Origin: Odiellus spinosus
Taxonomy: Eukaryota > Arthropoda > Arachnida > Opiliones > Phalangiidae
Assembly (NCBI GenBank): GCA_963920705.1
Contig: OY987226.1
Coordinates: 23,114,136 to 23,178,135 of the forward strand
Direction: 5' to 3'
DNA: 64,000 nt
This document shows, piece by piece, positions 1 through 64,000 of the stretch (position 1 is its first letter; each line of letters starts with the position of its first letter). A program made the position numbers and the translations under genes. Under the pieces are notes generated by a model that made no database searches, was not told the DNA's origin, and was given only the letters and a program-made list of their open reading frames with translations.

Positions 1-157
1 TGGAGATCCTGATATCCTCGCATATAAGGTCTATCGACCAATCGAATGTGATTGTAAGTCTCGCGGAGAATTTATTTCTAGTTTAATATTTGTTTTGCAA
101 ATTTTTTATTAAGGAATCAATAAAAAAAATCACATGTTATTAGGTTTCACTCTCCCT
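1..157. mobile_element. Right part of a TTAA-flanked MITE, cut by the window edge
   Basis: The right end reads ...CACTCTCCCT followed by TTAA (158-161), the same terminus as the complete element at 36473-36905. The internal stretch resembling 'aaggtctatcgaccaatcg' and 'tttatttctagtttaatatt' is also shared with that element. The left end lies outside the window. TTAA target choice is typical of piggyBac and Kolobok superfamilies; which one supplied the transposase is not visible. Confidence 0.7.
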
Positions 158-174
158 TTAAAGGAAGGTTTTAA

Positions 175-349
175 AGCAGAGTAGAGTAACTCCTAAATCC
201 CCACTTCTCTGCTACACAATTAATTTACCTTACCAAAGGCAGAAGGGATGGATTTATAAGTGTATTTGGTCCCATTGGCTCCTGCCTTTGGCAAGGCATA
301 TTCGGCGTGCATCAGGGAATAAACTTTCACAGGGGCGCCGCCAGTTGAA
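175..349. mobile_element. Small TTAA-flanked MITE, AGCAACTGGC family, copy 1
   Basis: The element lies between TTAA at 171-174 and TTAA at 350-353. Its inside carries the palindromic pair 'ccttaccaaaggcag' / 'ctgcctttggcaagg'. The same pair and the same end (CGCCAGTTG) recur in the better preserved copy at 20165-20357 and, more weakly, at 7505-7626. It has no coding capacity. Confidence 0.7.
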
Positions 350-353
350 TTAA

Positions 354-3300
354 ATATTGTGGTCATGGTTTTACAATGTAGAAAAATCAAATAGTGTATG
401 ATAAAGATCATAAAAGTACTGGAACTGGGAGGGAAAAAGAGGATTCTTTGATATTATTTTCTTTTTTTCCCTAGGGTTACTTATATTATTCTTCCTGTTT
501 GGGAAATTTTCTAAATATGATAATTTTGCCTTTATCTTCTACTTGAATAAATAAACTTTATTCTAAGTTTTTATTTCTTGATTTTCAAATCTAAGATCAA
601 TCCGTCTTAGAAATCGCAGGTCATTTTCTTTTTATAAGAAAGTGGTAGAGTCTCTTAGAAAGTTATAAAAGTTTCTATAATGTCGCGATATATCCAGGGA
701 AAGTACAACTTCCCAGCAGGACCCCTGTTGCATTACAAATAAGAATTCAGATGGACATTTAAAACATTCTGTGGGTCGCTCTTTAATTCACATTTAATTA
801 TTTACGGGTTCAAAACTCACTTGGCAGTAAAAATTGCTCTGTCCGAGTCCTCTCTAATTTAGCGAAAAATCCCAACCTCTAAAATAATCTGTTGTGGATA
901 TGCATCCGTGAATACGAGCCTTAAGGCTCATACAGGCTTCATACCTATTTTAGCAGCTTTTAGAAACTCAATTTCTTCGTATACATGAAGGAGAGATGTT
1001 ACTACTGGAGTAGTATATACCATGCCAATTGTTTTGATGTGTAACACACAAATCTGTGTAAGGGTTGGTTCGTACAGTTTTAGTGCCTTCTAGATAAATG
1101 AATAATTTTAAAGCCCGTCTGCTAAATTTCCAAGTTCAAATTTGATAAGATCATAGCAGGAACGTAACAGTTGAGCGCAAATAACTAAATATGGTGAAAT
1201 ATCGTTGTTTTAGTTAATGAAAGAGTGGCTCAAGATACAGATAGAATATCCACTGTGCGAAAAGGAAAGTGTCTCTAAAATATGAGTTTCTGCAATTAAT
1301 CAAGAAACAGTAACTGTATAGAGTTTAAAATCTCTTCACTAGCCTGCAATTCATTTGTAAGAAAGGACCTACAGTAAAAAATCCTTATCCATTACCTTTA
1401 CCATTTGAATCGGATATGATAACTGAACAAGCTGAAAATTTAGGAAAAAGGAACAAGCAATATTGCAACAGTTCACACTTGTTCATTTTATATTGATGGC
1501 ATGGTCCCTGACCTTCTTTTTTTATTAGTGACACTATTTTAAGTACATGATTTGGCTCAGTGGTGGCAATTAACACGCTGACACAACAACCGAAATCAAG
1601 AAATGTGTGTCACTCATAGGGAACCCACTTACCACACCAGTAAAAACATCTCTCCTGCAATTAGCATGTGTGAATATGGAAACCGCCTTATCAAAAAAGG
1701 TTGGTCTTTAAATAAACCAGATATATATATATGATGTGATACAGCCTATTGTGGAATATCTGTTCCTTTAATTTCTGAGTGCGCAAAATATATCTTTTTA
1801 ACATTCTAAGGTTGTGTGTTAAAAAATGCTGAGGCTTAGCTGAGCTTACGCTAGTGCTTCGACAGGATCAAGGATTCGGGATATCCATCTTTGAACAGGT
1901 TTACAAATTAGTCGACCAGAATTATGTTAGTAAAGATATTTTATAACTAGCTGTTTTTATTTACGCTTAAACCTTGAAAATAATGCCCCTGTTTTAATTT
2001 AAAAGGCAGTTTAGGAAACCTTCCCCAGTTCGTGTACTCGATCTCCCGTGGCGAAGTTCATCAGCATTACATTCATACTCCAAGAAATGTCTAGAAATTC
2101 ACACCTAAATTACAGTACGTTTAGTTCTAATTTGAAGAATATCAATGTAAATTTAGGCAAAGTTACAGAGATTTAGCAAAATACCAAACAGTATGATTGG
2201 TATGAAAACCTCTGTTAAGTCTTCCTCGCTGAGATTAGGCAAAAAGCTTTATTATAAAATTAAGGTAAAATATATTGAAATATATTTTTAAACTTGTAAC
2301 GGACTAAATAAATAAGCAAACACTAAGGCCAATTGGGGAACCGTTAACACAAAAAAGAAAATTAATTTTAATGTAACTGAAAATAAGGATAGTTACGTGC
2401 CGAAGAATTAAAATTCACCGGAAATATATAAATAAAGACAACGATTCGATTTAACAATTTGAAAAAGATTTATTTACCAAATTTTCCATTTGACAGTTGA
2501 GAATACGACTTTTGACAGTCAGTAAAATCCATCACGTTTTAAAATATACCGCGACAGAATCTAGCACTTTAACGGAGAAAGAAAAATTGTTGTTATCCCG
2601 ACTGAGGAAGGAGAGTGTCTGACTTCTTTCGTCGGGCGGGGGGTTGGTTTTATACCCCCGCTAAAAAAATTAATACTCGTCTCGTGAAGAAAAAAAATAT
2701 ATACACAAACGATTTGAGACCGGACATAAGAAAAATGATCATTATAATGATGTGATAGGCAACTCCCTAAGCAGACGACCGAATGGGGATATTTGTATTG
2801 TGAGGGGTTTCAGACTGTTACAAACTCCTCAATCTGTACTCTAGGTTTTGTCAATTCGCTATCATAAAAAAACTTGACTCTATCCCTTAAGGAGAGAGAT
2901 CTAAGTTCCTATAAACATTTTTACAAATTAATACGATCCTCCTGCTGAGGTTCATGTGAAAGGAGTCTTTTAAATGAAAAATTACGCGTAATGTTGCCAC
3001 GTTAATATTTTTCATTTTATTTGTTTTTGACCTTGATACTTAATTTGATGGCGATTGTAGAGCTCGCGGAACTGCCTGCGCGCGACCTTATTTTACGCAA
3101 AATATTGGGAGAAAAAGGACGTCACATACACAGTTGGGTCAAGACCTTGACCTGCAAAAGGTCAAGGCAAAGAATGCTAATATTTTGGCGCAAAAATTGG
3201 GAAAGTTGTCTGCATTAGTGTTTGCTCTGTTGCAAAGTTACACTGGGAATTCTTAAGTGGCACAGGGTGGCTGCTTTCAACTTCAAAATATGGGAGTGGT

Positions 3301-3852
3301 TTGCAATGATTTAAAATGTCATCAACAATGTCTTTCCTTCCCAGAGTCCTTGGCTCGTAGTGACTAAGGGTATAAGGATAAACAAATAGATTGCGACAAA
3401 TAATATGTATGCTTTTTCGCTACTTACCCTTTTAGACAATTGATTATTTTGTCTATCCAATAATAAATAATTACTTGGACTATAACTCTTAAATTTTCCT
3501 CGCGATTGAAAAACCACTTCAAGCCTGGAAATTGACGCCATGAAAATTATGGAAATGGTTACAAGGGTCGTTTATGCCAGGACTGATCAGGGAAAACCGG
3601 AAAAGGTGGAATGATATAATATCACTGCTAGTAAAAAAAAATGCCTGCTCCTTTTTCTAAACTCATGGTATAATGGTGAATATAGGTACATAAGAATTCA
3701 CTACGTAACTTCTATCCTTTCTTGACTATATGATTAAATTCGCCCTAAAATAGGTCTTGGGAATTTTTTTTTCTGTATTTCAGCTTTTGCTTTTTCTGTT
3801 TTGAAGTTTTGTTGACAAGTCTAGAAGTTGATTTATATGTTATTTATTTTAG
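354..3852. other. Non-coding DNA, probably intron of the ERR-like gene
   Basis: I see no convincing exon, RNA gene or structured repeat here. The next upstream exon of the receptor gene would have to end in phase 2 and encode the helix 3 to 5 region; nothing like it was found, so the stretch is either one long intron or intron plus older repeats. Confidence 0.5.
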
Positions 3853-5136
3853 GTCATTGCAAACATCTGGACATGGTAGTAGCAGTCCCAATGCCGCTGT
3901 TACCTTAACATTTGCCAGTAATTGGGCACTCAACGAACAGCAAGCTGTGGACTGTGGCCTAGAAGACATTTATTTAGCGGTAGTTCAACTTATGCAGAGA
4001 CTGGACACGTTATCTTTAGCTCGTGATGAATATCTCGCTTTGAAGGCTCTACTTTTGACAAATGCTGGTCAGTGCACGGATAAAATTTAGGGGTGTGCGA
4101 GTCGATTTGAATGCAACCTAGTCATTTCAGGAGTCTATTGTTCTATTTGTTTTTTAAACCAATTTCTAAGAACATTGACTCCCCCTTCTGAGCCCATTTT
4201 TTGCACCACAAATCAGTCTCTAGACTAAAAATAAACATTGTGCACCCCAATTATTTATTGCTGTTCATCTAAGTAACCAAATTGTGTGTGATATCCTAAT
4301 TTTCCTAATGCCAATAACGCCAATGCTTGTATATAGCCGCAAAATACGAGAGTGTTAGAGTTTATATATATATTTCTTTTTTTTCTGAAGTGGTGCCACT
4401 ATAAGCCCGTCAAAGGAGAACACTAGAGATGCAGCTCTTCTAGATAAGACTTTTGGGAAAAATAGAGGGGTGGGATACTAGACCCAACCCACACGTATAT
4501 TTACTGAACAGTAGTGCGGTTTTGTAGTTTTGCTATTGAGTTTATATAGCCATTAAAATTTAGCCACTTTAGAGAGTTATTAATTTATGATACTTATTAC
4601 CAGTCAAAGCCTGCGAAACCATTGACTCCACCCCCAAAAAATCTCGAATTCATCAGTTTTTCTACTGCCTGGTTCATGTCTCAGGGGTCAAGGTTGTAAA
4701 AATGAACCCTTGGCGTAATTTTGGTATGAGTGTAAATCATTCCTGAATGCAAAATTTAACTCATTAGAACTCGACCAATCAAGTACTCGCATACCTCTAG
4801 TAAAAATTTTGTTAATGAGAACTGATTATTTTTTATACAGCTTGATAATATACTTCGTATTTATTTAATTTAGATACCCAACTAGAAAATCTAACATCAG
4901 TACAAACTTTGAGGCAACACCTTCTTTCGACACTCTACGAGTGCGTGGTTGCATCTTGTCCCCCTTCCGCGGTAGTTAATCATTACAGCGAACTGTTACT
5001 TTGCTTTCCGTTGCTAAGGCAACTAGGGACAGAAATACGATCTTTTTGGTGTCAAGTGCGGCAAGAAGGTAAAGTTTCGATGAATAAGTTGTTCGTCGAA
5101 ATGCTGGAACCTCATTTCCCTCCACGTCCAAGATAG
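3853..5136 (+). CDS. ERR: Estrogen-related receptor-like nuclear receptor, last two coding exons (ligand-binding domain C-terminus)
   Basis: Two exons, 3853-4067 and 4874-5136 (stop TAG), separated by an 806-bp GT-AG intron (donor G|GTCAGT). The first exon starts in phase 2 after TTTTAG, so the split codon plus exon reads RSLQ..., aligning with the RSL of human ERR. The exon junction rebuilds ...LLLTNAD, matching ERR ...ALANSD. Helix landmarks are clear: QLMQRLDTLSLARDEYLALK (helix 8-9), LLCFPLLRQL (helix 10-11) and the AF-2 helix LFVEMLEP near the end. This is a ligand-regulated or orphan transcription factor acting in the nucleus. The DNA-binding domain and the first part of the ligand-binding domain lie upstream of the window. 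The domain is divergent from vertebrate ERR and has a basic PHFPPRPR tail after AF-2. Family assignment is strong; orthology to ERR rather than another NR3-like receptor is inferred from these motifs only. Confidence 0.85.
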
Positions 5137-5154
5137 AGGCGTTAGCATATCCAA

Positions 5155-5160
5155 AATAAA
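5155..5160 (+). terminator. Poly(A) signal of the ERR-like gene
   Basis: A canonical AATAAA lies 19 bp after the stop codon. It is unusually close to the stop, so a more distal signal may be used instead. Confidence 0.45.
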
Positions 5161-6325
5161 ATAATTTTGATCTAGTATAGCTCCCAAAAAAAAATTTCAC
5201 TCAGTCAAATTTAGAACTCTGAAATTTAAGAGTTGCCAGATCGATACGAGAAGCGAGTGGGCTTTGATACTCAAATTAAGAGTAGCGTTTTTGGTTCCAT
5301 TTTTTGAACTTGTACAAAAAAAATTGTAGAAATATCGGTTTATATACAATCCTGGATTTATTTAGACATGCTTTTAGTTATTTTTGAAAGGTAAAATTTA
5401 TAGAATTCTTTTATTTTCTAGCATGTGTTAGGTTCAGGATTTGCTTGTTTATGTTGTATAATTAGGAAAAGTCAATGGAGGTTGGCGCGTTGGGCAGTAC
5501 CCCAATTTTTAGGCTAGGGTTGAATATATTTTACTTTTTGAAGTGTCTTACAGATTATATCAAAAAACAATGGGTAAGAAATTGTAAAATTAAGAATGTT
5601 GGGCATTTAGTTCGACTCTTAGCTAACAAAAAATGAGTTAGTCTTTGGAGAGTAAAGAAATATTGAAAACTGGGGTACTCAGGCTCGCAACCCTTGGAAT
5701 TGTATTCAGATTTCTCAAGCTTATAGTGACAAAATAATTAAAAAATGTGTTTTTCTTTGAAATCACCCTTATTTCAAAAATAAAATAATTTAAAAAATTT
5801 TGGTTTTTTCTGATATGGCAGGAAATTCGTACAGGGTTGCATTTTGGCCCGAAATCTCGCCTTCTCTTAACTTGCAGGGGCCTAATACATAAAGTTATTG
5901 CTGCACTGTGACTTCCTTTATAAAAGAAAGAGAAGTTGGTGAAAGAGGTTTCCAAGACTTCTTGAAGAAATCATAAAGGCCCCATCATCAGCTTTTGCCC
6001 CTTTAAAATCCTTTCTTTATGCACACCAAGGTTCTGCCATAGCTTTTCTCACCTACATTGGCCCTTCAAGTTTTTCATTTGTTTGTGTTTCAGCCAATGA
6101 GTGCCCGTTAGCAATGTACAGATTTTACTATAAGTAGAGTAGGTCTTGGCGAGTTTACGATTGTGGTGCAATGTAGTTGATTTTACAATTTTACAATTGA
6201 TAAAAAAAATGGGCTCCAACTAGAATTTTGAAAAAGTATTCCAAGAGGAGAGTCTAGTTTAAGGGTTTGTACAAGAAGCCGTTGACTTATAGTACACAGT
6301 GACTCAGTGAGGTAATTGGTGTAAC
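5161..6325. other. 3' flank of the ERR-like gene, no gene recognised
   Basis: AT-rich sequence without a splice-bordered open frame or a repeat I could pair. It probably contains the 3' UTR and intergenic DNA. Confidence 0.4.
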
Positions 6326-6640
6326 CAAGAATAGATTCAACACAAGAATATCGAACCTAACGCTAGTTTCGAACGGGAGGAGCTTACTAGATTTGACGTT
6401 ATATGCATTATGATTTTCACCCTGTCACGAGCTTTCGAGGGCCGCGACAGAGAGCTAGCTCTACCGGCAGCTATCCCGCAGCCTGATATCCTCCCCCCCC
6501 CCCCGCACTTATCGTAGAAAACAGCCAACCGCTTCCTGCGCACGTGACATGAGGTGCGGCGTAAGACCTCCGTAGGCTCCATCCGCTTGAGACTAGCGCG
6601 CAGACAAAGGTATAGCTCTTCCATATTCTTGTGTTGAATC

Positions 6641-7344
6641 CAGTGGCGGCGGACGGTTCTTATTTTGGGGGGGGGGGGGACATTTTTCGTTAAAGAACTT
6701 GAAAACAAGTTGCTCAAGAACAATATACCTGAAGGCTATGGTTGTACCAAGAAGGATCAGACAAGGAGAGGAAAAGTGGGGCTGCGTTGAGTTAGAGAGA
6801 GAAGAGCCAACCTCCCACTCGGTTGGAAAGGTGGATAGGAAATTCTCGAGGTAAACTGTTGTCACGTGGTCGCTAGCGTCGTCGGCTACTACGCGTCTCA
6901 TAAAGGATCCGTTTTACCCACGTGACAACAATTTACCACGAAGCAACTCTACCCCCGTCTGTCCCCCGTTCTCCCAGAGTGGGAGTTTAGGTCGACGCAG
7001 TAGGAACCGCGCCGTTCCCACTTTTCCTCTCCTTGTCTGATCCTTCTTGGTTGTACTATCGCTCTTTTACAGACGGACTCGCGTAGAAATAAATCATTTA
7101 CCTTATTTAAAGAGAGTCTCTTTATAATTTTTGTTATTATATTATATTATTTTCTTAAAATCTCCAAACAGGTTGAGATTATAGACTGATTTTTCTTATA
7201 ATTCATTGAATTCAATTTTATTCTGAGATTAATCAGAGTATTGACTGAACAATTTGGGGAGGGACACGTATATTGGTTGTCCCCACCTGGTTTAATTGAG
7301 GGGGGGACAATGTCCCCCTGTCCCCACCCGTTCCGCCGCCACTG
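6641..7344. mobile_element. hAT-like non-autonomous element with 8-bp TSD
   Basis: TIRs CAGTGGCGGCGG and CCGCCGCCACTG. The flanks GTTGAATC (6633-6640 and 7345-7352) form a perfect 8-bp duplication. The CAGTG start plus 8-bp TSD is the hAT signature. It contains long G runs just inside the TIRs and a later insertion at 6748-7049. There is no transposase; it was mobilised in trans if at all. Confidence 0.85.
6748..7049. mobile_element. CAAGAAGGATCAG MITE, copy A, 7-bp TSD (innermost of the nest)
   Basis: Left end CAAGAAGGATCAGACAAGG, right end CCTTGTCTGATCCTTCTTG, flanked by GTTGTAC at 6741-6747 and 7050-7056. The whole ~300 bp is an imperfect palindrome with CACGTG motifs and the G-rich string gggggacagacggggg in inverted form. 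It is highly similar to copy B at 30459-30750. Confidence 0.85.
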
Positions 7345-7504
7345 GTTGAATCTATTCTTGGTGTAACACTGTGTGGAAAAGTCAAAAACAAAGGAGTTAC
7401 ACATTAATCTATTTTGTCAATTCTGCTATGAAAACCTACTTTCAAAATCATATTCTAGCCTTAATAAAGACACAATTCCAGACCTTGGCCTTCCACTATT
7501 TTAA

Positions 7505-7626
7505 AGCAGGTGGTGCTTTCCTTTACCATAGGCAAGAGAGGCCTATCAGGTCCCATTGATTCCTACCTTTAGCGAGTCGGATTTGGTGAGCAGCAGGAAG
7601 AGACTTTCACAGGGGCACCATTTGCT
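7505..7626. mobile_element. TTAA-flanked MITE, AGCA family, short diverged copy
   Basis: TTAA at 7501-7504 and 7627-7630; TIRs AGCAGGTGGTGC and GCACCATTTGCT. The interior keeps 'cccattgattcctacc', comparable to 'cccattggctcctgcc' in the copy at 175-349. Confidence 0.6.
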
Positions 7627-7630
7627 TTAA

Positions 7631-10079
7631 AGCAGACGCTTTAAAGCAAACAAACTGTAAGCTATATGCCCAGAAGTATTTTTATGAAGTTTCAGGTAGG
7701 GTGAAGTAGGGTGCAATGAAAATCCTTTTACAAAATGATTGCGGGATCAATTTAGCAGGCCTGTGCATGCTCATTTCAATGCACATCGGAAGATCATGCA
7801 CAATGAAGGGAATTTTTTCCAAGGAACCGAAACTTCAAAACTGCTATGACGTAAAACACTAGATTCGATTGTGGTAGAAAACGGCTACTTAAACTGACCC
7901 AAAATAAATAAAAAAAATCGGAGCATGCACAGTCCTTCTAAAAATTCCGTAGGCATTGGCGGGACATATACCTGTAATAATGAAAATTTTAGGTTTTTGG
8001 GTATGGCATCCATTGTTGTTTAGATGGCAAGTGATTACATAAAGAAAAGTATGCCTTAGTTTATGTATGTAAAACAACTTTGAACCTAACCAGGGTTGGA
8101 TTCTTGCTGTACACTTTGGCGAAGTTAACATTTAAACCCCAAAAAAAATCTCAATATCTCTTAAATCCTAATATTACGAACAAAAAAATGACAATTTTCT
8201 GACCTCGTGTTTTCTCCTTTGGTTCCAGTAAATTTTGGGATGTAATGAATAATGCATCGAAGTTCATCTTACGTTCAATGAAATATAAATCAACTGTTAA
8301 ATGCATAAGAAATTTTTCTACATGTTTGATGGATTTTTATACCTGCAATTGTATTGCTGGATTTTCTTTTGATTTTTGCTTGGAGGTAAAGGCTTATCAA
8401 AGCTGATTACTTCGTTCCTTTCACTCCTCAAAGTGGTAGAACAACTTCAGCCCCCTGGCAAGTGGGCAAGAAGAAATATAATATCCTGGATTACAACTGA
8501 ACAAAGCAGGTTAAAGATAGCGCCAAAGGAATGGCGATTGAAACGAGAGCTTTTAGGCAAAAAAAGTGTCACTCAAACTTGATTTTCATAAGAGAAAACT
8601 TGATTTTCATAAGAGAAAACCAAGAAATAAAAATTATTTTAAAATTCAAAGAGCAAATTATTTTACCCACCAACAGAGCAGGTTTTTCATCTTAGACGCA
8701 TCCTATATACTGCTAAAACTGTCCTATTTCGAAAATTACGTGAGGTGAGCATGAGGATTGGTTTACAATAATTGTTTTAAGAAAATTGATTTACGCCTCC
8801 CTTCCCCAAATCAGAGTGTGTGATCCTCCAATCAAAAATGTTGTGTATCATATTCCTGCATGTGAAATATACCAGTAAAATTGAAAGGTATCAATAAGAG
8901 TTTCCACCCAATACCTCGTTTAATGAGCCCCCATCCAGGCAATGCTGAAAATTGTTTACCATATCACTCCCTCTCTTCTTGGGGAGAGTGCCTAAACCCA
9001 GCGATATTTCACCCTCTGGGTATCAAGCGTAAAATCGAGGCATATTTCCTCCATCTAGAGGTTTTCCCTTCATCTGTGTTGTAGCTGATGACTGATATCT
9101 TGGACCTGTGATTAAAAATAGGTATATGTTCTTGGAAAGGGGGACAACGGCTAAGGATGAAGTAAGGGTGTGTTTTAGAAGAAATGTCTGTGACTGGAAA
9201 TAGCCTCCCTTGGGATCAATTCATAATCAAACCTCTGAGTTTTTTCTGAGATTATTAATGAGAACCTTTGATTACCTGGAGTAGTTTTCCATATTTTAGA
9301 TAGTAATTGGTCTATGGGAAGGGGTAATACTGTTCCATAAATTTAGACGAACGAACATGACCAAAACATTTTATCTTTAAATTGTTTGGAAAGCTTCCTG
9401 GGTGGAAACTTCTAGTGATCAACCCCTGACTATATGTAATGGCCAATCAAAATGACTTAACTATCCCAAAAAATTAAACAATTTGCCTTTATAAAATTTA
9501 ACTCATAAATAACACAATCGTCAAAGACATTTAAAAATGAGTACCTTTTCTCTGCGAGTCACTTTCAATAGATTGTTTTAGGTATTCAGTAAAAAGGTCA
9601 TGGGGCTAGATTTGTTTATTTTACATTGGTCTTTTTCAAAAAGTATCTGTAATGGTTATAGTTTCCTAGGAAATATGGCCAATTTTCTTGTGGGGGTAGA
9701 ATTTCTTTTCAGACATGAAAGGGCAGGTCCATCGAAGTGGATGCTCTCTACTGTTGAAACTGAGCGAGGAATTGTCTTATAGAATTTTCTAGCCATCTGT
9801 GCAAGGATTTACAAAATTTGTTTGACTTCCCATTTTTTAAAGTAAGACATTAAAAAGTAACATATACGGAGATTGTTTTCCAAAATTTCCCATTTTCAAT
9901 ATAGATTGACTTTGCCTGAAATATGTTTATTGAATGACTTATGGAGGGTTTTTTACCGCAAGTGGCTGCAGTCATTTTGCAAGATGTTGGATTTTCCTGA
10001 AGTGATTGACTATGTGATATTATGTAAATCGAACGCCTATTATAATGGTAGTAATTCTATATATTTCAATATTTATAAT
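7631..10079. other. Intergenic, no gene recognised
   Basis: Only short open frames with no recognisable protein and no splice-bordered exon. A small direct duplication of 'cttgattttcataagagaaaa' occurs at about 8578-8618. Confidence 0.35.
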
Positions 10080-11377
10080 GGGTCATACCATGCAGAAACG
10101 ACCAGTCGGAACACCATGGGTCGGCGGATTTTGATGAAAATTGGTACAGAGGGTACTTTACCTATATAAAGACCAAATCTAAGTTTTCTCTGAAAAATAT
10201 TAGAAAGTTTTTTTTTTTTTTTACTACACCCTAGAAAAATCATTTTGGTACCTTTTGGAAAATATCCAATAAATACCTTAATTTCTTAACTAATTCAATC
10301 AAACTTGGAAATTATACGTAATATAGGCTGGCAAAAACGTTTAGCTACTCAATATTAGCGTAACTGTTTTGGTTCTTGAGTTACAGAGCCATATTTGCGG
10401 AAAAAAATCTTTCGGGGGTACCATTTTCCGGCCAATAGCAAAAAAGTTTTTTATTAATGTCTATAAATTTAGAGCTTGGCAAGACCTTTCCAATGATATA
10501 CTAACTTTTATGGGTATTTGATTCGCAAGTCCTACAAACTTGTTTTAAATTTCCGTTCAAATTTGGTATATTAAAAAAAAATTGGTATTTTTTATTTGAT
10601 AAATTTGAATGATAGATGGGGCTAGTGAGACTAAGATGACTTTTAGGAGTGTGTTTTAAGAGTGCAGACGATTATTTTCAAGATTCAACGATTTCGTGGA
10701 GACACCACATTTTTTGTCGAAATTAGAGTCAACAGGTAGTAAAAATGACTGACGTACGTGGAGTTTCCTATTTGTTCCATTGGTGAAATTAAGGACGAAG
10801 CTTGACATAAAACAACGCAGTGTTCTTCTTTGGGAATATATCAATTTAATGAGCTTAATGATGTTGAACAACAACTACTAGTGATCCGATCAAACACAAC
10901 TGAACAACTGATCAAAACAGTATGCCACCATCATCATGCTTTACTTTTGGGCAAGTATGAATTCTACCAAAGAAAGTGTTGCGACCCCTTTAAATCTCAC
11001 AGGAAGCCGTAACTAGTAAGTTATGCATTGAAATACCATGTATATACGTCATACGCTAAGCTTTTGCTTGCAAATGTTTCCAGGTAATCTTGAATCCCTT
11101 GTCTATTGAAGCATGAATTAATCAACCTCACAGGGATAATTCTCTTTGGTAAAATGATTGTTCGAATCGTACCCTGGTGACAAAAATTGTCTACACCGGA
11201 AGCTTCTAGCTACCTGTACACGGGGAGGGTGAAATATTGAAGGGGAAAAAACTAAAGCAGACGACGCTCTCATGGATTAATCCATTTATTTAATATTCAA
11301 CCTCACACGTGTAGACCAAAATAACTTAAAATGAACATGGAAATGTTACTTACAACAAACAATCTCCAATAAACTTA

Positions 11378-12114
11378 TGGCGAATTGCACTGGGACTTTT
11401 CGAGCGCTCCGAGAGCGCTCGCGATGAGATTTCGTGTTCCACTGGTGACCTTAGAGCGGCTCATGGCGAGATCCGCGTGTTCCACTGGCGATTTTGCTCT
11501 CGCGGAGAGCGCTCTGAGAGCAAAAATTTCGCTCCGAGATATTCGACAGATCGACGGATCTCGAGCGGTTTTCGTGATTTTTTTTATAGCGATTTCCACT
11601 GGGAAGCTCCGAGAGGACTCCGATTAAAAATGGCGGAACTAGATAGGAATAGCAAAATTCGGGCTGCGTATTTATTTTTGGAATCGTCTTCGGATAGTTC
11701 CGACGAGGAAATTGTAGCTAATCTTTTACAGCAAACATCAAGGATAGTAAAAGGCCCTAAAATAAAGGGTTATATTGAGGATGTTGTTCATTCCTACTCC
11801 GAAAATGAAGTCCTTTACGCATAGGCTTATCATTTAAAATAATTTGTTTAAAATAATTTATTCAAGGGTTATTTATTATTTCGTAAAAATGAACCATCAT
11901 CGTTAACAAAAAGTTTCTCGAACACAACATGATTCGAATCAGCCATGGCTTGCCGCGAAAAGCTTGCCTTGAGAGTCGCTCTTATAATTGAGTCGTGTTT
12001 CACTGGGAGATTCGCTCGACCACTCTCAAGCGAATTCTCGACCGATCTGTGACGTCAAAATCGAGTTCGGAGCCCTCTCTAGGAGCGCTCGAAACGTCCC
12101 AGTGGAAATCGCTA
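11378..12114 (+). mobile_element. PIF/Harbinger-like element with TTA TSD (innermost of the second nest)
   Basis: Ends TGGCGAATTGCACTGGGAC and GTCCCAGTGGAAATCGCTA, flanked by TTA (11375-11377 and 12115-12117), as expected for PIF/Harbinger (TWA targets). Subterminal CACTGGGA-like strings recur inside (about 11482, 11595, 12000), together with CG-rich 'gagcgctc' hairpins. A short ORF lies at 11630-11824. A related degenerate end occurs at about 30280-30330. Confidence 0.8.
11630..11824 (+). pseudogene. N-terminal remnant of a Harbinger-type transposase (64 codons)
   Basis: ATG in AAAATGGCGG, then an acidic, Ser-rich start (ESSSDSSDEEIV) and GPKIKGYIEDVVHSYSENE, then a stop. The pattern of an acidic leader followed by a helix ending ...YSENE just before the expected catalytic region suits the start of a PIF/Harbinger transposase. 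The rest of the protein, including the DDE residues, is missing. Inference from layout and location within the TTA-flanked element; no search was possible. Confidence 0.45.
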
Positions 12115-15100
12115 TTAAAATTAAAAAAAATAATCTGACTGAAATGAGAAGTTGAAAACCAAAATCTCCGAAGCTTTGAAAATGTACAAAAACTGCTGGG
12201 AGATGGCAAAGTTTCAAAAATCTATTTCCGGATTTGTATAGGTAAGGGGGTAAAATTGAGGGGCCGAATAAAATTTATGGCAGCCATGTTGGAAACAAAC
12301 ATCTTCCAACTACTAGAATAGTAAATCGTACCAGAGAAAATTATCCCTGTGAGGTTGATTAATCCATGATTGAAGAAGCAGCCATACTGAAGAACACATC
12401 TGCAAAAACTGCAGGAACTGTAACCAGATTTTTCAAGATGAACTTAAACCTTCAACATCTGCAACTCCCAATACCTGTAGTCAATCTCAAAGCTCATTAA
12501 GCCAGGAAAGCTCCGTGTCTGACAGTGTATTTGAGTTGTCACAAAGAGTCCAAGGTCAAGTGCAAATGGAGTCTCTATATGAAACTCTCCTGAACTTGAA
12601 CACTTCGCCAATTACACGTCAAAGCTTATCATCATATCAACGACCAGCATATGCCAAAAGAAATGTGGATGAAGTTGCTGAAGGAGTGAAGATCAAGCTA
12701 ATAGAACTGCTAAATATACCAGAAGAAGATTATGAAGCCAAAGAAAGATGATTTTGATGAGCTTATCACTCAACTTAAGCAAAAGTAGATCAATCTACAA
12801 TACAGAAAAAGTGTGAACTTCTTACCCTAGTTGCTTTCTCGTGGTCAATTAAGAAAATTTGCGAAGAATTTAAAGTATCAACACATTTGGCCAAAAAATC
12901 TCATAAATTGAAAAAAGAAAAAGGTCTACTCCCTGAATAAGAGAAGAGAATAGGCAAGACTTTCTCAGGACACTGTTGATCTTGTAAAAGGTTTCTACGA
13001 AGATGATGACATTTCTCATATTTGCCCGGGAAGAATGATTTTGTCTCAGTTCGAATCGAAAACAAAAGAGTTCATAAGCAAAAAATACTTTTATTATCGA
13101 ACATCCAGTTTAAATCTAAATACCCAGATGCAAAAGTTGGCTTTTCAAAGTTTTGTTCACGAGGACCGAAATGGTACATAACCATAGATTCAAGTGTTTC
13201 CCACTCAGTCTGCGTTATAGAAATACACCAAAACATGAAATTAATTTCTATGGCACGTCCTGGACATCCAGACTACAAACATCTCATGACAAAATTTGTT
13301 TGTGACTTAAATAATCGTCAATGTATGCTCCATCTATGTGGAAACTGCCCTGGCCTTGAGGATTTCGAAATATTTTTAGAATCGTTGTTTGATGAAAATG
13401 AAATTGATCTAGTGGACACAATTTCTTACAAACAACGGACCCATAAAGATGCTCAAACCAAATTACAAGAAATAGTAACGTCAGTCAGCGAATACATTGA
13501 TAATTTCGCCACTAAAATGGAAAAAGCTTTAGAGCACCATTACATTTCAAAAGCACAAGCCTCAAATTTTCGACTATTGAAAGACGAGTTGCCTGAAAAC
13601 GAAGCTATAATAGTCTTAGATTTCGCGGAAAACTATTAATTTTTGGTACAGAATGCGGTGCAGGGCTTCCACTGGGAAAATCTGCGAGCAACGTTACACC
13701 CATTTGCGGTTTATCACAAGAAAGACAGCAGATTGCAATGCTTTAGTGCGTGTATCATAAGTGATGAAATGGAACACTAATTCAACAGTCCACTATTTCA
13801 TCAAAACGATTTTGGAGTATCTTAAAACGGCTCTTCCTCACCTAAACCAAATCCACTACTTAAGCGACGGTGCGGCTTCTCAATACAAGAACCGAAAAAA
13901 TTTCATTATCCTATGTCACCAAGAAATTGATTTTGGAATTTCCGCCGAGTGGAACTTTTTTGCCACGAGCCATGGGAAGAATGCTTGCGACAGTATTGGA
14001 GGAACAGCTAAACGACTCGTAGCCCGAGCTTCCTTGCAGATGCCAATTACCGATCAAATAGTCACGCCGAGACAATTTTTTGAATGGGCTGATAAAAACA
14101 TTTTTTTTTTTTTTCGTCTGTAAAAATGACGAGAAAAGGCCCAAAGAGCTATTGGAGGAGAGGTTTTTAAAGATATCAACTGTGATGGGAGAGAGAAGTC
14201 ATCACAGATTTGTCCCTAAAAACAAGTATGAAATCAAAATGTTCAGAACTTCAGATACTTTTAGTACCAAGGTAGCTGTCGCGAGAAACGAAGAAGACCC
14301 TAATATAAATTTTTCGGACATGTCTGTGGGAAACTACGTGGCTGCTGTGTACGATAAGGAATGGTACCTAGCTGTTGTTGTGGCCACCTTTCAAGAAGAA
14401 AACGATTATCTCTTGAAATGTATGGTGAAGGACACTTTTTCAAACTTTCTCACTTGGCCTGAAAAAAAAAAAGACTTAATGACATACTATGTATATTACC
14501 TGAACCTCAGCCTTCTAGCACTTCTGGAAGTGCTTCACATTCAATAATGATTGCACTAAGCAAAGTTCAAGAATTGTTTAAAAGAATTTGATACAATTTT
14601 TTTTTTTTTCTAAAGTAAATTATTTGCAGTTTTTAAAAATTACATTTTCAGGTCTTAGGAATCAAATACCCAAAAAAGCTAGTATATCATTGGAAAGGTC
14701 TTGCCAAGCTTTAAATTTATAGAAATTAATAAAAAAAATTAGAGTTACACTTTTTGCGCTATTGGCCGGAAAATGATACCCCCTGCCATGTGAACCAAAA
14801 CAGTTACGCTAATTTTGAGTAGCTAAAAGTTTTTACCTGCCTAAATTACGTAAAATTTCTAAGTTTGATTGAATTCGTTAAGAAATTAAGGTATTTATTG
14901 GATATTTTGCAAAAGGTACCAAAATGAGCTTCAAGGTACACGATTTTTCTGGGGTGTAGTAAAAATTGATGTAAAATAAAAACTTTCTAATATTTTTCAG
15001 AGAAAACTTAGATTTGGTCCTTATATAGGTAAAGTACCATCTGTACCAATTTTTATCAAAATCGGCCGACCCATGGTATACCGACTGGTCGTTCTGCATG

Positions 15101-15651
15101 GAATGAACGACCCTAATCAAATCATTGCTATAACTTTCTATAAATCGATGAAATTTTCTGTTTTCCCATGATGTTTTGGGGATTTTGTTGTGGTCACCCT
15201 GTTGTTGGTTACTTATGCTACCATTTAAACCAATGATCTTGTGGATAACAAAAAAAAAAAAAAAAAAAAAAAAAAGAATTACCCAAACTATACCACTACT
15301 CTCTCCTTCAGTAGTAAACTTGAGGCTATAAAACTCACTCAACAGATTATTTTAGTCCAATTCTAGCAGAACTTACATTTAGTGGTAAGTAGATAAGTGT
15401 GGATTCCAACAAATGAAATGTAATCCTTTACACAAAATTAAATGACCATGGTAGCTAAAACTGATAATTTGACTAAAGAGACTTCTATTTGCTAAACGTA
15501 TTTTTTAACCATGAAGTAGCAGTCTCGTTAATTTCATTCTTGTTATGAATTAAATATAATTTTTTTATGTCTAAAATTACTAAACAGTCATAATTTTGAA
15601 ACATTTTAATTTAAAATCGTACATACATACAATTTAATTTACAAATTAAGG

Positions 15652-18600
15652 TTATATTAGCTTGATTTTGCCCGTTTTCAATAACGTAGAAACAGGTTTG
15701 AATCGCATTATGTGTTGGCCACCTTTCACAAAATCAACAATTTCTTCACTGAAATTCAATTAATGTTGTTACATAACTTCAGATATGGTTGGAGAATACA
15801 TGAATGAACCAAATATAATTTAACTACCCTTACTGAAAAACAGTGATCTGAAGAGGTCCTCAAGAACACTACAAAAGTCTTGGGGAAGTAAAACCTCTTA
15901 AGACTTTTTTGGTAAGGGTACTTCTCAAGGTAATGGAGGGACTCAAATATTTGAGAAAAAGTGGCTATAATTATGGTTTCTGTAGTTATAACGCTTATGG
16001 AAAAAAGTTAGTCAGATCTGAAGAGGTCTTCAAGAACACTACAAAAGACTTCCCCAAGACCTCGAAAGACTAACTTTTTTTGGTAAGGGAATAAAGACCA
16101 TCCTGTTCCATATAAAGGCGCGAGCGCGTTTATAAGCTAGCAAGAAACCTAAATTTATTGAATGATCATTTATAAAGGAGCAAAAACTGATAAATTACAA
16201 CAAGTGGTGGCGGCATCAAATTGGGGTTGATAGTCTTGCGAGAATTTTCGAAATTGCGCTGTCACGTTTCTTACTTTAACCAATAATAGCCTATGTTCAG
16301 TGACGCTTTATATATATATATAAAGTCAACTACTCTTCGTTTCTACAAGTGTGTGGAAGGCACCATGTCGTTGAAACAGTTAAACGAGCAACAAAAGGAC
16401 ATGAAAAGACATTTAGACAGTGCCATTTTAAAGCAATCATCGGATATCCAATAACTGTACAGCCAAATCCGTTGTCATGAGCTTTTAATGATAATACCAA
16501 GCCAGTGTGAATTTCTCGCTCGCTTGTAAATGCGATTGAAAGAAGTTTTCAGAAACATGAAATCTACACAGATTTAAACAAACTAAACAAAAAATGCATG
16601 CTAAAGCAAATTGAATAAAATTAAGCTCCCCGTGACTCTTTTTGTTCCAAAAATGTATCGACAATTTGAAAGCTTTACCCATCAAAAGAAAATTTATCAG
16701 AAATAAAGGTTTAGTCCTTGAAGCCATAATAACTCGTGGGAATGTTTCTCAAGGTAACCAACACTAGCTTTAGCACACATTTAGCCATCATGGTAGCAGC
16801 TAGAGGTAAATAGGTGATCCGTTTAAGTTTTTTAATCTTTATATTCCCCCTTTAATAGTCACTACCCCTCTAGCTACCACTACCCAAACTATCGAACAAA
16901 ACTATAACAATTAGAGTCTAGGGTATTTATAGTTAAATGGTCTTCGGATGTACAGAACCAAAAAGAAGTATGTTCCTTCAAGAGATTAGACAACCTTTCA
17001 CAATTCCAAAGTACTATTTGTCGATTTTGGTTTACTTGGTCATAATTTTAAGCTCTAGCTCACTTCGCTATTTTTAAAGCAGCGTCAGAGACTAACACAG
17101 ACTCTATAGTTAGGATATTTTCTTAGCAAACGACAATGCAGAAACGCCCCTCAATGCATTTCCTATTGTTCCACGAACCCAACCAAGTGAACCGCCATTG
17201 CCTTCATATTTAATTGTTCAGCACATTATTTTTAATGACCACATTCATTTCACTTCATTTTCTACTAAAACTCTTAAGCCTAAGCAAATTCCAATTTACA
17301 TCTTTTAGCTTATTGCCACATTATCAGTGTCATTAGTTGAGAAACAATAGAGAAACTTATCTACTGAAACGAGTGATTGCTTGCTACAAAGGACCATTTC
17401 AGATTTGGAAAATTAATTTTGAGATATAAACTAACGAGTTTCTAGAGAAATGTCCTTGCATTTTGTTTTAAGCATTTCCGCTCGTGTTAATAGTCCCTCG
17501 ACTTTTGATAAATTCGCACCTACAATTCTTTTAAAATTTTTTTACTGTACTGAACAATTAAATATCTTGATCTAGGCAATGGGGACTCGCTTGGCGGATT
17601 ACCGCAACAAGAGGAAATACAAAACGTTTATCCCTACCCATTCAGTTACGCTTCTGTAGTGTCGTCTGCTATGAAAATATCCGTGCAATTCCCCATAGGT
17701 TGCAACTTGTTGGCGGTCTTTGTTAGTCTATAACAGCTTAGTTCTCAATTACACTGTCCCATATCAATCGCCAATCCTACAAGGTTGATATAAGAGACAA
17801 ACATTTTACAAAATTGAAAAGGAATAGAGGTAAAAAAGTACCTGGTAAAATTTCCCGCTTGCTCTTCAATCACCACACCACCCGCATTGTTCTTGACTTG
17901 AAGAAAAATGTATCCATCTAAATTTGGTTTAGTAGCTGAAAAAGGCGAAAAAAATCTATTCAATATGGCAAAAATATGTGGCTTTTATAAGTCCATTATT
18001 TTCCTCTGTTTCTATTCATAACAACCATGGATATACAACACCCCATATTTAGAGATATGCGAGCACTGGCCAATGGCGGAGATCAATACTCTTGGCACTA
18101 CTTGGGTGTTAATGAATAAATTCATTTGCAGTTTTTAAGATTACCAGCTTTTGAGAGATGAAAGTTTTGCAAATTAGCGGGGAAATGGTCCACAACATTA
18201 TTTTTCAAGAAATCCTCCATTAGAGCAATGTACCTAAATGATAAAACAATTACATTTGTTTTAAAAAAAACCCTTGGAACAATGCTTGGTCAGAGAAATA
18301 AAAATTCTAGTAAAAAATGAAATTTGAATAAAATTTTCGGAAAGATCGTTAAAACTAAGTATGCCTGTATACATGTAAAAAAAATCAGCACTCTCGAAAT
18401 ATTTGGAAACTATATGTCTTAGACATTGTAACTCCTCATAATGGTTGTGTGACTAAAGCTAACAGTTATATCGAGCAAGTGGTTGCATCTTTAGGATAGT
18501 TCTTCTCAAAAGTACTTATTGCAGAAAATTTTGGCTTTTTTAGAAACTTTTATTCAATCTCTTTTTGCTACCTTTCTGCAAAGTAAAAATTTGAATATTG

Positions 18601-21600
18601 TAATTTTTTTTTTAAACTCCATTACTTTATCAAAATATATAAAAACTGACTCAGAAACGTTAAACTTTACACACAGCATTAGCAAAATGAGAAAAGCTGA
18701 AGCACACTTCATTGAGGAAAACTATTCCTCAAAAGCTCCACTTGAAAACGAGCATAGGAGGGCGAGTTTCTATTACAAATGAGTTCGAATTTCATTTACT
18801 AAGCCTTGATTTATTCTTCGCGTTTTATGGGAGTAAATAACGTTTTTTAGAATGTTTAATATTCGCTCATGGTATCTAGAATAGTGAAACAAACTAGACT
18901 AAGCTATTTGGCATTGAAAGAATGGCAAATTTTATGCTTCTATACGCCAAAGTAAAAGCCAATTTTCGGGTGTATCAACTCTAGCTGCCACTAGGACCAA
19001 CTAATCGTTTGAGCCACTTAATCTACAAAGATAAAATCTTACTCAATTGCGTATCGTCTTTCATCAGGAGACATTAGAGAGCCAGCCTCTGTATCTATAG
19101 AATTAGAGATTTCTTTTTCAATTATGTACGCTCCAAATTTTTCTATCTAAAAAAATTATGATTTATTTAGTATAAATTATCGTGAATTGTAGATATTTTT
19201 AAAATACAAATTAAAGGGAGCCTGAAGTAATGAAATCGGTTTTGTTTTTAATCAGTGGCATATGCTGAGAAATGTCTAAAGTTCCCAATGAAATATACCA
19301 GAACATCCTAGATACTTTAAGCCCATCATTGAAACCATTTTTCATAGGGATAGCAGATCCATGGATAAAGAGAGATGGTTCAATCACTTGGCCCTTTTCT
19401 CATAGATGAGTTTCAGCGCGACGCTGAAGGGAGGAAATTCAGACAGTATAGTACAGACAGAAGTAACAAAAGTCTCACCCATCAAGCTTAGGAGCATGCC
19501 AACGTTTTAATGACAGAGGAGCATTTTCACCCATTGATGTGGTGCGAAGTTACATTTATTTCAAGTATAATACCGTGAACTTTTGGTTCATGAAAGGTGT
19601 TATTATTGTATCTTTAACGATTGGAGGTTGAAATAACCAGCATAAATTTTACCCCTATTTTCAGCCAATATTAGTCTTACGATCTGCCAGGTGCTCTCAG
19701 AGAAAAATGTAGGCATGTGTTTCTGCTCCTCTCTTCTACCCCTAACAATCCATACAGTGTGGTTAGAGCCATCTTAAGCTGAGACGAGTTTTTTCCCCAA
19801 AAAAAAAAAGAAAATGATCGAACCATCTCTATATTCCTGGCTGATCCAAGTTCTAACCCTTATTAATAAAGGAGATGCAGAATATAATGCGCCAATTTAA
19901 ATTTGACTTCTAAAATTTCAACTGGTAATAATCTTAACTGCAAGTTGCTTTTAAACTCATTGCAAAGTAAAGAGTTTTCTAGAGAGTGGGAATTGTTTTC
20001 TATAAAGGAAGTTTGGGTTTGTACAAGATTTTGAAAATGAATTTTTGATATTTCCAAGTTTTCCCCACCATACTTTTGATAGTTCATATTTTTATACTAA
20101 AGCAAAAATATAGAAAATAATTATAGGCTTAAAATAAACTAGAGGCATGGAGTTCGCTTCTTAAAGCAACTGGCAGCTCTGGAGGAGCCCCTGTGAAAGT
20201 CTCTTTCCTGATGCAAACCAAATATGCCTTGCCAAAGGCAGGAGCCAATGGGACCCACATTCACTTATAAATCCCTCCCTCTTGCCTTTGGTAAGGTAAA
20301 TTAATTGTGTAGCAGAAAAGGGGGAATTTAGGAGAAACTCTAGAGCCGCCAGTTGCTTTAAGTGATATAAAAAAATCGTCAGTTGAGTTTGTAACAGTTT
20401 TGAACTAAAAAGGATAGAAGTTACACTGGGAATTGTTAAGGAATGCAGGGTCAGGGAGGTCACACTCAAGGAAATTCTGGGAGTGGCTAGTCCAAGTTTT
20501 GAAACATCATCCATGTAAAGCATCAATAATGTCTTTCCTTCCCCGAGAGGCTGGGATTTCAAATTATAGCAGCTTTCAGTGTCCAAGGCTTAGTTAAACT
20601 TAACTAGATTGTGACAAATTAGTAATTACGCATATTTTTTTTGCTAGTTATGATTAGGCATTTCATTCTTTAATCTATCTAATAATAAATAGTTACTGGC
20701 ATGATAAAGTTTTTATTTTTCCTCGCAATTGAAAAACTACTCCAAGGCGAAGGGAACCACAACCAATCAGGGGAAACTGTTAATGGAGATGTTAGGCGTC
20801 TTCTAAGGGCAAATAGTGTTGGCAAAAGTAGTAACTTAAAAATTCACACGCACGTGGCTTTGTTAGTTACTACTTTTGCCACTGCAGTTAAAGGACGCTT
20901 ATGAACGACAGGTTTAGTTATTCATCTACTAAGAATAACAGTATGTCTTACAGCATAAGATGCTTCCTTTTGCTGGGAAACTGGAGTAAAGCAAAACTAT
21001 GTGAAAATAACTTCTTTTTGGATAGAGCTTTATTGGCATACTTATGTTTATTTGTTGTACATTGTGTTTTATTAATGACTAAGGACTCGGCATACTTTCA
21101 AATAAAATTAAATTATTATTTCATGCTCCCTTTTTGAAAGCAGATTTAAAATAGATAAACTTACCTTTTTCAATCTGATTTGCAAATAACTTGAAAGCAT
21201 GTAAGTTATCCTATTCAGCTAGCAATGCAAAAAAATTAAATCAAATTCGATTGTTTGATGAGCTGATTAAGCTAGTTTCTTCTCAATTCCCCATATGGTG
21301 AGCTCTGCTATTGGCAAAAATGGGATCAACTACCATCTACACTATGTAGCTATCTAGTTGTAAGACTTAAAGAGACGAGGAAACGTATGTTAATTTCCAG
21401 TTAAACTGTTTTTAGAGTAGTTTATGCTATGAAAAAAATATATATAAAACATCAATTTTGGTCATAAATGGGCCTGCTTCGTGTCCAAAAATGATTTCCA
21501 AGGTTTTTTTTTTTTTTATTTTGAAATATGATTTAATGGCTGTAGTGTTTGTAATATGTGAATAATTACTCTTTAGTTAATTATGAATACTGATTTAATA

Positions 21601-23888
21601 CTACTAATATGAAGCATGAAAATATGCATGTGCTTGCTGAGGAGGCTGGAACAAGAGTGAGCTTAACTTCTCAGCTCCCTCTAAGGAATATACTCCGCTT
21701 TACATGCTAGAGTTTGACTGCCACCTAGGTAGTTGGTTTCTAATACATATATAACAATGGCCAATCACGGAACTAGAGAGCGGGGTTTGGACAAGAAATT
21801 TCTGATTATTTTATCTTTATTCATAACTTAAAATTTTTCGAGGAAAGTCTATGATAAATCCAAGGTAATCGCGAATAATTTTCCGATTATTTTTTATGAT
21901 TAACTGATTAACTGATAGTTGTGGATTATTTTGTCCAAACCCCGATCTCTACACGGAACTGGGTTAGTCTTTGTGAAATTGTGATGATCTTAAAGAGTTA
22001 TAAAAAATCCACTTTGACCAGGTAATTTGTAGATTTGTAATTATAAATAAACAATATGAAAATGAACAACTAAAGCCAAAAAATATATTATTGTAGCTGT
22101 TTCCAATAAAATAATAAATCACTCGGAAAAGCAATTTCTGGTTTATTTTACGATAAGCCTTATTCGGGGCTATTTCTGTTTGAAAATAAAGAACGCGTTT
22201 TTGGCTGGAAAGTTGCCGTATTTACTCTGATGGAGTGCACGCCATGAGGGCGCAAACTCTTTTTTAATGGTGATTGGTCATTGAATTTTGTTTAGATTTA
22301 AATAGTTTATAGATTTGTTTTTATTGATTTTTTGAGGGTAACTATTGATATTTTGAACTAACATATTTATAGATTTGTTTCATATGAAGTGGTCCAACTA
22401 AATCATGGTTTAGTTGTCCCTTTAAGTCTTAATAATACCCACCCATGAAAAATATTTCGAGTTATGGTTGGGATTTTAGCCCAAAAGTGTCAAAGCCATG
22501 TCAGCTGGGGTTCAAAGACCCTAGTTGGGATTTTGTACCATTAACTAGATGGTTCCGAATTGTTAAATTTATGATGACTTAGCTAACAATGTACCCACTA
22601 GTAAAGTGATAAAAAACGCACGTACAAAAACTTTTTAATGTTAATCTGTTACATAATAAGTTTATGGACACCACTGCGTAGCAACTATAATCAACTTAGG
22701 GCATTTGCTTCAAGTTCAACCAATCAGATAGGAGACTGCTACCTCTGAGAACGGTTTAAAAAAATTGGAAGAGTGAATGAAGTCTAACTACAGGGGTATC
22801 TATTCATTAGTTTAGTCTAAAATAGGCCTAATTCACTAGAAAAGCATTTGGCTTTAAAGGCCCACACAACTTGAGTACACGCCAGTTTAAAAATGATCTT
22901 CCCTTGCACATACAGCCTAGCATAGACCAGTAACTTGTTTGGCCTAGTTTGAGTTAGTCTGAAGAGGTCTTGGGGAAGTCTTTCATTTTGTTAATAAATA
23001 TTAAACACTTCCCCAAGACTTTTGTAGCGTTCTTGAGGACATCTTCAGATCAGACTAACTTTTTTTTGGTAAGGGAATCATAGTGAACACGAATAATTGT
23101 CTTTTGGAATTTTTAAAGCCTGGATAAATGCATTAAGCTTTCGCTACAACCTAACTATAAAAACGACAAACTGAAAATGGCTCTCATGACGTGATTTTTC
23201 GGAAGTAAATATATTTTTTACATTTTCCGCGGATTTTCCGCCCAGTGACAAACTAACTTAATACTTAAAGGAAAGGTAAAAAGGATACCCAAGTGTTTTT
23301 TATAGATTTACTAGCGAAAATAAGACTTGTTAGTTCTGAAAATCATTTAAGTGTCATTCAAAAGAGATAATATTTTGGTAATAAATTGAAAGCAGGCACT
23401 CTGACCAATCACAAGATAGCCCCAACTGGTCTAAATAAGATTACCAGAGCACTTGCTCATCGTTGTCTTTCTTGGAAAATGTTGATTTTCAGATGCATTT
23501 CAGGTACTGCACACCAAGTGTTTGAAGTGAAGCCAAAGCTGGGGCATCTTGTGATTGGTTGCAGGGCCTACTTTTGATACCAAAGTATGATTATTTTGAG
23601 ATTCAGGGACATTGTTTTACTGATCAAATTGGTCTTATATTTACTAGTAGAATCGATAATCAATCTTTTTATTTTCTCTTCATTATCTTTGTCCAAAAAA
23701 ATTGTTTTTGAGCAGAGCTGCGGCCACTTTACTGATCATACCTCAATCTGATGAATTGTCTTTCTTATGTCTCCGATATCTGGCCCTCGAAGACTTTTTT
23801 TCATGTGAGAAATTTGATCCTTTATGCAATGAACAAGTTCTTCCTCAAAAGGTAAGAGATCTGGACAAAATTTTTCATTCTGCCACAT
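15652..23888 (-). CDS. GINS4: GINS complex subunit SLD5 (GINS4), six exons, first exon not found
   Basis: Exons in gene order: 23742-23888, 21165-21218, 19043-19146, 18145-18233, 17842-17935, 15652-15748 (stop TAA). All borders are GT-AG and the phases join without a break, giving 194 residues; human SLD5 has 223. Matching blocks: MWQNEKFCPDLL, DQISHMKKSL, TIHQIE|LNRITYMLSSYL, KK|IEKFGAYIIEKE, SLMSPDERRYAIE, HFPANLQNFHLSKA, TKPNLDGYIFLQVK, and the C-terminal beta-domain GQHIMRFKPVSTLLKTGKIK. SLD5 is one of four GINS subunits, which join Cdc45 and Mcm2-7 as the replicative helicase. An acceptor (TTTTCAG) directly precedes 23888, and in the alignment the Met there sits at an internal position, so a 5' exon of roughly 25-30 codons lies upstream. 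The introns host several MITEs. Confidence 0.92.
15827..15918. mobile_element. Tc1/mariner-like MITE, 92 bp, in the last SLD5 intron
   Basis: Ends CCCTTACTGAAAAA and TTTTTTGGTAAGGG with flanking TA on both sides. It belongs with copies at about 15991-16090, 22945-23078 and 58403-58592; all contain 'ctgaagaggtc...aagaacactacaaaag'. Confidence 0.75.
15991..16090. mobile_element. Tc1/mariner-like MITE, second copy, adjacent
   Basis: Degenerate left end (CGCTTATGGAAAAAAGTTAGTC) pairs with GACTAACTTTTTTTGGTAAG at the right. It lies only ~70 bp from the copy at 15827-15918. Confidence 0.65.
16306..16325 (+). promoter_or_regulatory. TATA-like palindrome upstream of a small ORF
   Basis: A 20-bp palindrome, CTTTATATATATATATAAAG, preceded by a CCAAT box at 16280-16284, sits 40 bp before an ATG at 16365. 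Spacing fits a core promoter on either strand; it may equally be simple-repeat sequence. Confidence 0.35.
16365..16454 (+). CDS. Small ORF, 29 residues, unknown
   Basis: ATG in the context CACCATGTC, a good initiation context, then a charged helical-looking peptide beginning MSLKQLNEQQKDMKRH and ending before TAA. It lies within the last SLD5 intron on the opposite strand, just downstream of CCAAT and TATA elements. No family recognised. It could be a genuine micropeptide, the first exon of an undetected gene, or the remnant of one. Evidence is limited to the promoter layout. Confidence 0.25.
   Translation: MSLKQLNEQQKDMKRHLDSAILKQSSDIQ
20165..20357. mobile_element. TTAA-flanked MITE, AGCAACTGGC family, best copy
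   Basis: TIRs AGCAACTGGCAGCTCTGGAG and CTCTAGAGCCGCCAGTTGCT, flanked by TTAA at 20161-20164 and 20358-20361. Inside are 'ccttgccaaaggcaggagcc' and 'cttgcctttggtaagg'. It lies in the SLD5 intron between exons 21165-21218 and 19043-19146. Confidence 0.8.
22945..23078. mobile_element. Tc1/mariner-like MITE, third copy
   Basis: Left 'gttagtctgaagaggtcttg', right 'cttcagatcagactaactttttttt' plus GGTAAGGGA. The right half is better preserved than the left end. It is inside an SLD5 intron. Confidence 0.6.
23366..23592. repeat. Foldback element in an SLD5 intron
   Basis: Arms at about 23373-23430 and 23530-23590 are inverted copies; the core 'accaatcacaagat' and 'atcttgtgattggt' is perfect. A small open frame across it is a by-product. 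It lies 150 bp from SLD5 exon 23742-23888. Confidence 0.6.
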
Positions 23889-24198
23889 CTGAAAATATTA
23901 GGCGAGTGACTCTTACAGATGACTAGAATGTATTTAAGTTGAAACTAAGTATATTTCAATACATATATTTGTGATTAAAACTTAAGAGATTAAAATACTG
24001 TAGTACAATAATTTAATAATGACCTGGTTGGTTCAGTGACAACAAATGCTCTCCAGCTGCATTGAGGCCATACAAAAATGTGATTAAAATTATTTTAATT
24101 AGTTTAAAATCATGAAACAATGTTTAGAATAGAGTAAAAAAGACAAAATTCCACTTGGTGTACAATAAAAAGGTTTTTATTTTAAAATCAATTAAAAC

Positions 24199-24246
24199 TC
24201 GACGACTAGTTTCGCCGCCCATTCGGGGGCTTCTTCAGGTCTGAAA
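24199..24246 (-). ncRNA. Hammerhead ribozyme motif of the Penelope-like-element type
   Basis: Read on the minus strand: ...GAC CTGAAGA, then a stem II (AGCC CCC GAAT GGG C GGC), then GAAAC, a minimal TA loop, GTC, and GTC. This matches the type I hammerhead core: CUGANGA, stem II, GAAA, a very short stem III (AC/GU), and cleavage after UC. GAC before the core can pair with GTC after it as stem I. Such minimal hammerheads are known from the terminal repeats of Penelope-like retroelements. No reverse transcriptase or GIY-YIG sequence was seen nearby, so this would be a fragment of a terminal repeat. Confidence 0.65.
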
Positions 24247-24384
24247 GTGATTTTAAGTAAGACAGTATCAGGCCTGAGAAGTGGTTCATTGTTTATGAAT
24301 CAAAAGGTAGTAAGTAGTTAGTGACCAATAACAAAATTCTACTAGGGGGTCGTTTTCAACGAACATATATTATAGGGGTTAAGG

Positions 24385-24482
24385 CAGTGGCGTATTTAGA
24401 GGGTTTGATGTTTTGTGGAATAAAAAAAAAGAAAAATGTGCTGCCCAGGGTGGACCTCCCCAAGCCCCTAGATACGCAACTG
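24385..24482. mobile_element. Short hAT-like MITE
   Basis: CAGTGGCGTATTTAGAGGG at the left pairs with CCCCTAGATACGCAACTG at the right. Flanks GGTTAAGG / GGCTAAGA agree at 6 of 8 positions, suggesting an old 8-bp TSD. Confidence 0.55.
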
Positions 24483-25876
24483 GGCTAAGATGTAGAGTCT
24501 TTCACCATTCATAGTATTGGTTCCACAAGAATGCAAATCCAACCTACCCTAAATTAGTGTAATTTGGTTCAAAATGAAATGGAGTTAAACAATAAGCAAA
24601 ATAAAATAGGTCCCCATAAGTCCCATAGAACGTACAGCATTTGCTTCCAAACTTGGCGCAATAAAAGGAGGAAAGAGTTAATAAGGAGTTAGGGAAGTCA
24701 AGTGGCCTGATGATGTAGAAACGGATTCATGTTAACTATGCCAGGACGCTGATGGCTCAAAGTTTGAAGGCAAGAGGATTCTCAAACTAACAGACTATCA
24801 GGGGCATCTTCAATTTAATTTAGCTAGTGACTTTATTACTATTTTATCTACAGCATCCTACCAAAGCTTTCATTATTGACTGTGATAATGCGAATACAAT
24901 TACATGAAACTACTAGTCCTAACTGCTAGACATTTGATTAATCCCCGACTCTCAGCTTTGTATGCGCAGACAGACAGACAGGGCATAGCCATTTGGCGTG
25001 GGCGTAATAGTAACAAAAGATTTAAGTAAATAATAACAAGTGTATAATTTAGTAGACCTACAGGTCTGGGATAGAGATAAGACTAGATTTGACAAAAAGT
25101 ATGGTGACCATCTTTGGAATTTACTGGGAAATGGGTCGATTTAGTGGCCAAAGGAAAATTTAGGGACTTTCAGTGAGCCATGTGTTCCACTTCAAATTAC
25201 CCCATTTTCTCATATCCGTCTCTCCCATTATCCTTCCTCCATGGTCTTAATTCTAAATAACAACATATTTTCTGCCAACAGTGAAATATAGTTAGTTTGA
25301 ACACTTTCATTATTTTAAATATATCTTACATATGGAAGTTAATTTTTCATGCCATCCATATACAATGTTTAGTGAGATTTTGAGAAATTTGAGGAATGTT
25401 CGTCTCACACTTGTTTTAAAATTGTCTCTTTTCATTACTATTCATTGAAATGGTTAACAGATAGTGGATTTTAACATTATACTTCAATTCATAACCTTAA
25501 ACCTTGGCTTATGAGAAAAGAAAAATAATGACACATTTTTTGACAGGCTTAGTCTGGCCAGTGTGGAACTTCAGGCTTATCAATATGAACTGTCCAAAAT
25601 TGGCAGCCATAAAGAATCCAAAGTTAGCTCGTGCTGTTCAAAGTAAACAGTATAGTGTGCCAAGTAAGAAGACCCACGTGCAATCTGTATTGTTTTAAAA
25701 ACTTTAGGAACTTATAAAGTGAGGACTATGAGTTTCCTCTTCTGTTACATTAATTATGGAAAATCATTTTTCCTAAAAGTGTTCAACCTAAGCTAGGCTC
25801 ATCCTAGGGGGATTTGGAACTTTATACCAGTCATGAAAATTTTACTAAAAGAAACAAGACTTAAAGGATTATAAAT
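24483..25876. other. No gene recognised
   Basis: AT-rich DNA between the SLD5 5' region and the THAP gene. The missing first exon of SLD5 may lie in here, but I could not identify it. Confidence 0.35.
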
Positions 25877-26631
25877 CTAAAGGAGTTTTGGAATATATTG
25901 TGCAGGTTCGGGTTGCATCGAACTTTCTCCACTCTCTTGGTAATTCTCAAACATTTGATCGCCCGCAACTCCATCATTTGCAATTGAATTTTTTATTGAT
26001 AGAACTTCAGGTTGTAGTTTATTTGGTAAATGATTTTTAAGAATGCTCTTTAGTGCATCTTCAGTTTGGAGCTGTTCAATTTCAGAGTCATTTGTAAGAC
26101 TGGTTGTTAGAAGTTCAGCATGAGGTGGTTTATTTCTAGGATTATTGTCTCGTGATTTAAGATTTGTTTTTGTAACCGTTTTCTTCAATTGTAATGTAGG
26201 ATATTTATATTTTGGAATGTCTGCCTGGGGTTCAGCCTCATTTCTACAGCGTGGTGGATTTCGGCCTACTAGAATCTTTTTTTCAACACTCCAAGGGAAG
26301 ATTGAAGGTACAATATTGTCTTTCAACGATCGTCGCCGTTCCAAAACAAACCACTTGCAGTAATCAGTCTTGATAAAATGATTTGAACATACATATATGC
26401 TTTTGGTGACTTTAAAGCATTTACATTGAACACGTTTTATTTTGAGTAACCACTTTTTTAACTTTTTTGTCATTTGGAAATTTATGGAAGGACACCTAAA
26501 ACACGGCAAGCGTAGAAGTGCAGTAGGTTAAAATCGCAATTCTCAAGTTTAATGTAAATTTTTACCTGCTTGCCAGATGAAGATTTTTCGCCAACTTGTT
26601 TGCATTGTGGTACGCAACAGTATTTAAAGAT
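25877..26631 (-). pseudogene. THAP-domain protein gene, frameshifted and apparently without its start codon
   Basis: Two parts: 26566-26631 encodes the first half of a C2CH zinc finger (KYCCVPQCKQVG...), ending at a GT donor; 26495 down to 25877 begins after TTTTAG with VSFHKFPNDKK and continues, in another frame, with LKKWLLKIKR...VCSNHFIKTDY...RRRSLKDNIVPSIFPW and a 120-residue Ser/Asn/Glu-rich tail. Together this is a THAP DNA-binding domain (C-x4-C ... C-x2-H, the invariant W and the final FPW). Two lesions are visible: an extra A in the run at 26463-26468 shifts the frame, and the expected ATG reads ATC (26629-26631) with a stop just upstream. Either a host THAP pseudogene, or a live gene with a sequence error and a missed start. 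Confidence 0.75.
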
Positions 26632-26976
26632 TTATACCACTATTTAGACTTATAAATGCCTAATAAAGTAGAGGCAGAATTGGGTTTATGCTGTTGTTGG
26701 GTTACCTAACCATATGTTTTGGAGGTGTGTACAAATATCATTGGTCGGCGTCTTTTCAAGTAATCAGGGAAGAGTAACAATTCTAAATTTCCAATGCTAA
26801 ATAATAATGAAGGACTGATGGCAGGAGCAGGCTTATAAATAAACCTAGTCAACAAACCGGTGATGGGCGCGCTCCTTGCAGCTCCGCTCACTTGGAGTAT
26901 TTTGAGTGATGAGGTTTTGTTGTGGAATGTGAGAGGAGCGCGAGAGGAGAGGTTCTCAAATTCATAGGAGAGGAGA

Positions 26977-27345
26977 GGCATATTTTTAGGGACTCCAAGA
27001 GATGAGTAGAAATGAGAGCCTACTTTTTTGAGGCCTTCAAGAGATGAGTATAAATGAAAGGCTTTCTTAGGGACTCCAATATTAGAGTAGAAATGAGAGG
27101 GTCATTTTTTTTGCACCCCAAGAGATGAGTAGATATGAGAGGTTATTTTTTGGGGATTCAAAGAGATGAGTAGAATAGAGAGGCATTTTTTTTTTTTTTT
27201 TACATCTCCTAGAGATGAGTAGATATGAGAGGTTATTTTTTGGGGATTCAAAGAGATGAGTAGAAATGATAGGCATTTCTTGGGGATTCCAAGAGATGAA
27301 CAGAAATGAGAGGCATTTTTTTAAACTCCAAGAAATGAGAGATAA
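26977..27345. repeat. Degenerate minisatellite built on 'gagatgagtagaaatgagagg'
   Basis: About seven irregular units of 40-60 bp, each with 'ccaagagatgagtagaaatg' and a T-rich string. It is bracketed by a direct repeat 'gctccttgcagctccgctca' at about 26872 and 27354. Confidence 0.8.
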
Positions 27346-27901
27346 TTTACGAGCTCCTTGCAGCTCCGCTCATTTGGATATTTTGTCTATAAATTTTAAA
27401 TAAAAGAGAGGAGACGATATTATGATATGATAGGTGAGCCCCTCGAGACCTTGCAAAAAAGACCTTCAATTGAGGAGCGCTGTTATTATTTGACAGAGAA
27501 AGAGCGGAGAAGAATAAGAGCTCCAGAGTTTTTTAATGAGAAGATGTTAAATTCAACTTTGGCGCCATCTTAGTTAATAGGAAAGGAGAGAGGAGAGCTA
27601 TCTTGGAGGGATAACACATTAGGGGAGGGGCTATAACTTAAGATTTTATGGGAGAGAGTCAGTGCCTTTAAGTTAACAGCGAAATGGGGCAGGAGCGGAG
27701 TTCATCTCCAAGCTCAGCAAAAAGTCGTGAGTTGGAGCGTGACAAGTAGGTAAAATTGAGAAAATGCCCATCACTGGAACAAATCAGTTTATTATTTGCT
27801 TGGAGCATTGGACTTTTTTTTTTTTAATTCAAAAATTAAAATCGTGACATATCCCAAGGACAAGTTTTTAATATTTATTCGAACAAGTTTAGTTTGTCAA
27901 T

Positions 27902-28971
27902 ACCAGGTATCACCATGAATGTATTCATACCCCATGAATGTCTAACAGTATCATTAGCCTTTCTACCATGTGGGTCAGGGATGGGCGGTACCCTTCTACA
28001 GAGTTACGCGTGCTACGTAGTCACCAATCAGGATCGTGTCACTCGGAAGTGTAAACAACAGACATTGAGTTGGAGATAAAATAGTTTTTTTTTTTTTGGG
28101 TCATCACCGTCGGTTAAGTTAACTAGGTTTGGATCGTAATATTTCAGTTTAAATGAAAGATCTTCTTAGTTATGTGAATTGCTAATGAAAATTCTAGCTA
28201 GAGCGTGCAATGTTTTTACCAATTTAAACGTTAAAACGCCTTAGTATCAATGGTTCAAGGCTTAGTGTTACAAGGTGAATTTGGCATGATGCCATCATTT
28301 TAACAGGCTAGAAAACCACCCACAATTTTGTTACTTATCACAATTAATGCTTGAAATGTTTTTATTGGAAAAGCGTTCGTTAAGATGAAAATTCCATTTT
28401 CTTGTGCAACAAATGCAATCAACTAGAGCCGGCGAGCGGCCGCCAACGCCGCCGCAGCGCGTGATCGACTCTTCGAGGAGGCTATGTTTAAAAAAAAAAA
28501 AAAAGTTTTCGGCACGTGACCAACGAAGCCCCTCCCATCCCTGAATAGGTAGTTCGACTATCTAATGCTGTTAGATCTAGGAATATAATACTCCAACACG
28601 AGCTGCGCGATTCATCTACGGCTGCCTCGGCCGAGCCAAAATCGACGGACATAGTAGGTAGCGCTCGAAATATGTAATAAAATTAGTCTGCTATATAGTA
28701 TTTCAAATTAAAATGGGGAGATATTGCTGTTTCGATAACTGTCGTAGCGATTTTAGCTGCCAGAAGAATTTAACTTTTCATCCAGTTTTAAAACCTGGAC
28801 GAAAATAGTAAAATTGTTTCTCAATTTTTCCGTTAGATGGCTCTCTATAGTTATGTCACGCACTTTTTAGTATGCCGTTCATGCAACCCTTGTTTTCTTC
28901 TCCAGAGGTCCCCCTTCATCCTCCTTGGTTAGATATTCATGGGGTATGAATACATTCATGGTATCACTGGT
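27902..28971. mobile_element. Inverted-repeat element with ~45-bp ends
   Basis: Left end ACCAGGTATCACCATGAATG continues to 'tattcataccccatgaat'; the right end is the inverted counterpart ending ...GTATCACTGGT. No clear TSD. It contains a THAP-like mini-ORF (28713-28808) and a GC-rich patch (28425-28470). A P-like or other THAP-bearing transposon remnant is possible; inference only. Confidence 0.6.
28713..28808 (+). pseudogene. THAP-like N-terminal fragment, 31 codons
   Basis: The frame starts MGRYCCFDNCRSDFSC, includes LTFHPV, then stops. The CC-x3-C spacing and the F-H pair match the beginning of a THAP finger, but the second half (C-x2-H, FPW) does not follow. It is located inside the inverted-repeat element, consistent with a transposase remnant. 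Confidence 0.4.
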
Positions 28972-29106
28972 CCGGATTATTTGAAAAAAAAACTTATTTC
29001 AAGGCCTGGTCAGGACTCAGTAGCGTTAGTTTGAGACGAGGCTTATTTAACCCGCGTAACATAAGATAATAAACCCTTAATATTCTTAAAAGAAAAGTAA
29101 TTCTAC

Positions 29107-29570
29107 CTCTTCAAATTTATTTAAAACTTCAGCGGTTGTTTGTAACTCTTCTTCTTCATCGTGATCACTTATTCTTAAAGAATCATCCATTAGTATGAAT
29201 GTTAGTTTCAAAGCTAAACAGAAACAACGAGCCTTCTTGAGTTGAACAATTGAAGATTTGCAGACTGCACTACTGGCAATCAGGGGCGGAAATAACACCT
29301 GATAAATTTTCCAAATATCCCATATCTTTTCTTTTTCGAAAGGGGATCATTGGGCGTTTGTCCGATAAGCAAAATTACTTACTGGTACTGGAGATCTAGT
29401 AGTGTCAGATAATATTTTGAAATGTCCAATATCTTTGAATTTGTGAAGGAGACTACCAGACGGTTGTCCAATTAAAAAGCATTCTTCTTTCCGTCTCTGC
29501 CGGCGGTATGACTGCTGAGTTGACCACAGGCGAAATGTTTTCTTTCTTGTTGGACAATCAAGTAACTCCT
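29107..29570 (-). CDS. Two internal exons of an unidentified gene
   Basis: Exon 29383-29570 (acceptor GTAG|AG, donor CCA|GTAAGT) and exon 29107-29298 (acceptor ATCAG|GTG, donor GAG|GTAGAA) are separated by an 84-bp intron. Phases fit: the first begins with two bases of a split codon and ends in phase 0, the second is exactly 64 codons. The protein reads ELLDCPTRKKTFRLW..., ECFLIGQPSGSLLHKFKDIG, LSDTTRSPVP, then a hydrophobic stretch (FCLALKLTFILM) and an acidic tail HDEEEELQTTAEVLNKFEE. The composition looks coding, but I do not recognise the family. Neighbouring exons were not found; the element at 27902-28971 lies where downstream exons might be. Confidence 0.5.
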
Positions 29571-30458
29571 CTACTCAAATTCATAGACTTTTAGTTATCG
29601 GATAATTCGGATATTATCAGGCAATGCCAGATTTTCCGTTTCAATAAGTACTTTTCTTGTGAGATAAATGTCCAAAAATGAAAAGTTATGGGACATTTGG
29701 AAAATTTAGCTTATTTCCGTTTTTGGAGTTGACAGCCACGGAATACTTTATACGGAGGAAGGAAATTTTGAAAGTATCATAATAATTTTCCTTTGCGATA
29801 CATCCTCGTACCGTGAACGTTCCCGTGCAGCAATTACTGTAAATTAGCTCGCGAAAGTAAGGCTGCCAATGTTGACCCGTTTTGTAACTAACGATCTGTA
29901 ATGAAGCCTTTGATCAGCATGCTTATAGTGGAAGGCTAGCGAAGCACTTCGCGTGAAGCCCTTCTCAAGCCATCCACTGTACTATACTTCGTGAAGCATG
30001 CCTACAATGAATGAAGCCAGTAATAAAGTTAAGTCCCATAGTCATATACTCTCATGCTGTTGATAAATTTGATATCAATTACTGATTTATTCTTGATTTT
30101 TTCCGCGATTTCAAATATTAGTTAGGCTTAAAAATTATTTGATACATAAAATAAATAGGGCTAACTTTCATATCTAAAAAGTTGTAACGTCCGAGCAAAA
30201 GAAGTAAGTTATATGCTTATTTAAACACGATATTAATGAACGCATTCCTAGTTCATAGCACCCAGGTGAAAATACCTTGTCTAGGGCGATTTCCATTGGG
30301 GTAGCCATGGAGCAATGAGATTTTTCTTTTAGCTGCTCTGACCGCTCACGGAGCACCTCGAAATCGACTGACGCAGTCCATTTTGGATTACTTCGGGAAC
30401 AGCGCAAAGAATGATAAGATTAAATAGTTTTGTTAAGAAACCTTGATGTTATTGTTAT

Positions 30459-30750
30459 CAAGAAGGATCAGATAAGGAGAGGAAAAGTGGGAACGGCGCG
30501 GCTCCTACTGCGTCGGGCTAAACTCCCACTCTGGGAGAACGGGGGACAGACGGGGGTAGAGATGCTTCGTGGTAAATTGTTGTCACGTGGGTAAAACGAA
30601 TCCTTTATGAGACGCGCTAGCTAGCGACCACGTGACAACAGTTTACCTCGAGAATTTCCTATCCCCCCTTTCCACCCGAGTGGGAGGTTGGCTCTTCTCT
30701 CTCTAACTCAACGCAGCCCCACTTTTCCTCTCCTTATCTGATCCTTCTTG
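30459..30750. mobile_element. CAAGAAGGATCAG MITE, copy B, 7-bp TSD
   Basis: CAAGAAGGATCAGATAAGG ... CCTTATCTGATCCTTCTTG flanked by perfect TTGTTAT (30452-30458 and 30751-30757). Near-identical in layout to copy A at 6748-7049 but inserted in the opposite orientation, as shown by the order of the internal G-rich and CACGTG parts. Confidence 0.85.
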
Positions 30751-30757
30751 TTGTTAT

Positions 30758-32374
30758 GAACGATTTAAATATTTCTAGTGTAACTCCATTTATGTCAAAA
30801 GCAAAAGTAAATCCCAAATGCCGTGATTTGGTGTAACTCTTTATACGTGCCTTCCACTCCATTGCTTGTAAGAAAGAGAGGCAGAGAGAGAAAACCACCG
30901 CATTATATTACTAAAGACGTCTGCTATATTGATTTAGTTTAGTATAGTCTTGAAATGTTCATACATAAATCGGCCTTATTGTCCCTACTGCATAATCCAC
31001 AGGAAACCCCTCCTTCAGTCGTCGTCGGCCCAATTTACGCTGGGTGCGTATACGCGGAACTTTGGATTATACTTCTTAGTTTTGATTAGGCTTATTAAAA
31101 GGAATTAACGTTTCATAGGAAAAGTAAGTTCTCAAGCTTTATATTTACGTTATCAAAACTATGTTCCTCAAATTAGCTATTGTGGTAATCTTACTAGGAA
31201 ATTGGACAGCTGAATCTTAAGCCTCGTCTTTGTTGATGTTGTTGAAAGGGGAATGTGTCAGTTTTGAGATAAGGATAACGGTTTATATAATGTTGCTTAG
31301 AAAACAATCTTTACTGGTCTGAAATATATGGATTGTTTCGAACGTAAATGACATGGGTTAATGGCAATTAAGAAGGCTATACTATAATAATCGAGGAAAA
31401 CAAATCCTCTCGTCACAACTACCCCAAGTTCAAGCAAAGATTTGTGCCACATACTCATTACTAAACAATGAAAATCCTGTATATATCAGGAAACTGGATG
31501 CTGTAAAATGTATTCATTTACCCTAGTGGTGAGGCTAATACCCTCTACTACAAGAGTAGCTTAAGTTAGACGCTTTCCCACTAGGGGTAGTAGCCAAATG
31601 CGCTTCATTGAAGCTTCCCTGTTATTAGGAAGTCACTGGGCTCTAATCTTACCAATTCTGTTTTTGATCTATTGACGAGTAAATGTGTATGGCGTTTGAA
31701 AGACTTATGCCGTTATCTAATTTTTGCTGTCTTATAATGGGCTGTACATAACTTGCGTATTCTACGAAATATTATTGTTATCGGTAATTTTGTTAAAATC
31801 GCAAATTATATTTTTATGGCTCATTAACTTTGTGTTAAATTGTTTTCAACCCAATATACCACATACACTGTTCCCATGTGAGAAGTTACACATCTCCTAG
31901 ACCACTTAAAATTTCTATTTATTTAGCTAGATGTTAAAAGTCATATAACCCAGGAATCATAATTAACGTTAGTTTTCGTTGAATACGAATCTTTGCCAGG
32001 AAAATTTAAAAATCCTGGGTAGTTGCGACGATGTAACATGTTTTTGCGTAATTCGTAAGCAGATTTGTAAATGAGTTGTTTTTTAAGAAACAGCATCCCC
32101 ATATCTGAAATGTTCCGCTTAGTTCGAGGAGCTATGTTACCTTCGAATAAATTTTCCGCTTTAACTTATTCCCTCGTTGGATACGGGTCAAAAATCAAAG
32201 AGGATCTATTACCTTTTCAACCCAAAATCTAATCTCAGCCTGCAGCTTTAATAACTAGGTCAATATCAGAAGAATGGCGAGGTTCTGAAGTAAACCAATA
32301 TTGGCTTATTTAAGATTGTATTTTCGAGCAATGTCCATGGAGTGACGATTGTCTCGTATACCATTCACTGTGTG
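30758..32374. other. No gene recognised
   Basis: AT-rich intergenic DNA without paired repeats or splice-bordered exons that I could support. Confidence 0.35.
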
Positions 32375-33714
32375 ACGAGTCTTGTAGACCAATATTGGCG
32401 GAGTTATGGGTTTCTATAGTAGAAAAATATTGGCGGAGTTATGGGTTTCTATAGTAGAAAAATATTGGCGACCTGGCGTTTGCCTCGTAGATAAATATTG
32501 GCAGTGTGACAAGTTTCTCTAGTAGACCAATATTGGCGAAGAAACGGGTTTCTCTAGTAGACCAATGTGAGCAGAGTGACGAGTTTCTCCAGTAGCCCAA
32601 TATTAGCGGAGTGACGAGTTTCTCTAGTGGACCAATATTAGCGGAGTGACAAGTTTCTCTAGTAGACCAATATTAGCGGAGTGACGAGTTTCTCTAGTAG
32701 ACCAATATTAGCGGAGTGACGAGTTTCTCTAGTAGACCAATATTAGCGGAGTGACGAGTTTCTTTAGTAGACCAATATTAGCGGAGTGACGAGTTTCTCT
32801 AGTAGACCAATATTAGCGCAGTGACAAGTTTCTATAGTAGACCAATATTAGCGGAGTGACGAGTTTCTCTAGTAGACCAATATTAGCGGAGTGACGAGTT
32901 TCTCTAGTAGACCAATATTAGCGGAGTGACGAGTTTCTTTAGTAGACCAATATTAGCGGAGTGACGAGTTTCTCTAGTAGACCAATATTAGCGCAGTGAC
33001 GACTTTCTCCAGTAGCCCAATATTAGCGGAGTGACGAGTTTCTCTAGTGGACCAATATTAGTGGAGTGACAAGTTTCTCTAGTAGACCAATATTAGCGGA
33101 GTGACGAGTTTCTCTAGTAGACCAATATTAGCGGAGTGACGAGTTTCTCTAGTGGACCAATATTAGCGAAGTGACGAGTTTCTCTAGTAGACCAATATTA
33201 GCGGAGTTACGAGTTTCTCTAGTAGACCAATATTAGCGGAGTGACGAGTTTCTCTAGACCAATATTAGAGGAGTGACGAGTTTCTCTAGTAGACCAATAT
33301 TAGCGGAGTGACGAGTTTCTCTAGTAGACCAATATTAGCGGAGTGACGAGTTTCTCTAGTGGACCAATATTAGCGGAGTGACGAGTTTCTCTAGTGGACC
33401 AATATTAGCGGAGTGACGAGTTTCTCTAGTGGACCAATATTAGCGGAGTGACGAGTTTCTCTAGTGGACCAATATTAGCGGAGGAACGAGTTTCTCTAGT
33501 AGACCAATATTAGCGGAGTGACGAGTTTCTCTAGTGGACCAATATTAGCGGAGTGACGAGTTTCTCTAGTAGACCAATATTAGCGGAGTGACGAGTTTCT
33601 CTAGTGGACCAATATTAGCGGAGTGACGACTTTCTAGTACACCAATATTAGCGGAGTGACGAGGTTCTCTAGTAGACCAATATTAGCGGAGAGACGAGTT
33701 TCTCTAGTGGACAC
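32375..33714. repeat. 35-bp minisatellite, about 38 units
   Basis: Unit AGTAGACCAATATTAGCGGA followed by GTGACGAGTTTCTCT. The array is uniform in the middle and more degenerate at the left edge (32385-32580). Two main variants (AGTAG / AGTGG) are interspersed in blocks, and one copy at about 33252-33275 is shortened. Spacers are not distinct, so it is not a CRISPR array. Confidence 0.95.
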
Positions 33715-36241
<2,527 letters not shown>

Positions 36242-36249
36242 ATGTATGT

Positions 36250-36430
36250 ATATATGAATAACAAAAATATATATGAATATATATCTATGAATAAATAAAT
36301 TATATATATGAAAATATATGTATGAATAAATAAATTATATATATGAAAATATATGTATGAATAAATATATTTATATATATATGAAAATATATGTATGAAT
36401 AAATATATTTATATATATAGATGAATATAG
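36250..36430. repeat. Short tandem array 'atgaataaataaattatatatatgaaaata'
   Basis: About four units of ~50 bp follow directly on the TA block, gradually diverging to the right. Confidence 0.7.
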
Positions 36431-36472
36431 ATATGTATGATATTGTTTGTTAGATTAAGATAAACCATTTAA

Positions 36473-36905
36473 AGGGAGAATGCAACCTAATTACAAGTTA
36501 TTTTTTATCGATTCCTTATCGTTTAAATAGGCCTAATCCACCGAAAAAAGTTTACAATACAAATATTAAACTGGAAATAAATTTAAAACCTAACCGGAAA
36601 ATAGGCTTAGCGGGATTCATGGAGATCCTGAATTGCGTCCGTGTAAGGTCTAGCGACCAATGACCAAAGGCCCATCGTTCACGCGCGATATCCACGAGAC
36701 TTGCAGTCGCGTGCGATTGGTCGCTAGACCTTACACGCGAGGAAATCAGGACCTCCATGAATCTCTCTAAGCCTATTTTCAGGGTAAGTTTTAAATTTAT
36801 TTCTAGTTTAATATTTGTTTGTAAATATTTGCAGTAGTGGATTAGGCCTATTTAAACAATAAGGAATCGAAAAAAAATCATTTGTTGTTAGGTTGCATTC
36901 TCCCT
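36473..36905. mobile_element. TTAA-flanked MITE, AGGGAGAATGCAACC family
   Basis: TIRs AGGGAGAATGCAACCTAA and TTAGGTTGCATTCTCCCT, flanked by TTAA (36469-36472 and 36906-36909). Almost the entire 433 bp can fold back, the centre carrying 'ggtctagcgaccaatgacc' and 'ggtcgctagacctta'. A truncated relative lies at 1-157. Confidence 0.85.
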
Positions 36906-36998
36906 TTAAAGGGTAAATGAAAACCGATTTGTCTCTTTCTTAAATTTAAGTTTTTCTGAATTTACGTTATCGAAAACTTTAAGAAAAATTTCAACTCT

Positions 36999-38389
36999 TA
37001 TTTTTAAGCATCTCCTAAATGTGATAGCAAAGATTTGAAGATGGTCTTAGTTGTCTGCTGCATAAAAGCATGCTGGAGCCCCATGTGTGTGTGTCCTGAC
37101 CAATAGGCGCTGTTTAGACAATGTGACCAGAGAGAACAAAATATTGCTTATATATAATCAGAATAAATAACTTTGATAGCGATCACGACTGTTCAAAACT
37201 TAGTATTCGTTCATTTAATTCACCTAAATATTTTTATTTTAACTCCCAATTATTAATGCTCAGCCTGAATTCAAACTCGCGCGTTTTTATTCAATTTATG
37301 GTCGCGCGTTTGTAATATGGTAACCTCCTTAATCCGCGTAGCGCGTGATGTAGGAAGCCATGGTAATATAAACTATACCATGAGTGAATCATATACGCTC
37401 CTTATAAGTTACCAAGGTAATACAATTTGTTGGAACACCATTTTCTTCCTGTTCCGCCCTCCGTCAGGTATATGCGAACCATAGCGGACGAGAGGTGAAA
37501 CTACTATCGCTGGTGACGTATATCCAGTAAAAGCTTCGGAAGTTGCTACGAGCCAATAAAACGTATTTCTCAGTACATAGTTTTCGAGCCTGGGCGGAGC
37601 TTAGGTTTTTCCTCTCTTCCTAAGAGGAAGGTTGGAATTTAATTTCAAACTGTTTACCGGTACATTTATAATAACTGAATAAATATAAAACTAAATTTTA
37701 TTTAAAGTAAGTTTGACCTTAATATCTTCAGATTTGTTAAAATCGACGTTGAATACTAAATAAGGTTCACGGAAACTCCGCCGTTCCTCGGTGATTGAAA
37801 TCATCGCCCGTTCGTAGTTTTAGATCGTGAACGAGGATCGCGAGACGAGCGATACCTGATAGGCGAAAAGGGAAGTCCCGCGGGAAGCCCAGTAACGGCG
37901 AAAATTATTTTAAACACTTTTTCTACGCAAAATAGAAACCAAAGCCATGACTTAAAATAAACGATACGTTTAATAGGCTGTGTGCGCCTACAACTTTGGT
38001 TGTGAAATGTTATTAAAAATTAGTATCTGACAAATCCGCGCCTCTTCTAACCCTAAATCTTTAAGCGGACGAAATTATTCTTCGCCGCAAGACGGCGACT
38101 CTTTAGTCATACTCTACACCCTTCCCCTCCACCCCTCCCTCGGCGTGCCAGACTTGGAAGAAAATGTTGGATACATTAGTTCAATTATGCGTTGGTAACT
38201 TATAGGGAGCGTATATGAATCACTCATGACTATACTATACACGAGCCCGCGGGATTTCGCGAGAGCGCCTATTGGTCGGATGATGGACTTGGAAATTCAA
38301 ACACAGGGGCCACGTGCTTTAATGAAGCAGACAACTAAGACAGATCTTTGAAACCTTTTATATCGTATTTAGGAGATACTTAAAAATAA
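36999..38389. mobile_element. 1.4-kb foldback element
   Basis: Outer arms: 'taagcatctcctaaatgtga' (from ~37004) against 'tatttaggagatacttaaaa' (to ~38388). Further paired blocks: 'gtcttagttgtctgct' with 'agcagacaactaagac', 'gaccaataggcgct' with 'agcgcctattggtc', and 'gaatcatatacgctcc' with 'gggagcgtatatgaatc'. No TSD or ORF recognised. It ends just before the 39-bp minisatellite upstream of the zinc-finger gene. Confidence 0.75.
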
Positions 38390-38394
38390 TATAA

Positions 38395-38608
38395 TCGTTG
38401 ACTTCATCCCATAAGAGAAATAATTCTCCCATTTGTTGACTTCATCCCCATAAGGGAGATAATTCTCCCAATTGTTGACTTCATCCCCATAAGGGAGATA
38501 ATTCTCCCAATTGTTCACTTCATCCCCATAAGGGAGATAATTCTCCCAATTGTTCACTTCATCCCCACAAGGGAGATAATTCTCCCAATTGTTGACTTCA
38601 TCCCCTTA
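38395..38608. repeat. 39-bp minisatellite, ~5.5 units
   Basis: Unit TTGTTGACTTCATCCCCATA + AGGGAGATAATTCTCCCAA, with an internal hairpin GGGAGATAATTCTCCC. Because 39 is a multiple of 3, one frame stays open and yields a spurious repetitive peptide on the minus strand. It lies 185 bp upstream of the zinc-finger ORF, so it could influence that promoter. Confidence 0.9.
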
Positions 38609-38717
38609 AAGGACTGTCTTCTACCACGAAAACAGCCCAGATTGGTGTATAATTTATAAAGAATGGAAAAATTGAGCTATAACTTGGAAATAATCAGACT
38701 TTCTTCGTTTTCATTTC

Positions 38718-38719
38718 AG
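38718..38719 (+). promoter_or_regulatory. Likely splice acceptor of a 5' UTR exon of the zinc-finger gene
   Basis: CTTCGTTTTCATTTCAG|AT has a good polypyrimidine tract and ends 73 bp before the ATG at 38793. A leader intron upstream would explain why no TATA box is close to the ORF. Inference. Confidence 0.4.
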
Positions 38720-38792
38720 ATCAATCTATGTTTGATTCGTTCGTAAATATGGTAAAATTTACATGACAGAATCGAGTTAATAGTGAGCAAAT

Positions 38793-41700
38793 ATGGATTC
38801 GGCTGGCAGAAACCCGCAAGTACAAGGCGTAGTGGTTTTAAATCCAGCCATGAAACCTTTCGTGTGTCACGAGTGCGGAGCTGGTTTCCACTGCTCGCCT
38901 TTCCTCGAAAACCACCAGAAATATCACACCGGTGAACATCAGTTCATTTGCACGACATGCCATTATACTTTCGACAATCCAAAAACGTTGAAGACGCACA
39001 TGGTGGTGCATCGAAATCAGTCTTGTCCAATATGTTACGACGCCTTCAAAGACGCCAAAGACCTGCAGGCGCATTTAATCGAAGTGCATCAGAATATCCC
39101 GAACGTCGTCCTCACCGCCAACAACGCGGAGATCTCGGCGCCGATAGATATCAAACAAGAAATTAGAGAAGATGAAGGTGGTTGTTCGTATCCGGATGGC
39201 GATTCGACCGGTGAAATATATCAGTGTCCCGATTGCGCGGTGTCCATCCGTCACGAGTCCGTTTTCTACAACCACGTTAAATTCCATCGCGGCGATTTTC
39301 CTTTCATGTGCAACGTTTGCAACAATTCCTTCAAGCATTTTATGAATTTTAACGAACACAAACGATCGAATCCCGGGGAAATGGCGCCAGATAGCCGTCG
39401 CATTTTCGGGGGAAATAATCTTAAGTGCGAATATTGCGGAGTATTTTTTCGGTGTAAACCATTCATTGACAATCACGTTAAATTTCATTTGGGTATACAC
39501 CCTTTCATGTGTAACGTCTGCTACTATTCCTTCGACGAATTGAAAACCTTGATTCGACACAAGCAAATTCACGGTTTTGAAATGCTTTACACCTGCGGTT
39601 TTTGCCCAACGGTCTTCGTTAAAGAATCGGACTACGACAAACACCAAGTGACTCATTTTCAAGGAAAAGCCGATGTGGTTTCGTTAGCCGTCCCAACCGA
39701 GTCTCACAACGATTTTGTCGGCGATCAAACGGAAAAATCGAACCAGACTTTAATCACGCAAAAAGACTCGTATTACATCAGCAACGTGGATTCGAATTCC
39801 ATTCCGGAGGAGCAAAGCAGCGCGACAGTTGTCGAACAGCCCCAGAGCGGAATCTTCTTATCTCCGACCGAACATTGCAACGGAGAGAGCTTTATGACCA
39901 CCGACGGCGTTAACATGGTGTTGATTCCTGTTCAGGCTATCGTGATGGATCCGGAGGCTGGACCCAAGCGTGACGGAAACGAGCTAAACGCGAGCAATGT
40001 CTCGCCGAGTAACGCGAAAGCGATCGTTACTGCGGGAAAAAAGGCACCCGCTAAGAAGAACAACGCTTCCAAAAACTTGAAAACTCCCAAAAAGGCTACT
40101 AACGATATAAACCCGAACAACGAGGAATTTAAGTGCGTTGACTGTAAAGCCGAATTTCGCTGTCAAGCTTTACTCGACAACCACATGAAGTACCATACCG
40201 GCGAGCATCCGTTCATGTGCCCTTCCTGCCACTACACTTTTAACAACATGGGTACTCTGACCAAGCACAAGTACATTCATCAAGAAATCAAACCGTACGA
40301 GTGTCAGAGTTGCCACGGAACTTTTCGACGTCAGTTCGAATTAGACCGGCATACCAATAAGTGCCATCGCGCTCCCCGCAAGCCCTCGCCGAAAGGAGCT
40401 AAGAAAATATCGCCTCCTCCAAAAAGTGCGGCTCCTCCTCAAATGACGGCGGAATTCTTTGACGCTTTGCATAAAATGCGAAAGGGTCAAAATCAAGAAG
40501 AGAATCGGGATTCGCGTAGAGCACGGGATACCGAGATTACTCAATCTTCCGCGAATAGTCCCAAACAGACTATCGAACCTTCTTTCACCCAATCTTTCGT
40601 GGCAGAAACTGACAAATCGGGGAATAAAATGCAAAATATACAGAATGTTGTGTTAATTTCAAACTTAATGGGCAACGAGGAGGACGCGACTGGCGGGAAC
40701 GGGGTTCCGGCCGGCGTCAATTACGTTGTCATGCCGGCCAATGCCGTTGATCAAGGGGGTTGGAATTACGCCTCCCCACAAACGATAGCCGAAGCCACGC
40801 AGGCTGCGCACCAGCATAACTTGGTCGGTCAGCCCCTTCCAGACGGCGTGGCGACTCAGCAGACGCTTTTCCAAAATGGAAACTACTCGTACGTTAATTT
40901 GCAACCGGCTATAAAGAGTTACCAATGCGCGGAATGTTGTCTCGAATTCCAAAACGAATTCGATCTCGATAATCATTTGCTGTCCCACGCCGGCGAATTT
41001 TCGTACATGTGCGAAATTTGTCACTATTCTTTCGACAGTCTGGCCAATCTTAACACGCACGTAAAACTGCACGCCGAAGAACTGTCGAGAAGTAACTGTG
41101 ATCAAAACTACGAGCAAGTTAACTTCGACTCGCGTCAAGTCACGCAGGTCGTAAACAGACAAGATATTCATCCCAACATAGCCGCTGACCAATATAAAAA
41201 GATGGATATCCTGACCGCGTCACTCTTATCGTCTAATATTGTCGGAATGGTCTCCGGAGAAGAAACTCGGATCGTAATTAACCACGAAGCACCAACGACT
41301 ATTATCTCGCCGCAACAGATGCAAAGCGACAGCTCGTACAGAGAGAAGGTACAAGCGACAATTTGCGCGAATATTCAACATCCGGCCACCAGTTCTTACT
41401 CGAACCTCTCCCTTTCTAACGGGCTTCTTACCCAAACTTACGGTGTTATATCTAAATGTGGTAACGATCAGGAGAATGGTCAAGCCAGCGTGGTTTGGCA
41501 CGGAGACGCCTTTAAACAATATAACGCTAATATTAACGACTCGCGAGAAACGAACGCCCAACATACCGCGTTCAAACGGGAATCAGCTGACGTGCAGGAG
41601 GAATCCGAAAACCAAACCGATAGTCGGGTGGATGGTTCGGATAAATCGATTGACGACGCCCATAGTCAGTCGAGTTACCCGAAAGACGATCATCAAACGA

Positions 41701-42146
41701 ATAAGAGTGACAGCGAGGCGAGCGCCAAAGTCTCGAGTTTGGATTCTTCTCACGATGAACGTATGATTTTGAAACACGAATCCCTGGAACAGGCTTACGA
41801 GCAAGTTGGGGACAAATCTTACGTGGCTCTTCAACCCGCGGCACCTCTGCCCGCGGCTCCTCTACCGCTGAAAACGTGTCGAGTCGAATTAGAACGTATC
41901 ACCTTCGAAAATTTGGAAAATCGGGTGCGATGGGGAGACGAGGAAGGTGAAATGGAAACTTTGATCGAAGACTTCAAAACTCCGGCGACAAATGCGAGCG
42001 ACGATAACGCGCTACCGAAGCACGTTTTCGGCGGCGCGGACGCGAATCTGCCGCCGAAGAAGCCACCGGCCAAGAAAAGAACTACCGCTAAACAAAAAAC
42101 ACCCGCTAATAAAAAAAAATCCAAAAGCTCGAAAATGAACTCTTGA
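38793..42146 (+). CDS. C2H2 zinc-finger protein, 1117 aa, intronless coding region
   Basis: ATG at 38793, with an in-frame TGA at 38784-38786 fixing it as the first Met of this exon. About 13 C2H2-type fingers (C-x2-C-x12-H-x3-5-H) lie in four clusters: residues ~25-99 (three), then a pair and a triplet in the first third, a triplet near the middle (FKCVDCKAEFRC...), and a pair around two thirds. The recurring two-finger unit has the form DNHxKxH-x-GEHPFMC-xx-CxYSF. One finger (NVCNNSFKHFMNFNEHKRSN) lacks its last His. Long Ser/Gln/Asn-rich linkers follow, and the C-terminus is Lys-rich (AKKRTTAKQKTPANKKKSK), probably a nuclear-localisation or DNA-contact segment. Likely a nuclear DNA-binding regulator; no ortholog recognised. 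GC content is visibly higher than in the surroundings. Confidence 0.92.
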   Translation: MDSAGRNPQVQGVVVLNPAMKPFVCHECGAGFHCSPFLENHQKYHTGEHQFICTTCHYTFDNPKTLKTHMVVHRNQSCPICYDAFKDAKDLQAHLIEVHQNIPNVVLTANNAEISAPIDIKQEIREDEGGCSYPDGDSTGEIYQCPDCAVSIRHESVFYNHVKFHRGDFPFMCNVCNNSFKHFMNFNEHKRSNPGEMAPDSRRIFGGNNLKCEYCGVFFRCKPFIDNHVKFHLGIHPFMCNVCYYSFDELKTLIRHKQIHGFEMLYTCGFCPTVFVKESDYDKHQVTHFQGKADVVSLAVPTESHNDFVGDQTEKSNQTLITQKDSYYISNVDSNSIPEEQSSATVVEQPQSGIFLSPTEHCNGESFMTTDGVNMVLIPVQAIVMDPEAGPKRDGNELNASNVSPSNAKAIVTAGKKAPAKKNNASKNLKTPKKATNDINPNNEEFKCVDCKAEFRCQALLDNHMKYHTGEHPFMCPSCHYTFNNMGTLTKHKYIHQEIKPYECQSCHGTFRRQFELDRHTNKCHRAPRKPSPKGAKKISPPPKSAAPPQMTAEFFDALHKMRKGQNQEENRDSRRARDTEITQSSANSPKQTIEPSFTQSFVAETDKSGNKMQNIQNVVLISNLMGNEEDATGGNGVPAGVNYVVMPANAVDQGGWNYASPQTIAEATQAAHQHNLVGQPLPDGVATQQTLFQNGNYSYVNLQPAIKSYQCAECCLEFQNEFDLDNHLLSHAGEFSYMCEICHYSFDSLANLNTHVKLHAEELSRSNCDQNYEQVNFDSRQVTQVVNRQDIHPNIAADQYKKMDILTASLLSSNIVGMVSGEETRIVINHEAPTTIISPQQMQSDSSYREKVQATICANIQHPATSSYSNLSLSNGLLTQTYGVISKCGNDQENGQASVVWHGDAFKQYNANINDSRETNAQHTAFKRESADVQEESENQTDSRVDGSDKSIDDAHSQSSYPKDDHQTNKSDSEASAKVSSLDSSHDERMILKHESLEQAYEQVGDKSYVALQPAAPLPAAPLPLKTCRVELERITFENLENRVRWGDEEGEMETLIEDFKTPATNASDDNALPKHVFGGADANLPPKKPPAKKRTTAKQKTPANKKKSKSSKMNS

Positions 42147-42226
42147 AAGGGGCTGGGGCATAATTATATAATGGTGTATAAATCTAATCTATCTAAAGAA
42201 CAATTTTTGTAAAGAATTATATTAAT

Positions 42227-42232
42227 AATAAA
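42227..42232 (+). terminator. Poly(A) signal of the zinc-finger gene
   Basis: AATAAA 81 bp after the stop codon, within an AT-rich 3' UTR. Confidence 0.65.
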
Positions 42233-43530
42233 TATTTCCTTGTGGCTTGGCGGTATTATAAGAAAGGTACACCATGGACTGCTTCATTCTTACCGACATT
42301 CTGGTCTAGAAAGGGATGCTGTAATTTAAAATCATCTCTACGAGTATACACTAGTTATTCCCCATGAGACCTAACCAAGGCTAACCTAGCCTAATGTAAA
42401 TCTAAAATCAATTTTACGTTAACTCCTTGTAGTTGGCTGCAAGATACATTCTAGTTTAAACTTCTTGAGGTCGGTGTTGAGCCAACCCCTAAAATAATTT
42501 AGACACAAACCCTAAAAAAAGTGAATCTACAAACTAATATTTTACCTTTTAGATTATTAATATAATAGCAAGCGTGGTTTTATTTCCGACCAAAAATATT
42601 TAACAAAACAAATCGGCCTTGACTTGAGCCCACCCTGCTACCGTACTATCCAAACTTTAATTCATGACATAAACTTTGAGTTGAAGTACTTTTGGCCAAG
42701 GTTACATTACTGTTAGATTGAGCAGTTTCGGTTACATATAAACTTGACTTCTTGAACAGTTTCAGAAACATAAACAAATCCGTTATTGAAGCTAGGAAGA
42801 TTAAGGGGGAATTTTCCTAGATTGAAGTTAGCATACTTTTAAAGTTTTTGCATTCAATTGCTATACGTATAGTTGATAACAAGCTTATCTCTTTCGATAA
42901 GTGGCTTATGCAATTGACACTGGTGTTGTACATTTCCGATTAATTTCACGTTTTGGGAGCTATTTTGTTTGAGGTGCTATAACTTTAAACGGGACGCTTT
43001 AAATGGTTATTAGACATTTTTTACTTATTTCGACCTTAAGAACACCTCTTCATTTGTGGCCGACTTTTCAGAAACACTCCATATGACGTCCATCAAATGG
43101 TATTGCCTAAAATCCCATTTTCCCTGGGTGACTTCCTAATATGGCGGATTTTTGACTAACCTTGAATATTTCAACGGTAAAATGTACAGTTAAGCTTAAA
43201 TAATCTTAATCAGCCACAGCTGACAGTACGATTTATAACTTTACCCTTAACTAGAGATTGAGTAGAAATATAGGGTATTATAGCAATGGCCATTAAATTA
43301 GAGAAAATAGGAAGGAGGTGAAAAATAAAGGAAATATAGGTAAAGTGGTCACCTTGCATTAGCAGCCTCGTGAATTAACAGTTAACGAATAATAAATTTT
43401 GGTAATGGATTAGCAATATTCTTCCCCAGATATAAGCTTATACTTAGAAGCTACTTTTGAAACACCGCTATTAACTGAGAGGATTCTCAAGAATGAAATA
43501 TGAATTTGCTTTAGAGTAAAAAGCACAGCA
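42233..43530. other. Intergenic between convergent genes, nothing recognised
   Basis: The zinc-finger gene (+) and the NPC2-like gene (-) converge here. I saw no exon, repeat pair or RNA gene. Confidence 0.4.
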
Positions 43531-43536
43531 TTTATT
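43531..43536 (-). terminator. Poly(A) signal of the NPC2-like gene
   Basis: AATAAA on the minus strand (TTTATT on plus), 34 bp beyond the stop codon. Confidence 0.65.
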
Positions 43537-43569
43537 TTTGTATTTTACAAAATAGGATAGTTAAAAAGT

Positions 43570-44739
43570 CTAGTTTTTCTTAACAATAACGTTAATTTTG
43601 GCGCAAGCCAAAACTTCTCCTTTCTCGTTGATTCCCTTGTAAGTGACGACGATGGGTTTCTATTTCAAAAAAAAAAAAAAAAAAGTTAGGAAGGGAGTCA
43701 CAAAATTAGTATTGACCTTTTTTTTAACGAACGAAAAGATTATGAACTTACAGCGGGGATGGCCTTTTGAATATGGAAGTTAGTGGTATAAGTGTAAACA
43801 CTTCCTTTACGAATGGGACAAGATGGTCGAACTCGACCGGCGGCACAAACGTCTATCTTGTCATCGGGTAGTGCCAATTCACGTCCTTGCACATTGCCGG
43901 TTATTGTGGTAAAAACGTTTCCACTATTAAATCCTGAAAGATAAAAGGAAAATAAAGTAGCGATATCCGCGTATTTGCTTGAAGGCAGAATTGTTATATT
44001 TGATTATTATCGTCAAAGTCACACGAATGTTTGGAGTACCAGACCCTCTTTGAGCCTTCGTGTAATGGTTCTTACTTGGTTTGATGACGGCTTGGATCTG
44101 GATACTGGCTCCGTGAGTTAATACGCAGGGTTGGCTCGGGCACTGAGGAATGTTTACACGTATAACACTTCCACCACCTTTAAAAGAAAGTAATTCAGTA
44201 TTAGACATAACCCAAACGGCAAATTCCAGGCAAGAAAACGGCAAATTCCAGGCAAGAAAACGGCAAATAAAAGCATTAACTAACCAAACGTTAACTAAAC
44301 CACACTGATATAGATCTATTCTTGGTTTAATACAAAATCCGAAATTGCTAAATAACGAGATTTGATCAACAAACCCTGAATTCCCCTATCGTCTAAAACT
44401 GCCTTCACAAAGGAGCGGAAAGCTGGAAACTTTTAGATAGGGAAAAAGAAAATCTGTTGCGAAGGCAGATCAACTACAAAATGAAATCAAACTAAAAACC
44501 AATGCTTTCTTTAAAAAAAAAAAAAATAAAATAAAAAAAACTTCATTTAAAACTAAGATGAGGTTCTAAAGCGGTTCAATTTTTTCATATCTTTTCATTT
44601 CATACTTTAACTAAACCTTTACGTCTAACTCCAAAATGTTTACTAAATACTTACTGCAGTCGGTGAAAGGAATGGCAATGGAACTCGTAACGATGGCCAA
44701 GGCAACGACGGCAAAAAGGGCAGCAGTGACTGGAGACAT
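43570..44739 (-). CDS. NPC2: NPC2-like secreted ML-domain protein, four exons, complete
   Basis: Exons 44655-44739, 44076-44177, 43752-43933 and 43570-43659 join in phases 1, 1 and 0 to 152 residues, the usual NPC2 length. Residues 1-22 form a signal peptide (MSPVTAALFAVVALAIV...SIA), then TDCSGGSV. Six cysteines (28, 41, 46, 92, 101, 142) fit the three disulfides of the ML fold; QCPSQPC matches the CPTQPC region of NPC2, and the end GEVLACAKINVIVKK resembles the GVLACA end of mite group-2 allergens. ML proteins bind sterols or other lipids in lysosomes or outside the cell. The N-glycosylation-like NGS/T site is not evident. Arthropods often have several NPC2 paralogs, so one-to-one orthology to human NPC2 is not implied. 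Intron 1 holds a 24-bp duplication (44215-44270). Confidence 0.93.
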
Positions 44740-44830
44740 ATTGAAGATGTGCGAATGGGAGCCGGAATACAAGTTGATCTTTGTAGTAAGAGTCCAAGTA
44801 GTTTGTGCTGGTAAACGACGTGTGCGCCCG

Positions 44831-44838
44831 CTTATAAA
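44831..44838 (-). promoter_or_regulatory. TATA box of the NPC2-like gene
   Basis: TTTATAAG on the minus strand, 92 bp upstream of the ATG, which would place the transcription start about 60 bp before the ATG. Several competing TATA-like strings do not exist nearby in this GC-richer stretch. Confidence 0.55.
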
Positions 44839-44839
44839 C

Positions 44840-46253
44840 CCTAATTTTCTGGCCCCTCCTCCCCCCTATAAGAAAATTTAAGAGAGGGAAAGCATCAAAG
44901 CATTCAAGATTAAGAATTGTTCGAAACCCCCTTCCCCGAACTTTTTATAATACATTTATTTGCTTCTCGGCTAGAATGTAAGGGTATATACATTCGGGTA
45001 TGCGCCAAAGACGGGTTAGTTATTTTAATGTAGGTAATTGCATGTGGTAATTGATATACAGAGTTCGGCTTTGGTAGTGCTAGTAGTTTAACTGTTTGCT
45101 ATACACTAGTTCAAAAGTTAGGATAGACTATTTTATTCTCTAAGGTATTTAACCTTTTGTATCATTCCGCCACAACCTTTCTCATTACGTCAACTTAATT
45201 CACTTGAACCTTAATAGAGTGTGACATTACACTTTAATTCGTTGTACACCTGGATTCAGCTTTGACAGTGCTTAGAGTTCAAAATCTCGCGGTCTGAGTT
45301 CAGGTTTGGTAGTGCAAGGAGCTAAAAACTCTTGCACACCTGAGTTATCAAGTGTCTGGTACCTCCGTTGATCCAACTATAGGAAATTCTACGCTCTTCA
45401 TCAAGAGCTGTTTTATAAGGATTAAAATTATATATCCGTCCGCCTTTGATTTCGCGTCATTAATGACGTCACTTACAAGGGTGGTAATTTAGCTATGCAG
45501 GGGAAGCACCTAGCCAATAGTAATACGCCTGTTTGGTTCTTGAAAGACTTTGATGGTATAAAATTAGTCCCGCTCAATAACGATCCCACGATATGATGAA
45601 ATAAGACAAGTAGCTTGGAATAAAGCTACGTTCACACTAGACACTTTTGAACCGTTTCCAATGTTGAAATCGAATTTTTAAGATATCAATTTGTTTCTTG
45701 ACCAAAGGTCTACACGGGTGACCCCAAAATATTATAATTTGACCTTTCCAAAACGCTTAAAACCGGTTTCGAAGTCTGAAGTGTCTCTCTACCCGAGAAA
45801 AGTACCCAAGTTTATACAAATATATTTCATTATGAAAAGCAGCTGCACGTTCGCTACGTTTTTGGGTATTTCCAATCCGATTTGGAAATTTTACTGAAAT
45901 TCATATAGATAATATTGTTTTATCGCTCTTTGAATGTGAACATCATAATCATCTTTGATTTCGTTATAATTTAAAAATATGGAGTTCATAAAAGTTTCCT
46001 TTGGGTTTTCCAGAGATAAACGATTTTTATTTACGAAAATATGCCTTTATTTTGAATACAAGTACCGATTTTTTGAGAAAGTACTAGTGAGTATAGTATC
46101 TAGTTCAAAGCTTTCTTTAACCAGCTCTAAAATTCAAAAAGGCTGTGAATAATTTAAAAAAAAATTAAATGGAGCGTCAGATTTTGCACGCGTTTAGGTA
46201 TCATAATCGCAGCTAGAGGTAATTTGTTGATTGACCCTATATTTGGTTCCTTA
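44840..46253. other. Upstream region of the NPC2-like gene with a decayed TIR element
   Basis: At about 45235-45352 'cgttgtacacctggattcag' and 'tgcacacctgagttatcaag' plus 'tgtctgg' look like decayed ends of the CGAGGGGGCAGACACT family (see 52014-53982). No gene recognised in the rest. Confidence 0.4.
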
Positions 46254-46520
46254 TACCCTCTTCATACGAGGCTTTAATTATTCGGATTAATCAGATTAAT
46301 TGAGGCTTACATAGCCCGAGGGGGCAGACACTCCCCCCTCTAGAACTCTTTGAACTATCAAAGCTGAACTCAGAGTTCACAAGAGTTCGAACCGTCAAAG
46401 GTGAACTCAGGTGTACAGCGAATTCAAGAGTGTCTGACCCCTCGACATAGTCATCTCAGTTCAATAAACCTCGGTTATATCTGATTAAATCGGCTAATTA
46501 CGCTTCGTCTGAAGAGGGTA
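46254..46520. mobile_element. PIF/Harbinger-like MITE with TTA TSD
   Basis: Ends TACCCTCTTCATACGAGGC and GCTTCGTCTGAAGAGGGTA, flanked by TTA (46251-46253 and 46521-46523). It contains the later insertion 46317-46444. Non-coding. Confidence 0.75.
46317..46444. mobile_element. 128-bp MITE, CGAGGGGGCAGACACT family, 8-bp TSD
   Basis: CGAGGGGGCAGACACT at the left, AGTGTCTGACCCCTCG at the right. Flanks ACATAGCC / ACATAGTC agree at 7 of 8 positions. A short relative of the 2-kb element at 52014-53982, nested in a Harbinger-like MITE. Confidence 0.75.
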
Positions 46521-46523
46521 TTA

Positions 46524-48732
46524 TACTCAGTTTAAAAGAATCCCTTTGATCTTTAATTGCCAACACAAATAAATTCTCTACTGTTTGTAGTGCTCGGAAT
46601 TCGTATAATTATTATTAATTGGATAAAATCTACTAAAGTCTGATGTATATTATATGTTTGATTAAAAATATACTATTTTTCATTTGAGTTAACTTATTCG
46701 AAGATAAAGTAAAAAACATAATCAATATCGGTTTTTATCCAAAAATCGCATTATCTAAGACTATTATCCGTGTTATACGTTCGGATAAAAAAATTCAAAA
46801 TTTATTTTCCCGAAAAATTAATGAATAAAAAGACGATTTAGAATCTTAGTTTCGTTGTTTTATTTATATTCATCTAATTAAAAGTCAATTTGAAATATTT
46901 TTCTAATATTTTAGACTAATTCTGGAAAAGCGAATTTTTATATCCATTGATATATGTTTGAATAATGCTTATCTTCGGGTAAACCTTATACACTTATCAA
47001 TTATACGAATATACATATTTCATTTTTTAGTTACAAACAATTTATCTGAAAATATAGGAATAACAGAAGATAATGGATATCCGATTCCGAGCCCTAACTG
47101 TTTGTTTAGTTTGTACGCGATGCAAGTTCAAGATGGAATCATTAAAATTTTCAAATTTCAAGGAAGGGTGTGCTGCAAAAGCTTTCAGACACATGAACCT
47201 TTTAAAGGAACGCAGCCATTCTAGGTAGAATATTAGAATAGATGGTTCTATAAAGTAACATATACATTAATTTAGAAACGGATAAAAGAGCCGTTAAAAA
47301 ACACCCGTTTGTATTGCTTATGTTGCCTTTTTCCAAAGTTGGTTTAAAATATAGGATTATCTATTCTTTTGCCAGACTCGAAACTAACAAAAAGAGTCGT
47401 TAAATAGAACCCGTTTCTACGGCAGATGTTGCCTTTTTTCAAGGGTGGAACGTATATAGGGTTTATACATTCAACTATTTAACTTGAACGAGCAACTTAG
47501 TCTTTTCGTTTTCCAGAAATCACTTTTGAGATATGGCTTGATTGTTTATTTTAATTTTGGATTTATTTGCTCTTTTTAGCTACACCTCCCCTGTGGTGGG
47601 GTGAGGTGTAGGTATTACATTCGTTGCGGCGTTCCTGTTGCCCAGAGTTGCCAGATTAGTTTTGAAATTCTCGCCCAGCTCAAAATCAATTCAAGGAAAC
47701 CGCCCAAGATAAAGTCCATAACAGTGGATTTAACGGTTTTAACCCAATTTATTCGTGATAACACGAATCTTTTTTACCATATGATTCCTCCCCGAACATC
47801 CCTATTTGAGCGATGTCAAAAGTCCAACTATCTCTTTCCTGGAATTTCAGAAACTCAGACTGCCGCAGGGAAAGGGTTAAACCCTTTAAAATCACAAAGT
47901 TCGAATTAGAAACAGCTTTCTTATCTAAAAATAATTATTCCAAAAAGAATGGATGTAATGGTGGAAAAGCTGACCAGAAGTGATACACGATGTTAAATCT
48001 CATAGCGAAAAAATAGCCCGCGTAAACTTGAGTATGTAAGCGTGGAGTGAGATAAAATGACAATGAGGGGAATAGAAATATAGAATCTATTCAAAAAGAG
48101 AGCAAAGTTCACTCAAATAAATAAAATTTATTTATCGCGTTGAAGGTGAGTTGACACGAACTACTTTCTTCCTTATGAGGTTTAACATTGAGTATCAATC
48201 TACCTTAGGGATTGGGGGATAGAAATGTTTTAGGGTAAGAGGGTATTATTAAAGCGCTAGTTTAAATAAATTTCATCACCATCTTTATTTTGTACTTTCT
48301 GGTAATCTGTCAATAGACTACGGTTACATTGGGCTCTGCAATTTTTTTCCACAATCTTTGATAAAGTTTTTTCAAATATAAAAATATAATAATACTTTAT
48401 TAGGCTTATACCACTGGCACTTGACTTATATTTTAATGAAAATTGAAGAGGCTTTTCGACAAATCAAAAGTCTATGTTTTAGAATATTACTATTTCAATC
48501 ATTCTCTATTCTAAAACATAGAGAATGATTGGGATAGTAAGATTCTCGATGTGTAGGGCTTTAGATCCAGTTGGTGGATTAATCAGGCTTTTCCTTCGAT
48601 AAAGTAAAAGAAAACTGTCGAAAAGCTTATAAATTGTAGAAATAAATAGCCAAAATTGTAGAAATTGAAAAAGAGCACGAGCAAACAAGTTGGGAAACCA
48701 AAATATAACCTCCCCGACCCCGACGTTAAGGT
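46524..48732. other. Intergenic, no gene recognised
   Basis: One open frame at 47601-47909 was considered and left unsupported. A hairpin lies at 48494-48530: 'caatcattctctat' against 'atagagaatgattg'. Confidence 0.4.
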
Positions 48733-48768
48733 AACATAACATAACCTAACCTAACCTTACCTAAAATA
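48733..48768. repeat. Short interstitial telomere-like motif (CCTAA)n
   Basis: 'aacataacctaacctaacct' continuing 'taccta' contains three imperfect CCTAA units, the complement of the arthropod telomere repeat TTAGG. Related TTAGGTTAG strings occur at about 50018 and 50108. It is too short to be decisive. Confidence 0.4.
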
Positions 48769-48908
48769 AAAGATGAAAAGAAATGTAGAGTAGTGGAAGA
48801 GTAGAAGAAACAGCGTGCATTTCAATCACACTTCTCTATTTCCCATCTAGGTTACGGAGTATTAAGTATTTTCCCTTAACCTCAAGGATTCAGAGAATGC
48901 AAAAGAGT

Positions 48909-49048
48909 GTCCTGCGTTACCCATAATTATATGCGGCAGCCTCAGGTGGTAGACTTCTTAATATACACACCAAATGAAATGTCCTGCGTTACCCATAATT
49001 ATATGCGGCAGGGCATAGATTTCTTAATAGACACACCAAATGAAATGT
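48909..49048. repeat. 72-bp tandem duplication
   Basis: Two copies of 'gtcctgcgttacccataatt' ... 'cacaccaaatgaaat', starting at 48909 and 48981, differing mainly in a short middle segment. Confidence 0.85.
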
Positions 49049-49125
49049 TTATTTTATAAGTAAAAATGTAAAATACAAGTTCTTGTAATATAAATTAACA
49101 CTTGAGTATAGGCTGTACTGTGTGA

Positions 49126-49687
49126 TTATCTTTGATAATCCACTGATTTGATAAAGACGAAGAATTTAGTCTGGGATGGCAAGGAAGACAAGGAATGAAA
49201 ACGACGAAGATATGGTAGAAAGTTCCTCTTGGACAAACCAAGGAATATTGTAGACTGAATGTTCCATTTACAACCCATTGTCGGTAGATGATTGGTAATT
49301 ACTTCCGGTACAATTTTCGTCTGAAATTCTTGATTTGACGTGCTAATAGAGGACCCATTACTGATATTCTCATCATACAAGTGATCCCAGTCAATGGAAG
49401 AATCCAAGGATTGAGCTGGTTGAGAGGTTCCAAACCGGTTACAAGACGTTAGCTTCCACTCCTATGATAAAAAAATATCTTAAAAGACTGAAAGTAGTCT
49501 AATTTCCATACCGTTAGAATAGCTCCTTTTATGTTTACAATTACGAGGCCGTATGAAGAACTGCCGAGCTTTTACTGACTGTAGGTATCTCATTTGTCGA
49601 GTCCGAAAACACTAACTGCTTGCACGTTTCAATTCTTCGTAGCCGGGCCGTCTCTTTCTTGTGATAAATGAAAGCCGTGTCGCTGCT
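49126..49687 (-). CDS. Tentative last two exons of an unidentified gene
   Basis: Exon 49580-49687 (acceptor CAACAG|AGC, donor ACA|GTCAGT; 36 codons, phase 0) and exon 49126-49461 (acceptor CATAG|GAG, 111 codons to a stop). The joined protein reads SSDTAFIYHKKETARLRRIE..., SDSTNEIPT|EWKLTSCN..., QSLDSSIDWDHLYDENISNG, and ends in SVDYQR. It is hydrophilic with Ser/Asn-rich parts, as in a cytoplasmic tail; I do not recognise it. A second frame across 49640-49730 is also open (MLTPFEVNRAATRLSF...), so the exon choice is uncertain. Confidence 0.35.
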
Positions 49688-49885
49688 CTGTTGACTTCAA
49701 ATGGTGTTAACATTCTATGCTGGTTGATTATCATTATAGCTCTCTTTCGTCTGGTCTGGCCTCGTCTCCTCTCGTCTCGTCTCGTCTCGTCTCCTCTCGT
49801 ATATATATTTACATATATATACTAGACTTGTTCGCGCAGTCTAGTATCCCTTGAAATAATGTCTTCCATGCAATGCACGGTATAC

Positions 49886-50605
49886 GGATAGTTCGGTGCA
49901 GGAAAATTGGCTGCCGGAAAACTGGCTGCCGGAAAATTTGGTGTTAGGAATATTGGGTGCGAGAATATTTGATGCGGTTTGGGCGGAAAATTCGGTGCAA
50001 AATAATATTTTAGATAAGGTTAGGTTAGTTAATCCCTCGAATTAGCCCATACCTCCAACTAGTTAATTCCTCGAGCTACCCCGTCCATCTGGTAATCTTT
50101 AAGGTAAGGTTAGGTTAGTTAATCCTTCTAATAAGCCAATCCCTCCAACTACTTCATCCTTAGCTCGGGCTATTTGTAATATTTTAGGTAAGGCTAGGTT
50201 ATTTAATTCCTCAAATTAGCCCATCCTTCCAACTAGTTAATCCCTCGGGCTACCCATTCCATCTTGTAATCTCTCTGTCTTTCAAGATTTGTACCAGGGT
50301 CTCAATTACAAATAGATTGAAGCCTCAATTAAATGCTATAATTTTTATTCAGCATTAGTAAGAATTAAGGTTCAAATGACCTATAAAGAAAAATAGTGAA
50401 ATGTGGGAAAGGTGTATATTTTTGGTGTAGCACACCACGCTTCTTTTTAAAATTGGAAAATTAATTGTAAAATTAAATTGAAAATAAAATTTTATGAAAC
50501 ACCGAGTTTTCCGTGCACCCAATTTTCCCCACACCGAATATTCTCAGCAGCCAATATTCCGGCAGCCAATTTTCCGGCAGCCAATTATCCTGCACCGAAC
50601 TATCC
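49886..50605. mobile_element. 720-bp TIR element with repeated GGCTGCCGG subterminal motifs
   Basis: Left GGATAGTTCGGTGCAGGAAA ... with two GGCTGCCGGAAAA units, right end the inverted counterpart with CCGGCAGCCAATT units and ...CTGCACCGAACTATCC. No clear TSD. Inside are three ~110-bp direct repeats (about 50015-50275) beginning 'ttaggttagttaatcc'. Confidence 0.75.
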
Positions 50606-50685
50606 TAGATCCCAATGCACAGGCTTATTCTCAAAGAAACGAGCATGAACCTAAATTCACATTGAAAACCCGATTTGTATATTAA

Positions 50686-51014
50686 AGGGAGCCCAAAGGG
50701 GGTGCAAATAGAGGGGTCGACATTTTTAAAATACGTCATCATGGGAACCAATTGTGGGGTTCAAAATAGCCGCTAGAACTATCCTGGCGCTAGGTGTTTG
50801 GGCGCGTTCCCCGATATGTAGTATTCCGCGTTTCCCCGAGTCCTCCCACTCCCTACTCCAACGTGGGCCTCGTGGCTCCACCCCGGATCCGGATGATGCC
50901 TATTTACGCCAGGGCTCTTCACGAAAAATAGTTCCCTATCACGTGATAGTGACGTTTTTTAAAAATGTCTTCCCCCCCCCCATATTGGTCTTTTGCACCC
51001 CCTTTGGGCTCCCT
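50686..51014. mobile_element. TTAA-flanked MITE, AGGGAGCCCAAAGG family
   Basis: TIRs AGGGAGCCCAAAGGGGGTGC and GCACCCCCTTTGGGCTCCCT are perfect over 20 bp, flanked by TTAA (50682-50685 and 51015-51018). It shares the AGGGAG start with the elements at 36473 and 58803. Confidence 0.88.
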
Positions 51015-51232
51015 TTAAGGCGAAGCCCTGAGCGTCAAATTTCCTGCCCTTAATTTCACACGAAAATTAAGTAGAGGAAACTACCTAGTTCCCGCTGCTA
51101 GAGGTAGATGGCGCCACCGTGGTCCACCGACTATTGATAAAGTATCCTAGTAAAGTGGCCCCCGATGCGATAAATGGAACAAAAACTCTAGAAGACATAT
51201 TTATATATATATTCCCAACTCAATGCTTAGCC

Positions 51233-51264
51233 CACGGACCGTTTATATATATAAACGGTCCGTG
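51233..51264. repeat. 32-bp perfect palindrome
   Basis: CACGGACCGTTTATAT followed by its exact reverse complement. It is isolated, without flanking TIR structure or a T run that would make it a terminator. Confidence 0.9.
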
Positions 51265-52005
51265 CTTAACCTGTCTCTTTACTAATAGAGAGCTGCAAAG
51301 GCTTTGGGAGAACTCCACTCCCTCAGAAAGCCAAGGGACTCCCTCATTTTTGGGTGGAGTTGGAGATCGGTTAAATAAAAAAATTGGCTTTGGGAATATT
51401 GTCTCTGAAATGAAAGGGAGTCGGGAGGGAGTGGGAATTTTATTATATTTAATTGCGGAGCTGGGTGGGATTGGGTTATTCTGGATTTAGTTGGAGTTTT
51501 GGTGGCGTTGGCATTTATAATTTCAAAATGGAGTTGGTGGCATTGGAAGCGAGCTTTTGGGTCCCGATTCTATAGCTAGTGGGGCCCTCTATTAGTCCAT
51601 CTAGAAAAAATAAAAAATCATAGCTTCAATCAATGCATTTGGAAACCTAAACTAAAACATAACTTTCGAAGCTCGTGGGTCACGGGATATTTGGAAATTG
51701 GAACTTTGGATTGTTATTCTTGGAGAGTCAGTCACTCTCAGAGTCGACAGAGTAGAGACGTAAAACTTTTGCTTTCTAGGAAATATAACGGCCAATAAAA
51801 CTACTAAATCATACAGTATGTTAATGCGAAATAACAATACTCTAAATCGGGAAGTAAGTTCTCCAAATTTAATATCAAAGAAAGTAGATGACGAATTAAC
51901 ATTGTAGTTGGAATTCGATAGCGTTGGAAAAACCTTTTAATTATATCATAATTATATACTGAGGAGGTGTTGTGGGAAACGTTTTTAGAAACGGAATTTG
52001 AAAAT
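51265..52005. other. Low-complexity 'gggagtggg / ttggctttgg' region
   Basis: G-rich purine/TG strings such as 'ggctttgggaatattgtctc' resemble the repeats at 54085-54330 on the far side of the element at 52014-53982. No gene recognised. Confidence 0.4.
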
Positions 52006-52071
52006 GGTTAAGTCGAGGGGGCAGACACTTGACTTTTCGTTGTACACCTGAGTTCAAATTCTCTCGAGTTC

Positions 52072-52295
52072 GCCTGAGTTCACCTGAGTCCGCCTGAGTT
52101 TACCCGAGTCCGCCTGAGTTCAGTGAAACTCCACCCGAGTCCACCCGAGTCCGCCCGAGTTCGCCCGAGTTCACCCGAGTTGGCCCGAGTCCACCCGAGT
52201 TGGCCCGAGTCCACCCGAGTTCGCCCGAGTCCACCCGAGTTCGCCCGAGTCCACCCGAGTTCGCCCGAGTCCACCCGAGTTCGCCCGAGTCCAGT
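52072..52295. repeat. Left subterminal minisatellite, 10/20-bp unit
   Basis: Alternating CCCGAGTCCA and CCCGAGTTCG units, about 20 of the 10-mers. It creates open frames on both strands that are not genes. Confidence 0.9.
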
Positions 52296-52753
52296 CGATT
52301 ACGGTTATAAATAATATTTAAATTAACTTTAAACTTCTTTAAATAGTGAAAAGATAGGGTCACTTAGGCAGGATTTATTCGAAAATGAAAAAAGATTTTT
52401 CATGCAGTCTTTTTTGTTTGATATGTGCGATATGATAACGTAACTTCCCCGAGAGACATTTAATTTAATAAATTGCATTCACATTTAATTAAACTTCAAA
52501 ATAACCCTGTGTTTGACACTATTTTTTAAGTTTCAACCGAATTATTTAATATTTTGTTATAAATAGGCTAGTAGATGAGATATTAATTTATGATACGAAT
52601 TTGTGATTTCATTTATACCGTAATTATTAACAGAGATATGACCATTTTACGTATCCAAGTTTTCAACGAAATTTGCAAGACTCGTGAAGGATGTTTTAGG
52701 CTAGGGTCGCTATTCTCCGTCTACCACGGCACTCCTTTTCTTCGATCGCCTTA

Positions 52754-53119
52754 AGCCTCGTTCATACTTGAGGGAAAAATCGGTTTCAAAACCAGTACGA
52801 AACGTTTTCCGTTTTCCTTGGTTCACACGCTGATAAGACGGTTCGCGGACGTTCGCCTCGGTTCGACTTAAGCCAAGGCTTAGCCTCGTTTTAAAAAATG
52901 CCCAGAAATTAAAATTTTTAAATTATTATTTCAAACTAATTAGTAAATCGTGTTTGTAACTCGTTGGTTAATTATTTTTTCAAAGCGGATTGAACTGAAG
53001 CGACTTGACCAAATTGCTTCCCCAACCAACACGAACTGATTTCTCACGTTGGTTTGATAACCAGTTAATAGAAATCGAGGCGCAACGAAGCGCATTTAGG
53101 TCTATGTATGAACGAGGCT
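52754..53119. mobile_element. Harbinger-like MITE with TTA TSD
   Basis: AGCCTCGTTCATAC at the left pairs with GTATGAACGAGGCT at the right, flanked by TTA (52751-52753 and 53120-53122). Subterminal 'cggttcgcggacgttcgcc' is CpG-rich. Confidence 0.75.
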
Positions 53120-53709
53120 TTACTTACCCCTTTCCCCAACCGCTCCGTGTGTTGCTGGGGTGCCTTATAAAACTTTAAACGCTCCCCGGTAAAACTTGAA
53201 TAACTCTTTTGATAATTTTCGTGGAAATGAAAACTAAACCTATGATATTGGAGAGTTGTTTAATTAAGAAATTTTACGCCTTAAATGTTGGTGAAAAAAT
53301 GATCAAATATAGGCTATTTTGGGAAGATAATTAAAGGTTAACGGTAATTATTAAAATTAAATTAGTTCAGGGTAAAATGTCCAACGTGGTCTCAAAAACG
53401 AAACCCGAGTTAATTTTCGAAAAATGTTAGTTCATTTGACCGGAAATCATACTTAAGCAGAGGTATAAATCACGAATACTTCGTAAAATTATCATAACTC
53501 ACTTAATCATAATAGTAGCACTCAATTGAAACATTAATGCGAAAGATGAATAACCTATCTATTACCCTATTTAGACAAAACACATTTAGTTCTGTTAATT
53601 AAGAAAGAAAAATAACGTCGAATATAGGGTTCTTTTAAAGAGTAATTAAATTTTAATGCAAATTTTGTAAATGAAATGGCTCTCGGGGAAGTTACGTTAT
53701 CATATGCAA

Positions 53710-53942
53710 GGGAATTCGCGAGAGTGCAAGGGAGTTCGCGAGAGTGCAAGGGAGTTCGCCTAAATCTATAATTTCTTGTCAGGAATTTCGCGAGAGTTCA
53801 CCCGAGTCCGCGAGAGTTCGCCCGAGTCCGCGAGAGTTCGCCCGAGTCCGCGAGAGTTCACCCGAGTCCGCGAGAGTTCACGCGAGTCCGCGAGAGTTCA
53901 CGCGAGTCCGCGAGAGTTCACGCGAGTCCGCGAGAGTTCAAA
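53710..53942. repeat. Right subterminal minisatellite, 20-bp unit
   Basis: CCGCGAGAGTTCACCCGAGT units, about nine to ten, after a short run of 'gcgagagtgcaagggagtt'. Confidence 0.9.
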
Positions 53943-54084
53943 ATCATTTGTACACCTGAGTTCTTAAGTGTCTGCCCCCTCGGGTTAAGTTTATTTACAC
54001 GAACTGCATGCTGGCTTCGGAATTTCGGATATTTGAATTGGTAAAATTGCTATAGAAATTAGAATTTGGAGTTCAAAGGGGTTC

Positions 54085-54330
54085 AAAGGGGTTGGCTTTG
54101 GCAGCGACTGGATATTATCAATTGGCTTTGGCGAGAACTGGATATTATAAATTGGCTTTGGCGAGAACTGGATATTATAAATTGGCTTTGGCAGGGAGTG
54201 GGAATCGTGTCAAACTTATAATTGGCTTTGGCAGGGAGTGGGTATCGTGTAAAACTAATCAATTGGCTTTGGAAGGGAGTGGGAATCGGGTGAAATATAT
54301 TAATTGGCTTTGGAAGGGATTAAATTTTTA
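54085..54330. repeat. Tandem 'attggctttggc' array, ~30-55 bp units
   Basis: Units of 'attggctttggcgagaactg' + 'gatattataa' (three), then longer units with 'gggagtgggaatcg' (three). It keeps a frame open across 54092-54520, which I do not regard as a gene. Confidence 0.8.
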
Positions 54331-54695
54331 TTTTTTTCATAGTATGGAGTTGGGTGGCTTTGTAAAGATTAACAACGGCGTTAGGGTGGCAGTGGCGTTT
54401 GTAAAACATTTACCGTTGGAGTTGACCGGCATTGGCATTGAGTTTTTTTCATTTTGCAGCCCTCTATTTACTAACCTTGTCTTGCCCAAGAGTCCAGTCA
54501 ATTGGACAGTTTCCCAGTAGCTCCTTTACACAAATTATGATACTGTCAGATTTTTTGGACCAGTAAGTGGAACTTTTTCTTGTTGGGAGAATGTCCAGAG
54601 ATCCTCCCCTTGAAATGAAAAGTTATAGGGCATTTGGAAAATTTATGGTCCACTTGTCCAAGTCTCCTGTTTGTTTTCCTTCCCTGGTTCAGTTT

Positions 54696-54938
54696 CTAAT
54701 TTTGAAACGCATCGTCTGCTTTAGCAATGAATTGTTTTTGCTTCAGGAAATTCTGTTTTCCAATGGTTAAGATTGTAATTGATAATTTAGGAAGTTCGTG
54801 TACAGACTTTAAATTTTGTGCTTGAATCTTTGCCAATAATCCATATTTCCATTTTGGTTTTCTGAGATAATAAAACCAGACGAGGTAATAAGGTCTTTCA
54901 AATTCAGCAGACGACAGAAATAAGTACGTCTTGGAAAT
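54696..54938 (-). CDS. Unidentified open frame, possible terminal exon
   Basis: About 80 codons ending TAG, with ERPYYLVWFYYLRKPKWKYG, LLAKIQAQNLKSVHELPKL and a Lys-rich end. The composition is less random than neighbouring frames and TTTCCAAG could serve as an acceptor at its start. It would be transcribed divergently from VPS13D. No family recognised; it may be chance or a transposon remnant. Confidence 0.2.
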   Translation of the reverse strand: MSKTYLFLSSAEFERPYYLVWFYYLRKPKWKYGLLAKIQAQNLKSVHELPKLSITILTIGKQNFLKQKQFIAKADDAFQN

Positions 54939-55200
54939 AATCACAGCAACATTTAGCTAAGTGTAGAATTCATATCTCTTAACATTGCGTCATTTACGTT
55001 TTTATGTCGTGTAGTTGTTACCAGCAGGATATAATAGGCATAGTGCAGTATGAAGATCCTATGGCGCTTAAATGAGTTAAATGTTAAATTTGACCAGAAT
55101 TGATCAGTATTTGCGTTCCATTACACCTGTCAAAGGAATTTCGTGAACTCGTTAATCTGACCACGCTTATTGGGGAAGTTCCTGTACTGTTCATTGAAAA

Positions 55201-58200
55201 ATGCTAGAAGGTCTCGCAGCATGGGTCTTGAATACTTATGTAGGAGAATATTTGGAAAACCTAAATACAGATCAACTAAGCATTGGACTTCTCCAGGGTA
55301 AGCATAAATATGGAACACTGGGATAAAATTTCACTTTTTTAATGTATAATGATTAAAGTTCAACCGTAATAATCGTAGTTAGCTTATTAATTCAAGAGTT
55401 TGTGTTTTAGGGAACACTTACTCATTCTTAACTAACAATGTTGCGTCTTTGATTAATGATAATAACAATGGCTTCCAATCCACCAAATACGTGACTGAGA
55501 AACATTGACTCCAGCGCTGTAACCTGTTTTAAGGGTTTCTGTTTCTGGATGGTCGATTTTTGTAACAGGGAAGGGGGTGGGTTTCAAAACTAGCGTTATC
55601 GATGGGAGAAGGGAAAAATAATCGGCCATGCTCGTAGTTAATAAATAAAAGTTTGTTTTAGGTATGAAATTTATTGAGTAATTACAGGGAGAAGATGGTT
55701 TTATTTAGGTCCAAAATTCACAAATGATAGTTTGTATGGGAAAAAAGTTTGTCATGATTCTGGTTTTCAAGTAAAAAAAAGCATTGTATCTTCTGTGGCT
55801 ACTGAATGTTCAGCACATTCCCTGTTATGATCACCTAGCCTCCCTGGAATGGATCGCTTTCTCCCACCATCGTGTGTTTCTTGATTTAGTGATCCTCTTC
55901 AAAATCTTACCTCTCCCTGACAAGCCATACTTCACTTAAGCTCCTTCTGCCAACTCCACTTTCAAACTATTTCAAACAACAGTGTTTTAAATTGGATTTT
56001 CTTATATAGGGATCAAACACGTTGACCTTTGACCTTTGCTTTATACCAAAAATTTAATTAAATTTAACCATTTTTTCGAAATCCACGCCTGTTATTTGCC
56101 CGAAAATATTGAAATCCCAAAGTATTATTTCTAGTTCTCGAAATATTCATATTTTAGTTTAACCCCCAAAATAATTTATTTCATTTTTTGTTTTTATTTA
56201 AAAATCAATCAATTTTGTGTTTTTTAAATTCCAACTCGACTTTCACCTTGTCACAACCTTTTAACAAATATTTTGACATAGATGTTAGTGCAACATCAAG
56301 ATTTCAATCTTATAGAGGATGTTTTCCGGTATAACCCAAAATATTCGTCTTTAATTAGTGCCAAATAATACCAAGGAATATTAAAGGGGGGTGGAACGGT
56401 GGCCACACGTTATAACGCGTGTCGTTCAAACTCAGCTTCTGCTTCCAATTCACCTTCCCCCCCCCCCCCCCCCCCCTTGGCTGCTGCTATATATTCTAAT
56501 GTGCATCCTTTTTCGTGCATGCTACCTGAGATGATTTGACACGAGATGATGTAGGTATGTCACGTGAGTGCGCATCCAAAAAGCACAATTAGCATCTTTG
56601 GCTACAGAAGCGAGAGAGGAAAATTACATCTTCTTCAGATTAAAATCAAATTGTCTCCACATTCTTTGGAAGACTTATGCGCTATTCCAATATAACATTA
56701 TTTCCGTTATACACAAGCAATAAATGTTTCTGGTGCTACTTCTTTGGTATTCTTTCACTATCACTTCTGCATCATTCAAAATATTTCTGCTGTCAAGGAG
56801 AGGGGTGCAGCTTTTATTTGGGATTAGCTCAAAGAGACAAATTTATGGAAACAATGGGTACCATTAATTGTTACTGCTTTGGAATATCTTTCTTCAAGGG
56901 CAGTAGCTTTTTCAGTAATTTATCATTTGAAACAGAAAAATGTAACGTTTTCGGAAGAAGAAATGCAGAAGTCAAACATTTCCTTCAGAGTTAAAATCTG
57001 CCCAGGTATAAGTCGTTGAAAGCTATGCCGAAATCATTTTTGGTGATGGCAAATATTAAAAAAATTAATTCGGTTTTTACACTGGCCAGAAAAATAAATG
57101 TTTTCCAATTGAAAACTTGCAATATTTTGAATGATGCTGAAAGTGATAGTGAAAGTACCAAAGATATAGCACCAGAAACATTTATTGCTTGTGCATACGG
57201 GAAATAATGTTATATTGGAATAGTGCAGAGGCTTTTAAAAGAATGTGGAGACTATTTGATTTATTTATGTACCCTCCATTCAATTCCGCTAAGTATTATT
57301 GGCCACAAATTAAAGACGAATGTGTTGGGTTATACCGGAAAATATCCTCTGTGAAATAGAAAATCTTGATGGTGCACTAACATCTAAGTCAAAATATTTG
57401 TTAAAAGGTTGTGACAAGGTGAGGTGGAATTTAAAAAACACAAAACTGATTGATTTTTAAGTAAGAACATTATAAAAAATGAAATAAACTGTTTTGGGGG
57501 TTAAACTAAAATATGAATATCTCGATAACTAGAAATAATACTTTGGGATTGCATCATTTTCGGGTAAATCACTGGCGGGGAATTCGGGAAAAGTTGTTAA
57601 ATTAAATTTAAATTTTGGGTATAAAGCAAAGGTCAAAGGTCAACGTGTTTGATCCATATCATGGGATATATAGAAAAAACAATTTAGAACACTGTTGACA
57701 CACACGAATAGTATTCTTCATGGGCTTTAAAATGGAATTTGAATGATGAAAATTGGTCAAGAATTACAAAAACTATGGGTGGAAGCCATTTCAGAAAATG
57801 GTCATATTCTGTACCTCTGAAACTACTGGACTGATTGAAAAAATAATCAGAAATTGGGTTTCTACGATGTCAATTTCCGCCAAATCGGTGGGGGTCGGGT
57901 TGACAAGCTGTGACCATCTGTCATGAAATCACCCCCTCCTCTAAAGCATTCCGTTTTCAGGAGAAAACTATTGTCTACACCATTCAATCCCTCATTAAAA
58001 GAACAAAAACTTTTTTTGAAAAGCAAAAGAGGATAGAAAGTATAAAAGATCATCTTACGTTTTCCCGCTACACTCTTGAATAATTCCTAACTTCCCTAAG
58101 AGGAAGACAATCTTTTAACCATCTGTTTTTAGAAGAATTTAGTTTATGCTGACAATGATTACAACATAAATGGGCATCTTCCAGTAGCACCAGAAATGAA

Positions 58201-61200
58201 AATCATGATGTCGGTTAAAATTTTACCCTCTAACGACAAAATGTTTGGAAACAAAAACTCAAAAATACGTCATTGAAATTTTTTTTGCAGCGTCAAATTG
58301 AAATAGAAAAGTATTTAAATGTGGCATAAAGAAAAACCACACAATAAAGATATTTTAAACTTTTATCCGAGATGGTGAAGTAATTGTTTATCTTAAATAT
58401 TACCCTTACCGAAAAAACTTAGTCTGATGTGAAGAGGTCCTCAAGAACACTACAAAAGTCTTTGGGAAGTCTTTGAGACCTCCCCAAGATTTCTTGACAT
58501 AATGGAAGACTTCCCCAAGACCTCTTAAGACTATGTAAGACACCCAAAAGACTTCCGCAAGACCTCTTAAGACTAACTTTTTTTGGTAAGGGTAAACCGT
58601 GGTTATCTGTAGCCATAATGAAATACCAAGTTTTTTACAAACTTTTGAAATAGTATGTTTACTTGTCTGTTTTGTTTTATTTCTTTTGAAAAGAGAGGCG
58701 AAGACCGCCCGCATGGTCAGTAATAATAGTGAAAAATAAACAAATAAAGGCACTTTTTCAGCGAAACTCACACACTCAAATATCCCTGCACTTTTAACTT
58801 AAAGGGAGCAAAACTGGAAATTGGTACAATGTTATTCCATTTAACTATTACAGTTTTAGAAAAAATAAAAATTTTGAGATATCACTCCGAAAGTACTGCA
58901 GGTTTAACTTTCTGGTATTGCCATATGTAACAGTGCCAGGTGAGAGGTTTTCAAAGAACTATTAATTGGGAAACTAGAATCTTATACATATTCGATAAAT
59001 CTAGAAAAGTGTGATTAGAAAATTATTTCAAATGCATTATACACTGCTATGTATTTTACTACTTTGAATAATATAGAATTAGATTACCAAATGTTCATAT
59101 TTTAAACATGGCTGGTCAGTCTTGAAATTTAAATAATGAACATTTTTTTCAGGGATCCCTGAGGATGCCCAACCCACTTAAAGTACAATATTTAGGAAAG
59201 ACAATCCATCCACTCTCACTTGCTTGTACCATTTAGTTTTTCCCTTAAGCAATTTTTTTTTTTTTTTTTTTTCGTAGCCTTGGGAATTTACTTGAGAGCA
59301 ATCGGCATCCTGCAAGAAACTTATTAACTAAGGGACTGTTCGAAGACAAGAAAATATGAAAAAGTTTGTCGACAATGCCACTAGCTAGATTTTGGTGAGA
59401 CCCTAAAAATGGCAGAAATATTGAGACAATTTCATAGTAGTGGGTTGCGTTAAAAGCTTAATGGGTGTCTATTTTGACTTCTGGTGAGGATTTTTCAACG
59501 AATGTTGTTCAGAGAGGATAATGTTAATTCCATGCCTCAAGCCAACTGTTAGTACCATGTACCCTTGTACCATCTATAAGTCTAGGTGTGAAGCAAAAAC
59601 CGAATACTTGAAATTGCTTTGCAAAAGAAGTTAGCTGCAAATAAAGCCTAAACGCAATTAAGGTTGTTTAAGAGTAAAAAAAAAAAAAAAAAAAATTGAT
59701 GGCAAATGCTGACTAAACGTTGCATGATTTTGCGATGCACATTCTGTGATTTCATTCATTATAAAGACAATAATGCGTAGGTATTAGGTAATACGTATTT
59801 TATAGCACATGTAACAAACTTCCAGTCCTTACAGTCACTGACTTTTTCAGAAGCCTTTGTTTTTAATTATTTGAGATAAAACCATTACTTCACCATGTCT
59901 ATTTAATTTTAAAATTTTACTTCACAGAATTGGCCTTATTCCTATTCAGCGCCACCTCGGCCGAGCGGCGAAAATTGGAACCAACGAGACCGGGCACCAA
60001 TCAGATTTCGCCATTCTCAGAATTTTTTCAATTTAAAATCATATTTCGGCTAGTCGCGAATTTCCCCGCTTCGGCCAGAAAAATGTTTTCTATTAAATAT
60101 TATTTGAGAGGAAGGAATTAAATCGGCTTAAAACTTGTTAAAAAAGTTGTGCTTTACACGATACGTCAATTTTCAAAAGGTAAAAATAACATTTACATCA
60201 TTTATAAAATTAAAACTTATTTGGCTCGCTAAGCCTTGGTCCTTCTTATAGAAGGTATTCATGAATCATGCAACTTCTAAAGTTCTATAAGAAGGACCAA
60301 GGCTTACCGAGCTAAATAAGTTTTAATTTTATAAATGATGTAAATGTTATTTTTACCTTTTGAAAATTGACGTATCGTGTAAAGCACAACTTTTTTAACA
60401 AGTTTCAAGCCGATTTAATTCCCTCCTCTCAAATAATATTTAATAGAAAACATTTTTCTGCCCGAAGCGGGAAATTCGCGACTAGCCGAAATATGATTTT
60501 AAATTGAAAAAATTCTGAGAATGGCGAAATCTGTTTGGTGCCCGGTCTCGATGGTTCCATTTTTCGCCGCTCGGCCGAGGTGGCTCTGAATAGGAATAAG
60601 GCCAATTCCTTTGCCACATTTGGCGATCGGTGCAGCTTGAGTTTTTGTTTCTATTTTCAGCCATTTTGGCGTTTGAGTAGAGTTTTCAATAACATCACGT
60701 TTATTGCTGATTCTATAGGATTAAAACTTGGTATTCTCTTGCCGTAAATCATGGTGCTATTGCCCGACGATAAATGTCAACCAAACAATAACACACCAAA
60801 CGAGTGTATAGTTTGCAAAATTGCAATGCATGTTTTTGTTAGCTGCCTCCTTTTTAATTTTTAAATGAAAATATTTCCAAGGTTTTTTGATTTAGTTGCA
60901 ACGGCAAGACCCTATAATAATCAAATCAAACCACTAAATATTAAATATTCCAAAAATTTCCAATAGTAAATCGGTTTACTATAGTGGTTGATTTCATTGA
61001 CAACATTTTCATAAAATATTGTATCTTAAATATTCGTAGCATGGCTGTATCTAGCCCGTGGATTGAGATAGGGGCTAAAGGGCCGCCAAAGTTGGTCTGG
61101 TTTTTTTATATTAGGGGGCGCCATTTTTAATAGCTATGGCCCTGATCCGTAGATGGAAAATAGAGCACTTAAAAATTTTTTTGATAAGATTTTGGCCTAC

Positions 61201-63166
61201 TTGAGGTTAGCGCTCACTCTTGTTTTTCGCGCCCTTATTTTTTTTATATCATCATAAACCAGGATCCCTGAAGCGTCAGAGGTGAGTATCAGTTCAGCGC
61301 CTGAAGAAGGACTGTGGAATTTTACCAAAAAAAAAAAGTTTTGCAACTGGGATTTCTAAAATAAGTTGGGATTTTTCCGCTCATTAATTGTGACATCTTC
61401 AAATATATCAAAACAGACTATGACTCTTAATTATTTTTTTTTTATTTTTGCTAGCGTGATGCAACCGGGGTCTGGCTGGAAGGTTATTTCTGCTAGATAT
61501 GTGGCGACACGTTGATAGAAACTTATAGAACTTTTCCAGCTGGACTCCCCTCTGTGATTTTTAGACAGATTGATGATTAATTTCAAAAGAGATAGTTTCA
61601 AGTTCTCAAAGAAAGGATGCTATATTTAAGAAAGAAATAAAGTATTGAATTATAACTAGAATAAAAGTTTGAATTATTCAAGTACAAGATAATTATGTCG
61701 TATAGAGGGAAGGAGATTCGACCCTATTCTTCAGGGGAGGGTATATTGATGTATATATATAATTATAGATATCCTCAACAGGTTCTCCTAGCTATTCCTA
61801 AAAATGTAATAAAACTAGTAACTGGAAAGGAAAGTGATTAGAATAAGTAGAAATCCAATCCTTCTAGCTGTTAGTCTTTTTGGTTTGACTTGGACCATAT
61901 TTTCTAAGATCACAAAAAACTGTTACACGGGATGGCATCAACTTGTAGCATCACTTTTTACTTTTCATCCCCATTTGATTAGTTATATGAGACCTCTGGT
62001 AAAGGGTTCACTAGATTTGGTCAAAATGCTTCCATTCTACTTGTGAGATTTAGCCAATTTAAGTGTTAATCTAATGTCATCAACAGGTGAAGTTGAATTG
62101 GAAAATTTGCCTCTGAAAAAGGATGCTTTAAAGTATCTAGGTTTACCTGTGGAAGTAAAAGCTGGTAAGAATATAACTAAGAGCATTCACCTTACCCTTT
62201 TGAACCAATCTCAGTTAAATTTTATACACAAATATTTGTTGGCATAAAATTGTTGTTCTGTATAAAAGCCAAATCCAAACTTTGAGCCTTTCAAGGGTTT
62301 TTAAGTTGTCAAATTGCCATATAAACTCGAACTCTGCGCTTTTTCAAACCTTTTTGCACTCGAAAAGGTGAGTGGTTCCCGAATTACGAGGAAGTTAATT
62401 ATAGTGCACAAAGTTTCATTGAGAATGGTAGAAAATGTTTATATATAAATGTTCGAAGCAACTTAGTTTAGCCAGTATTGTTTAGAATTTTGTTACAAGT
62501 CTATTCACTCTACATTCAAGGATTCGTTGGGAAAATCCGTCTGCAAATACCGGTTTACAGGCTACGGAGTGAACCATGGGTGATTTCAATCGAGAAGTTA
62601 TATTTGGTTGCTGGTCCACTCGTAAATGAAAAAGTATGATTTTGCCTCTTATTTATAATCACTTGATATATTTTATTTCAATTTCTTGCTCATAGTTATG
62701 TGACATTATTTCACTTCGTAAAGTGATCGTATAAAATCCTTTAATTATATAATTTTGTGATTTATATCATATTCTTTATCATTAACTTTTGTATTTAGTA
62801 CGATGAAGAAAAAGAAGAGCAGATCCGCCAGGAATCCAAACTTAGTCAATTAGATGCTCTTGAAAATAAATGGAAAGTAGAAAATGAAGCCAAAAAGGAA
62901 TCATCATATTATGCCAATTCATATTCTTCTTGGCTCTCCTATGGAACATCGTTTGTTTCTAATATTATTGAAAACATTCAGGTTGGATATTCAATATATT
63001 GATCTGTATATTCTGGTTTTTAGTTTTACAATGGTATTTTATCCTCTAGCTTAAAATTAAAGATGTACATTTGCGTTATGAAGATTGTCATAGCATACCT
63101 AACACTGTATTTGCGGCTGGAATACTTATTAATAATTTCTCAGCTCAAAGCACGGATGGAAGTTGG
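55201..63166 (+). CDS. VPS13D: VPS13D, five N-terminal exons (gene continues past the window)
   Basis: Exons 55201-55297 (ATG), 62087-62164, 62521-62633, 62799-62981 and 63050-63166; all GT-AG, and the phases join into 196 codons. The start [20 protein letters not shown] and [13 protein letters not shown] match the chorein N-terminus. Next come [35 protein letters not shown] and [16 protein letters not shown]. These agree with VPS13D ([22 protein letters not shown]) rather than VPS13A/C (PWKNLYTQPV). Then an [11 protein letters not shown] helix, [18 protein letters not shown] and [15 protein letters not shown]13 proteins are bridge-like lipid transporters at membrane contact sites; VPS13D acts in mitochondrial and peroxisomal maintenance. 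Intron 1 is 6.8 kb and full of mobile DNA; introns 2-4 are 68-357 bp. The last visible donor is TGG|GTAAGC. Confidence 0.95.
56010..57655 (+). mobile_element. Long-TIR DNA transposon remnant in VPS13D intron 1
   Basis: TIRs of about 350 bp (56010-56370 and 57300-57655) start GGATCAAACACGTTGACC. Flanks ATAG / ATAT agree at 3 of 4 bases. Between them are broken open frames, 56677-56994 and 57016-57207, then an out-of-frame stretch. The stretch around 57170-57330 ([28 protein letters not shown], then [10 protein letters not shown] in another frame) looks like the C-terminal block of the 5-kb element at 10080-15113. A poly-C run interrupts the left interior at 56458-56476. Confidence 0.8.
57656..58402. 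other. VPS13D intron 1 sequence, nothing recognised
   Basis: No exon, repeat pair or RNA gene seen. Confidence 0.35.
58403..58592. mobile_element. Tc1/mariner-like MITE, best preserved copy
   Basis: CCCTTACCGAAAAAACTTAG ... CTAACTTTTTTTGGTAAGGG with TA on both sides (58401-58402 and 58593-58594). The interior repeats 'ttccccaagacctcttaaga' in two near-tandem copies. Confidence 0.85.
58803..59244. mobile_element. TTAA-flanked element, AGGGAGCAAAACTGG family
   Basis: AGGGAGCAAAACTGGAAATT plus 'ggtacaa' at the left pairs imperfectly with 'ttgtaccatttagtttttccc' at the right; TTAA at 58799-58802 and 59245-59248. More diverged than the other TTAA elements. Confidence 0.6.
59927..60608. repeat. 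682-bp near-perfect palindrome in VPS13D intron 1
   Basis: Arms 59927-60253 and 60283-60608 (~327 bp each) are inverted copies with few mismatches; the loop is ~29 bp (60254-60282). Ends GAATTGGCCTTATTCCTATT and its complement. No TSD seen. Each arm has its own open frame at the outer end, mirror images of each other. Transcription of VPS13D would make a long hairpin RNA here. Confidence 0.92.
60609..62086. other. Remainder of VPS13D intron 1, nothing recognised
   Basis: AT-rich; an open frame at 61834-62046 has no family resemblance and no suitable splice phase for VPS13D. Confidence 0.4.
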
Positions 63167-63374
63167 GTAAGCTAAGGAACTAACTTGGGGACAGTACACA
63201 GGCACAGAACTAGAGTTTGTTAGCCTCTCTGAAGTGTGTTAGTCGACTTATTCTTGTTTTTAATCGCACTTAAATCAAAATGGAAGCCCATTTTATGCTT
63301 TTAAACATTACCTCTCTCTGGTCTGAGATAGGAACTTTAATAGTTATTTTTCCTGATTTTTATTGAAATCATTA

Positions 63375-63620
63375 TTTAAAGAAAACACGCAACCTGACTC
63401 AATTCAGACCTTGTCAAATTGATCTTGATCCAAGTTAGTGAATTTAATCTTCTGCAATTGAAAAAATTCTGGGCTACTTTTACCTACGTTCGACGTCAGT
63501 TTTCTATTTTATTTCTATGTGCTTAGATAAAATAACAAGAAGATTAAATTTGCGGCAAGCTTGGGGCGAGATCAATTTGACAAGGCTCTAATCGAGTCAG
63601 GTTGCATGTTTACTTTTAGA
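63375..63620. repeat. Inverted-repeat (MITE-like) element in VPS13D intron 5
   Basis: 'gcaacctgactcaattcaga' + 'ccttgtcaaattgatct' (from 63389) against the inverted copy ending at about 63606, with 'gagtcaggttgc'. Arms ~68 bp, spacer ~85 bp. No TSD identified. Confidence 0.75.
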
Positions 63621-63907
63621 GATTAATTTCATTCTATAATTTTATTTTGTACAGTTATGAAATCATTTACAAAAATAGGTTTTACTCTTTTTTTTCAACT
63701 CGTAATTGTTTAAATTGAATGTTTAAGAGAAAAACAAAACATCTGGCCCAGACGCTCTAAATTTTTGGTCCTCCCAATTTTGTTTTTTAATACATAAAAA
63801 ATATAAATATTACGATAAATTGTGGTACATTTTTATCAAAAATATGTTCAATTGGTTTTTTAAGTAAAAATTAATTTTAAAATTACCAAATTAAAACCCA
63901 ATTTTGT

Positions 63908-63916
<9 letters not shown>

Positions 63917-63945
<29 letters not shown>

Positions 63946-63995
63946 GTATATATGTATATGCATATGTGTATGTGTACGTATATATACATAAACAA
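63917..63995. repeat. (TA)n/(TATG)n microsatellite at the window edge
   Basis: Pure TA for ~20 bp, then TATG-rich variants. Nothing else recognised between 63621 and 63916. Confidence 0.8.
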
Positions 63996-64000
63996 TATAA

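Follow-up and report, generated by a model that had tools for sequence, protein, structure and literature searches.

Inverted-repeat elements in the window

The window, a stretch of 64,000 nucleotides from the genome of Odiellus spinosus, contains six MITEs (E1 to E6) that lie between perfect 7-bp target-site duplications (TSDs) and have no coding capacity. A hAT-like element lies among them.

6326..7360, no strand assigned: E1, MITE, 323 bp minus its insert; perfect 26-bp ends CAAGAATAGATTCAACACAAGAATAT; TSD GTGTAAC at 6319-6325 and 7361-7367
6641..7344, no strand assigned: hAT-like non-coding element, 704 bp; ends CAGTGGCGGCGG; 8-bp TSD GTTGAATC
6748..7049, plus strand: E2, MITE, 302 bp; perfect 33-bp ends CAAGAAGGATCAGACAAGG...; TSD GTTGTAC at 6741-6747 and 7050-7056
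11112..12368, no strand assigned: E4, 1257 bp; ends CATGRATTAATCAACCTCACAGGGATAATT; TSD ATTGAAG at 11105-11111 and 12369-12375
27914..28960, no strand assigned: E5, 1047 bp; perfect 26-bp ends CATGAATGTATTCATACCCCATGAAT; TSD GTATCAC at 27907-27913 and 28961-28967
30459..30750, minus strand: E3, the other E2-family member of the window, 292 bp; perfect 33-bp ends as in E2; TSD TTGTTAT at 30452-30458 and 30751-30757
37379..38228, no strand assigned: E6, 850 bp; ends CATGAGTGAWTCATATACGCTCC; TSD ACTATAC at 37372-37378 and 38229-38235

Elements E1 to E4 had been named in a sequence-only reading of this DNA, and all four are present between perfect 7-bp TSDs. E5 and E6, absent from that reading, were contributed by a scan of the window for 14-bp inverted ends with at most two mismatches and an adjoining exact direct repeat, for which the AT microsatellite at 32500-37000 was masked. 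The scan returned seven matches with an exact 7-bp repeat, representing six distinct elements; ten simulated sequences gave 0.3 on average, so the number exceeds chance. The sequence-only reading was right in taking these for real, non-autonomous elements. Five matches with 8-bp repeats were found in the same scan, showing that it was not biased to 7.

The six elements belong to five families. E2 and E3, which lie in opposite orientation, are the sole pair within one family, while E1 has CAAGAA alone in common with them. The three copies that had been grouped into a single CAAGAA family thus separate into one family at 6748-7049 and 30459-30750 and another at 6326-7360. The inverted ends of E4 and E6 are about 44 bp each and contain some mismatches. 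As the hAT-like element is inserted in E1 and E2 lies inside the hAT-like element, this locus represents three nested insertions. Searches of the open-access PMC literature, a scope to which Repbase and Dfam do not belong, revealed neither a named family whose ends match these nor a MITE combining CAAGAA with a target site duplication.

The window also contains other repeats and several open reading frames. At 10114-15076, inverted repeats several hundred bases long enclose frames at 12374-14547, in which no Pfam family scored above its cut-off; the whole is probably one large transposon that has received E4 as an insertion. Four more elements with inverted ends have perfect 8-bp direct repeats (21766-21959, 46580-47104, 51278-54474 and 52006-53990, two of them nested). 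Within E5, at about 28581-28930, lies a separate repeat of about 430 bp, which 24 other copies (L054-L077) share at 90-99% identity. Its short THAP-like start (MGRYCCFDNC...) was ruled out as evidence for a P-type origin of E5, since it belongs to this separate repeat and matched no Pfam family. A frame on the minus strand at 25877-26524 encodes a THAP domain (PF05485, E-value of 2.7e-7) and no P-transposase domain. No delimitable element was found around this frame, which is either a host gene or the remnant of a P-type element. An unbroken frame of 1119 amino acids on the plus strand (38787-42143), with several C2H2 zinc fingers, is probably a host gene.

Copy number and target-site duplications across the genome

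We searched the window's own assembly, which comprises 443 Mb in 286 contigs. The 24-base end of E2 occurs 4,753 times genome-wide (2,382 + 2,371), and its reversed control does not occur. Forty full-length copies of the E2 family, the best 40 of 1,053 candidates, were scored and are 98-100% identical. TSDs were tabulated genome-wide for the E2 and E6 families. Leaving aside the copy in the window, 39 E2-family copies were examined: the 7-bp TSD is exact in 36 and has one mismatch in three, in line with the TSD length given in the sequence-only reading.

One flank is common to 23 of these 39 copies, so that 17 independent sites remain, and the flanks of these 17 are unrelated. Where longer flanks of the shared-flank copies were available (the window, L004 and L005), E2 lies inside the hAT-like element. 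This suggests that the 23 copies probably represent a single insertion amplified by its host element, that is, a MITE of one superfamily amplified as the passenger of another. The hAT-like carrier has itself moved: the window's copy is flanked by the 8-bp TSD GTTGAATC, the L005 copy (1207-1903) by ATAATAAT, and no clear TSD was found in L004 (1398-2097). In two of the 23 copies, L017 and L036, E2 is reversed between the same flanks, as though its two inverted ends had recombined and turned it round.

For the E6 family, 19 full-length copies of the 40 scored were counted, with two apparent duplicates omitted and L122 and L123 sharing a flank. Eleven of these have an exact 7-bp TSD, four have one mismatch (two of which are the same duplicated site), one has two mismatches and three have no recognisable TSD. 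E5 has five related copies, four of which retain both ends; one is flanked by an exact repeat of 7 bp (ACATTAC), one by an exact repeat of 6 bp and two by none.

Coding P-type elements in the same genome

In a search for the P-type RNase H domain (PF21787), 150 of 386 candidate places were scored and all of these exceed the cut-off, so that the genome has at least 150 such domains. Three of these loci were examined at 8 kb. No ends were found at the third (L110), and at the other two the element could be delimited as follows.

L108: 5,670 bp; perfect 38-bp inverted ends CATAGACTAAGAACGGG...; TSD GTCTGTC
L109: 3,777 bp; perfect 31-bp inverted ends CGGTGCCTCCGAGATCC...; TSD TTTGAAG

Inside their own ends, the frames of both elements encode a THAP domain, the P-type RNase H domain and a GTP-binding domain (THAP, PF21787 and PF21788). 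The Drosophila P transposase (6p5a) was the sole solved structure matched by their proteins at E ≤0.01. Six more copies of the two families, picked because their frame length or score equalled that of L108 or L109, have perfect terminal 20 bases and an exact 7-bp TSD in every case, which brings the coding P-type copies with an exact 7-bp TSD to eight out of eight. The ends of the two coding families begin with CATAGAC and CGGTGCC; they differ from those of the MITEs, and one lacks the initial CA. The end of the Drosophila melanogaster P element begins with CATGATG.

P-like elements were rightly among the candidates named in the sequence-only reading. Its suggestion that the MITEs might trace an undescribed transposase is not supported, given the many P-type domains and the coding P-type elements that agree in TSD length and kind of target. 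An autonomous partner, which it had recommended looking for, was not found among 31 P-type places, 28 of which were covered with only 1.5 kb per side: none bears the ends of E1, E2, E4, E5 or E6, and the best match had 8 mismatches in 26. An end search in 30 P-type loci of 3.4 kb yielded a single 6-bp match, inside L086, and the flanks of such loci are probably too short for this search. Two candidate coding partners of E2, at C3:3902787 and C3:5260019, were ruled out because their likeness extends upstream of CAAGAA.

Target-site preference and length of the duplication

We compiled one exact 7-bp TSD per independent MITE site, resulting in 33 sites. Imperfect E2 copies (L031, L044 and L047), eight E6 copies and the shared-flank repeat copies were left out of this set. 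Position 2 of the TSD is a pyrimidine at all 33 sites (T at 23, C at 10), and position 6 is a purine at 31 (A at 28). The same pattern appears when E2 (17 sites) or E6 (12 sites) is taken alone. Of the eight coding copies, all carry T at position 2 and six carry a purine at position 6. The target preference is symmetric around the middle of the 7 bp.

The sequence-only reading had named as its own refutation a TSD of 8 or 9 bp of which one base had been counted into the inverted end. TSDs of the form G...C do permit the junction to be shifted by one base, yet the shift yields 5 bp and not 8, and in copies with a TSD such as TTGTTAT no C/G ambiguity arises. An exact 8-bp match was found in none of the 39 further E2-family copies, none of the 19 E6-family copies and none of the six additional coding copies. 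These counts refute a TSD of 8 or 9 bp. Considering also the symmetry of the target about the middle of 7 bp, it is hardly conceivable that a base of a longer duplication was miscounted into the ends.

Palindromic remnants of E2 ends

E2 ends without the MITE interior behind them gave 56 matches, many of which are short palindromes. In the genome, 88 sites fit the pattern CAAGAAGGA-(0 to 30 bases)-TCCTTCTTG and none fits its reversed control. Among the matches listed (50 of the 88), lengths of 18 and 23 bases account for 19 and 20 remnants respectively, and the other 11 measure 26-35 bases; no remnant of 36-48 bases is among these 50, though the pattern allowed for 48. Four of the 50 contribute length alone. 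The 46 listed with their sequence keep at most 16 bases of the E2 end, and up to 18 are kept at one site of the 56-match search. Most remnants are joined at matches of 2-4 bases, such as GATC, while a few contain filler or changes. Flanks were inspected for three remnants: one has an exact 7-bp TSD, one matches at 6 of 7 positions and one has no TSD.

According to an excerpt of PMC7776569, the cut made by the P transposase falls 17 bases in from the end of the element. A cut of this kind predicts the upper limit seen in the remnants, which thereby lend support to a putative P-type internal cut. We consider this support rather than proof, as most joints lie well inside 17 bases and the lengths come from 50 of the 88 sites. 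The remnants could instead be deletions between inverted ends, formed by a hairpin or by slippage at short matches, and would then be uninformative on the transposase. Consistent with such deletions, 39 of the 50 listed remnants are 18 or 23 bases long and joined well inside 17, and the TSD is absent at one of the three with flanks. Conversely, deletions between ends of 33 bases, under a pattern that allowed 48, would not be expected to stop at 35 in all 50 listed remnants (of 88), nor to keep at most 16 bases of the end where letters are available and 18 at one other site. We therefore regard this origin of the remnants as rather unlikely, though still worth weighing against the internal cut.

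Comparison with known P-type systems

A close parallel is Galileo, a member of the P superfamily in Drosophila, which according to excerpts of PMC4168063 and PMC2775673 has mostly 7-bp TSDs, with few of 8, and the consensus GTANTAC. Judging from the same excerpts, the MITEs resemble Galileo in the 7-bp TSD with its T and A at positions 2 and 6, a palindromic target and the predominance of non-autonomous copies. The target positions shared are positions 2 and 6 only, and the likeness is drawn without a comparison of end sequences. The inverted ends of Galileo are described there as very long, whereas those of the MITEs are about 26-44 bp.

According to excerpts of PMC7776569, the P element of Drosophila melanogaster has 31-bp inverted ends that are cut 17 bases inside, and an 8-bp TSD. 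Its P-type transposase is the 6p5a match of the coding relatives found here. P-MITEs of Anopheles gambiae share only their ends with P-type transposons, but P elements and P-MITEs of that species have 8-bp TSDs and their coding partners are known, unlike here (PMC1562414, as excerpted). Zebrafish Pdre2 also encodes a P-type transposase and has ends starting with CA (CATACCTGTCAAC), although these ends are 13 bp and the TSD is 8 bp in the portion of PMC10983969 that describes it.

A putative mode of transposition

TSDs of 7 or 8 bp are a feature of the P superfamily, and 7-bp TSDs prevail in the E2 family, the E6 family (11 of 19 exact) and the coding copies. At the MITE sites the target is palindromic, as in Galileo, mostly with T and A at positions 2 and 6. 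The 8-bp TSD of the classical P element is absent from all three sets; the 8-bp TSD of hAT elements is likewise absent from the MITEs and is present in the hAT-like element at 6641-7344. Based on these sequence features, E1 to E6 are quite probably cut-and-paste elements of the MITE type, non-autonomous and mobilised in trans by transposases of the P superfamily that other loci of the genome encode.

In such a process, a P-type transposase would join the CA... ends to the two strands of a weakly palindromic target (NYNNNRN, mostly NTNNNAN) with a stagger of 7 bp, and gap filling after joining would generate the 7-bp TSD. On excision, the other strand would be cut about 17 bases inside each end, so that the flanking DNA would be left with single-stranded tails no longer than 17 bases. 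When such tails are rejoined through short matches such as GATC, the palindromic remnants may be the product.

Dada inserts into multicopy small-RNA genes. It is an example of another superfamily with TSDs of 6-7 bp that might move the MITEs, as might an undescribed transposase, and in either case the likeness to P-type elements would be confined to TSD length and target. That no coding element with MITE ends was found at the 31 P-type places, and that the ends of the two coding P-type families are unlike those of the MITEs, would fit such a source. Still, MITEs and coding P-type copies agree in TSD length and in the preferences at positions 2 and 6, the remnants fit a P-type internal cut, and the 17 independent E2 sites have unrelated flanks, unlike the targets of Dada. 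A Dada-like or undescribed transposase is thus less likely than the P-type account, and in our estimate quite improbable.

The ends, the TSD length, the target motif, the copy number, the remnants and the coding P-type elements, which agree with the MITEs in TSD length and target preference, can all be read directly from the genome. From these we infer that a P transposase acts on these exact ends and cuts 17 bases inside them. Membership of the P superfamily is likewise inferred, since no coding element with MITE ends was found. The P-type manner of working is better supported than the membership, considering that the 31 P-type places, 28 of them with 1.5 kb per side, yielded no coding element with the same ends.

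Implications for the P superfamily

The kind of element described here is already known. What is of interest is that P-type elements making 7-bp TSDs, some coding and some not, occur together in a single genome; that their copy number is high in the case of the MITEs; and that the remnants, as a trace of excision, offer a test of the P-type internal cut from sequence. A puzzling combination of end and TSD length is hereby placed within a known mechanism, and the MITEs most likely represent a new and very abundant member of the P-element type of mobile DNA.

Two coding families and two MITE families studied genome-wide, with unrelated ends, all duplicate 7 bp. We tentatively raise the possibility, which we consider less likely than its opposite, that TSD length divides the P superfamily while the 17-base internal cut is kept. 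If so, the 7-bp form of Galileo would be a widespread state of the P transposase and not a peculiarity of Drosophila, and the copies and remnants found here would allow the internal cut to be mapped from genome sequence alone. Should a coding partner of the MITEs be found, this would be a good genome for studying why the duplication is 7 bp with some P transposases and 8 bp with others.
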